Below are positions 1 to 37,141 of a DNA stretch of 37,141 nt, piece by piece. Source of the DNA: Eubacterium sp. GTDB taxonomy: Bacteria > Bacillota > Clostridia > Oscillospirales > Ruminococcaceae. Within the stretch, counting starts at the first letter, position 1, and the number at the start of each line of letters is the position of its first letter. The translations under genes were made by a program, and so were the position numbers. The stretch covers positions 1 to 37,141 of the forward strand of contig JAISVH010000055.1 of the NCBI GenBank assembly GCA_031271685.1. The letters run 5' to 3'. The notes beneath the pieces are model-generated. The model was not told the origin of the DNA, made no database searches, and was given only the letters and a program-made list of their open reading frames with translations.

Positions 1-1
1 A

Positions 2-565
2 AAGGAATTTATTGAAATATATGGGGATAATGTTACCCGTGATGGCGCGGATAAATTGCTTTCTTATCTTGAAAAAAGCGATTTTTTCTTTGCTCCCGCT
101 TCAACGCGCTATCATAACAGCTTCGAGGGCGGACTTGCGCGCCACAGCATAAATGTATACCTTTGCCTTAAAGACTATCTTGAAAGAGAACGTGTAAAAG
201 GACTCTATAACCTCTCCTACAGCGATGAAACGATGGCTGTCGTCGCTCTTTTGCATGATGTTTGCAAAATCAATTGCTATAAAAAAGATACTAAAAATGT
301 TAAAAACGAACACGGAATATGGGATAAGGTCCCATATTACCGATATGAGGACAATTTACCCTATGGCCACGGCGAAAAATCTGTATACATGATAAGCGGA
401 TTTATGCGGCTTACGCGCGAAGAGTCAATGGCTATACGCTGGCATATGGGTTTCTCAGGACCCGAAGACCGGGTCATGGTCGGAAACGCCCTTGAAAGCT
501 ATCCACTGGCTTTTGCTCTTAGCATAGCAGATATGGAGGCTTCGTATTTCTTAGAAAGCGAATAA
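2..565 (+). CDS. HD-domain metal-dependent phosphohydrolase, 5' end missing
   Basis: The reading frame is open from base 2, so the gene begins left of the window; 187 residues are visible. The HD-superfamily pattern is clear: a histidine in GGLARHSINVY, the paired motif LLHDVCKI, and later histidines in YGHGEKS and RWHMG that would complete a metal site. These enzymes hydrolyse phosphate esters or nucleotides in the cytoplasm; the substrate cannot be told from the sequence. No signal peptide or membrane segment is visible in the part present. The stop is followed by a 97-base gap before the DUF58 gene, so co-transcription is possible but unproven. The internal TTG at 56 is not needed as a start because the frame continues upstream with good coding character. 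Confidence 0.8.
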   Translation, partial: KEFIEIYGDNVTRDGADKLLSYLEKSDFFFAPASTRYHNSFEGGLARHSINVYLCLKDYLERERVKGLYNLSYSDETMAVVALLHDVCKINCYKKDTKNVKNEHGIWDKVPYYRYEDNLPYGHGEKSVYMISGFMRLTREESMAIRWHMGFSGPEDRVMVGNALESYPLAFALSIADMEASYFLESE

Positions 566-604
566 TTAATTCCATTTGCCTACCGTTTAGTGCAGGAATA
601 ATAA

Positions 605-645
605 TATAGCAAATTGGTAGTTTTTAATTTTTTCAGCTGAAAAAA
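605..645. repeat. solo TATAGCAAATT repeat end plus 18-base palindrome
   Basis: TATAGCAAATT at 605-615 is an 11-mer found exactly five times in the window, always between genes. It is followed at 628-645 by the perfect palindrome TTTTTTCAGCTGAAAAAA. The palindrome has T and A runs on both sides and could act as a weak terminator between the HD gene and the DUF58 gene. Confidence 0.5.
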
Positions 646-662
646 ATGCCGAGGTTATTGAT

Positions 663-1793
663 ATGGTAATTTTTGCGGTATTAGCTATTTTTACATTTAT
701 AATTTTCTTACAATCCAAAATATACGAGCGCTCCGCTCTTAAGGGGTTGGAATATTCTATCCGCGTAAGTGCGCATGAGGTCTTCGAAGGCGATGAAATT
801 GAAATAATAGAGAGCGTGTCCAACTTAAAAACCTTTCCTATACCTTGGATAAAAATCGAGCTGGCAGTGTCGCGTTGGCTTGAATTCTCAGGAACAGAAC
901 CGGATGTTATATCGGGGCTTAGGTTTGTTCCCAGTATTTTTATGCTTTGGGGACATCGCCGCTGCACACGCGCCTGGAAAGTTCGTTGCCTGAAACGCGG
1001 CGTTTATAGGCTAGACGATATCCGCCTATATTCCAGCGACTTTTTCGGCCTTTGTTCGTCTTCTACCCTAATAAGCGCGAACGAAGAAATAGTTGTACTG
1101 CCCATACCCTGTGAACAGCTTATTTTTTCGTTCCATAACGATTTGCTTTGGGGCATAACCCCGGTCCTTCGTTTTATTGCCGATGATCCCTTTTCAATAT
1201 CCGGCGTCAGGGAATACCGCGACGAGCCGATAAGCCGGATCCATTGGCCCAGCACGGCAAAAACCGGCGAAATAGTGGTCTATAATACCGAATACACAAC
1301 TCATAATCACATCTTATATCTTATCAACTTTCAGTTTAGCGAATTTGGTGAATTGGCTCCGGCAGCCGACAGCTTCATTGAATCATCGATAAAAGCGGTT
1401 GTTTGGTTTTTAGAAAAGGCTAAATCTGCCGGAATAGAAACAACTATAATAACTAACAGCGCAAATGATAGCTTTCGTGCATCCGGAAAAAGGTATATGA
1501 GCGATTTGTCCTATTTGGCGAGACTAAAAAATGAGTGCTCCGAAAGCTTCAGCTCTATGATGGAGAATTTGGATATTTCACCCTATACTGATATTCTCGT
1601 ATTTACTTCGTTTATAAGTAAAAATATTGCCGATGCCGCAAAGAGATATTGCGCAAAAAGGGACATTGGCGTAAAAAACCTAATGTTTTACTGCAATGCG
1701 AGTGACGAGGATATAAAATGCTTGGGCGATGGAAAAATAATTCCGTTAAACAGGTCTTCAAAACTTTTTGTTCCAAAAAAATATGGTGAATAA
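663..1793 (+). CDS. DUF58 domain protein (first copy)
   Basis: This 376-residue protein has a short hydrophobic N-terminal segment (residues 1-18), a beta-rich central region, and the DUF58 signature around residues 120-205: SSDFFGL and later REYRDEPISRIHWPSTAKTG. DUF58 proteins usually sit beside MoxR-type AAA ATPases and are thought to act in assembly of envelope or secreted complexes; the exact biochemical role is unknown. The ATG at 663 has GAGG at 651-654 as ribosome binding site. Its stop overlaps the next gene (TAATG), so the two are translationally coupled. No MoxR gene is adjacent here; the nearest unpaired MoxR is at 12000-12965. A second DUF58 protein lies at 16771-17994. Confidence 0.85.
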   Translation: MVIFAVLAIFTFIIFLQSKIYERSALKGLEYSIRVSAHEVFEGDEIEIIESVSNLKTFPIPWIKIELAVSRWLEFSGTEPDVISGLRFVPSIFMLWGHRRCTRAWKVRCLKRGVYRLDDIRLYSSDFFGLCSSSTLISANEEIVVLPIPCEQLIFSFHNDLLWGITPVLRFIADDPFSISGVREYRDEPISRIHWPSTAKTGEIVVYNTEYTTHNHILYLINFQFSEFGELAPAADSFIESSIKAVVWFLEKAKSAGIETTIITNSANDSFRASGKRYMSDLSYLARLKNECSESFSSMMENLDISPYTDILVFTSFISKNIADAAKRYCAKRDIGVKNLMFYCNASDEDIKCLGDGKIIPLNRSSKLFVPKKYGE

Positions 1794-3124
1794 TGAAAAA
1801 ATTATTGAATATGTTGGCCGTGTTCAGTTATATTTCGCTCGCCATACCGGTAATTCTATACGGTGAACTGAACAGCTTCGGTGAAATAGGTCTGTTTCGT
1901 TGTTTTTTTATTTATCTTCCTTTTCTTTCAATTGTTTTTTTCATGGGCGACCGCAGCAAAGTCCTGATTCTAAAGCTCACCCCGACAAAAAACGTGCTTT
2001 TCAGGATTGCCGAATTCTTTGCATGCTTATTATCAGCGTCGCTTCCTTTACTGGCGGTTGCGTTTTTCTTTCGTCGTATTTATATCTCCGCTTTCGTGCT
2101 CGGAGCTTTGGTTATTTATTTTTACTATATCGGAAAATATTGTCGCGGTCAGGATTTTTATAGTCTCACAAAACCTATAGTGCCGGGTGTCTTATTTGGA
2201 ATCAGCCTCTATTGCTATGTGGGCTTAGCGCTGTGGGGGGCAGGTGTTTCAGGAAATATAACGCTTCAAAAAATCACACAAGAAATTATAATATTCAATC
2301 TGCTGATAAACGGTCTTTTTACCGCTCTTATTTTTAATCAGATAAATATTAGCCGTCTGTTGGAACGACGTGGAAGCTCCATACGGCTTATGCCTAAAAA
2401 CCTGAGAACTAACAACGCTCTTATTGTGTCTTTTATCTGCGTTTTAATAACGGTTTGCTATGCGTTTCGTGAAAAAATAAGCGCGTTTTTAAGTGCGCTA
2501 GCAACACTTTTTTTTTGGTTGGCGGCGATCATAATAAATTTTTTTCAAATACCGAACAACATTGGCGAAAGGCTTGCCGAACCCCCGGAATTTTACGGCC
2601 ATAAAGGCGCAGGCAGCGCTTGGAATATTGCGCTAAGGGTGCTGTTTACGGCGTTGGCGGTGTATTTGGCCTGGAGGTTCAGAACCAATATCGCAAGCTG
2701 GATTTCAGATTTAATAAAACGGCTTGCCAACCGACTAAAAAGGAAAGAAAACAACATTGCAAATACGCCGAAAGAAATTGCATATATTGATTATACCGAA
2801 GAGATCATACATTTAAAAACCGCTCAAAACCTACTAAAGCACGACTTAAAAAGCTATAAAAAAGAAAAAAGCCCCGACAAAAAATTAAGGCTTTCCTATA
2901 AAATATTTATACGTTGGCTAAAATCTGAAAAAATTGACGTTTTAAGCTCTGACACCGCAAGCGAAAGCATTAAAAAGGGAGAAGCGTTTTATCGTTCTGA
3001 GATTTTAAAAATGCAAACCTATAAAGAAAAATACGAAAGCTTGCGTTATGGTGGCATCAACGCCGACCAAGCCGCCGTAAAATTGGCTGACGAGTTAGTC
3101 AAGGCAGTAAAAAAAAGTAATTAA
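1793..3124 (+). CDS. multi-pass membrane protein with soluble C-terminal domain, DUF58 partner
   Basis: 443 residues. Roughly the first 240 contain several hydrophobic segments typical of transmembrane helices. A further segment lies near residue 280-300 (VLFTALAVYLAWRF), followed by a charged, helical C-terminal domain of about 140 residues. Position right after a DUF58 gene and the late TM plus helical tail resemble the DUF4129-type membrane proteins of MoxR/DUF58/TgpA clusters, but I see no diagnostic motif, so this is inference from context. GGTGAATA precedes the ATG, within the end of the upstream gene. The stop codon (3122-3124) overlaps the first base of repeat copy A, so the repeat begins exactly where the gene ends. 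Confidence 0.7.
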   Translation: MKKLLNMLAVFSYISLAIPVILYGELNSFGEIGLFRCFFIYLPFLSIVFFMGDRSKVLILKLTPTKNVLFRIAEFFACLLSASLPLLAVAFFFRRIYISAFVLGALVIYFYYIGKYCRGQDFYSLTKPIVPGVLFGISLYCYVGLALWGAGVSGNITLQKITQEIIIFNLLINGLFTALIFNQINISRLLERRGSSIRLMPKNLRTNNALIVSFICVLITVCYAFREKISAFLSALATLFFWLAAIIINFFQIPNNIGERLAEPPEFYGHKGAGSAWNIALRVLFTALAVYLAWRFRTNIASWISDLIKRLANRLKRKENNIANTPKEIAYIDYTEEIIHLKTAQNLLKHDLKSYKKEKSPDKKLRLSYKIFIRWLKSEKIDVLSSDTASESIKKGEAFYRSEILKMQTYKEKYESLRYGGINADQAAVKLADELVKAVKKSN

Positions 3125-3200
3125 AACATCTGCGGCGGGAAGCTGCTTCCAGTGTTTTAACAAGCGTTAGCTGGGGATTGAAAATCACCCGCCGATGGCG
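3124..3200 (+). repeat. dispersed repeat copy A (modules 1 and 2)
   Basis: Starts with AAACATCTGCGGCGG on the last base of the upstream stop codon. It continues through GTGTTTTAACAAGCG and GATTGAAAATCACCCGCCG. It matches the copies at 13983, 19014, 22994, 26138 and 30431, and the reversed copies at 27574, 29380 and 30021. The inner hairpin is decayed here (GCGGCGGGAAGCTGC). Confidence 0.85.
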
Positions 3201-3390
3201 TATAGCAAATTAACTTGTAAACAAGCAAAAATAATTACTGTAAAACCGCATGATATTTTGAAGTAAATATGCTTGCGCAGATTATAATCGTTTAACTTCA
3301 GATTTACTAAATTTAAAGTTAAACTAGGATTGCAATGTTTGCGAACAGCGCCCGCAACGCGCACGCTGCGAAACCCATTTAACTTTTTAA
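3201..3390 (+). repeat. TATAGCAAATT-bounded module (module 4), decayed copy
   Basis: Aligns along its length with 23027-23209: the shared order is the TATAGYAAATTAACTTG edge, AAAACCGCATG, a TTTAAAGTTAAAC palindrome arm, GCGAACAGCGC and ACGCGCACGCTGCG, ending CCCATTTAACT. The central palindrome, perfect at 23112-23154, has several mismatches here, so this copy appears older. Confidence 0.8.
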
Positions 3391-3498
3391 AAAAACACCA
3401 AGTATTTTTTAAAGTTAAATGACTATAACTGCAGCTTTTGCATCATTATTTTTGATGTTTTCTGAGTTAATTAACTAATAGTCAGCATATAAAGTCCT

Positions 3499-3678
3499 TT
3501 AAGGCAACACCTCACAACTCACGCCTATCGGCTTGAAGAGCAAATCACTTATGTATTTTTCGCCAAACTTCGTTAATTTCGCCTTAAATATCAACGAATA
3601 TTCGCGGCAAAATTGCCTAGTTTGACGAAAAATCTTACTGCGCGCTTTGCACGTCAGAGCTGTGTGTTATTTCCTTAA
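3499..3678. mobile_element. 180-bp TTAAGG...CCTTAA palindromic element, copy 1 (MITE-like)
   Basis: Exactly 180 bp, bounded by TTAAGG and CCTTAA, and close to identical with 29793-29972. The whole element is an imperfect palindrome: the left arm carries AAGGCAACACC, CACAACTC and ATTTTTCGCCAAACT; the reverse complement of the right arm carries AAGGAAATAAC, CACAGCTC and ATTTTTCGTCAAACT. It is non-coding, and the architecture fits a miniature inverted-repeat element. Confidence 0.75.
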
Positions 3679-3710
3679 TACTGCGATAAATAGCTAGATG
3701 CAAATAATTA

Positions 3711-4649
3711 TCAATTTTCTGCGCTTCCTAGCTCAAGCATCTTGTCAATGCATTTCTTTGCCGCGGCGATATATTCGCTATCCATGACCAACTCAAAAGC
3801 GCTGCTTTTATTCTTTTCTATGTCTGAAAGGGTGTTATAAACATCCGGCAGCGACGTAAGCTTCATTTCAGGGCATAAAATTTTTTTGCTTAAAGGATAA
3901 AACCGCTTGTCCGGCAGATGATAACTAAGATGTTCTGCGATACTTATCTCGGTTCCGACAATGAATTCGCCGCAGGGCGAAGCCTTAGCGTAATTCATAA
4001 TCTCCGACGTCGATCCAATAAAGTCAGCTATGTCCGTCACCTCAGGCCTGCACTCGGGGTGAACCAAAAGCTTAGCGAAAGGATAAAGGCGCTTCGCTTT
4101 TTCCGCATCGTCAATGCTTGCCCCGTCATGATAGGGACAGCAACCGCTAAAACACTTTATATCCTTTTCGGGCGCCTGTGATGCTACATACCTTCCTAAA
4201 TTACTGTCCGGGACAAATAGTATCTTTTGTTCCTTTATTTTTTTTATAATTTTCACAGCTGATGAACTGGTCACACAAACATCACTTTGCTTTTTAACAT
4301 CGGCAGCAGTGTTAATATAACAGACTACCATGCGATCAGGCTCCGATTCACGTATTCTTTTAAGTTCTTCCCCGCTAAGGCAGTCGGCCATAGGGCAGCC
4401 CGCTTCACGGTTTGCCAAAAATACGCGTTTATTGGGGTTTAAAATTTTTGCTGTCTCAGCCATAAAATGCACACCGCAAATCAGCATTTTTTTTTCTGCG
4501 GTATTAAGAGCGTGCTGCGCCAACATAAACGAGTCTCCGCAATAATCGGCGATTTCGAGTATTTCCTCTCGTTGATAGCTATGTGCTAAAATTGCTGTGT
4601 TAGTTTTTAGTTTAAGCGCCGTTATTCTTTTTTGCAATTCGCTTATCAT
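3711..4649 (-). CDS. nadA: quinolinate synthase
   Basis: Condenses iminoaspartate with dihydroxyacetone phosphate to quinolinate in de novo NAD synthesis, using an oxygen-sensitive [4Fe-4S] cluster in the cytoplasm. The 312 residues match the family's usual length. Visible motifs are LAHSYQREEILEIADYCGDS near residue 21, REAGCPMADC with Cys85, FVPDSNLGRYVA near 145, SGCCPYHDG with Cys170/171, HPECRPEV near 197, and Cys259; Cys85, Cys170 (or 171) and Cys259 fit the three cluster ligands. GGAG at 4654-4657 precedes the ATG, and a strong sigma-A-type promoter lies at 4702-4730. nadB and nadC are not adjacent, so the gene appears monocistronic in this window. Confidence 0.96.
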   Translation of the reverse strand: MISELQKRITALKLKTNTAILAHSYQREEILEIADYCGDSFMLAQHALNTAEKKMLICGVHFMAETAKILNPNKRVFLANREAGCPMADCLSGEELKRIRESEPDRMVVCYINTAADVKKQSDVCVTSSSAVKIIKKIKEQKILFVPDSNLGRYVASQAPEKDIKCFSGCCPYHDGASIDDAEKAKRLYPFAKLLVHPECRPEVTDIADFIGSTSEIMNYAKASPCGEFIVGTEISIAEHLSYHLPDKRFYPLSKKILCPEMKLTSLPDVYNTLSDIEKNKSSAFELVMDSEYIAAAKKCIDKMLELGSAEN

Positions 4650-4701
4650 GCATAGCTCCTATAAGACATTATTATTTTAAAAAATTATTTCTATTTGTAA
4701 A

Positions 4702-4730
4702 AATATAACATATTTTTAAATAATTGTCAA
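4702..4730 (-). promoter_or_regulatory. sigma-A-type promoter of nadA
   Basis: On the minus strand TTGACA (4725-4730), a 17-base spacer and TATATT (4702-4707), in a very AT-rich stretch about 50 bases before the nadA start. I see no obvious NAD-responsive operator. Confidence 0.75.
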
Positions 4731-4818
4731 TATATTATTGATTTTTTTGTTAATATAAGTTATAATGTAATAATAGCATTTTTAAAAAATGATTAAAGTT
4801 TATCAAAATATTATTATG

Positions 4819-4846
4819 TTGCGACAATACCATAATTTGCTATAAA
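4819..4846 (+). promoter_or_regulatory. candidate promoter of the HD-GYP gene, -10 inside a repeat end
   Basis: TTGCGA (4819-4824), a 16-base spacer and TATAAA (4841-4846), 34 bases before the start at 4880. The -10 overlaps AATTTGCTATA (4834-4844), the reverse complement of the TATAGCAAATT repeat end. Confidence 0.45.
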
Positions 4847-4879
4847 AAGACAAAAAATTACCAAAGGGATAAATGTATT

Positions 4880-5965
4880 ATGCGTTATGTTCCTAGAAAT
4901 TGTATAAGAGAGGGTTCGCTGTTGGCGCGCCCTGTTTATGGAGAAAATGGAAAAGTTTTGCTTCGCGAAGGCGTTAAGATGTCAAAAACTTATATTAAAA
5001 GACTAGCTTTTTACGGAATTCCCGGTGCCTTTATAGAGGATACCATTTCTCTCGACCTTGAGATTAAAAGCGCCGTGACCGAAAAGGTCAAAGCAAGCGC
5101 TTTAAGGCAGTTGACCACAGCTTTTAAAAACGCAAATGATGCGACAAGCCACGAAAAAGCAGATGTAAACGCTAAGGCTCTGCTTGAAACAGCCGAACAA
5201 ATAGTTGAAAATATTATATCCCATAAAGACGTGATGCTAAATCTTTTCGACATTAAAACTTATGATAATTATACTTTTTTTCATTGTTTAAATGTTGCTA
5301 TATTGTCTATAGCGATCGGAGTAGCATTGGACTACACTCAAAAAGATATGGTAAAGCTTGCTTTTTCCGCGTTGCTGCATGATATAGGAAAAGTATTTAT
5401 AGACAGTAAAATTATAAACAAAAAGGGAAGGCTCAACCCTGAGGAAATGCTTAAAGTTTTCTGCCACCCTAAAGAGGGGTATGATTACGTAAGAAAGCAC
5501 TTTTACAGCACGATTTCCTCAGTTACCGCGCGCGGCATATTAGATCATCATGAGAGGATAGACGGGTCCGGATATCCAAACCATCTTATCGGCGATAAGA
5601 TATCTACATTCGGTAAAATTATTGCCGTAGCTGATGTTTATGACGCTTTAGTGTCTGATCGTCCCTATCGCCAAGCAGTTTTTCCATCTGAGGCTATAGA
5701 GTACATAATGGGTAGCTGCGGCACATTTTTTGACATAAAAATAGTTGAAGCCTTTAAACAGAAGATAGTGCCCTTTCCCGTCGGTACATCTGTTGCATTG
5801 TCTGACGGAACGGTAGCTCTGGTTATGGAGAACTTCGAGGGTTATTCTCAAAGGCCGACTGTAAAAGTGTTTATGAAAAACAACGAATGGATAGACCCAT
5901 ATATTTTGAATCTAAAGGAAGAGTCTTTTAATATTACAGTTGTGTCAGCAACAGTTGAAGCATAA
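4880..5965 (+). CDS. HD-GYP domain protein, probable cyclic-di-GMP phosphodiesterase
   Basis: 361 residues. The N-terminal ~120 residues begin with RYVPRNCIREGSLLARPVY, a common lead-in of clostridial HD-GYP proteins. The HD-GYP domain follows, with HCLNVAIL, LLHDIGKV (HD pair), HPKEGYDYV, LDHHERIDGSGYP (the HHE...GYP motif) and IIAVADVYDALVSDRPYR. These enzymes open cyclic-di-GMP using a bi- or tri-nuclear metal centre. No membrane segment or receiver domain is visible, so it is probably cytosolic. AAAGGG lies upstream of the ATG. A Rho-independent terminator follows at 5968-5995. The final ~60 residues form a small C-terminal extension I do not recognise. Confidence 0.9.
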   Translation: MRYVPRNCIREGSLLARPVYGENGKVLLREGVKMSKTYIKRLAFYGIPGAFIEDTISLDLEIKSAVTEKVKASALRQLTTAFKNANDATSHEKADVNAKALLETAEQIVENIISHKDVMLNLFDIKTYDNYTFFHCLNVAILSIAIGVALDYTQKDMVKLAFSALLHDIGKVFIDSKIINKKGRLNPEEMLKVFCHPKEGYDYVRKHFYSTISSVTARGILDHHERIDGSGYPNHLIGDKISTFGKIIAVADVYDALVSDRPYRQAVFPSEAIEYIMGSCGTFFDIKIVEAFKQKIVPFPVGTSVALSDGTVALVMENFEGYSQRPTVKVFMKNNEWIDPYILNLKEESFNITVVSATVEA

Positions 5966-5967
5966 AA

Positions 5968-5995
5968 GAAGGATCGGTAAACGATCCTCTTTTTT
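5968..5995 (+). terminator. Rho-independent terminator after the HD-GYP gene
   Basis: AGGATCG (5970-5976), a GTAAA loop, CGATCCT (5982-5988), then a T-rich run, starting 3 bases after the stop codon. Confidence 0.85.
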
Positions 5996-6032
5996 ATGTT
6001 CAAATATCTCAGAGGTCGCTTACGGTGCTTTA

Positions 6033-6133
6033 TATAGCAGTTTGCAAAGCGTCCGCTGTCCATCACCTAAATTAGGTGATGGACAGCGGACGCTTTTATA
6101 AGATTCATGCACATCAAAACGCAATTTGCTATA
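6033..6133. mobile_element. 101-bp element with TATAGC ends and a perfect 51-base palindrome
   Basis: Bounded by TATAGCAGTTTGC and the inverted GCAATTTGCTATA. The centre (6046-6096) is a perfect palindrome of two 25-base arms around one A; it contains GCGTCCGCTG and TAGGTGATGG. It lies between convergent genes and ends one base before the stop codon of the transglutaminase-like gene. The right part reads, reversed, like the left part of the repeat at 27396. Confidence 0.7.
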
Positions 6134-6134
6134 T

Positions 6135-7607
6135 TCAGCTAACTTTCACCGTGACCGATGCCTGCTTTCCGGTTGACGTATAAGCCGTTACTTTTGCTTC
6201 GCCCTTAGCTTTAAAGCTGATTTTTCCTTTACTAACGGTCGCCACTTTGGTGTCTGAAGACGACCAATATATATAATCCTTGCTAGCGGCAGGAGAAAGG
6301 GATGCCTTTATAGTCGCCGAAGCCCCGACTTTTCCGTTGACCGAAGTTTTGTTTAACTTGACTGCAGTGGAATTAGCCGCTGTTAATTTAATAGTTCTCA
6401 GGCTGTTTTTAAATGCCAATTTTTCTTTAATGGTATATGTCAACCGGTTTCCGTTAATGAAAATTCCGTAGATGTAGCCTTTGGCGCTTTCAGGTTTAGT
6501 CGCTATTTTTTTAGCCTTTCCGGTTGCGGGGTCAAAGCTGTAAACGGAGTTAATGTCATTGAAATATAAAAGTCCGTTGTACTGCGCTATGCTTGCGTAT
6601 GACCCAGGCCAAGATTTTTTGCTGGTTTTTTCTGTTCCCCAAACATACCAAACACCGTCAAAGGTATAAACTTTTGATTGCTTATTAGTTCTAAAGTCAT
6701 ATTTATATATATTGCTTTTCTTTTTATCTTTAGAATCAATATCGGTATAATACCATGAATCTCCGAATTTAACCAACGGACTCCTGGTGGTTCTCCATAA
6801 TGCCTTATCGTATTGCGTGTTGGTAGCCTTAGGGTAAGCGTTTTTATTCCAAGTACGCCCGTCGCCCTTAGCGATCTGAGCGTCTGACGCAAGGCAATCC
6901 CTATGCGCCGCACGTCCGTAATAATCCATCTTACTGCTTATGGGATCGTCTTTGGTGGTATCCACATGATACCAATCGTTGCCTAGCTTTACAATGTTCC
7001 AAGAATGATTCATACTTTCGTTGGTTTCGCGCACAATACGGTTTTCATACCCTCCGTAAGTAAGCAAATATTGGAAGCCGCGCGCATAACCCTGACAGGT
7101 AGCCCCATTCTTTACCAAAGCGCCATACCCGTTTTCGTTATAGTCAATATCCGCGTTATAGGCGGTCGCAAGCACCATATAATCATGTAACGTAAGAATC
7201 TTTTCGGCATCGGTCATTGAATCGTTAGTTAAAGAGTAGGCCTTTGCGGCAGCCTTTTTCATCTCACTTTTCCTTAACGCAAGGTCGCTTTGTTTACATA
7301 TATAAGTTATATTATAAATAAACGTTCTGCTGCCAATATTCCCATATGTGCAAGCTATATTAACATAAAACAGATCCTCGTCGTCATAAACTTCCGCCGT
7401 GTAGATATCCCTTAAATCAGTCAGCTCAAGGTTGTCTCTTTTTACATAATCAGTAACATCTATCTCAACCTCAAAGTTTAAAAGGTGAGCCTTAATATAG
7501 TCCTGAATCGTCTGATCCGTACTATAAGCAGCGGCGCTTGACCGAATAACGCAAAAGCTTAACGCCAAGCTTAATGTTAATATAATTGATATAATTTTCC
7601 TTATCAT
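6135..7607 (-). CDS. secreted transglutaminase-like protein with C-terminal Ig-like (Big_2) domain
   Basis: 490 residues. A signal peptide is evident (MIRKIISIILTLSLALSFC, cleavage plausible near SSAAA). The transglutaminase-like core spans about residues 120-230, with the Cys in GATCQGYARGF, the His in SMNHSWNIVKLG and the Asp in WYHVDTTKDDP forming a Cys-His-Asp triad. A middle beta-propeller-like segment of YxF/YxxD repeats (about 260-400) reads out as LYFNDINSVYSFD. The last ~80 residues are a bacterial Ig-like fold ending WSSSDTKVATVSKGKISF. The likely site of action is the cell surface or exterior, perhaps on peptides or peptidoglycan cross-links; the substrate is unknown. AGGAG precedes the ATG. 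It is a tandem paralogue of the next gene, which lacks the Ig domain. Confidence 0.88.
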   Translation of the reverse strand: MIRKIISIILTLSLALSFCVIRSSAAAYSTDQTIQDYIKAHLLNFEVEIDVTDYVKRDNLELTDLRDIYTAEVYDDEDLFYVNIACTYGNIGSRTFIYNITYICKQSDLALRKSEMKKAAAKAYSLTNDSMTDAEKILTLHDYMVLATAYNADIDYNENGYGALVKNGATCQGYARGFQYLLTYGGYENRIVRETNESMNHSWNIVKLGNDWYHVDTTKDDPISSKMDYYGRAAHRDCLASDAQIAKGDGRTWNKNAYPKATNTQYDKALWRTTRSPLVKFGDSWYYTDIDSKDKKKSNIYKYDFRTNKQSKVYTFDGVWYVWGTEKTSKKSWPGSYASIAQYNGLLYFNDINSVYSFDPATGKAKKIATKPESAKGYIYGIFINGNRLTYTIKEKLAFKNSLRTIKLTAANSTAVKLNKTSVNGKVGASATIKASLSPAASKDYIYWSSSDTKVATVSKGKISFKAKGEAKVTAYTSTGKQASVTVKVS

Positions 7608-7656
7608 TTTTTATCTGCTCCTAATCTTCTTTTATATAATCAGGGATTACCCATAA

Positions 7657-8964
7657 TTATTTTATTTTTGCCTTGCTTATTGAGCCTGTAGCATCAGGCT
7701 TTTGCTTTATCACATAGTTGATCTGCCCATCGTTTATAGTCATACCATAAATATAGCCGTTTGCGTTTTTAGGGGTCAATATTTTTATCACTTTACCGCC
7801 TTTTGAATCAAATGCGTAAATTGACTTGCTATCATTAAAATATAACCTTTCGTTATATACGGCAATGCTTGAATAATTCCCGTTCCACCAAGACTTTGTC
7901 CGAGAATCTTCCGTGCCCCAAATAAACCAGGTAGAGTTGATTTGATGTATCTTATCAAGCGTATTTTTACTGAAACTATACCGATAAATATCAGCAAACG
8001 TTGAATAATAAGGTATATTTTTATCAAAATCCGGTTTTTTAAAATTTTCATCATATGAAGGGCTAGCTTTGTCAAGCATAATGAAGTACCAATAACTGCC
8101 AAGCTTTACCATTCCGCTTTCAATTTCTCTTAAAAACAATTTATCATAAGCGGTATTTTTTGCGGCAGGCAAACCATTCGTATCCCAATTACGGTGTTTC
8201 ATTTCTGATTTTTTTAATGCCGTGTCAGATAACATAAAATGATTATGACTCGCATGTCCGTGCATATCGGTCTTTCCCAACATAACAGGATCATCGCTGG
8301 TAACGTCCACATGATACCAATAATTGCCTATTTTAACATAATTCCATGCATGATTCATAGCCCGGCTGTTTAACATAATGCTTTCAATGCCGCAAAGCTT
8401 TAAAAGATGGATATATGCCAACGAATATCCTTGACACACCGCAATGCCGTCAACTAACGCGTCATAAGCCGTGCGGCTGTCGTCGGTCGGCTTTTTAATG
8501 TCATATTTTACATTAAGTATTAAATAATCATGAAGCGCAAGAGCTTTTTCAAAATCAGACATTGAAGGAGTAACTGCTTTTAGCGCTTTTGACGAAGCCG
8601 CGTCAAACAATTTTTTCTTGTTTTTGTAGTCAGTCTTTTTTATGGTATAATCAATACCTTTTAACTTGCATAAGCTCCTGTCTGAAGCAAAGCTTGCCTC
8701 TATTTGAGTTGAAACAAAAAAAATCTCAGGATTTTTTTCTAAAACCCCAATAAATTCATTCATACTGGTTTTCATATCCCAATTGTTGTGTCTAACATAA
8801 TCTGTAATGTCAATTTCAGCTTCAAAATTTTCAAGATGTCGTATAATATATTCATCGAATGTTAAGTTTGTATTTTCGGATGCAACGGCCAAAACGCTAA
8901 GGTGTCCCACCGCAATACAGAACGCCAAAGCAAAAGCCGAAATCTTTTTAATCATAAAGCTCAT
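7657..8964 (-). CDS. secreted transglutaminase-like protein, paralogue without Ig domain
   Basis: 435 residues with a hydrophobic signal sequence (residues 1-27, ending VLAVASE). The transglutaminase triad is intact: Cys in IAVCQGYSLAY, His in AMNHAWNYVKIG, Asp in WYHVDVTSDDP. The middle region parallels the neighbouring gene closely (WFIWGTED...YLYFND-like and GYIYGMTIND), and the protein ends shortly after, with no Big_2 domain. It is transcribed first of the pair from a good promoter (8988-9016), and the 49-base gap suggests both are on one transcript. GGGAGATG precedes the ATG. Likely a gene duplication followed by gain or loss of the surface-binding domain. Confidence 0.87.
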   Translation of the reverse strand: MSFMIKKISAFALAFCIAVGHLSVLAVASENTNLTFDEYIIRHLENFEAEIDITDYVRHNNWDMKTSMNEFIGVLEKNPEIFFVSTQIEASFASDRSLCKLKGIDYTIKKTDYKNKKKLFDAASSKALKAVTPSMSDFEKALALHDYLILNVKYDIKKPTDDSRTAYDALVDGIAVCQGYSLAYIHLLKLCGIESIMLNSRAMNHAWNYVKIGNYWYHVDVTSDDPVMLGKTDMHGHASHNHFMLSDTALKKSEMKHRNWDTNGLPAAKNTAYDKLFLREIESGMVKLGSYWYFIMLDKASPSYDENFKKPDFDKNIPYYSTFADIYRYSFSKNTLDKIHQINSTWFIWGTEDSRTKSWWNGNYSSIAVYNERLYFNDSKSIYAFDSKGGKVIKILTPKNANGYIYGMTINDGQINYVIKQKPDATGSISKAKIK

Positions 8965-8987
8965 CTCCCATTGATTATTACAAGCTA

Positions 8988-9016
8988 ATTATAACACATA
9001 AAAACCTGATTTACAA
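8988..9016 (-). promoter_or_regulatory. sigma-A-type promoter of the transglutaminase pair
   Basis: Minus strand TTGTAA (9011-9016), 17-base spacer and TATAAT (8988-8993), with an extended TG one base before the -10. The start codon is about 24 bases downstream. Confidence 0.8.
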
Positions 9017-9114
9017 TAGATTTAGATGAATTTTCACCAATTCTTCATTTAAATATTTATTCAAAAATAGCAAAAAATACTAAAAATAAATTATACTATT
9101 AAATATTAACACGG

Positions 9115-10113
9115 TTATAATTTATGGCTTGCCACGGCATTTAATTCATTTCCTGCGATATTTCCCGCCAAAAATTCATAAAAACCCTGGCAGCCTATCA
9201 TGGCGGCATTGTCACCGCAAAACTCCGGCGCCGGATAATAAAAATCCATATCCAGCATTTTTGCCTTTTGCTCAAGCATGTCACGTAAAAGACTATTCGC
9301 GGCAACACCTCCGGCCAGAACAATTTTTTTATATCCATATCGCTCGGCTGCGGATATAAACTTTTCGCTCAAAATACAGCAAACGGTATATTGAAAACTT
9401 GCAGCCAACGAAGATATATCAAGCTCTCCATTTCTTTGCTTAATATTGTGAATAAGGTTAATCGCGGCGGTTTTAAGTCCCGAAAAGCTGAAATCATACT
9501 TATTTGAGGTTTTTGGAAAGGGAAACTTATATTTTTTAGGATCTCCCCCAAGCGAAGCCTTTTCAATATAAACGCCTCCCGGATAAGGCAGGCCCATCGC
9601 CCGGGCCGCCTTATCAAAGGCCTCTCCTGCCGCGTCATCGATAGTTTGCCCAACGGGGTTGAAGTTTGTGTAATCTTTGACCTCAACAATACTGCTGTGC
9701 CCTCCTGAAGCAACCAATGCCAAAAAAGGCGGCTCAAGTTTTTTGTGAGTGATGTAATTTGCCGCGACATGCCCTTTTATGTGATGAACGGGAATCAGCG
9801 GTTTTCCTATGCCCATCGCTATTCCCTTGGCAAAATTAACACCAACTAACAATGCGCCGATAAGCCCCGGCGCAAAGGTCACGGCAACTGCATCTATCTG
9901 TGCAAGCTTAAACCCGGCAATTTTAAGCGCCTGATCACACACGCCAACAATGCTTTCACAGTGCAGGCGCGAAGCCATTTCCGGCACCACTCCCCCATAA
10001 AGACTATGTTTGTCAAGCTGTGACGCAACTATGTTAGAAAGCACTAATCTACCATTCTCTAACACCGCGCACGACGTTTCGTCGCATGACGATTCGATTG
10101 AAAAAATTTTCAT
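9115..10113 (-). CDS. tsaD: tRNA N6-adenosine threonylcarbamoyltransferase
   Basis: Transfers the threonylcarbamoyl group to A37 of ANN-decoding tRNAs, working with TsaB, TsaE and TsaC (none in the window). 332 residues, normal for the family. Motifs: IESSCDETSCAVLE at residues 6-19, the metal-binding HIKGH at 111-115, LVASGGHSSIVEV, DDAAGEAFDKAAR, and the glycine-rich VLAGGVAANSLLR near the C-terminus. The ATG overlaps the rsmA stop (ATGA), so it is translationally coupled and last in a run of genes reading leftward. No clear terminator follows it in the 150 bases before the next gene. Confidence 0.97.
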   Translation of the reverse strand: MKIFSIESSCDETSCAVLENGRLVLSNIVASQLDKHSLYGGVVPEMASRLHCESIVGVCDQALKIAGFKLAQIDAVAVTFAPGLIGALLVGVNFAKGIAMGIGKPLIPVHHIKGHVAANYITHKKLEPPFLALVASGGHSSIVEVKDYTNFNPVGQTIDDAAGEAFDKAARAMGLPYPGGVYIEKASLGGDPKKYKFPFPKTSNKYDFSFSGLKTAAINLIHNIKQRNGELDISSLAASFQYTVCCILSEKFISAAERYGYKKIVLAGGVAANSLLRDMLEQKAKMLDMDFYYPAPEFCGDNAAMIGCQGFYEFLAGNIAGNELNAVASHKL

Positions 10114-10970
10114 AAATTTCCGCCTATTGCCTCGTTTAAAGCTATAAATTTATCTAAGGACAGCTCCTCTGCCCGCGCGCGCGAGCTTATTCCGCATTTT
10201 TCCAATATATCTCGAGCTTTATCTTTTGAAATATGAAATTCTACCGACAGCGGATTTATAATCTGCTTTCTGCGCTGCGAAAAAACTGATTTCACTATCC
10301 TGAAAAAACGGATTTTATCAATCTCGTTTAAATTGTATTTCTTGTCTACTATTATTCTTATGACAGTGCTGTCCACATTAGGCGAAGGCATAAATTTCCC
10401 GCGGCCTACGCCGAAAAGCTTTTCCGGCGTTCCGTAATATCTAATGGCAATGCTTATTGCCCCGCACTCGCGTGTGCCCGGCAATGCGGTGATCCGATCG
10501 GCCGCCTCTTTTTGCACCATGACTGTTATTGACTTAAGCGGCAGATCTTCGTCTAAAAGTCTCATAATGACCGGAGACGTGATATAATAAGGCAAATTGG
10601 CACAACAAACAGCGTCAAGGCCCTCAAACCCTGCCGTGATCAGCTCTTTAAGATTTATTGCCATAATGTCGGCATAAATTATTTCAACGTTGTCAAAGCC
10701 CGCAAGAGTTTCATCTAAAATAGGTTTAAGTCCTTTATCTATCTCCAATACGATAACTTTTTTATAACGAAGCGCCAATTCTTTTGTTAGCACGCCAATC
10801 CCCGCGCCAATTTCAAGCACGCCCGTATTCTCAGGGCTAGTACTTCCCAGTTCAGCTATTTTCGGACATACATGCGGATTTATCAAAAAATTTTGACCGA
10901 GCGCTCCGCTAAAAGAAAAACCGTGTTTTTCCATCAGAAATCTTACTGTCCTTATGTCAGTCAGATCCAT
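10110..10970 (-). CDS. rsmA: 16S rRNA (adenine1518-N6/adenine1519-N6)-dimethyltransferase
   Basis: Dimethylates two adjacent adenines in the 3' hairpin of 16S rRNA (KsgA family). From the ATG at 10970 it has 286 residues, matching the family; frame continues further upstream but that stretch lies inside the GNAT gene and is not needed. Motifs: GALGQNFLINPHVC near residue 22, the SAM-binding VLEIGAGIGVLTKELA near 51, catalytic NLPYYITSP near 120, and SVFSQRRKQI in the C-terminal domain. The start overlaps the GNAT stop by 14 bases and the stop overlaps tsaD by 4, so the three genes are translationally coupled. Confidence 0.95.
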   Translation of the reverse strand: MDLTDIRTVRFLMEKHGFSFSGALGQNFLINPHVCPKIAELGSTSPENTGVLEIGAGIGVLTKELALRYKKVIVLEIDKGLKPILDETLAGFDNVEIIYADIMAINLKELITAGFEGLDAVCCANLPYYITSPVIMRLLDEDLPLKSITVMVQKEAADRITALPGTRECGAISIAIRYYGTPEKLFGVGRGKFMPSPNVDSTVIRIIVDKKYNLNEIDKIRFFRIVKSVFSQRRKQIINPLSVEFHISKDKARDILEKCGISSRARAEELSLDKFIALNEAIGGNL

Positions 10971-11514
10971 TTTTATACCATTCTTCCCGAGTAATATCCA
11001 TATGAATAATATCGTGATAAAGGTTATTAAGATAATAAGCCCCTCGGCGCCGACCGAATTCCCGAAAACCCAACTTTTCATATAAAGCCTTTGCCGTTTT
11101 ATTAAACGGCAAAACCTTAAGCATAACATTATTAAGATTTAGAACACCGAAACAATATTCTAGCATCAGTTTAAGAGCCTCTCCGCCATATCCCTTTCCC
11201 CTGTCTTCAGATTCACCGATAAATATTCCCACCGTCGCCACACGATTTATATGGCAAAGCTCTTCAAGACCCACGTGTCCTACCAAACGGTTGTCTTCAA
11301 GGGTCACTATGGAATATTGACAGCCGCCGTTTTCCAGTTCTGACTCTATCCATTTTTTTTCAGAAAATGAACTGTTTTGATAGTGACTAGTGGCTAGATT
11401 ATCGGTTACCGCCCGATCGTTAAGCCACTTTGTATAACTTTCGACGGTTTTATCATTCGCCGATACCGGAGAAAGAAAAACCTTTTTACCGGTCATTTTT
11501 TTGTAGTAACTCAT
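10957..11514 (-). CDS. GNAT family N-acetyltransferase
   Basis: 185 residues of the RimJ/RimL-like acetyltransferase group. The acetyl-CoA pyrophosphate-binding motif A reads VGIFIGESEDRGKGYGGEAL (about residues 94-113) with R/GxGxG spacing, followed by LNNVMLKVLPFNKTAKALYE and KLGFREFGRRRGAYYL, typical of motif B. The acceptor may be a protein N-terminus, an aminoglycoside-like compound or another amine; the sequence does not decide. It has its own promoter (11541-11569) and leads rsmA and tsaD. Confidence 0.85.
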   Translation of the reverse strand: MSYYKKMTGKKVFLSPVSANDKTVESYTKWLNDRAVTDNLATSHYQNSSFSEKKWIESELENGGCQYSIVTLEDNRLVGHVGLEELCHINRVATVGIFIGESEDRGKGYGGEALKLMLEYCFGVLNLNNVMLKVLPFNKTAKALYEKLGFREFGRRRGAYYLNNLYHDIIHMDITREEWYKNGSD

Positions 11515-11540
11515 ATTTGCCCCGCAGATATAAAATTATT

Positions 11541-11569
11541 TATATATTTCTATTGTTTGGATTTGTCAA
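11541..11569 (-). promoter_or_regulatory. sigma-A-type promoter of GNAT-rsmA-tsaD
   Basis: Minus strand TTGACA (11564-11569), 17-base spacer and TATATA (11541-11546). The -35 hexamer contains the ruvX stop codon (11566-11568), so the promoter is embedded at the end of the upstream gene. Confidence 0.7.
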
Positions 11570-11997
11570 GTTGATTTTTCCCCTTTATTTCGTCTATATC
11601 CCAAATATCCTTCAAGAATTACTGCGGCAGCCACCGCGTCTACTGTTTCTCTGCGCTTTTTCCCACGCCGGTTAAGCTCGTTCATGATATTATTCGCGCT
11701 AACGGTGGTCGAGCGTTCGTCCCACATGCTTACCGGAACATTTACAAGTTCTCTCAATTTTTCAGCAAACAGCTCACATTTTTGGCTTCTCGGCCCTCGG
11801 CTCCCATTCATATTTATTGGATTTCCAACCACAACCTCGCCCGCTTCGTATTCTTTTACGGCAGCCGCAACTTGTTCAGCGCACCGCTCAAATTGCTTTT
11901 CGTGTATTACACCCACCGGGCTAGCTATGGTCTCAGTCCTGTCACACACCGCTAAACCCGTATGGCTGTCGCCATAATCTACCGAAATTATTTTCAT
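11566..11997 (-). CDS. ruvX: putative pre-16S rRNA nuclease / Holliday junction resolvase-like YqgF
   Basis: 143 residues, the usual length for the RNase H-like YqgF/RuvX family. The N-terminal MKIISVDYGDSHTGLAVCD carries the first catalytic Asp (residue 7). VVGNPINMNGSRGPRS and MWDERSTTVSANNIM match the conserved second and third blocks, and the last acidic residue lies in VDAVAAAVILEGYL. The family matures the 5' end of 16S rRNA in E. coli. It starts 2 bases after the MoxR stop, with GGAG inside that gene. Confidence 0.93.
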   Translation of the reverse strand: MKIISVDYGDSHTGLAVCDRTETIASPVGVIHEKQFERCAEQVAAAVKEYEAGEVVVGNPINMNGSRGPRSQKCELFAEKLRELVNVPVSMWDERSTTVSANNIMNELNRRGKKRRETVDAVAAAVILEGYLGYRRNKGEKST

Positions 11998-11999
11998 AA

Positions 12000-12965
12000 T
12001 TATTTATTTTCTCCAAAAAAATTGTCAATATCTTCTGTCGGGACCGGGACCTCGCTTAAAATCTCGTTTACCAACCTGAGGGCTTCTCTTCGTGAACCAT
12101 ATCCCTTAAGGATAAGTCTATGCGCCATGCCAAAGGGCGCAATTGTTTTTATATCATCCGGAGTAACGAAATTTCTACCTTTTATTCCGGCAAAAGCTTG
12201 CGCTATACGCTTTACCGCGATAAGCCCACGAGTGCTTAATCCCAGACGGATTTGCTCATGACTTCGAGTTTTTTCGCCTAGCAAAACTATATAATTAAGC
12301 AAATCATCTGATATCCTTATTTGTTCTGTTGAATCAGAAGCTTTGATAAGCTCTTCAGGTGTTATTATCGCGGTCAAGTCATCAACGGGATGGTGAAACT
12401 TTGATTTTTCCAATATCTCAAACTCCGATCCGGCATCAGGGTATCCTAACGAAAGCTCAATTAGGAAACGATCTAACTGGGCTTCGGGGAGTGGATAAAC
12501 ACCGCCGGTTTCGATAGGGTTTTGCGTGGCCAAAACAACAAACGGAGGAGAAAGCGCAAAGGTTTGCCCATCTATGGTCACCTGGCGTTCCCCCATACAT
12601 TCAAGCAAGGCCGACTGAGTTCTTGGGGTGGCTCGATTTATTTCATCGCCCAAAAGTATATTGGTGAATACGGCACCTTTTTTAAGGGAAAAATCGCCGG
12701 TTTTAAAATTATAAATATGGACTCCGGTGATATCGCCTGGTAGCAGGTCAGGCGTAAACTGGATGCGCTTGAACTCACAGCTCACGCTTTTTGCGATTGC
12801 CTTTGCCAACACCGTTTTGCCGGTTCCCGGCATATCTTCAATAAGTATATGACCCTTGGCTAGTATCGCCGATATGATAATGTCCAATTCGCCGTCTTTA
12901 CCTGTTATAACTTTTTTTAAATTGCTTTTTAGCTTGTCATAAACATTTTTTATCATGTCAGTCAT
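12000..12965 (-). CDS. MoxR-family AAA+ ATPase (copy 1)
   Basis: 321 residues. Walker A is EDMPGTGKTVLAKAIA near residue 43, Walker B and following are LLGDEINRATPRTQSALLE near 108, sensor 1 is VVLATQNPIE, and PLPEAQLDRFLIELSLGYP is the typical MoxR block. MoxR ATPases are thought to be chaperones that insert or activate partner proteins, commonly of the DUF58/VWA class. No DUF58 gene adjoins this copy; it is embedded between a DHH phosphoesterase (8-base overlap) and ruvX. It is clearly related to the MoxR at 17996-18955. The pairing with the DUF58 gene at 663-1793 is a hypothesis. Confidence 0.93.
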   Translation of the reverse strand: MTDMIKNVYDKLKSNLKKVITGKDGELDIIISAILAKGHILIEDMPGTGKTVLAKAIAKSVSCEFKRIQFTPDLLPGDITGVHIYNFKTGDFSLKKGAVFTNILLGDEINRATPRTQSALLECMGERQVTIDGQTFALSPPFVVLATQNPIETGGVYPLPEAQLDRFLIELSLGYPDAGSEFEILEKSKFHHPVDDLTAIITPEELIKASDSTEQIRISDDLLNYIVLLGEKTRSHEQIRLGLSTRGLIAVKRIAQAFAGIKGRNFVTPDDIKTIAPFGMAHRLILKGYGSRREALRLVNEILSEVPVPTEDIDNFFGENK

Positions 12966-13887
12966 TATAATATCTTTTGTAATTTACTAATTCGTCCAAC
13001 AATTTGGGGAGCTTTTCGGCTATTTCCCTGTCAGAAAACTGACACGTGCCAACGGCCTTGTGTCCGCCACCGCCGTATTTAAGCATAAGCCTTCCTACAT
13101 TTACTTTGCTTGTTCGGTTAATTATAGAATAGCCAACCGCAACGGAACAGCCCTGTCCCCCCTTTCCACTAACTATCCAAGCGGAAATATTCTGGTCGGG
13201 GTAAAGGCTGTAAATCAAAAAACGGTTACCGGTATAAATTGTTTCGGCTCCTCTTAGGTCAGTTATGACAACATCTCCGTCGATCCGAGTGTGTTCGGAC
13301 ACCATTTGCTTAAATAAGGTCGTTTGTTCGTTGTAAAGATCTATTCTCTCCAAGATATCCGGCATTGCGAGTATCTCTTTCGTGGTCATAGTACGGCAGC
13401 AAACAAGCAGCTTTTCCATCAACTGATAATTGCTGATGGTAAAATCACGAAAACGACCCAAACCCGTACGGGGATCCATTAAAAATCCTACTAAAACCCA
13501 GCCCGTTGGGCTTAAAATCTCCTCACGGGTAAGGTTTCCGGAATCGACCTTATCCACTGCCTCCATAAGATCGTCAAATTGGGGAAAACGCTCGCGCCCT
13601 CCGTAATATTCGTAGATTATACGGGCACAGCTTGGGGTGTTTCGGCTTTCACCCTTGTATTCACCCACTAAAGAAAGTCGCTCTGACTCGCTTGAATGAT
13701 GGTCAAACCATAAACCGCAGCCAGGAACATAAGGAACATTGGCCAACACATCGTTTTCAGTGACCGGAACCAATCCGTCTTGAATATCCTTTGGATGGGC
13801 GAAAGTGTACTCGCTCACAACCCCAGCCTCAAGCAAAAGCGCGCCGCAAGCCAAACCGTCAAAATCTGATCGGGTAATAAGCCGCAT
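12958..13887 (-). CDS. DHH-family phosphoesterase
   Basis: 309 residues from the ATG at 13887, which has a strong GGGGGA ribosome binding site. The metal-binding start is RLITRSDFDGLACGALLLE (Asp8 and Asp10), followed by LWFDHHSS (the DHH motif) and a C-terminal DHHA1-like GGGGHKAVGTCQFSD. Relatives cleave short oligonucleotides, pyrophosphate-type bonds or cyclic dinucleotides; which applies here cannot be told. The frame continues 54 codons upstream, but that part is translated from repeat copy B and the promoter, and is not genuine. It heads the run down to tsaD. Confidence 0.88.
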   Translation of the reverse strand: MRLITRSDFDGLACGALLLEAGVVSEYTFAHPKDIQDGLVPVTENDVLANVPYVPGCGLWFDHHSSESERLSLVGEYKGESRNTPSCARIIYEYYGGRERFPQFDDLMEAVDKVDSGNLTREEILSPTGWVLVGFLMDPRTGLGRFRDFTISNYQLMEKLLVCCRTMTTKEILAMPDILERIDLYNEQTTLFKQMVSEHTRIDGDVVITDLRGAETIYTGNRFLIYSLYPDQNISAWIVSGKGGQGCSVAVGYSIINRTSKVNVGRLMLKYGGGGHKAVGTCQFSDREIAEKLPKLLDELVNYKRYYND

Positions 13888-13934
13888 GTTTTTATCCCCC
13901 TTTTCTTTTATCTTTATATGATTTAATAATGTAT

Positions 13935-13963
13935 AGTATATCATAAACAAAGCGTAAATGCAA
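13935..13963 (-). promoter_or_regulatory. sigma-A-type promoter of the DHH-MoxR-ruvX run
   Basis: Minus strand TTGCAT (13958-13963), 17-base spacer and TATACT (13935-13940), 47 bases before the DHH start. It lies just inside repeat copy B, whose AAACATCTG edge is 20 bases further upstream. Confidence 0.75.
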
Positions 13964-13982
13964 CAATCGTATTTATAAAATT

Positions 13983-14085
13983 CAAACATCTGCGGCGGAG
14001 CCGCTTCCGGCGTTTTAACAAGCGTCAGCGGTGGATTGAAAATCACCAACCGCCTAAGAGACGGGGGACATCACCACGGTTATAG
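13983..14085 (+). repeat. dispersed repeat copy B (modules 1, 2 and 3)
   Basis: CAAACATCTGCGGCGGAGCC, then GTTTTAACAAGCGTCAGCGG, GGATTGAAAATCACC, and the third module ACCGCCTAAGAGACGGGGGA ending CACGGTTATA. Module 1 has the GCGGCggaGCCGC hairpin intact. The copy fills the gap between the tgpA-like stop (14093) and the DHH promoter. Confidence 0.85.
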
Positions 14086-14092
14086 TTATCAG

Positions 14093-15445
14093 CTATACGT
14101 TTGTAAGTACTGCCATCATTTTTATAAGTCTTTTAAAAGTTTTTTGGGATAACACGGAATGCTTATACAGCGCAATGACATATGCCGATAAGACTGCATA
14201 TTCTTCAGTGTTTGGCTCTTCTTTGCTGAATTCAAGCTTTTCCATTATTTCCGCCGTCCTTTTTGCGCCGGCAGTATAAAAAAGCTCGATTTTTCCGTCA
14301 ACCCGATCCGCAAAATCCAACGGCAACTCTGACGAAAACGGAATAAGACCTTCTGCTCTCCAAAGCGACGATATGAAGGCGGACGCTTTTTTGGCAGAGC
14401 TGAGATTTTTAATATTTTTAAAGTTTTTGAGCAGTCTATTTTCTTTTTTATATAAAGATATTATATATAACGCTAAAACTACAACAAGCAGCAAACAAAA
14501 CACTATTAACACGAAAACAAACATCGTTTTTAAATCAAATGCCGTATTTTCGTCAACGATTTCGGCGCTTCGCTCGTCAGTATCCATTTCATCAGGTTGT
14601 TCAGAATCAGGCAATTCAGGCTCAGAGGTTTCAAAAGGCTCTGCCGCCGCAGAAGACGATAACGAGGCCCGTTCCGCCTCTAAAAACACATCTTCGGTTA
14701 TAGGAGGCGTAGGATCAAACGGAACCCAACCTAAGTTTTTAAAATAAACCTCAACCCAAGCGTGGAGATCTCTCTCTGTCACAATATGCTGATAATACCC
14801 GTCGCTTGTTACGGTTCCGGAACCGTCGACGGCATAGCCTGTAACATATCGAGCCGGTATGCCCTCGCTTCTCAGGTATAGCGTAAGCGCCGTAGCGTAA
14901 AGCGCGCAATGCCCAGACTTCGTTTCATATAAAAAATTACCTAGCATTGTATTTTCTCCTGAAATATTGTCAGTGACCAGCGAATATTTATAACCGCTGC
15001 GAAAATATTGCGCCGCAGAATTTACAAGAGAAAAATTGTCACGCACATCGCCTGAAATTTTCTGTTCAGACCCTTCCGACTTTCTTATTTCAATTTCTCC
15101 AATTTCCGTATTAATTTCAGCTTCATAATATTTTAAACTCGCATTAATCTCCTGTTTTAGTCTTTCAATATTTGCTTTTTCAGAAGAGGGAACCCCTGTA
15201 TATATTCTGCCGATAAGTTCTTCATATTTATTTTTATTATTAAGATATTCACTAACGGTCATATCGAGATATTCAAAAGATGTGACCGCCATAAAGCCAC
15301 TGAATTCAGTCACTAGAGATTTGTCGTAAGGGTCGCCCGGGTCCGCGTATTCACTTCTTAAATGATCGTTTAAATAGGTTAGCTCTCTGCCGAAACTCGG
15401 GTTAGATTTTCTTAGGTTAAACGTTTGAAAAAAGTCGTTTTTCAT
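14093..15445 (-). CDS. C-terminal part of the split TgpA-like protein (transglutaminase + DUF4129-like)
   Basis: 450 residues from the first downstream ATG; the same frame is open from 15595. The transglutaminase triad is complete: Cys in SGHCALYATALTLYL, His in ERDLHAWVEVYF and Asp in WVPFDPTPP. A low-complexity acidic linker rich in Ser, Glu and Pro follows, then one membrane helix (FVFVLIVFCLLLVVVLALYI) and a helical cytoplasmic tail. No convincing ribosome binding site precedes the ATG at 15445, so independent translation is doubtful; without the upstream part it also lacks the anchoring helices that would place the catalytic domain outside. Confidence 0.7.
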   Translation of the reverse strand: MKNDFFQTFNLRKSNPSFGRELTYLNDHLRSEYADPGDPYDKSLVTEFSGFMAVTSFEYLDMTVSEYLNNKNKYEELIGRIYTGVPSSEKANIERLKQEINASLKYYEAEINTEIGEIEIRKSEGSEQKISGDVRDNFSLVNSAAQYFRSGYKYSLVTDNISGENTMLGNFLYETKSGHCALYATALTLYLRSEGIPARYVTGYAVDGSGTVTSDGYYQHIVTERDLHAWVEVYFKNLGWVPFDPTPPITEDVFLEAERASLSSSAAAEPFETSEPELPDSEQPDEMDTDERSAEIVDENTAFDLKTMFVFVLIVFCLLLVVVLALYIISLYKKENRLLKNFKNIKNLSSAKKASAFISSLWRAEGLIPFSSELPLDFADRVDGKIELFYTAGAKRTAEIMEKLEFSKEEPNTEEYAVLSAYVIALYKHSVLSQKTFKRLIKMMAVLTNV

Positions 15446-15595
15446 GGCCCGTTTTGAACGTAATACGGTGTCAAGATTATATATTATCGAATCATTTGTT
15501 TTGAAATCGGGTTGATACCCGCCGGCTGTAGTGAATATGACTTTGGTATTGAGCAGATATTCCAGATCAACATTTTCGGTAAAAACATATTTTTC

Positions 15596-16774
15596 TTAAG
15601 TATCGCCCTCAAAACATGCCCTCATACGCTGAGCAAAAAACATATACTCCATCTCAGGATAATAGCCTTTGATAAGTTGGTTTAATTCGCTTATATCTTC
15701 GGTTTTAGAGTTGGTAGTCCATCCGCGTGCCGCAGAGTTATAATCTAAGCTAATACCTCCTCTTAAATAAAGAGGGTCGGTATTACTTTGCCTTTTAACG
15801 GAAAGAACCGGACGATTTCCCGTTGGCGGAGCATTTAAATGAATAAAATTTGAAATCTCCCCCGAATTTCCAAATGAAAAATATCCGTTATCCTGAAGAC
15901 CTTTTCCTAAATCCAATAGCGACGGAAGATTTGCCGCGGCATTGACTAACTCCTGCTGTATCTGGTAGATGAAACGGCTTGCCTTTGAATTTTCACCGGT
16001 AGCTAACGACTCTCCCGCAAAAACTGCAGCAACGCAGATAAGGGAGGTCAGCAACCCTTGAACCCCGTGGTTGCCGGCATAAGGTATCCCGCCGATTATC
16101 TGCCGCATTACTCCGGATTTAACGGCTTTAGGCTTTGATATTAGAGTGGATTCATGCGACACCCAAATACAGTACAAGCCGGCCATAGCTGAAAACAACA
16201 GGTAATACCCAAAACTGAAAACTGCGGTTTCAGATATAAATGCAGGTATCAGCAACAAGATAGAAGTTATCAGGATCGTTCCGATAAATTTTACCCGGCT
16301 GCTTAAGGCATAGATAAAACAAACAATCAAAAAAAGACAAAACGCCCCTGCTATAACATAGTCCGCTCTTATCTGTGACTGCTTTAAAGTGGCGAATTGC
16401 GAAGTATAAAGCAACCTGCTGTCTAACCTATAAGTGAAAAAATTATAAAAATGACCGACATATAAAAGCAGCTTATCTTTGTCTAAAAAAGCTGAGCATA
16501 ACACAGCTAATACAGGAATAGCAAAGCGAAGTTTAAGAAAAATAAAAAAAACAAATAATCCGGCGGTGCATAAAGTGCAAAACAAGGCTAATTGATATTC
16601 ATCAACCGGAATGCGATAGGTCGTGGCAAAAATTAAACAAGTTCCGAAAGCGGCAAGACAAAGCAAAGCCGCCCTAATTGCCGCTTGAAAAAACGGATTA
16701 GGAGCTTGCCCTGAATTTTTTATTTCGATCGTGGGTATTCCCTGTTTTAAATCTTTTTTTATATTTGATTTCAT
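15596..16774 (-). CDS. N-terminal membrane part of the split TgpA-like protein
   Basis: 392 residues. A short cytoplasmic start is followed by about six to eight hydrophobic helices (residues 28-250), then an extracytoplasmic region (KRQSNTDPLYLRGGISLDY, RGWTTN) that normally leads into the transglutaminase domain. The frame ends at the TAA at 15596-15598. The start overlaps the DUF58 stop (ATGA), so translation is coupled. On its own this fragment would be a membrane protein without catalytic function. Confidence 0.75.
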   Translation of the reverse strand: MKSNIKKDLKQGIPTIEIKNSGQAPNPFFQAAIRAALLCLAAFGTCLIFATTYRIPVDEYQLALFCTLCTAGLFVFFIFLKLRFAIPVLAVLCSAFLDKDKLLLYVGHFYNFFTYRLDSRLLYTSQFATLKQSQIRADYVIAGAFCLFLIVCFIYALSSRVKFIGTILITSILLLIPAFISETAVFSFGYYLLFSAMAGLYCIWVSHESTLISKPKAVKSGVMRQIIGGIPYAGNHGVQGLLTSLICVAAVFAGESLATGENSKASRFIYQIQQELVNAAANLPSLLDLGKGLQDNGYFSFGNSGEISNFIHLNAPPTGNRPVLSVKRQSNTDPLYLRGGISLDYNSAARGWTTNSKTEDISELNQLIKGYYPEMEYMFFAQRMRACFEGDT

Positions 16775-17994
16775 ATATCCAAGGAAGCCCCCAAAAATAT
16801 TTCATGCCCGTCAAGATCTATTATCCTCATTCTCGCTCCAGTTTTTGTGCGCATATATTCATAAAGCGAGTCGTCGGTTTGAAAGCCGCCTAAGGTTATC
16901 ACGGTAACGTTTTTACGCGAAATAAACCCTATATGCCTATACATTTCGATAAAGTCCTCGTTTAGCTTAGGCAAGATGAAATAAATAGATTTTTCCCCGA
17001 CAGAAGCGGCCCCTAATCCGGCTTCTTTTTTAAATAAAAAGACAAGATCTGAAAAGGTTCCCGGGCAGCTCTCCGCCGGAAGCAGAGAAAGACTATATAA
17101 AAGACGTGAGTAATGCTCTGTTGAGCTTACTTCAAAGCTTTCGCACATTTTAGTGCGGCTATCACACCAAAAATTTTCGGATCTATTGTTTTCAGTAACG
17201 ATTCGCTTATTTATCGCAAGCATAGTTTCGATGACCGCGTCGGTAACCTCCATGGCAGCCTTTTCGTCTTTAAAATCATAGCTGAAATCAGCGAAAATCA
17301 CCGTGCTATGGTTAAGAGGCTGCTCCAACTCTTTTGAAATAAGCTCGTCTTGTTTTGCCGACAGCTTCCAATGAATTTGCTTTAGAGTGTCTCCGCTGCG
17401 GTATTCGCGAAGCGATGAAAAAACCGCATTATTAAAACTGCCGGAAGCCTTGGACGTGCTGTTGGAGTCGTCTTCATTTAACTCTCCAGAAGTTAAAAAT
17501 CCGCTCTCGCGCGGAATTACCACAATATCAAAAATCTTGTTAACCCGTCGTTTGATTCTGAAAAGACCCAGCAAATCCTGTATGTCAAAATAGGTACAGC
17601 CTATCATATACTGTCCCCTATAGGGCAATACGAACGGAAGGGAAAAACTAACGCTGCCGCATGCCGGAGATGATAAAATCAAGGCTCCTTCATTGATGTT
17701 CAGTCCAGATTTTATTTGAAATCTGCCGTGTAACTTTATAGCGGGCGGAGAAATCAAAAACCTATTGGTCACCTTAAAGCTGAGTTTACCCGGCTCACGC
17801 TTGCGAAGCACCGTTTCTCCGCATTTGACCTCTACTTTAATAGAAACACAGTGAATAATCAAAATCAAAAAGCTTAGAGCCGGCAAAACTGTCATTGTAA
17901 TAAACAAAATTAGAGTTAGCCCGCCCTGATAGGCAAAGACAAATATTCCCACTATAAAGTATAAAGTCAAATAAAATATTCTGTATTCACGCAT
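16771..17994 (-). CDS. DUF58 domain protein (second copy)
   Basis: 407 residues: two N-terminal hydrophobic helices (about 6-45), a beta-rich region, and the DUF58 block FSSLREYRSGDTLKQIHWKL near residue 195-215. The block SFSLPFVLPYRGQYMIG and the segment FDIQDLLGLF correspond to the SDFFGL part of the first copy. It starts one base after the MoxR stop and overlaps the tgpA-like start by 4 bases, forming a tight MoxR-DUF58-TgpA set. It is clearly homologous to, but well diverged from, 663-1793. Confidence 0.88.
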   Translation of the reverse strand: MREYRIFYLTLYFIVGIFVFAYQGGLTLILFITMTVLPALSFLILIIHCVSIKVEVKCGETVLRKREPGKLSFKVTNRFLISPPAIKLHGRFQIKSGLNINEGALILSSPACGSVSFSLPFVLPYRGQYMIGCTYFDIQDLLGLFRIKRRVNKIFDIVVIPRESGFLTSGELNEDDSNSTSKASGSFNNAVFSSLREYRSGDTLKQIHWKLSAKQDELISKELEQPLNHSTVIFADFSYDFKDEKAAMEVTDAVIETMLAINKRIVTENNRSENFWCDSRTKMCESFEVSSTEHYSRLLYSLSLLPAESCPGTFSDLVFLFKKEAGLGAASVGEKSIYFILPKLNEDFIEMYRHIGFISRKNVTVITLGGFQTDDSLYEYMRTKTGARMRIIDLDGHEIFLGASLDI

Positions 17995-17995
17995 G

Positions 17996-18955
17996 TTATT
18001 TCTTTCTGTGTGGGGGACTTATAGAATTGAGTATACCTCTCAGGATGTCACTCGGCGAATTGCGCTTTACCTTCGCGTCCTGAGTCAGCTGTATCCTATG
18101 TCCTAATACCGGGAGCAGCATAGAAGCTACATCTTCAGGGGTGACATACAGCCTGCCATCTAAAAAAGCGTTTGCCTGAGCGGCCCGCATAAGCATAAGG
18201 CTAGAGCGCGGGCTTCCCCCTAGCTCAATAAGGGGGTGATCCCTTGTCACGCTAACTAGCTCTACGATGTATTTATAAATAACATCTTCTATATTTATAT
18301 CTCTTACAAGCCTTATAATGTTTTGAATATCCTGTTGGTTGCAAACCGGTTGCACACTATCTATTGGATTTTCGTTCTGTCTGCTGCTGATTATCTCCAT
18401 CTCCTCGCGAAGCGTAGGATAACCTATCGAGATTTTTATAAGAAAACGATCCAACTGTGCTTCCGGCAATGGAAAAGTCCCCACAAACCCGGTTTCATTT
18501 TGAGTGGCTATTACCATAAACGGGTCAGGTAATTGATAGGTTTTATTGTCCACCGAAACTCGCCGCTCCTCCATGGCCTCCAATAGGGCGGACTGGGTTT
18601 TTGGCGACGTTCGATTGATCTCGTCAGCAAGAAGTATATTGCACATAACAAAACCATGCTTATATTCAAATTCGCTTTTTTCTTTATTATAAATCGTAAA
18701 TCCGGTAATATCAGACGCCATTACGTCCGGAGTGAATTGCGCGCGCTTCCAAACTAAACCCGTTGCTTTTCCAAGCGCGGTAGCAAGAGTGGTTTTTCCA
18801 ACGCCGGGCACGTCTTCGATAAGCACATGTCCGCCTGCCAACAACGCCAGAACCATCATGGTTACAGCGGTTCTTTTTCCTACTATTACCTTCTCGACTT
18901 CATCAGATATCGCTTTTGTCTTTTTATACAGTCCGTTTATAGTTTTATTTTCCAT
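17996..18955 (-). CDS. MoxR-family AAA+ ATPase (copy 2)
   Basis: 319 residues. Walker A is EDVPGVGKTTLATALG near residue 42, Walker B ILLADEINRTSPKTQSALLE near 107, sensor 1 MVIATQNETG, and PLPEAQLDRFLIKISIGYP follows. It heads the MoxR-DUF58-TgpA set and would act on the DUF58 partner. The start is ATG at 18955; the nearest purine-rich box (AAAGGGA) is about 14 bases upstream, rather far, so the start is less certain than the family call. A candidate promoter overlaps the repeat edge at 19011-19016. Confidence 0.93.
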   Translation of the reverse strand: MENKTINGLYKKTKAISDEVEKVIVGKRTAVTMMVLALLAGGHVLIEDVPGVGKTTLATALGKATGLVWKRAQFTPDVMASDITGFTIYNKEKSEFEYKHGFVMCNILLADEINRTSPKTQSALLEAMEERRVSVDNKTYQLPDPFMVIATQNETGFVGTFPLPEAQLDRFLIKISIGYPTLREEMEIISSRQNENPIDSVQPVCNQQDIQNIIRLVRDINIEDVIYKYIVELVSVTRDHPLIELGGSPRSSLMLMRAAQANAFLDGRLYVTPEDVASMLLPVLGHRIQLTQDAKVKRNSPSDILRGILNSISPPHRKK

Positions 18956-18986
18956 ATGGTTCTTATGATCCCTTTAACAGATTTGA

Positions 18987-19016
18987 TGTATAAGCGGTTT
19001 TACAGAAATTATCCAA
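18987..19016 (-). promoter_or_regulatory. candidate promoter of the MoxR-DUF58-TgpA set
   Basis: Minus strand TTGGAT (19011-19016), 18-base spacer and TATACA (18987-18992). The -35 overlaps the outer edge of repeat copy C. Confidence 0.45.
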
Positions 19017-19092
19017 ACATCTGTGATGGAGACGCTTCCAGTGTTTTAACAAGCGTCAGCGGAGGGGGGAATATGCGGTTATAATTTGCTAT
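19014..19092 (+). repeat. dispersed repeat copy C (modules 1 and 2 plus AATTTGCTAT end)
   Basis: AAACATCTGTGATGGAGACG, then AGTGTTTTAACAAGCGTCAG and CGGTTATAATTTGCTAT, ending 5 bases before the dprA stop codon (19098-19100). The module-1 hairpin is weakened by base changes. Confidence 0.75.
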
Positions 19093-19097
19093 GCTCT

Positions 19098-20231
19098 TTA
19101 AATCAGATTAACTGTGCATCCCGCGTTTTTGATTATCCCGTCTATTTCTAATTCAAGTATTGCCTCATTTAAAGCATCTGTTTTTAATCCGCTGTTTTCA
19201 ATTAAAAAATCTGCTGTCCGCGCTCCGTTTTTTAAAAGATTATAAACGATCTTTTGATTTTCCGTGAGATTCGCCTTAATATCAAATCTCTCGCTATACG
19301 TGTCATGCGCGGGTCTTTCCGACTCACGACGGGTCGATTTAAATCCGGTCAAAGCCGCCGGCTTTTCTTTCATATAATAGTTGTTTAAAATATCCTTATA
19401 TCCAAAAACCGGTATCGCACCATCGCGAAGATAAGGGATAACGCCGGAATATCTTTTGTCAAATATGTTGGCGGGCGGTATGCAAAATAAATCTCTATCT
19501 TGATCAATAGCGTGATTAGCGGTGAGCATACAACCGCTTTGCTCATCCGCCTCAATTATCAGAACTCCGTTAGATAAGCCGGACAAAATCCTATTCCTTT
19601 TTTGAAAATACCAGCCTTCGGCTCTAGCGCCGGGTAACTGTTCAGTTATTAGAACTCCGCCGCGCTTAACAATCTCTTCACGAAAGGCTTTGCTTTTTGA
19701 AGGATAATCCACATCGAAACCGCATGCCAATATCCCGGCAGTGTGTCCTCCGTTTTCGAGCGCACTTGTATGCGCCGCCTTATCTAGGCCCACCGCCATG
19801 CCGCTTATCACCAATATCCCGCTGCGAGACAGCCCGGCGCAAATATCTTCGACGACTTTGTAGCTATACTCGCTTGGTTCTCTTGTACCTATTACCGCTA
19901 TGCAAAGTTTTTCGGAAAGGCTTTTTATATCTCCCCTAACAAATATACAAAGAGGCGGGTTGTAAATATTTTTAAGCTGTCCGGGGTAACTTTCATCGTC
20001 AAAAGTAACGATCCTATACCCGTATTCTTCGGTTCTTTTAATTATCTCTTCGGATTTTTCAAGGGTCGCGGATTTATAGGCTTTCTTTTCGCCGTCCTTT
20101 AAGAAATGCAGGTTGCTGCCCATAACTCCGTTATAGGCGTTATGGGCTGAACCGAAATGCCTTAACAACTTTATGCTGCGCGGATTGGCTACCCCCATAA
20201 ACTGGAGTATCCACAGGTAATACTTAAGCAT
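19098..20231 (-). CDS. dprA: DNA-processing protein DprA
   Basis: Loads RecA on incoming single-stranded DNA during transformation; it is also widespread in bacteria not known to be competent. 377 residues: an N-terminal helical region, the Rossmann-like core (IAVIGTREPSEYSY, ISGMAVGLDKAAHTSALENG, GILACGFDVDYP, FQKRNRILSGLSNGVLIIEA) and a C-terminal winged-helix tail (ENQKIVYNLLKNG). AAAGGA precedes the ATG, which follows the synthetase stop directly (TAAATG). No other competence gene is in the window. Confidence 0.94.
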   Translation of the reverse strand: MLKYYLWILQFMGVANPRSIKLLRHFGSAHNAYNGVMGSNLHFLKDGEKKAYKSATLEKSEEIIKRTEEYGYRIVTFDDESYPGQLKNIYNPPLCIFVRGDIKSLSEKLCIAVIGTREPSEYSYKVVEDICAGLSRSGILVISGMAVGLDKAAHTSALENGGHTAGILACGFDVDYPSKSKAFREEIVKRGGVLITEQLPGARAEGWYFQKRNRILSGLSNGVLIIEADEQSGCMLTANHAIDQDRDLFCIPPANIFDKRYSGVIPYLRDGAIPVFGYKDILNNYYMKEKPAALTGFKSTRRESERPAHDTYSERFDIKANLTENQKIVYNLLKNGARTADFLIENSGLKTDALNEAILELEIDGIIKNAGCTVNLI

Positions 20232-21896
20232 TTACGATTTTCCTTTACCCCTTATGTCAATACGTCTTATTTTCCCGCTTATGGTTTTGGGCAGCTCGTT
20301 GACAAACTCAATAAAACGTGGTTTCTTATATGGAGCTGTATTGGCCGCGACATGCTCTTCAAGCTCTTTTTTCAACTCCTCGCTTGCTTCATAACCCTTT
20401 GCCAAAACAACGGTTGCCTTGACTACCTGTCCTCGGGTCGGATCCGGCTCTCCGGTCACGGCGCATTCCAAAACGGAAGGATGTGTAATAAGCACGCTCT
20501 CCACCTCAAACGGACCAATACGATAGCCCGAAGATTTTATTATATCGTCGTTTCTCCCGACATACCAATAATAACCGTCTTCATCGGCCCATGCGGTGTC
20601 TCCTGTATGATAAATCCCGTTTTTCCAAATATTCTCTGTCATTTCAGAATTCATGTAATATCCGTCAAACAGGCCATCGTCACCGTATTGAGCTTTTACA
20701 ACTATCTCACCTGTTTCTCCGACTGGGACGCTAATGCCGTTTTCATCAACAATATCAATTTTATACATAGGGGTAGGCTTTCCCATTGAACCAGGTTTGG
20801 GATTCATTCCGGGAAAGTTGGCGGTAAGCAAAGTCACTTCGGTTTGTCCGAAACCCTCCATTAATTTTATTCCGGTCTGCTTTAACCACTGCTCATAAAC
20901 CTCGGGGTTAAGAGCCTCGCCGGCAATAGTGCAATATTTTAAATGATATAGATCGTATCCGTTTAGTCCTTCTTTGATAAAAAACCTGAACAGAGTCGGC
21001 GGCGCGCAAAAACTGCTCACCTTATATTTTTCTATTATCTTAAGCATTTCTGACGGCACAAAACGGTCGTAATCATAAACGAACACGGTAGCGCCTAATA
21101 TCATCTGTCCATAAAGCTTACCCCAGGCCGCCTTTGCCCAACCGGTATCGGCAACAGTGAGATGTATGCTTTCAGGATTTATATTATGCCAAGTAGCGGT
21201 TTGAACATGCCAAAGAGCGTAACGATAGCTGTGAGACACCATTTTTGGATATCCGGTAGTGCCGGAGGTGAAATACAAAAGCATCATATCGCGGTCAGAG
21301 GTTTGAATACGGTCAAGAAAATAAGGTTGACTTTCTATTTCCGCGTCAAAATCTACCCAACCTTCTTTTCTGACATCGCCGCGGTTTGCCACAAAACGGT
21401 TTTTTAATACTCCGCCCATTTCTTTATTTGCCGCATCTACGTTTTCAAGGATTTCAGGATTCACTCCAGTTGCTACTATCCCCGTCACCCCCGCATTTTC
21501 AAAACGATAAATATAATCCTTAGCAGTGAGCATATGCGTCGCCGGAATGGCAACCGCACCAATTTTTGCGAGACCCAATACCGCAAACCAGTATTGATAA
21601 TTTCTTTTTAAAACAAGCATAATCTTGTCGCCTTTTTTTATGCCGCTTTTCAGGAAAAGATTTGCGGTTCTTCCAGAATATTCAGACAAATCAGAAAAAG
21701 TAAAAACGCGCTCGTTTCCGTTAACATCTGTCCAAATCAAAGCTCTCCTGTCCGGTTCAAGCTCAGCGTATTTATCAATAATGTCATAACTAAAATTAAA
21801 ATTTTCGGGACAGCTGAAAGAAATAGAATTTATCACCCCTTCTCCGTCATGTCCAATATCCACATATTTTTTATAATAATCAGCCACTCTTCCCAT
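20232..21896 (-). CDS. AMP-forming acyl-CoA synthetase (medium-chain/acetyl-CoA synthetase-like)
   Basis: Activates a carboxylic acid via an acyl-adenylate and transfers it to CoA. 554 residues. Core motifs: YFTSGTTGYPKMVSHS (A3 P-loop), VADTGWAKAAWGKLYG, EGFGQTEVTLL (A5), YHTGDTAW (A7), YVGRNDDIIKSSGYRI (A8) and PKTISGKIRR with the catalytic A10 lysine. The overall layout resembles MACS-type enzymes; substrate chain length cannot be read from the sequence. AGGAGAGAG precedes the ATG. It follows an XRE-cupin regulator by 11 bases, a pairing seen in other Clostridia, suggesting that the regulator controls or senses fatty-acid metabolism. Confidence 0.93.
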   Translation of the reverse strand: MGRVADYYKKYVDIGHDGEGVINSISFSCPENFNFSYDIIDKYAELEPDRRALIWTDVNGNERVFTFSDLSEYSGRTANLFLKSGIKKGDKIMLVLKRNYQYWFAVLGLAKIGAVAIPATHMLTAKDYIYRFENAGVTGIVATGVNPEILENVDAANKEMGGVLKNRFVANRGDVRKEGWVDFDAEIESQPYFLDRIQTSDRDMMLLYFTSGTTGYPKMVSHSYRYALWHVQTATWHNINPESIHLTVADTGWAKAAWGKLYGQMILGATVFVYDYDRFVPSEMLKIIEKYKVSSFCAPPTLFRFFIKEGLNGYDLYHLKYCTIAGEALNPEVYEQWLKQTGIKLMEGFGQTEVTLLTANFPGMNPKPGSMGKPTPMYKIDIVDENGISVPVGETGEIVVKAQYGDDGLFDGYYMNSEMTENIWKNGIYHTGDTAWADEDGYYWYVGRNDDIIKSSGYRIGPFEVESVLITHPSVLECAVTGEPDPTRGQVVKATVVLAKGYEASEELKKELEEHVAANTAPYKKPRFIEFVNELPKTISGKIRRIDIRGKGKS

Positions 21897-21907
21897 TTTG
21901 CTCTCTC

Positions 21908-22477
21908 CTATATTAAAATTGCGAGAAACACGCAGTCTTCCCCGCCGGTCGCTATCATACCATGCGGGTTGCCGCTGTCATAATAAACGCAGTCGCCCGG
22001 CTCAAGTATTTCAGTGTGTGCGCCGTCTTTGCCAATCGAAAATTTTAGTTTTCCCGAAATTATATAGTCCATTTCCTGGCCGTCGTGCGCGGACAGATGA
22101 ACAGCTCTTGACTGCTCATCCTCAATATAAGGCGCGGTTACCACCAATGGCTCGATTTTTTTGTTTTTAAACAGGTAAGCTATGTGCTGATAAGAAAACC
22201 CCGAACGCCTTTCAATAGGCAGCCCTTGTCCATTTTTTATCACCGCAAATTTTTGCAGCTTAGGCTCGCTGCCGGTGAGCAGTTCGATTAGGTCAACCTT
22301 AAGAGCCGTAGCGCACTCGTTTAAAAATGAAAGCGAAAAATCCTGTTCTCCATTTTCTAGGCGGATATATTCATCAATCGGGGTTTTGGTTTTTTCTGCC
22401 ATCTGTTTCTCACTCATTTCAAGGAATTCGCGGGCAGATTTAAGCCTTAACGAAACTTCTTTGATATCATATGTCAT
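21908..22477 (-). CDS. XRE-type HTH regulator with C-terminal cupin domain
   Basis: 189 residues. Residues 8-66 form a helix-turn-helix (LRLKSAREFLEMSEKQMAEK, IDEYIRLENGEQ). Residues 110-189 form a small beta-barrel cupin with HLSAHDGQEMDYIISGKLKF, LEPGDCVYYDSGNPHGM. Such proteins bind DNA and sense a small ligand through the cupin. AAAGGAATCC precedes the ATG. The close linkage with the downstream acyl-CoA synthetase suggests an acyl or CoA-related effector, which is inference. Confidence 0.9.
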   Translation of the reverse strand: MTYDIKEVSLRLKSAREFLEMSEKQMAEKTKTPIDEYIRLENGEQDFSLSFLNECATALKVDLIELLTGSEPKLQKFAVIKNGQGLPIERRSGFSYQHIAYLFKNKKIEPLVVTAPYIEDEQSRAVHLSAHDGQEMDYIISGKLKFSIGKDGAHTEILEPGDCVYYDSGNPHGMIATGGEDCVFLAILI

Positions 22478-22518
22478 TTTTGGATTCCTTTCTTATCTTA
22501 TTTAGCATTAAGACATGC

Positions 22519-22968
22519 CTATTTTTTTGCGCGTAAAGCATTTTTGGCTCGTTTGATTTCTGTCAATTGTCGGGTCAAAAGTTCTTCGGTTTCACCGAAC
22601 ATCTTGTCCACATGATCATTTGCGATATGGCGCAAGTCTTTTGACCGGTTCTGCGCGTCATTCATTATTTCCTGAGCCTTTTGCTGGGCTAGCCTTGTTA
22701 TCTCCTGCTGTGAAACAATAACGCCCGCTCTTTCTTCAGCTTTTTTGATTATTGCGTTCGCCTCGCCGGACGCGTCGTTTATAATCATTTTTCGATCACT
22801 CACCAATTTTTGAGCCTGCTTTATTTCACCGGGCAGACTAAGCCTTATTTCATCCACCAAATTGCGAAGATTGTCAACATTTACCAAACTTTTCCCGCCG
22901 GTTAAGGGCATCTGCACCGCTTTGTCAAGCTCATCGTCCATAAACTCTAATACTTCTTCTATGTTCAC
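22519..22968 (-). CDS. small coiled-coil protein, ATP synthase subunit B/DivIVA-like
   Basis: 149 residues, highly charged and almost entirely helical, with a long Ala/Glu/Lys/Gln-rich coiled coil from about residue 45 to 145 (GEANAIIKKAEERAGVIV, LAQQKAQEIMNDAQNRSKD). No membrane helix or enzymatic motif is present. Similar genes sit beside coaD in many Clostridia and are named ATPase by resemblance only; the function is unknown. The start is GTG at 22966-22968 with AAGGAAGG upstream. Repeat copy D lies only 25 bases before it. Confidence 0.75.
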   Translation of the reverse strand: MNIEEVLEFMDDELDKAVQMPLTGGKSLVNVDNLRNLVDEIRLSLPGEIKQAQKLVSDRKMIINDASGEANAIIKKAEERAGVIVSQQEITRLAQQKAQEIMNDAQNRSKDLRHIANDHVDKMFGETEELLTRQLTEIKRAKNALRAKK

Positions 22969-22993
22969 CCTTTTTGCCTTCCTTTCAAATATT

Positions 22994-23209
22994 CAAACAT
23001 CTGCGGCGGAGCCGCTTCCAGTGTTTTATAGTAAATTAACTTGAAAACAAGCAAAAACAATTTACGCAAAACCGCATGGTATTTTGCAGTAAATCCGCTT
23101 GTGCAAATTATCCTCGTTTAACTTTAAATTTATCAAATTTAAAGTTAAACGAGGATTGCGCTGCTTGCGAACAGCGCTCGCGACGCGCACGCTGCGGAAC
23201 CCATTTAAC
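22994..23209 (+). repeat. dispersed repeat copy D: module 1 joined to a TATAGTAAATT module
   Basis: Module 1 (AAACATCTGCGGCGGAGCCG, hairpin intact) runs straight into TATAGTAAATTAACTTG at 23027. At 23112-23154 there is a perfect palindrome with 20-base arms (CCTCGTTTAACTTTAAATTT and its complement) and an ATC loop. It ends CCCATTTAACT and abuts a TTAAGGCAACACC end at 23210. Confidence 0.85.
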
Positions 23210-23245
23210 TTAAGGCAACACCCGCACGACTCACGCTTAACGGCC
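23210..23245. repeat. solo end of the 180-bp TTAAGG element, overlapping the coaD 3' end
   Basis: TTAAGGCAACACC, then ACTCACGC and CGGCTTG-like sequence, matches the first ~35 bases of the elements at 3499 and 29793 and then stops. The coaD stop codon (23237-23239) and last codons lie within it. Confidence 0.6.
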
Positions 23246-23719
23246 TTGCAGTCTACTGTTTATGTCGTCCAAAATCACTTCCGGCACAAACGCACTTATA
23301 TCACCGCCGAACATAGCGATTTGCTTTACCATGCTTGAAGATAAAAAAGTGCTTGCCGCATCTGCGGCTAAAAATACCGTTTCGGCCTTGTAAAACATAT
23401 CTTTGTTTACTAATGCCATCTGAAACTCATACTCAAAATCAGACATAGCGCGAAGGCCCTTTACTATAACGTCAGCATTTTTTTCTTGAAAATAATCTAT
23501 TAGTAATCCCCCGAAAACATCCACCGAAACATTGGTGATTTTTTTCGTAACTCTCAGCAAAAAGTCCTTGCGCTCCTCAATCGAAAAGGACGCCGGCTTT
23601 AACGGATTTATCGAAATAAGCACCGTCACCTTGTCAAAAAGCGCCGCCGCTCGTTTTATTATATCAACGTGCCCAAAAGTAACTGGATCAAAGCTGCCCG
23701 GATATATCGCCGTCTTCAT
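23237..23719 (-). CDS. coaD: phosphopantetheine adenylyltransferase
   Basis: Adds AMP to 4'-phosphopantetheine in CoA synthesis. 160 residues, a normal length. The nucleotidyltransferase motif YPGSFDPVTFGHVDIIKRA is at the N-terminus, followed by GLRAMSDFEYEFQMALVN and FLSSSMVKQIAMFGGDIS at the C-terminal side (usual ISSTMVRE replaced by LSSSMVKQ). The start overlaps the rsmD end by 32 bases with AGGAG upstream. The final residues and stop fall inside a repeat end without shortening the protein appreciably. Confidence 0.96.
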   Translation of the reverse strand: MKTAIYPGSFDPVTFGHVDIIKRAAALFDKVTVLISINPLKPASFSIEERKDFLLRVTKKITNVSVDVFGGLLIDYFQEKNADVIVKGLRAMSDFEYEFQMALVNKDMFYKAETVFLAADAASTFLSSSMVKQIAMFGGDISAFVPEVILDDINSRLQGR

Positions 23720-24260
23720 TAATCTCTGTTCTCCTGTATATAGTTATCTCTGTTTTTCCCTTTTTATAAGTTTTATATATTGAAAACCCGTTCTCATGCT
23801 CCGGTAATTTTAATCCTTTCTCATGTTCACAGACGATAACTCCTATTTCCGACATTTTTTCGGTTAGCAGCGGAAGAGTTTTTTGAATAAGCTTAAGTTC
23901 GTAAGGCGGATCTAAAAAAGCCAAGTCAAATACCTCAGATGTATTTTTTAAAAAAGTCATATTAGGCTGATAAAAAATTTCAGCTTTATTTGAAGATCCG
24001 GTTTTTTCGACATTGTAACCGGTTATATCGATGCTTTTTTTATCATTGTCAACAAAAACAACTTTTTTCGCGCCGCGGCTCAGCGCTTCAACTCCCAACT
24101 GTCCTGAACCTGAAAACAAGTCCAGCACCACCCTTCCCTCTATCTCGAACTGCACTGCACTGAACATCGCTTCTTTAACCGCGTCCGCCGTAGGACGAAA
24201 GTCGAGACCGTCTGGAGACTTGAGCTTGTACCCGCGCGCGCTGCCTGTTATAACCCTCAT
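23688..24260 (-). CDS. rsmD: 16S rRNA (guanine966-N2)-methyltransferase
   Basis: Methylates G966 of 16S rRNA. 190 residues with MRVITGSARGYKLKSP and RPTADAVKEAMFS at the N-terminus, the SAM site VLDLFSGSGQLGVEALSRGA near residue 45, and the catalytic FLDPPYEL near 117. AAAGGA precedes the ATG. The start overlaps the uvrC stop (ATGA) and the end overlaps coaD by 32 bases, so the three genes form a coupled unit; the rsmD-coaD order is conserved across Firmicutes. Confidence 0.95.
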   Translation of the reverse strand: MRVITGSARGYKLKSPDGLDFRPTADAVKEAMFSAVQFEIEGRVVLDLFSGSGQLGVEALSRGAKKVVFVDNDKKSIDITGYNVEKTGSSNKAEIFYQPNMTFLKNTSEVFDLAFLDPPYELKLIQKTLPLLTEKMSEIGVIVCEHEKGLKLPEHENGFSIYKTYKKGKTEITIYRRTEINEDGDISGQL

Positions 24261-26083
24261 AGATTTTCCTTTATAAATAAAAATAATTCTTCCGCTTTTT
24301 CCATGCTGATTTTGGCGATATCCATAAGCTCGCCGGCAGTTGCTTCTTTTAGCTTTTGCTTGGTTTTAAAATGTTTTATAAGCGATATCGCTTTTCGTTC
24401 GCCTATTCCTTTGACTTTAGTTAGTTGAAGCTCATAAGTCTTCTTTTTGTGGGTTCCACGCTGAAATTGTATTGAAAAACGATGGACCTCATCCTGTATC
24501 GCAGTGAGCAGAGCAAATACCTGCCTGTCCAAACCAATCCGCAACTCGCCGCCATCGCCTGTCAACGCACGGGTATGATGCCTTTCATCCTTTACAAGAC
24601 CGTAAACCGGTATATCCAAAATACCTAACTCGCCCAAAACAGCTTTTATAGCCCTTACGTGACCTTTACCTCCGTCAAGAAATATTAAATCCGGCTTTTT
24701 TGAAAAGCTCCCGTCTCCATTAAGAAAACGCATAAACCTACGGCGCACCATTTCGCTCATAGACGCGTAGTCATCCTGCCCTGCAACATCTTTTACCGTG
24801 AATTTTCGATAACCCGCTTTGAACGGCTTGCCGTTTTTATATACTATCATGCCGCCAACCTTAAAACTCTCTCCTAAATTTGAGATATCATAGCTTTCAA
24901 TATGCAAAGGCATTTTTGAAAGGCCCAACACCTGTGCCAGTTTTTCAAGCGCCGCCATTTCTTTTGCCGTTCTGCCAGACTTAACTGCCAAATACTCTGC
25001 GGCGTTGCTTTGCGCTAAAGTGATTTGAGCCAAACCTTCGCCGCGCTTAGGAGTCAATATTGATATCTTTTTTTTAAATTTAGATTTAAAATATTCTTCG
25101 AGCAGCTCCCGATCAGACAACTCATAATCAATGCACACTTCGCGCGGCATTTCGTCTGAACGATCATAATATTCCAACAAAAATTCATACCGCATCTGTT
25201 CGGGTTCATACTCGTCGCCCAAAAAATAATTCTCTTTATCTATTATACGACCGTCGCGGTATTTTATTATCGCTACACTGGCCAAAGCCGAACTTTGAGC
25301 AAAACCGACAACGTCATACCCGATAGTCTTAGATGATTCGATCCTTTGCAAAGTCTCTGATCTTTTGATAGCCTTTATTTGATCACGGATACGCGCCGCT
25401 CTCTCGAACTGAAGGTTTTCAGAAGAATTTTCCATATCTGCGGTGAGTTCTTCAATGCTTTTTCGACTGCCCGCTTTTATGTATTCTACTGCGGCGTTGA
25501 TCTGGGACAAATACTCTTCGGCACAAATGTTCCCAAGGCAAACACCCATACACTTTTTTATGTAAAAGTTAAGACAAGGACGCTCTTTTCCAAAATCTCG
25601 AGGAAAAATGCGGCTGCAAGTGGGGAGCATAAAAATTCGATTAGCTTCTTCAGCGGTTTGTTTTACGGTGAAGCTACTGGCAAACGGCCCTATATACGAA
25701 GCTGTTTTATCATTATTATCAAAGCTGTGAACTATGCGAGGATATTTGTCGGCTGTAATTTTAAAATAATTAAGTCCTTTGTCGTCTTTGAGCAAAATAT
25801 TATATTTTGGTTGGTATTGCTTGATCAGCCTCGCCTCTAATATTAACGCGTCCAATTCGCTATCCGTAATAATGAAATCAAAATCGTTTATGTTTTCAAC
25901 CAGTTTAAATGTTTTTTCATTATGCTTGAAGATATTTTGAAAATAACTGCTCACCCTGTTTTTAAGGGCTTTCGCTTTGCCAATATATAAGATTTTACCA
26001 TCAAAGCCTCTCATTTGATAGACGCCGGGCCTAAGCGGCAGCCGCCCCGCTTTATCTCGAAGAAAGGGGAGTCTTTCGTTCAT
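24257..26083 (-). CDS. uvrC: UvrABC excinuclease subunit C
   Basis: Makes the dual incisions in nucleotide excision repair. 608 residues, full length. The GIY-YIG domain is at residues 14-95 (PLRPGVYQMRGFDGKILYIG, KALKNRVSSYFQ), a cysteine-rich stretch near 155-190 (CSRIF, CLNFYIKKCMGVC), a UVR motif near 205-235 (ENLQFERAARIRDQIKAI), the RNase H-like endonuclease from about 370 (ESYDISNLGESFKVGGMIVY, IFLDGGKGHVRAI), and C-terminal helix-hairpin-helix motifs (VKGIGERKAISLIKHF). AGAGGTGG precedes the ATG. It leads rsmD and coaD. Confidence 0.97.
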   Translation of the reverse strand: MNERLPFLRDKAGRLPLRPGVYQMRGFDGKILYIGKAKALKNRVSSYFQNIFKHNEKTFKLVENINDFDFIITDSELDALILEARLIKQYQPKYNILLKDDKGLNYFKITADKYPRIVHSFDNNDKTASYIGPFASSFTVKQTAEEANRIFMLPTCSRIFPRDFGKERPCLNFYIKKCMGVCLGNICAEEYLSQINAAVEYIKAGSRKSIEELTADMENSSENLQFERAARIRDQIKAIKRSETLQRIESSKTIGYDVVGFAQSSALASVAIIKYRDGRIIDKENYFLGDEYEPEQMRYEFLLEYYDRSDEMPREVCIDYELSDRELLEEYFKSKFKKKISILTPKRGEGLAQITLAQSNAAEYLAVKSGRTAKEMAALEKLAQVLGLSKMPLHIESYDISNLGESFKVGGMIVYKNGKPFKAGYRKFTVKDVAGQDDYASMSEMVRRRFMRFLNGDGSFSKKPDLIFLDGGKGHVRAIKAVLGELGILDIPVYGLVKDERHHTRALTGDGGELRIGLDRQVFALLTAIQDEVHRFSIQFQRGTHKKKTYELQLTKVKGIGERKAISLIKHFKTKQKLKEATAGELMDIAKISMEKAEELFLFIKENL

Positions 26084-26344
26084 AAGGCCACCTCTATGCC
26101 AATAAATATTTATTAATTATTTCTCTATATACCCATTCAAACATCCGCGGCGAAACCGCTTCCAGTGTTTTAACAAGCGTTGCGGAGAATTAAAAATCAC
26201 CCGCCGCTGACGTATAGTAGATTAACTTGAAAACAGATCAAAAAATTTTTTGCTTGATTTTTTTGACTATTTTTAAATTTGAGATAAGTATAAAACGTTC
26301 CGCGTTTATTTTATCATATATTAACGAGGTTGTCAACTTTTAGT
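26084..26344. other. gap upstream of uvrC: repeat copy E and AT-rich sequence
   Basis: Part of the 315-base gene-free stretch 26084-26398. It contains repeat copy E (26138-26234) and an AT-rich stretch with no gene. I see no confident uvrC promoter. Confidence 0.6.
26138..26234 (+). repeat. dispersed repeat copy E (modules 1, 2 and a TATAGTAGATT edge)
   Basis: CAAACATCCGCGGCGAAACC, GTGTTTTAACAAGCGTTGCG, TAAAAATCACCCGCCGCTGA and TATAGTAGATTAACTTGAAA at 26213. Its AAACATC edge points to the uvrC start 55 bases away. Confidence 0.8.
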
Positions 26345-26378
26345 AAAAAGCCCGGTTGAAACATCAACCGGGCTTTTT
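26345..26378. terminator. bidirectional Rho-independent terminator
   Basis: Perfect stem AAAAAGCCCGGTTGA / TCAACCGGGCTTTTT with an AACA loop. It has T runs in both directions; it ends 21 bases past the stop of the minus-strand gene at 26399. Confidence 0.92.
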
Positions 26379-26398
26379 AAATGCTTAAAACTTTAATA

Positions 26399-27157
26399 CT
26401 AAACTGCCGTACGCGCTAATGACAAATTGTTTGGATCCGCATAATTCATAAACCGTTGGTAAACTTCTATGCCTTTATTTTGGGCAGGAGTCAACTTAAT
26501 CGGCTCATACCTTTCCTGAAGCTCGTCAGAAGAACTTACAGTTGCGCTTTCCCTGTTTTGCTCACCAATCTTCTCCAAAGCCTCGCTTGAATAATTAGCG
26601 AACCGCTCAATCACATTTCCGGAATCCATGCCAACCGCTTCACGCACAGCGGCGTCAGGCTGAACAACCGTGCGGTCGATTCCCTCGGCGGCTGCTGAAG
26701 CAACATTTTCACTTATCCTTGCCGCATAACCAACGCTGTCGCGCAAACCTAAAATCCCAGCGGCAAGCCGCTCCTCAAGACGGGTCCTTTGAAGATTTTC
26801 TCGAGTTTCCCTTGCGATTTCAGCGAAATCCGGCGGATCCGGCATTGGTATTTCGCTTTCTTTAATAAGCTTTATCGCTTTAAAATCAGGTTTTTCTTCA
26901 GCAGCTTCAATCCGTTCCTGCAAGGAGCCTTGTAAATTTCTATCTGTGGCCTGTCCGCTCCTTATTTCTTCAAAACTAAAATCAACACGGTCAAACTTTT
27001 TGCCCTCAGGCGCACCATAAACAACACGCTCACGATCTGCGATATTAAGCCTGGATGCATCTTCAGTCACAGGTTTTTCAATTCGGTTCGGTTTTACGGC
27101 GGAGACACTGTTAAATGCCATAAGTCCGCCCAAAGCGCCGATTGGGTCGATAGCCAT
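26399..27157 (-). CDS. unrecognised hydrophilic helical protein
   Basis: 252 residues, family not recognised. It begins MAIDPIGALGGLMAFNSV, has no signal peptide or membrane segment, and is rich in Glu, Ala and Arg with predicted amphipathic helices (EIARETRENLQRTRLEERLA; EAAEEKPDFKAIKLIKE). A proline-rich hinge (IPMPDPPDFAE) divides it near residue 105-113. The C-terminal third reads YQRFMNYADPNNLS near the end. The start has an excellent GAGGAGGG ribosome binding site. It is a single-gene unit: own candidate promoter with an inverted repeat (27178-27219) and its own terminator (26345-26378). It lies between uvrC and the spoVA genes, divergent from the latter; a sporulation role is only a guess from position. 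Confidence 0.75.
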   Translation of the reverse strand: MAIDPIGALGGLMAFNSVSAVKPNRIEKPVTEDASRLNIADRERVVYGAPEGKKFDRVDFSFEEIRSGQATDRNLQGSLQERIEAAEEKPDFKAIKLIKESEIPMPDPPDFAEIARETRENLQRTRLEERLAAGILGLRDSVGYAARISENVASAAAEGIDRTVVQPDAAVREAVGMDSGNVIERFANYSSEALEKIGEQNRESATVSSSDELQERYEPIKLTPAQNKGIEVYQRFMNYADPNNLSLARTAV

Positions 27158-27177
27158 TTCTTACCCTCCTCTCTATT

Positions 27178-27219
27178 AGTATAGTTAACATAATACAAAT
27201 TGTCTCAAATCAAGAGACA
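27178..27219 (-). promoter_or_regulatory. candidate promoter with TGTCTC-N7-GAGACA operator-like inverted repeat
   Basis: Minus strand GAGACA (27201-27206), 17-base spacer and TATACT (27178-27183). The -35 is one arm of the perfect inverted repeat TGTCTCAAATCAAGAGACA (27201-27219), a possible repressor site. Confidence 0.5.
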
Positions 27220-27395
27220 CTTCTACATATACATTATAATACATAGTATCCAGCAAAATGTTAATTTATTGTGAATAAACTGTAAATTTTACATTATTTT
27301 ACTCGTAAATGCGAGAATATTACAAAAAAATAAATTAACAATATTTTTATATGAATCCTCTCTATATGAAAATATTGAAAAACGTAAAAGTTTAA

Positions 27396-27609
27396 TATAG
27401 CAAATTGCGTTTTTATTGAAATTAATCCCACAAAAACGCTCGCCACCGATGGCGTCGCACCGCGCTTTGCGCGGTGTTATAGCAGTTTGACTCATAGTCA
27501 ATAAAAAGTCAAGTTACTATATTACATGCGGTTTTGCGTAAATTATTTTTGTTTTTTTCAAGTCAATTTACTATAAAACACCGGAAGCGCTCCACCGCAG
27601 ATGTTTGAA
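27396..27609 (-). repeat. composite repeat copy F upstream of spoVAC
   Basis: Left end TATAGCAAATTGCGTTTT; interior hairpin CACCGCGCTTTGCGCGGTG around 27459-27477; then the reversed TATAGTAAATTGACTTG edge (27558-27574) joined to reversed module 1 (ACACCGGAAGCG, CGCAGATGTTTG). Its module-1 edge faces spoVAC, 52 bases away. Confidence 0.8.
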
Positions 27610-27632
27610 CAATGCTATAAAAGTTTTATATT
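27605..27632 (+). promoter_or_regulatory. weak candidate promoter of spoVAC, -35 in repeat edge
   Basis: TTGAAC (27605-27610), 16-base spacer and TATATT (27627-27632). spoVA genes are normally read by forespore sigma-G, whose pattern I could not find here, so this vegetative-type match may be fortuitous. Confidence 0.25.
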
Positions 27633-27661
27633 AGAGAACAATATAAATTAGGGAGACTTTT

Positions 27662-28108
27662 ATGCGAATTACAAATAAAGAATATGCAAAAATAGTAAAA
27701 CGCCGCTCGCCTAATACGAAAACCGCAGTTACCACTGCTAAAGCTTTTATAATAGGAGGCTTTATCTGCGTTATCGGACAAGCGTTTAACAATCTTTACA
27801 AACATTTAGGCGCGGATGTTAAAACAACCGGAACGTTAACTTCAATCACGCTTATTTTCATTTCTGCGCTTTTGACAGTTTTTAAGGCGTACGACCGAAT
27901 TGCTAGCCACGGCGGAGCAGGAACGCTCGTTCCAATAACCGGATTTTCAAATGCGGTCGTGTCGTCCGGTATTGAATATAAAACTGAAGGATATATTATG
28001 GGGATCGGGGCAAAAATGTTTACGATAGCGGGACCGGTTATTGTATATGGCGTGCTGACTTCGGTGCTTTACGGCATAATACTGTTTATCGCGCAAAGCT
28101 ATAATTAA
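27662..28108 (+). CDS. spoVAC: stage V sporulation protein AC
   Basis: Membrane channel component for dipicolinic acid movement into the developing spore and out during germination. 148 residues, four hydrophobic segments (about 25-45, 58-75, 85-115, 120-145). Conserved blocks: FIIGGFICVIGQAF, DRIASHGGAGTLVPITGFSN and GAKMFTIAGPVIVYGVLTS. AGGGAGAC precedes the ATG. First of the C-D-E set, but unlike the usual tight spacing there are 178 bases before spoVAD, beginning with a hairpin. spoVAA/AB are absent, as in many Clostridia. Confidence 0.96.
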   Translation: MRITNKEYAKIVKRRSPNTKTAVTTAKAFIIGGFICVIGQAFNNLYKHLGADVKTTGTLTSITLIFISALLTVFKAYDRIASHGGAGTLVPITGFSNAVVSSGIEYKTEGYIMGIGAKMFTIAGPVIVYGVLTSVLYGIILFIAQSYN

Positions 28109-28148
28109 TAAACCGTAAACAAACTTTTGGAAAAAGTTTGGCGGTTTA
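28109..28148 (+). other. hairpin directly after the spoVAC stop
   Basis: Outer stem TAAACCG/CGGTTTA and inner stem CAAACTTTT/AAAAGTTTG with a GGA loop, starting on the base after the stop codon. There is no T run, so it is a processing or stability hairpin rather than a clear terminator. Confidence 0.5.
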
Positions 28149-28286
28149 TATAGTTGCCATCTGTTTCGGGTATAGCTGTATACGACGAGAAGCAGGGCAT
28201 TTGAGCAAATAAACTATCTGAGTGGCTTTGCCGCTTGGTTACAATAGTCTATTTTCGTATTAATAATTAAAAATTTTGGAGTATCT

Positions 28287-29297
28287 ATGAGTTTGTTTTT
28301 AAGTAAAGGCACAATCGAACTGAAAAGCGCTCCTTCAATTAAATCATATGCGGCAACAGTTGGAAAAAAAGAGGGAGACGGTCCTCTTGCCGATTACTTT
28401 GACCACATTGCCGAAGATGTTACTATGGGCGAAAAAAGCTGGGAAAAATCTGAGAGCCTGCTGCAGCAAAGTGCCCTAAGAATTGCCCTTGAAAAAGGAA
28501 ATCTGTCTGAAAGAGATATAAGCTTTATCTTTGCGGGGGACCTTCTGAACCAATGCACCAGCTCTTCATACGGGCTGCGTGATTATAATTTCCCTTATAT
28601 AGGAATTTATGGCGCTTGCTCAAACATGGCCGAAAGCTTAGCTTTGGCGGGAATATTTATTGACAACGGAATAGGAGACAACGCCGCCGCCATCACTTCA
28701 TCTCATTTTTGCTCGGCCGAAAGGCAGTATCGTTTCCCGCTTAACTATGGAGCGGTGCGCTCACCGACCTCTCAATGGACCGTCACCGGAGCCGGATGCG
28801 CGATAGTTTCCTCTCACTGGCAGCCGCCATATATAAAATTTATAACCTTTGGGTCAATAACGGATATGGGTATAAAGGATGCCAACAATATGGGAGCGGC
28901 AATGGCAGGCGCAGCATATGAAACAATAAGCGCTCACTTGGCTAATACCAATAAAAACATTAATAATTTCGATTTAATAATTACCGGCGACTTAGGGAAA
29001 ATAGGAAGCGACTTGCTTTATGATTTATTTAAAAGGAATAAAGTAGATATTAAGCATAAACATAAAGACTGCGGCACGATGATATTTGATACAGAAAATC
29101 AAAAAGTAAACGCAGGCGGCAGCGGCTGCGGCTGCAGCGCCAGTGTGCTGTGCGGATATATACTGCGAGAGCTTGCTCATAGCAGAATTAAAAACGTGCT
29201 TTTCGTCGCAACGGGCGCGCTTTTGTCTCCCACCATGACTCAGCAAGGCGAAAGCATACCGGGCATAGCCCACGCGTTGCATCTGTCGGCGCAATAG
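28287..29297 (+). CDS. spoVAD: stage V sporulation protein AD
   Basis: Dipicolinic-acid-binding protein of the spore inner membrane, with a thiolase-like fold. 336 residues. Conserved stretches: GPLADYFDHIAEDVTMGEKS, FAGDLLNQCTSSSYGLRDY, IGIYGACSNMAESLALAG, TSSHFCSAERQYRFPLNYG, TGAGCAIVSS and GGSGCGCSASVLCGYIL. GGAG lies 5 bases before the ATG. Downstream, 139 bases containing repeat copy G separate it from spoVAE; upstream, 178 bases separate it from spoVAC. Confidence 0.96.
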   Translation: MSLFLSKGTIELKSAPSIKSYAATVGKKEGDGPLADYFDHIAEDVTMGEKSWEKSESLLQQSALRIALEKGNLSERDISFIFAGDLLNQCTSSSYGLRDYNFPYIGIYGACSNMAESLALAGIFIDNGIGDNAAAITSSHFCSAERQYRFPLNYGAVRSPTSQWTVTGAGCAIVSSHWQPPYIKFITFGSITDMGIKDANNMGAAMAGAAYETISAHLANTNKNINNFDLIITGDLGKIGSDLLYDLFKRNKVDIKHKHKDCGTMIFDTENQKVNAGGSGCGCSASVLCGYILRELAHSRIKNVLFVATGALLSPTMTQQGESIPGIAHALHLSAQ

Positions 29298-29340
29298 ACA
29301 GCTTTGTCAGTCGACTTATACAAAATAAGAAGCCGCATAA

Positions 29341-29419
29341 TTATAACAACGTTCATGCCCCCTTCCTCTTAGGCGGCGGGCTGTAAAACACCTGAAGCGA
29401 TTCCTCCGCAGACGTTTGA
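29341..29419 (-). repeat. dispersed repeat copy G between spoVAD and spoVAE
   Basis: Reading leftward: AAACGTCTGCGGAGGAATCG, CTTCAGGTGTTTTACAG, then the third module CCCGCCGCCTAAGAGGAAGG and GTTGTTATAA. It ends 17 bases before the spoVAE start, immediately before the ribosome binding site. Confidence 0.8.
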
Positions 29420-29436
29420 AAAAAGGAGAAGGAAAT

Positions 29437-29796
29437 ATGGAATATTTATGGGCTTTTGTTATCGGAGGGCTTTGGTGCGCAATCGGACAGCTTTTAATCG
29501 ACTATACAAAGCTTACGCCTGCAAGGATATTGACCTTATTTGTTATGGCCGGCGTCACGCTAGGAGCTATTGGCGTTTATGAGCCTCTTGTGAATTTCGC
29601 GGGAGCTGGCGCCACAGTTCCTCTGACGGGATTCGGGTACAATCTATCGAATGGAGTTAAAGAAGCCGTCGCCGAACAGGGTCTGCTTGGCGCGTTTACC
29701 GGCGGGCTAACCGCAACTGCGGGCGGCATTTCAGCGGTAATGATTTTCGCGATTATAGCGGGCGTTATTTTTAAATCCGGAGATAAACAAGATTAA
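29437..29796 (+). CDS. spoVAE: stage V sporulation protein AE
   Basis: 119 residues from the ATG at 29437, the usual length for the SpoVAE (EB) membrane protein. Hydrophobic segments near 3-20, 30-50 and 85-115; conserved blocks IGGLWCAIGQLLIDYTKLTP, GVTLGAIGVYEPLVNFAGAG, VPLTGFGYNLSNGVKEAV and LTATAGGISAVMIFAIIAG. AAAGGAGAAGG is an ideal ribosome binding site. A TTG 21 bases upstream is in frame but lies inside the repeat and before the binding site. The stop (29794-29796) overlaps the first bases of a 180-bp repeat element. Confidence 0.95.
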   Translation: MEYLWAFVIGGLWCAIGQLLIDYTKLTPARILTLFVMAGVTLGAIGVYEPLVNFAGAGATVPLTGFGYNLSNGVKEAVAEQGLLGAFTGGLTATAGGISAVMIFAIIAGVIFKSGDKQD

Positions 29797-29972
29797 AGCA
29801 ACACCATACAACTCACGCCTATCAGCTTGACGAGCAAATCACTTGTGTATTTTTCACCAAACTTCGTTAACTTCGCCTTAAATATCAATAGATATTCGCG
29901 GCAAAATTGCCTAGTTTGACGAAAAATCTTACTGAGCGCTTTACACGTCAGAGCTGTGCGGTATTTCCTTAA
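29793..29972. mobile_element. 180-bp TTAAGG...CCTTAA palindromic element, copy 2 (MITE-like)
   Basis: The same length and near-identical sequence as 3499-3678, including TCACGCCTATC, AACTTCGTTAA, GATATTCGCGGCAAAATTGC and TTGACGAAAAATCTTACTG. The left end here is TTAAAG instead of TTAAGG. The spoVAE stop TAA is its second to fourth base. Confidence 0.75.
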
Positions 29973-30156
29973 TATTATTGATATCGTCAGTCAATTTAAA
30001 AAAACTAAAGGATTTTTAAACAGCGGGGGATTAAAAATCCCCCGCTGACGCTTGTTAAAACACCGGAAGCGGCTCCGTCGCAGATGTTTAAAATAGTTTT
30101 TCATAAATTTCAAGACAGGTTTTTAAGTTTATTTAATGTATATTCGCTTTATTATA
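29973..30156. other. gap after the spoVAE-side element, containing repeat copy H
   Basis: Together with the 180-bp element this is a 360-base gene-free stretch (29797-30156). Only repeat copy H (30021-30090) is recognisable. Confidence 0.55.
30021..30090 (-). repeat. dispersed repeat copy H with a perfect module-2 palindrome
   Basis: CAGCGGGGGATT / AATCCCCCGCTG with an AAA centre (30021-30047), then CGCTTGTTAAAACACCGG and reversed module 1 ending GCAGATGTTT. The edge points to the 3' end of the TSCPD gene, one of two exceptions to the usual polarity. Confidence 0.85.
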
Positions 30157-30405
30157 TTAAGGCATTGAGCGTTTATCCAAAGCCTTTGCCAACTCCGCAG
30201 CACACGATGTCGTTTTTCTCCCGCAGGTTATGCCCCTTAATTTTTCACAAACCTCATCGGCGCGCATGCCCTCGCAAAGAGCTCCGACAGCCTTTCCGTT
30301 TCCGTCGCAACCTGAAACGAACTCAACGTTGCTGACTATATCATCGTTTACCTCAAATTTTATTTTCTTAGCGCAAACACCGGATGGCATGTATTCATAG
30401 ACCAT
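30157..30405 (-). CDS. TSCPD domain protein
   Basis: 82 residues, the size and pattern of the small clostridial TSCPD family (C-terminal domain shared with vitamin-B12-dependent ribonucleotide reductases): YEYMPSGVCAKKIKFEVND, VEFVSGCDGNGKAVGALCEG, LRGITCGRKTTSCAAELAKA. Four cysteines may bind metal. The molecular role of the stand-alone family is unknown. GAGGGGATG precedes the ATG. The upstream edge of repeat copy I is 25 bases before the start. Confidence 0.85.
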   Translation of the reverse strand: MVYEYMPSGVCAKKIKFEVNDDIVSNVEFVSGCDGNGKAVGALCEGMRADEVCEKLRGITCGRKTTSCAAELAKALDKRSMP

Positions 30406-30430
30406 TTTACATCCCCTCGCATTTCTGTTT

Positions 30431-30544
30431 CAAACATCTGCGGCGGAGCCGCTTCCATTGTTATATAACCGCGTTCAATGTCCCTTCCTCTTAGGCGGCG
30501 GGTTCCATACTGACTAAGAGCCGGGGAACATAAACGTGGCATTA
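30431..30544 (+). repeat. dispersed repeat copy I: module 1 plus an inverted pair of module 3
   Basis: CAAACATCTGCGGCGGAGCC, GCTTCCATTGTTATATAACC, then module 3 reversed (CCTTCCTCTTAGGCGGCGGG) and again forward (CTAAGAGCCGGGGAACATAA, ACGTGGCATTATT). The right end abuts the malic enzyme stop codon (30545-30547). Confidence 0.8.
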
Positions 30545-31714
30545 TTAACATCCTAAAATCGTGCCCGCCACCGCTTTTGCCACAACGTCGGGAACATTTT
30601 TGTCTAGCGGGCTAGGAATTATATTTTGCGGATTAAGGTCTTCAGATTTTATCATATCGGCAATAGCTTTTGCCGCCGCAAGTTTCATATCTTTTGTGAT
30701 TTTTTTTGCGCGAATTTGAAGCGCTCCCTTAAAAATACCCGGAAACACCAAAAGATTATTGATCTGGTTAGGAAAATCACTGCGACCGGTTCCCAATATA
30801 TATGCCCCTGCCTCCATCGCCACATCCGGCATTATTTCAGGGATGGGATTTGCCATAGCGAAAACTATTGGCTTTTCGGCCATTGATTTTATCATATTTT
30901 CGGTTAACACTCCGGGGCTGGACACGCCGACAAATACGTCCGCGCCCACGACAGCGTCGGATAATTTCCCGGTTTTAAGCATTTTATTGGTGAGCTTGGA
31001 GATTTCTGCTTTAGACGGGTTAGAATTTTCCTCGCTACGGCACAATATGCCTTTACGGTCAACCAAAACAATGTCGCCCACCCCTAATCGAAGCATTAGC
31101 TTCGCTATAGCTATGCCGGCCGCTCCCGCACCGTTTATTACGATTTTTAAGTCAGCCAGTTTCTTTTCCGCGCATTTTGCCGCATTGATAAGCGCTGCGC
31201 AGGTTACCACCGCCGTGCCATGCTGATCATCGTGAAACACCGGGATATCCAACCGCTCTATTAACCGCTTTTCTATTTCAAAACAGCGCGGCGCAGATAT
31301 ATCTTCAAGATTTATCCCTCCAAAACTGTCTGATATTTCGACTATAGTATTGACTATCGTATCTGTGTCTTTAGACTTTACGCAAATTGGGAATGCGTCA
31401 ATTCCGGCAAATTCTTTAAATAATATACACTTTCCTTCCATAACCGGCATTCCCGCCGGTCCGCCTATGTCTCCTAAGCCCAAAACAGCCGTTCCATCGG
31501 TAATGACCGCAACAAGATTTCCGCGACGTGTGTATTTATATGAAAGCTCAGGATTTTTTTGTATCTCAAGACAAGGCGCAGCTACGCCGGGAGTATATGC
31601 GAGCGTAAGATCCTCTCGCGTGTTTGCCGGCGCGCGAGCGGTTATTTCTATTTTTCCTTTCCACTCCTCATGTTTTTTAAGTGCGAACTGTGATACATCA
31701 TCCATTTTAAGCAT
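30545..31714 (-). CDS. NAD(P)-dependent malic enzyme
   Basis: Oxidatively decarboxylates malate to pyruvate. 389 residues, the short bacterial malic-enzyme form. Motifs: LTLAYTPGVAAPCLEI (catalytic Tyr) near residue 37, VITDGTAVLGLGDIGGPAG near 70, FPICVKSKDTD, EDISAPRCFEIE (metal-binding acids), IPVFHDDQHGTAVV, the dinucleotide site VINGAGAAGIAIAKL near 187, and FAMANPIPEI. NAD versus NADP preference is not decided. The start overlaps the PHP stop by 8 bases, with GGAAG very close to this ATG; the ATG 9 bases downstream is an alternative. Confidence 0.94.
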   Translation of the reverse strand: MLKMDDVSQFALKKHEEWKGKIEITARAPANTREDLTLAYTPGVAAPCLEIQKNPELSYKYTRRGNLVAVITDGTAVLGLGDIGGPAGMPVMEGKCILFKEFAGIDAFPICVKSKDTDTIVNTIVEISDSFGGINLEDISAPRCFEIEKRLIERLDIPVFHDDQHGTAVVTCAALINAAKCAEKKLADLKIVINGAGAAGIAIAKLMLRLGVGDIVLVDRKGILCRSEENSNPSKAEISKLTNKMLKTGKLSDAVVGADVFVGVSSPGVLTENMIKSMAEKPIVFAMANPIPEIMPDVAMEAGAYILGTGRSDFPNQINNLLVFPGIFKGALQIRAKKITKDMKLAAAKAIADMIKSEDLNPQNIIPSPLDKNVPDVVAKAVAGTILGC

Positions 31715-32564
31715 GTACTTCCTTTTTATGTAAATTATTCAGCTTTATCAAAGAATTTTCCGGGGTTAAATTGTCGCCAAGCGATAAAGGGTAATAATTA
31801 TAAAAGCCGTGAAAATCTGAACCTCCGGTCGTTATAAGCCCGTGTTTTTCAGCGACTTTAACTAGTCCCTCCCTGTCTGTCTCACTAAGACTTTGGTGCC
31901 AAATCTCTACACCGTCTATCTCTCCTTTTTTTCCCAACTCGTCAACCAATTCAAAGTTGTTATATACTTTAGGGTGTGCAATAACCGCTATCCCGCCGGA
32001 GGAGTGAATAAGCTGAAGCACAAAACGCACCTCCGGGTATTCATAGGTCTCATTTTTCACTATGTCGGCGCAAATCCCATCGTTTGTATTGAAGATTTCA
32101 TTATAAACCTTGCCATAAAGCTCGGTGGTATACCCATAATCCATTAGAGCGTGCATCACATGACAGCGATAAATTGCCTTGCCGCCGCTAGCATATCGCG
32201 CTATGTGCTCAATTGAAATCGGGTATTTCTCTATAACCTTCATTGCAATTTTTTTTCCCCGTTTTTTGCGGTTTTCAGTGTTGCGCAAACATAGTCCTTC
32301 AAGCCGATCAGGCTTTTGCGGCATATAACACAATATGTGCGCTTTTGTGCCGCGTTCTCCGTCAAAAGCGGAGAATTCTACAGCGGGGATAATATTAACT
32401 CCGTAGCGGTTCCCCAAAACAGCCGAACGCGACAGCGACGACAAAGTATCGTGATCAGTGATCGCAAGGTGAGTGATTCCCGCGCGTCTTGCCTGAGAAA
32501 TCACTTCCTCAATACCGAGCGAACCATCGGACAGCGTTGTATGGCAATGCAAATCAGCTTTCAT
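31707..32564 (-). CDS. PHP-domain phosphoesterase (nucleoside 3',5'-bisphosphatase-like)
   Basis: 285 residues from ATG 32564, which sits 8 bases after GGAG and starts directly on the first metal motif MKADLHCHTTLSDGSL. Other PHP motifs follow: HLAITDHDTL near residue 37, IPAVEFSAF near 68, GGIAVIAHPKVY near 190 and TTGGSDFHGF near 247. The overall layout resembles YciV/TrpH-type enzymes that remove phosphate from nucleoside bisphosphates or short oligonucleotides. Frame extends 45 codons upstream but those codons lie in the promoter leader. Coupled to the malic enzyme by an 8-base overlap. Confidence 0.9.
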   Translation of the reverse strand: MKADLHCHTTLSDGSLGIEEVISQARRAGITHLAITDHDTLSSLSRSAVLGNRYGVNIIPAVEFSAFDGERGTKAHILCYMPQKPDRLEGLCLRNTENRKKRGKKIAMKVIEKYPISIEHIARYASGGKAIYRCHVMHALMDYGYTTELYGKVYNEIFNTNDGICADIVKNETYEYPEVRFVLQLIHSSGGIAVIAHPKVYNNFELVDELGKKGEIDGVEIWHQSLSETDREGLVKVAEKHGLITTGGSDFHGFYNYYPLSLGDNLTPENSLIKLNNLHKKEVHA

Positions 32565-32670
32565 ATCAAAGTCTCCGTCCACAAAGATAACATTATTCTG
32601 CGTCAAACACTCGACAACTATTGCATGTCTTTCTGCCTGCTGTTTGGTGCAGGAGCAATATAATATTTTT

Positions 32671-32699
32671 ATTATACCATTGTTCAATAACAAAAGCAA
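32671..32699 (-). promoter_or_regulatory. sigma-A-type promoter of PHP-malic enzyme
   Basis: Minus strand TTGCTT (32694-32699), 17-base spacer and TATAAT (32671-32676). The transcript would have a leader of about 100 bases, with a small hairpin CCTGC...GCAGG early in it. Confidence 0.7.
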
Positions 32700-32710
32700 T
32701 ATAAAATCAC

Positions 32711-33538
32711 TTATTTTATAATTTTTCCTTTACTTTTAAATTTTGTCATATTAATTTCCTGCTCCTGCCCTCCCATATCGATAAACATAGAAGGCTGCTC
32801 TTTTTTAAGCGTCTCCGGGTTTTCAAGTCCGTTTTGCTCGTAATAAGGATTGATTACATATTTCTGTATTACGGGATAACAACTGAATCCGCATAAAAAA
32901 CAAATTTGAGCCGCCGGGATAACCGGTAATAAAAAAACGGCTATTCCAAAAAATTTAAAAAATAATGCAGATACCCCAATTAAAACTAGCAAAGTGACAA
33001 TATTGTTTTTTAACCCTAAAAACACCATTAAAATCGAATTTTTCAATATCCCTGAAAGCTTTAAATTAGTTGCCGCTAGCTGCAAATAAATATAAAAATG
33101 CGCCATTAATAAAAGCATGGCCGCACAAATCGCCATTATAAGCATTATCATATCTGTGCCGTCACTCCCCATATCAACAGACAAATCATAATACGTTATC
33201 GTAAAAATAAATACACCCGCTAAAATTATATCAGCCACGCCTAAAATAAGACCTTTTTTAAAATTTTCTTTAAAAGCGTCCAAAAAATCACTAAACATAA
33301 AAACCGGCCGCTCTAAAACAAGGCTTCTTGTAACCGCGCACAGAGCGGCGGTAGACGGTCCGAAAGTTATGATCGGAAGTGTAAACAGGAAATATATTAA
33401 ATTAAGCTTTAAAAGCAAAAAAAATTTTCTGCCGAATAATTCAAAAAAGCGAAAAAACGCCTTTTTCCGAGGAGCGCTTTTGGGAACTCCCCTGCCGGAT
33501 TTGTTATAATTATTAAAACCAAACAATATTTTAATCAC
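32711..33538 (-). CDS. YesL-like (DUF624) membrane protein
   Basis: 275 residues with five to six hydrophobic helices (about residues 42-72, 95-120, 130-150, 170-200, 205-225), a basic N-terminus, and the DUF624-like pattern NLIYFLFTLPIITFGPSTAA followed by FLDAFKENFKKG. The YesL family is often near sugar-transport genes, but none are here, so the role is unknown. The start is GTG at 33536-33538 with AAGGGCG just upstream. A strong promoter lies at 33552-33580. Confidence 0.8.
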   Translation of the reverse strand: MIKILFGFNNYNKSGRGVPKSAPRKKAFFRFFELFGRKFFLLLKLNLIYFLFTLPIITFGPSTAALCAVTRSLVLERPVFMFSDFLDAFKENFKKGLILGVADIILAGVFIFTITYYDLSVDMGSDGTDMIMLIMAICAAMLLLMAHFYIYLQLAATNLKLSGILKNSILMVFLGLKNNIVTLLVLIGVSALFFKFFGIAVFLLPVIPAAQICFLCGFSCYPVIQKYVINPYYEQNGLENPETLKKEQPSMFIDMGGQEQEINMTKFKSKGKIIK

Positions 33539-33551
33539 CGCCCTTAATAAA

Positions 33552-33580
33552 ATTATACATTATTTTTAAATGATTTTCAA
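33552..33580 (-). promoter_or_regulatory. sigma-A-type promoter of the YesL-like gene
   Basis: Minus strand TTGAAA (33575-33580), 17-base spacer and TATAAT (33552-33557). The -35 lies in AAATTAACTTGAAAA, the same string as the module-4 edge at 23033. Confidence 0.75.
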
Positions 33581-33687
33581 GTTAATTTAATGTAACACTT
33601 GAAAAAAAAAAGCTTATGTGTTAAAATATTTATATAATGACACAATGCTTAACTCAGGCGTGTTATACACAAAGTAAGATTTTTATT

Positions 33688-33783
33688 AAAACATCTGCGA
33701 CGGAGCCGATTCCAATGCTTTACCAAGTGTCAGCGGGGGGCATCCACCGCCTAAGAGGCGGAAGACGTGCACGCGGTTCTATC
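33688..33783 (+). repeat. dispersed repeat copy J (modules 1, 2 and 3)
   Basis: AAACATCTGCGACGGAGCCG, ACCAAGTGTCAGCGGGGGG, CCACCGCCTAAGAGGCGGAA and ACGCGGTTCTATC. The edge faces the YesL-like gene, 150 bases away. Confidence 0.8.
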
Positions 33784-33803
33784 TTATAGAAAACTTATTT
33801 ACT

Positions 33804-33833
33804 TTGACACGATTTTTCGCAAATCTTTAGATA
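33804..33833 (+). promoter_or_regulatory. candidate promoter of mnmA
   Basis: TTGACA (33804-33809), 18-base spacer and TAGATA (33828-33833). Confidence 0.45.
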
Positions 33834-33939
33834 CTGTCATTAGGGAGCTGTTATCGCGAATGTTCACTGATTCTTAAAGCTGAATGATTTGATATAGCGC
33901 GTTGTGCAGCGCTGCCTAATATAGTTAGGGAGAAGTAGA

Positions 33940-34989
33940 TTGGAAAAGGTCATGATTGCAATGAGCGGGGGCGTGGACAGTTCGGTTGCTTTGTTGCTGC
34001 TAAAGGATAAACTCAATGTGATTGGAGCGACGCTAAAACTGATTGACAGTCAAGAATCCGGTATTGAAGACGCAAAAGCGGTGGCTGAACGTTTTAATAT
34101 ACCTTTTCAGGTTTTTGATTTTAGGGAGCTATTCAGAAAAGAAGTTATCAAAAGGTTTTCTTCCGGATATCTTTGCGGCGAAACGCCCAATCCCTGCGTT
34201 GACTGCAATCGACAGATAAAATTCAAAGCGCTTTTTGAAAAGGCTAATTATTTTAATTGCCGTTATGTTGCAACCGGACATTACGCAAGGGTAGAATACT
34301 CAAACGAAAAAGGCCGTTGGCTACTGAAAAAATCGGATTGCAACGGAAGGACTAACCCAAAAGATCAATCGTATGTGCTTTATAATTTGACTCAAGAGCA
34401 ATTATCGCGAATAATCTTTCCTCTCGGCGAAGCGAGCAAAGACAAAGTAAGACAGTTGGCTGAAAAAAACGAACTTATAAACAGCAACAAACCGGATAGT
34501 CAGGATATCTGTTTTATTCCCGATGGAAACTATGGAATGTTTATCCGGAATTTTGAAAATATTAAAATACCGAAAGGTGATTTTATTGATAAGGATGGAA
34601 AAGTTTTAGGAACCCATACCGGAATTATCGACTATACTATTGGGCAGAGACGCGGATTAGGCGTTTCGGCGAAAGAACCGTTATATGTAACCGCTAAAAA
34701 CGCGTCTACTAATACGGTAACTTTGGGACATGGGACAGAACTAATGTGCGCTAGTTTAGTTGCGTGTGATTTAAATTGGATAGCAATAGAAAACCTGACG
34801 GGAGAAATAAAAGCCGCCGCCAAAACCAGATACAATCAAAAAGAGCAGCCCTGCACTATAAAGCCACTTGACAAAGGACGGGTAAAAGTGCTGTTCGATG
34901 AGCCACAAAGGGCGTTAGCTCCTGGGCAAAGAGCGGTTTTTTATGACGGAGATATAGTAATAGGCGGGGGCATAATCGCCATTTCTTAA
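33940..34989 (+). CDS. mnmA: tRNA-specific 2-thiouridylase
   Basis: Forms 2-thiouridine at position 34 of Lys, Glu and Gln tRNAs using ATP and sulfur relayed from a cysteine desulfurase. 349 residues, typical. PP-loop AMSGGVDSSVALLLLK near residue 8, GETPNPCVDCNRQIKF with the first catalytic Cys, VATGHYARVEY, DQSYVLYNLTQEQL, and SQDICFIPDGNYGMF with the second Cys. The start is TTG at 33940, well spaced from GGGAGAAG; the ATG 12 bases later would leave too long a spacing. The nitroreductase gene follows after 13 bases. Confidence 0.95.
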   Translation: MEKVMIAMSGGVDSSVALLLLKDKLNVIGATLKLIDSQESGIEDAKAVAERFNIPFQVFDFRELFRKEVIKRFSSGYLCGETPNPCVDCNRQIKFKALFEKANYFNCRYVATGHYARVEYSNEKGRWLLKKSDCNGRTNPKDQSYVLYNLTQEQLSRIIFPLGEASKDKVRQLAEKNELINSNKPDSQDICFIPDGNYGMFIRNFENIKIPKGDFIDKDGKVLGTHTGIIDYTIGQRRGLGVSAKEPLYVTAKNASTNTVTLGHGTELMCASLVACDLNWIAIENLTGEIKAAAKTRYNQKEQPCTIKPLDKGRVKVLFDEPQRALAPGQRAVFYDGDIVIGGGIIAIS

Positions 34990-35002
34990 CGGAGGAAAGT
35001 CG

Positions 35003-35707
35003 ATGAAAATCAATGACGCTTTGAATTTAAGACATTCACGACGAACTTATTTAGATTGCCCCATGAGTAATGAAGACGCTAAAAAGCTATGCGACGCCAT
35101 ACAAAAATGTAACGCGTTGTCCGGTTTGCATATGCAGTTAATTACTGAAGAAAAAATGGCTTTTAAAGGATCTATGTTCAAGAACGTCCGCAATTACATT
35201 GCAATGGTGGGACGCGGCGATGACATTACCCGTGAAAAATGCGGGTATTTTGGAGAAAAAATAGTTCTTTTCGCCACCGGACTTGGATTGGGCACATGTT
35301 GGAGCGGCACATTCAACAGAGCTGCCTGCCGTTTTGACGCATTTAAAGACGAAATTTTACATTTAGTTATAGCAATAGGACCGGTAAGAAACAAAATGAC
35401 CCAGCGCGAATCAGTAATTTCAGGAATATCTCACATTAACAGCCGCGGCAGAAAGAAGATCTCAAGAATTTTCGGAGATGCGCCACCATGGTTTTGGAGC
35501 GGGATCGACGCTGTTTTAAAAGCTCCATCCGCAATGAACCGCCGTCCGGTAACGTTAAGCTGTAATGACGGAGAAATCACCGCCAGTATTTCAGGCAAAA
35601 AAGACTATGAATATATAGATTTAGGCATTGCAAAGCTGCATTTTGAGATAGGTGCGTTGGGCGGTGACTGGGAATGGGGAAATGGAGGGACTTTTATAGT
35701 AAACTGA
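35003..35707 (+). CDS. nitroreductase family protein (TM1586-like)
   Basis: 234 residues. The start INDALNLRHSRRTYLDCPMS is the flavin-phosphate-binding Arg-Arg block of nitroreductases, with GYFGEKIVLFATGLGLGTCW, RFDAFKDEILHLVIAIGPV and a C-terminal region (KAPSAMNRRPVTLS, IDLGIAKLHFEIGA) as in TM1586-type enzymes. It probably uses FMN and NAD(P)H on quinones or nitro compounds. GGAGGAAAG precedes the ATG. The last codons and stop (IVN-stop) lie in the TATAGTAAACTGACTTG repeat edge, so the repeat sets the C-terminus. Confidence 0.85.
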   Translation: MKINDALNLRHSRRTYLDCPMSNEDAKKLCDAIQKCNALSGLHMQLITEEKMAFKGSMFKNVRNYIAMVGRGDDITREKCGYFGEKIVLFATGLGLGTCWSGTFNRAACRFDAFKDEILHLVIAIGPVRNKMTQRESVISGISHINSRGRKKISRIFGDAPPWFWSGIDAVLKAPSAMNRRPVTLSCNDGEITASISGKKDYEYIDLGIAKLHFEIGALGGDWEWGNGGTFIVN

Positions 35708-35760
35708 CTTGAAACCAAATCCATATTTTTTTGGTTGCTTACCGAGGTTAATTAACTATA
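35695..35760. mobile_element. 66-bp element with TATAGT...ACTATA inverted ends
   Basis: Ends TATAGTAAACTGAC and, inverted, TATAGTTAATTAAC agree at 11 of 14 positions. An inner inverted repeat AACCAAA...TTTTGGTT sits between. The left end contains the nitroreductase stop codon and the right end forms the -10 of a candidate MATE promoter. Confidence 0.6.
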
Positions 35761-35762
35761 AC
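35735..35762 (+). promoter_or_regulatory. candidate promoter of the MATE exporter gene
   Basis: TTGCTT (35735-35740), 16-base spacer and TATAAC (35757-35762); the first four bases of the -10 are the end of the 66-bp repeat. Confidence 0.4.
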
Positions 35763-35782
35763 AAGTAATTTTATAAAAAATA

Positions 35783-37126
35783 ATGATCAAAGAAATGACA
35801 AAGGGCAAACCATTGCCAATTATACTGAGTTTTTGCATCCCGCTTTTGTTGGGAAATGTATTTCAGCAATTTTATAATATGGCCGACAGCATTATAGTTG
35901 GACGCTTTATAGGTGTCGATGCATTCGCGTCTGTCGGATCCACTACTGCAGTCAACTTTTTGGTAATAGGATTTGTTTTAGGTCTTTGCAACGGTTTTTG
36001 CATTCCAATCGCGCAAAGCTTTGGTGCCGGTGATCTTTCAGGGCTTAGGCGATTTTTGGCGAATGCTTTTTATCTTTCAGTAGGATTCACAATATTACTG
36101 ACTGCAATCACAATGATTTTCACCCGGCAAATTCTTGTAATTATGGATACGCCCGAGGATATAATAAACGGAGCTTACTCTTATATAATCGTAATTTTTG
36201 CGGGCATTGCGGCAATAATGGCTTATAATCTTCTTGCATCGCTGCTTAGGGCGTTGGGCGATAGCCGAACCCCTCTTATTTTTTTGGCTGTTGCCTGTGT
36301 GATAAATGTGGTTTTAGATCTTGTGTTTGTCGCCGTTTTAAAAATGGGAGTGGAGGGAACCGCTTATGCTACGGTGATATCACAGGCAGTTTCGGCTATT
36401 CTTTGCTATTCTCATATACGGAAGCATTTTCATATTTTAGCGTTCGAAAAGCAGGAACTTGAATTTTCGTGGCAGCATTCAAAAAAACTTTTGGGCATTG
36501 GATTCCCTATGGCTCTTCAATTTTCAATAACCGCTATAGGCAGTGTTATCCTTCAAACCGCCGTAAATCGATTAGGCACAGATTTAGTCGCCGCTGTCAC
36601 TGCCGGCAACCGCATAAGTATGCTTATGTTCGTGCCCCTGGAAACTCTTGGTATCACTATGGCGACTTATTGCGGGCAAAACACCGGCGCAAAAAAGCTC
36701 AATCGTGTTAAAAAAGGGATTTTGGCCGCTCTTGCTCTTATGCTCATTTATTGTGTTATAGCGGGCCTTACACTTTGGTTTTTAAGCGGATATATCGCCC
36801 AGATTTTTATCAAAAAAGAAGAAGTTGAAATTATAAAAAACGCTGTTATCTTTTTAAGATTTTGCGGTATATGCTACCCTCTTTTGGGTGTGCTTATGGT
36901 ATTCAGAAATTCCGTTCAGGGTATGGGATTCAGCATAATGCCAATGTTCGCAGGATTGAGCGAGTTAGCCGCTCGCGGCCTTATAGGGATGTTTTTAGTG
37001 GGAGTTTGGGGGTTTACGGCCGTCTGTCTCGCCGCACCTACGGCTTGGCTTCTGGCCGACTTCATACTTATCCCGACTTATTTTATGTCGATAAAAAAAT
37101 TGAAAAGGGTATTTAGGTCAGAGTGA
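35783..37126 (+). CDS. MATE-family multidrug/metabolite exporter
   Basis: Proton- or sodium-coupled exporter of the inner membrane. 447 residues with about twelve hydrophobic helices in two homologous halves. Typical N-terminal pattern KPLPIILSFCIPLLLGNVFQ and FYNMADSIIVGRFIGVDAFA, and the second-half counterpart GIGFPMALQFSITAIGSVIL with LGITMATYCGQNTGAKKLNR. The substrate is unknown. No good ribosome binding site is visible before the ATG at 35783; the ATG 12 bases downstream is no better, so translation initiation may be weak or leader-dependent. Confidence 0.93.
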   Translation: MIKEMTKGKPLPIILSFCIPLLLGNVFQQFYNMADSIIVGRFIGVDAFASVGSTTAVNFLVIGFVLGLCNGFCIPIAQSFGAGDLSGLRRFLANAFYLSVGFTILLTAITMIFTRQILVIMDTPEDIINGAYSYIIVIFAGIAAIMAYNLLASLLRALGDSRTPLIFLAVACVINVVLDLVFVAVLKMGVEGTAYATVISQAVSAILCYSHIRKHFHILAFEKQELEFSWQHSKKLLGIGFPMALQFSITAIGSVILQTAVNRLGTDLVAAVTAGNRISMLMFVPLETLGITMATYCGQNTGAKKLNRVKKGILAALALMLIYCVIAGLTLWFLSGYIAQIFIKKEEVEIIKNAVIFLRFCGICYPLLGVLMVFRNSVQGMGFSIMPMFAGLSELAARGLIGMFLVGVWGFTAVCLAAPTAWLLADFILIPTYFMSIKKLKRVFRSE

Positions 37127-37141
37127 AAAAAGCAGACCTAT

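Follow-up and report, generated by a model that had tools for sequence, protein, structure and literature searches.

A high-copy composite hairpin repeat oriented with gene direction in a Eubacterium genome, and its possible spread as a mobile DNA element

The window analysed here, the whole 37,141-nt stretch of a Eubacterium sp. contig, carries ten copies of a modular repeat with a hairpin core, and all ten lie where the original prediction had placed them. With at most two mismatches, the 13-nt core was matched six times (0.77 expected), and with at most one mismatch the AAACATCTG edge was matched 24 times (9.4 expected). Judged by the open reading frames of the window, the edge faces a gene start in eight of the ten copies, as had been claimed; in the other two, at 3124 and 30089, it faces a gene end. 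In two of the eight, the result depends on a choice of start: the longest open reading frames, 12958-14049 and 29416-29796, would begin at or within the repeat; in their place, later starts (13887 and 29437) were adopted. The names proposed for the neighbouring genes were borne out by Pfam for a MoxR-type AAA protein, UvrC, SpoVAC/SpoVAEB (twice), TSCPD and DUF624 (for which YesL was the earlier label), but the genes called DHH and coiled-coil had no Pfam match at 1e-5. The ten copies are as follows.

3121..3680, plus strand: longest mosaic, with module 1, the 5' part of block Y, module 3 and more repeats up to a 199-nt family
13981..14084, plus strand: complete composite, with module 1 at 13981-14014, block Y at 14015-14079 and TTATA at 14080-14084; covariance-model hit of 118.6 bits over model positions 1-104
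19012..19083, plus strand: internally deleted composite with the end ..GCGGTTATA
22992..23211, plus strand: module 1 at 22992-23025, TTATA at 23026-23030, then AT-rich module 3
26136..26235, plus strand: module 1 and the 5' part of Y, followed by module 3
27525..27609, minus strand: slightly deleted module 1, followed by module 3
29342..29420, minus strand: short composite, its tail toward the spoVAD stop and its edge toward the next SpoVAC/SpoVAEB-type gene
30021..30092, minus strand: module 1 and the 5' part of Y, without a right end; edge toward a gene end
30429..30544, plus strand: module 1, then an inverted Y right end (TATAACCGCG..), then another Y-like right end
33686..33781, plus strand: complete composite, lying between divergent genes

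Module 1 (TTCAAACATCTGCGGC..GTGTT) usually forms the left portion of a longer element, in which it is followed by block Y (TTAACAAGCG..GCGG) and then TTATA, and which has a defined right end, ..GCGGTTATA. The ends are sharp (TTC(A)A.. on the left, ..TTATA on the right). The right-end motif was found at 118 places, compared to 8 in the control, most commonly 82-85 nt after the left end. Among 123 module 1 copies, 63 enter Y at one common base, and 23 enter at that base a sequence mostly starting with ATA. The composite does not have the terminal inverted repeats of a MITE, its left (TTCAAACATC) and right ends not being complementary. In 71 elements, no flanking target duplication of at least 3 bases was detected and no flank word stood clearly above shuffled pairing; a TT overlap of 2 bp at both ends may be a duplication. 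Palindromic short forms of the element are present separately, with perfect or near-perfect versions of both ends.

Some right ends lie at the ends of genes. Thirty-five right ends (at most three mismatches) had an antisense gene ending in the interval from -120 to 60 nt; that gene end was exactly 5 nt inside the element in 16 of them and at -31 in one. Overlap with a stop codon was seen in 14/49 elements of the first set and was weaker in further contigs (2/23). The other strand of TTATA reads TATAA, which sometimes contains a gene's own stop. The longest mosaic in the window shares its first bases with the stop codon (3122-3124) of the gene upstream.

Confinement of the repeat to the window would have counted against the original prediction, but copies also occur elsewhere: with at most three mismatches, the module 1 core occurs at 222 places in the 2.26-Mb genome (assembly 93% complete), and a reversed control at none. 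The copies are almost exclusively intergenic: of 123 in a sample with 79% of its sequence called as coding, one lay within a called gene, and in further contigs 2/55 did. The core was found in 0 of 35 congeners, and the exact core was not found in a broader collection of genome contigs, which possibly omits the present genome. The composite of the window had no match in plasmid or GenBank phage collections. In the open-access full-text literature, none of the titles and abstract openings among the matches listed named this repeat, and no paper contained any of four strings from the core.

The polarity claimed from the window, whose loss in the rest of the genome would likewise have counted against the prediction, persists in larger samples of the genome. 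Among tandem copies, i.e., those between co-directional genes, the AAACATCTG edge points toward the downstream start in 56/81 in a 708-kb sample that includes the window (p = 7.5e-4), and in 25/31 in other contigs totalling 374 kb (p = 8.8e-4). Over all region types, the edge faces a start in 70/111 (63%) and, in the further contigs, 31/44 (70%), less often than the 8/10 of the window. A target preference for TTATA as the full cause of the polarity was rejected, since it predicts 54% and, at stops, 2.2%, and 36/45 and 14/66 were observed. Replication direction was also rejected: non-tandem copies split 17 to 17, and at lagging-strand genes the favoured orientation still prevailed by 11 to 7. 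Since the bias holds in both samples and neither a TTATA preference alone nor replication explains it, the polarity is real. In tandem gaps shorter than 100 nt, 14/15 copies were in the favoured orientation; the contrast by gap size was not significant (p = 0.23). The T-run score past the hairpin stem was 1.92 forward and 0.49 in reverse, and one terminator-like hit lay inside the copies of the scanned region (13900-33800), where 26 such sites were found and 22.6 expected; a terminator is a weak candidate for the cause. In one relative (G019) the polarity was slight, 9 to 3 in one set and 5 to 4 in another. The polarity probably reflects selection within operons.

Relatives carry composites with the same inner hairpin and a different left block. 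The inner hairpin was found in 14/71 genomes of the genus, the present one included, and in 28/394 of the order, some of them by chance. G019 has 67 inner-hairpin copies, with near-identical ones among them, the hairpin is also present in many copies in G061, G420 and G347, and a phage-tail contig holds two related copies with the inner hairpin. Across species, the 3' tail is complementary to the upstream arm although the letters change. When own partners were compared with swapped ones, 12 of 19 elements being kept, 12/20,000 permutations were as good; in a later set of 13 elements the figure was 1/20,000. A first version, badly anchored and allowing G-T pairs, scored own and swapped partners equally (6.5 and 6.5), and a version using folding energy (424/5000) did not show the helix. 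Three elements of the present genome were examined and matched over just 4 bp, so the evidence for the tail-arm helix comes from the relatives.

Short bacterial repeats without a known mover are common; distinctive here are a helix that changes in concert between species and an orientation that follows gene direction. Elements of the PATE type, derived from IS200/IS605, have no inverted ends and no duplication, carry subterminal hairpins and show, next to one of their ends, a short invariant motif (read on the other strand). The present repeat resembles them in lacking inverted ends and any detected duplication of at least 3 bases, and in having a hairpin and the TTATA/TATAA motif, but differs in that no Y1 enzyme was detected in its genome. 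The Y1_Tnp domain (PF01797) had 0 matches and DDE_3 transposase was not found in this genome, 93% complete, and of the movers sought (Y1, DDE_3, integron integrase) none was found in it above cut-off. Of the Y1 loci of relatives, the eight viewed were rejected as the source, being ordinary IS200/IS605-type with, by eye, other ends; the IS605-type locus of G019 likewise has different ends.

REP/BIME and REPIN with RAYT (TnpA-REP) are described in PMC3733652 and PMC8266576 as high-copy extragenic palindromes, mainly 3' of coding regions, often composite and processed as folded single-stranded DNA. The present repeat is likewise high-copy, extragenic, palindromic and often composite; however, its consensus shows no unpaired GTAG or CGTC tag at the foot of the hairpin, as REP/RAYT elements do, its genome yielded no Y1 transposase gene, and unlike REP/BIME its composite is about 100-150 nt long, with a long-range helix in relatives and TTATA at one end. 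BOX of Streptococcus pneumoniae is, in PMC3049150, a modular composite in which two end modules flank optional inner ones; it is found mostly in intergenic DNA and is reported as over-represented between convergent genes. The present repeat is also a mostly intergenic modular composite, but its notable trait is polarity between co-directional genes and it lacks inverted ends; the two are set against each other here by organisation and placement. Integron attC sites keep structure without sequence conservation and are recognised as a folded single strand (PMC2727003), and on that account the arms of the present repeat, which vary yet stay complementary in relatives, may be comparable. AAC..GTT boxes were seen by eye in elements with variable, complementary arms. 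Unlike attC, the repeat has no cassette genes and is dispersed among ordinary genes; integron integrase (TIGR02249) was above cut-off in 0/71 genomes, with partial tyrosine recombinase matches below it, two of them in the present genome.

On balance, we favour the view that this composite family, with more than 200 copies, is non-autonomous and mobile and that a putative recombinase probably moves it as a single strand of folded DNA. Mobility itself is an inference. TTATA would be the insertion target, or be retained from it, with insertion 5' of TTATA and sometimes at stop codons; the TTATA of an older copy may in turn receive later blocks, giving stacked mosaics. The one nested insertion judged informative (L076) is compatible with this model, but the sequence it entered is also a repeat. 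Polarity could arise by selection within operons against the orientation in which the sense strand carries the T-richer flank of the module 1 hairpin, to which some insertions at stop codons may add. With hundreds of copies, near-identical ones in a relative, copies on a phage contig and many hairpin-free relatives, a comparison of gene content could lead to the mover, and this system also allows tests of what causes the polarity. More doubtfully, the repeat might belong to a class of gene-less mobile DNA that extends over the order and is set by folded shape and not by sequence, with species-specific letters in the closing helix, serial insertion at the same TTATA beside gene ends and orientation coupled to transcription. 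If true, such a class implies an undiscovered single-strand recombinase acting at transcribed gene ends.

Less likely than either is that an IS630-type transposase moves a set of MITEs, duplicating TA, and that the composite consists of nested TA insertions. Several co-occurring palindromic blocks do start and finish with TATA, block junctions fall at TTA/TATA and the Y ends are, by eye, imperfectly inverted; however, the right end is not an inverted form of the left end TTCAAAC, the flanks share no word, and DDE_3, present in 10/71 genomes of the genus, was found neither in the present genome nor in G019 with its many copies. Recombinational palindrome growth, in which hairpin-templated repair and gene conversion keep the arms complementary and spread the blocks without a dedicated enzyme, would fit the palindromic versions of both ends, the concerted change between species and the empty enzyme search, but we think it improbable, as it can hardly account for the sharp ends found at hundreds of unrelated sites, for near-identical G019 copies or for copies on a phage contig.

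Slightly less probable again is a cis-acting RNA element, a hairpin in leaders or between operon genes that tunes expression of the downstream gene: 75/106 tandem copies share one orientation to that gene, edges start from 13 nt upstream of gene starts and the tail-arm helix is kept across species, but about 30% of tandem copies are reversed, 16 + 7 copies lie in convergent regions, the window neighbours are functionally unrelated and edges are no closer to starts than under random placement (10/44 within 25 nt, 13 simulated). The original prediction had taken the polarity to suggest a function, or an insertion bias near starts, beyond simple spread. The polarity stands; the function does not find support, since 0/10 hairpin pairs covaried in 34 aligned copies of the genome, G-T pairs were not in excess over A-C mismatches (47 vs 51) and no -10 box was enriched. 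Insertion bias, or counter-selection of one orientation in operons, is the simpler account.

Read outward, the edge gives TTGAA, a possible -35 box. A mobile promoter built on it was rejected: a -10-like hexamer at 16-18 nt occurred in 7/70 start-facing copies, compared to 6-16 at eleven shifted positions and 1/41 of the other copies (p = 0.25). Promoter-like sites in 13900-33800 numbered 59, above the 42.4 expected by chance, and by eye were not concentrated in copies. Rfam gave 0 matches at gathering score in the window; scans of relatives and of sample stretches gave one sub-threshold hit each, one being BjrC80 (32 of 80 bits, locus L178 of G092). Two further loci, the 5-mismatch matches L084 and L097, resemble other structured leaders.

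All ten copies of module 1, the hairpin-bearing left block of the repeat that the original prediction had placed at 3124–33783, were found at their sites in the window, and the repeat extends well beyond it. The 25-nt core (AAACATCTGCGGCGGAGCCGCTTCC) matched the Eubacterium sp. assembly GCA_031271685.1 (2.26 Mb, 152 contigs, completeness 93%; the window is contig C151) 222 times at up to 3 mismatches (114 and 108 per strand), while the reversed core, used as a control at the same threshold, had no match in this genome. A core search in 59 other genomes, 35 from the genus and 24 from the order, returned one single 3-mismatch match, in an order genome. Placement was assessed in a sample of 708,363 bases, comprising the window and stretches of contigs that were long or known to carry copies. 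At up to 5 mismatches this sample held 123 module 1 copies (control 0), only one of which lay within a called gene, although called coding sequence made up 79% of the sample. Genes were called with a simple in-house script, and start positions are rough. A second contig set of 374,516 bases held 55 copies, 2 inside genes and 9 lacking both neighbours. The most plausible reading places the family among the short interspersed palindromic mobile repeats, as a novel variant set apart by block stacking at TTATA, a helix that changes concertedly across species, and a polarity that follows genes.

The full composite is about 104 nt long: TTCAAACATCTGCGGCGGAGCCGCTTCCRGTGTT is followed by TTAACAAGCGTCAGCGGGGGATT..AATCACCCGCCGCCTAAGAGGCGGGGGACATGAACGCGG and finally by TTATA. 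With up to 4 mismatches allowed, its right end, GACATGAACGCGGTTATA, was found in 118 places against 8 for the control, most commonly 82–85 nt after the left end. In 63 of the 123 copies, module 1 passed into the following block, Y, at one identical base; in the remainder it was followed by the TATAATCGTTTAAC palindrome (10), the AT-rich module 3 (4), other sequence mostly starting with ATA (9), no recognisable tail (8), or fell into a residual class (29). Of 71 matches to the left end of Y, nine lacked a module 1 match directly upstream; the TATAATCG palindrome preceded three of the nine, and several of the nine look like chance matches. Short palindromic versions were found for both composite ends. 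The same layout was seen in a relative's genome, G019, where short hairpin elements (TTCAATAAGGGGCTTGCCCCGTCATTATA) occur together with long ones carrying a block between ATT and ATA. The window also holds a second, 199-nt repeat family with TTAAGG-type ends (3482–3680 and 29776–29974, 88% alike), and an inverted repeat (6046–6096) whose 25-bp arms match perfectly around a 1-nt spacer, next to the gene at 6135–7607 on its 3′ side. Two neighbouring minus-strand genes at 6135–8964 have a 72-nt stretch in common (6943–7014 and 8288–8359, 76% alike), perhaps a tandem duplication.

The left end read TT then C in 60 of 71 paired elements, with no conservation of the preceding base, and no flanking word was shared among these elements clearly above the shuffled level. 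Among 35 right ends (up to 3 mismatches, antisense gene end within −120 to 60 nt), the gene ended exactly 5 nt inside the right end in 16, and at −31 in one. Stop-codon overlap was found in 14 of 49 paired elements with the tail directed at the end of a gene and in 2 of 23 in further contigs; a gene stop lay within 5 nt in 18 of the 49, against 6.7 expected for random placement in the same gaps. If elements truncated genes in random frame, then several frames would be used; we infer that TTATA is part of the target, which is the simpler reading.

The edge, the left end of module 1, faced a gene start in eight of the ten window copies, as predicted, two of these eight resting on a chosen later start codon. 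This polarity had been taken as fixed and as a sign of function or insertion bias; it is real but partial, and the functional reading is not supported. Among 111 copies of the first sample with both neighbours, 14 were divergent, 16 convergent and 81 tandem, that is, between co-directional genes; in 56 of the latter the AAACATCTG edge pointed to the downstream start (p = 7.5e-4). The second set gave 25 of 31 tandem copies (p = 8.8e-4; divergent 6, convergent 7), and a simpler gene call on all stretches gave 75 of 106 (p = 2.3e-5). With strands assigned by GC skew, the counts were 47 to 14 for leading-strand genes and 11 to 7 for lagging-strand genes, and non-tandem copies were divided evenly between the two orientations on the leading strand (17 each); the orientation bias thus tracks genes. 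A TTATA-target model predicted a polarity of 54%. Polarity held in 14 of 15 tandem gaps below 100 nt and in 22 of 30 larger ones (contrast p = 0.23). For G019 polarity is not regarded as established: the orientation was 9 to 3 in one set and 5 to 4 in additional stretches. A role of the edge as a −35 box (TTGAA reading outward) was not supported, as no −10 box was enriched behind it. The T-run score past the hairpin stem was 1.92 forward and 0.49 in reverse, a contrast that hints that selection against the terminator-like orientation might cause the polarity.

The 3′ tails beyond the inner hairpin differ among relatives' genomes (CTTGCC in G019, AGTCGC in G009, CGGCAGC in G079, CTACGCT in G025), and in 13 of 19 elements the tail's best complementary match lay 70–76 nt upstream. 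After removal of near-duplicates (12 of 19 elements retained), a Watson–Crick-only test gave a mean of 5.8 bp for own arms versus 4.5 for swapped ones, with 12 of 20,000 permutations equal or better (0 to 77 across nine settings). For 13 element types assembled later, own arms gave 4.85 and swapped ones 3.51 (1 of 20,000); at least 5 tail–arm pairs were present in six types, with fewer in G347, G335, G244 (two), G366b, G281 and V1. In two other versions of the complementarity test the signal was absent. In the window's own genome the tail–arm match was just 4 bp, and among its copies 0 of 10 hairpin pairs covaried, with 47 G–T mismatches, 51 A–C mismatches and 4 double changes in 1230 pairs. 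Since complementarity between species is not accompanied by covariation within the genome, structure appears to be important for the spreading lineage and not for each landed copy, consistent with a mobile element whose folded form is recognised.

A covariance model built from 34 copies matched 4 of 71 genus genomes, own included. The inner hairpin (CCGCCTAAGAGGCGGGGGACAT, up to 3 mismatches) matched 14 of the 71, again own included, with 97 matches in the own genome, 67 in G019, 15 in G061, 5 in G025 and 1–2 in the others. In the order sample it was found in 28 of 394 genomes, four of them in the genus; further order genomes with matches included G420 (20), G347 (11), G244 (7) and G335 (7). 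Part of these 3-mismatch matches will be chance, because the control also matches a few genomes once. Many contigs of G061 and G420 break off within the element, a pattern that near-identical, recent copies in these genomes would produce. UvrC identity inside the GTDB genus was about 51–64% (match in 68 of 71), so the relatives are distant; named UvrC matches were Oscillospiraceae, Ruminococcus-type and other Clostridia MAGs or genomes, the top one at 57% (MAG Th196P3bin104). Two further loci, L084 and L097 (minus strand 2114 and 8260), have a 5-mismatch core match and a common GAAACAGATG stretch in leaders ahead of genes; no Rfam family scored above cut-off at these leaders. The exact inner hairpin was present in three viral contigs. 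The contractile-tail phage contig L243 (IMG/VR) carries two related composites, at about 937 and 9299, 8.4 kb apart, among tail-sheath, baseplate-wedge and tape-measure genes.

Regarding the mover, neither PF01797 nor PF13358 was found in the own genome (93% complete); among the 71 genus genomes, PF01797 was present in 20 and PF13358 in 10, and an integron integrase above cut-off in none. The IS605-type locus of G019 (L240, on contig C13) has ends that differ from those of the repeat; it carries a tnpA-like frame and a tnpB-like one that is broken by a stop.
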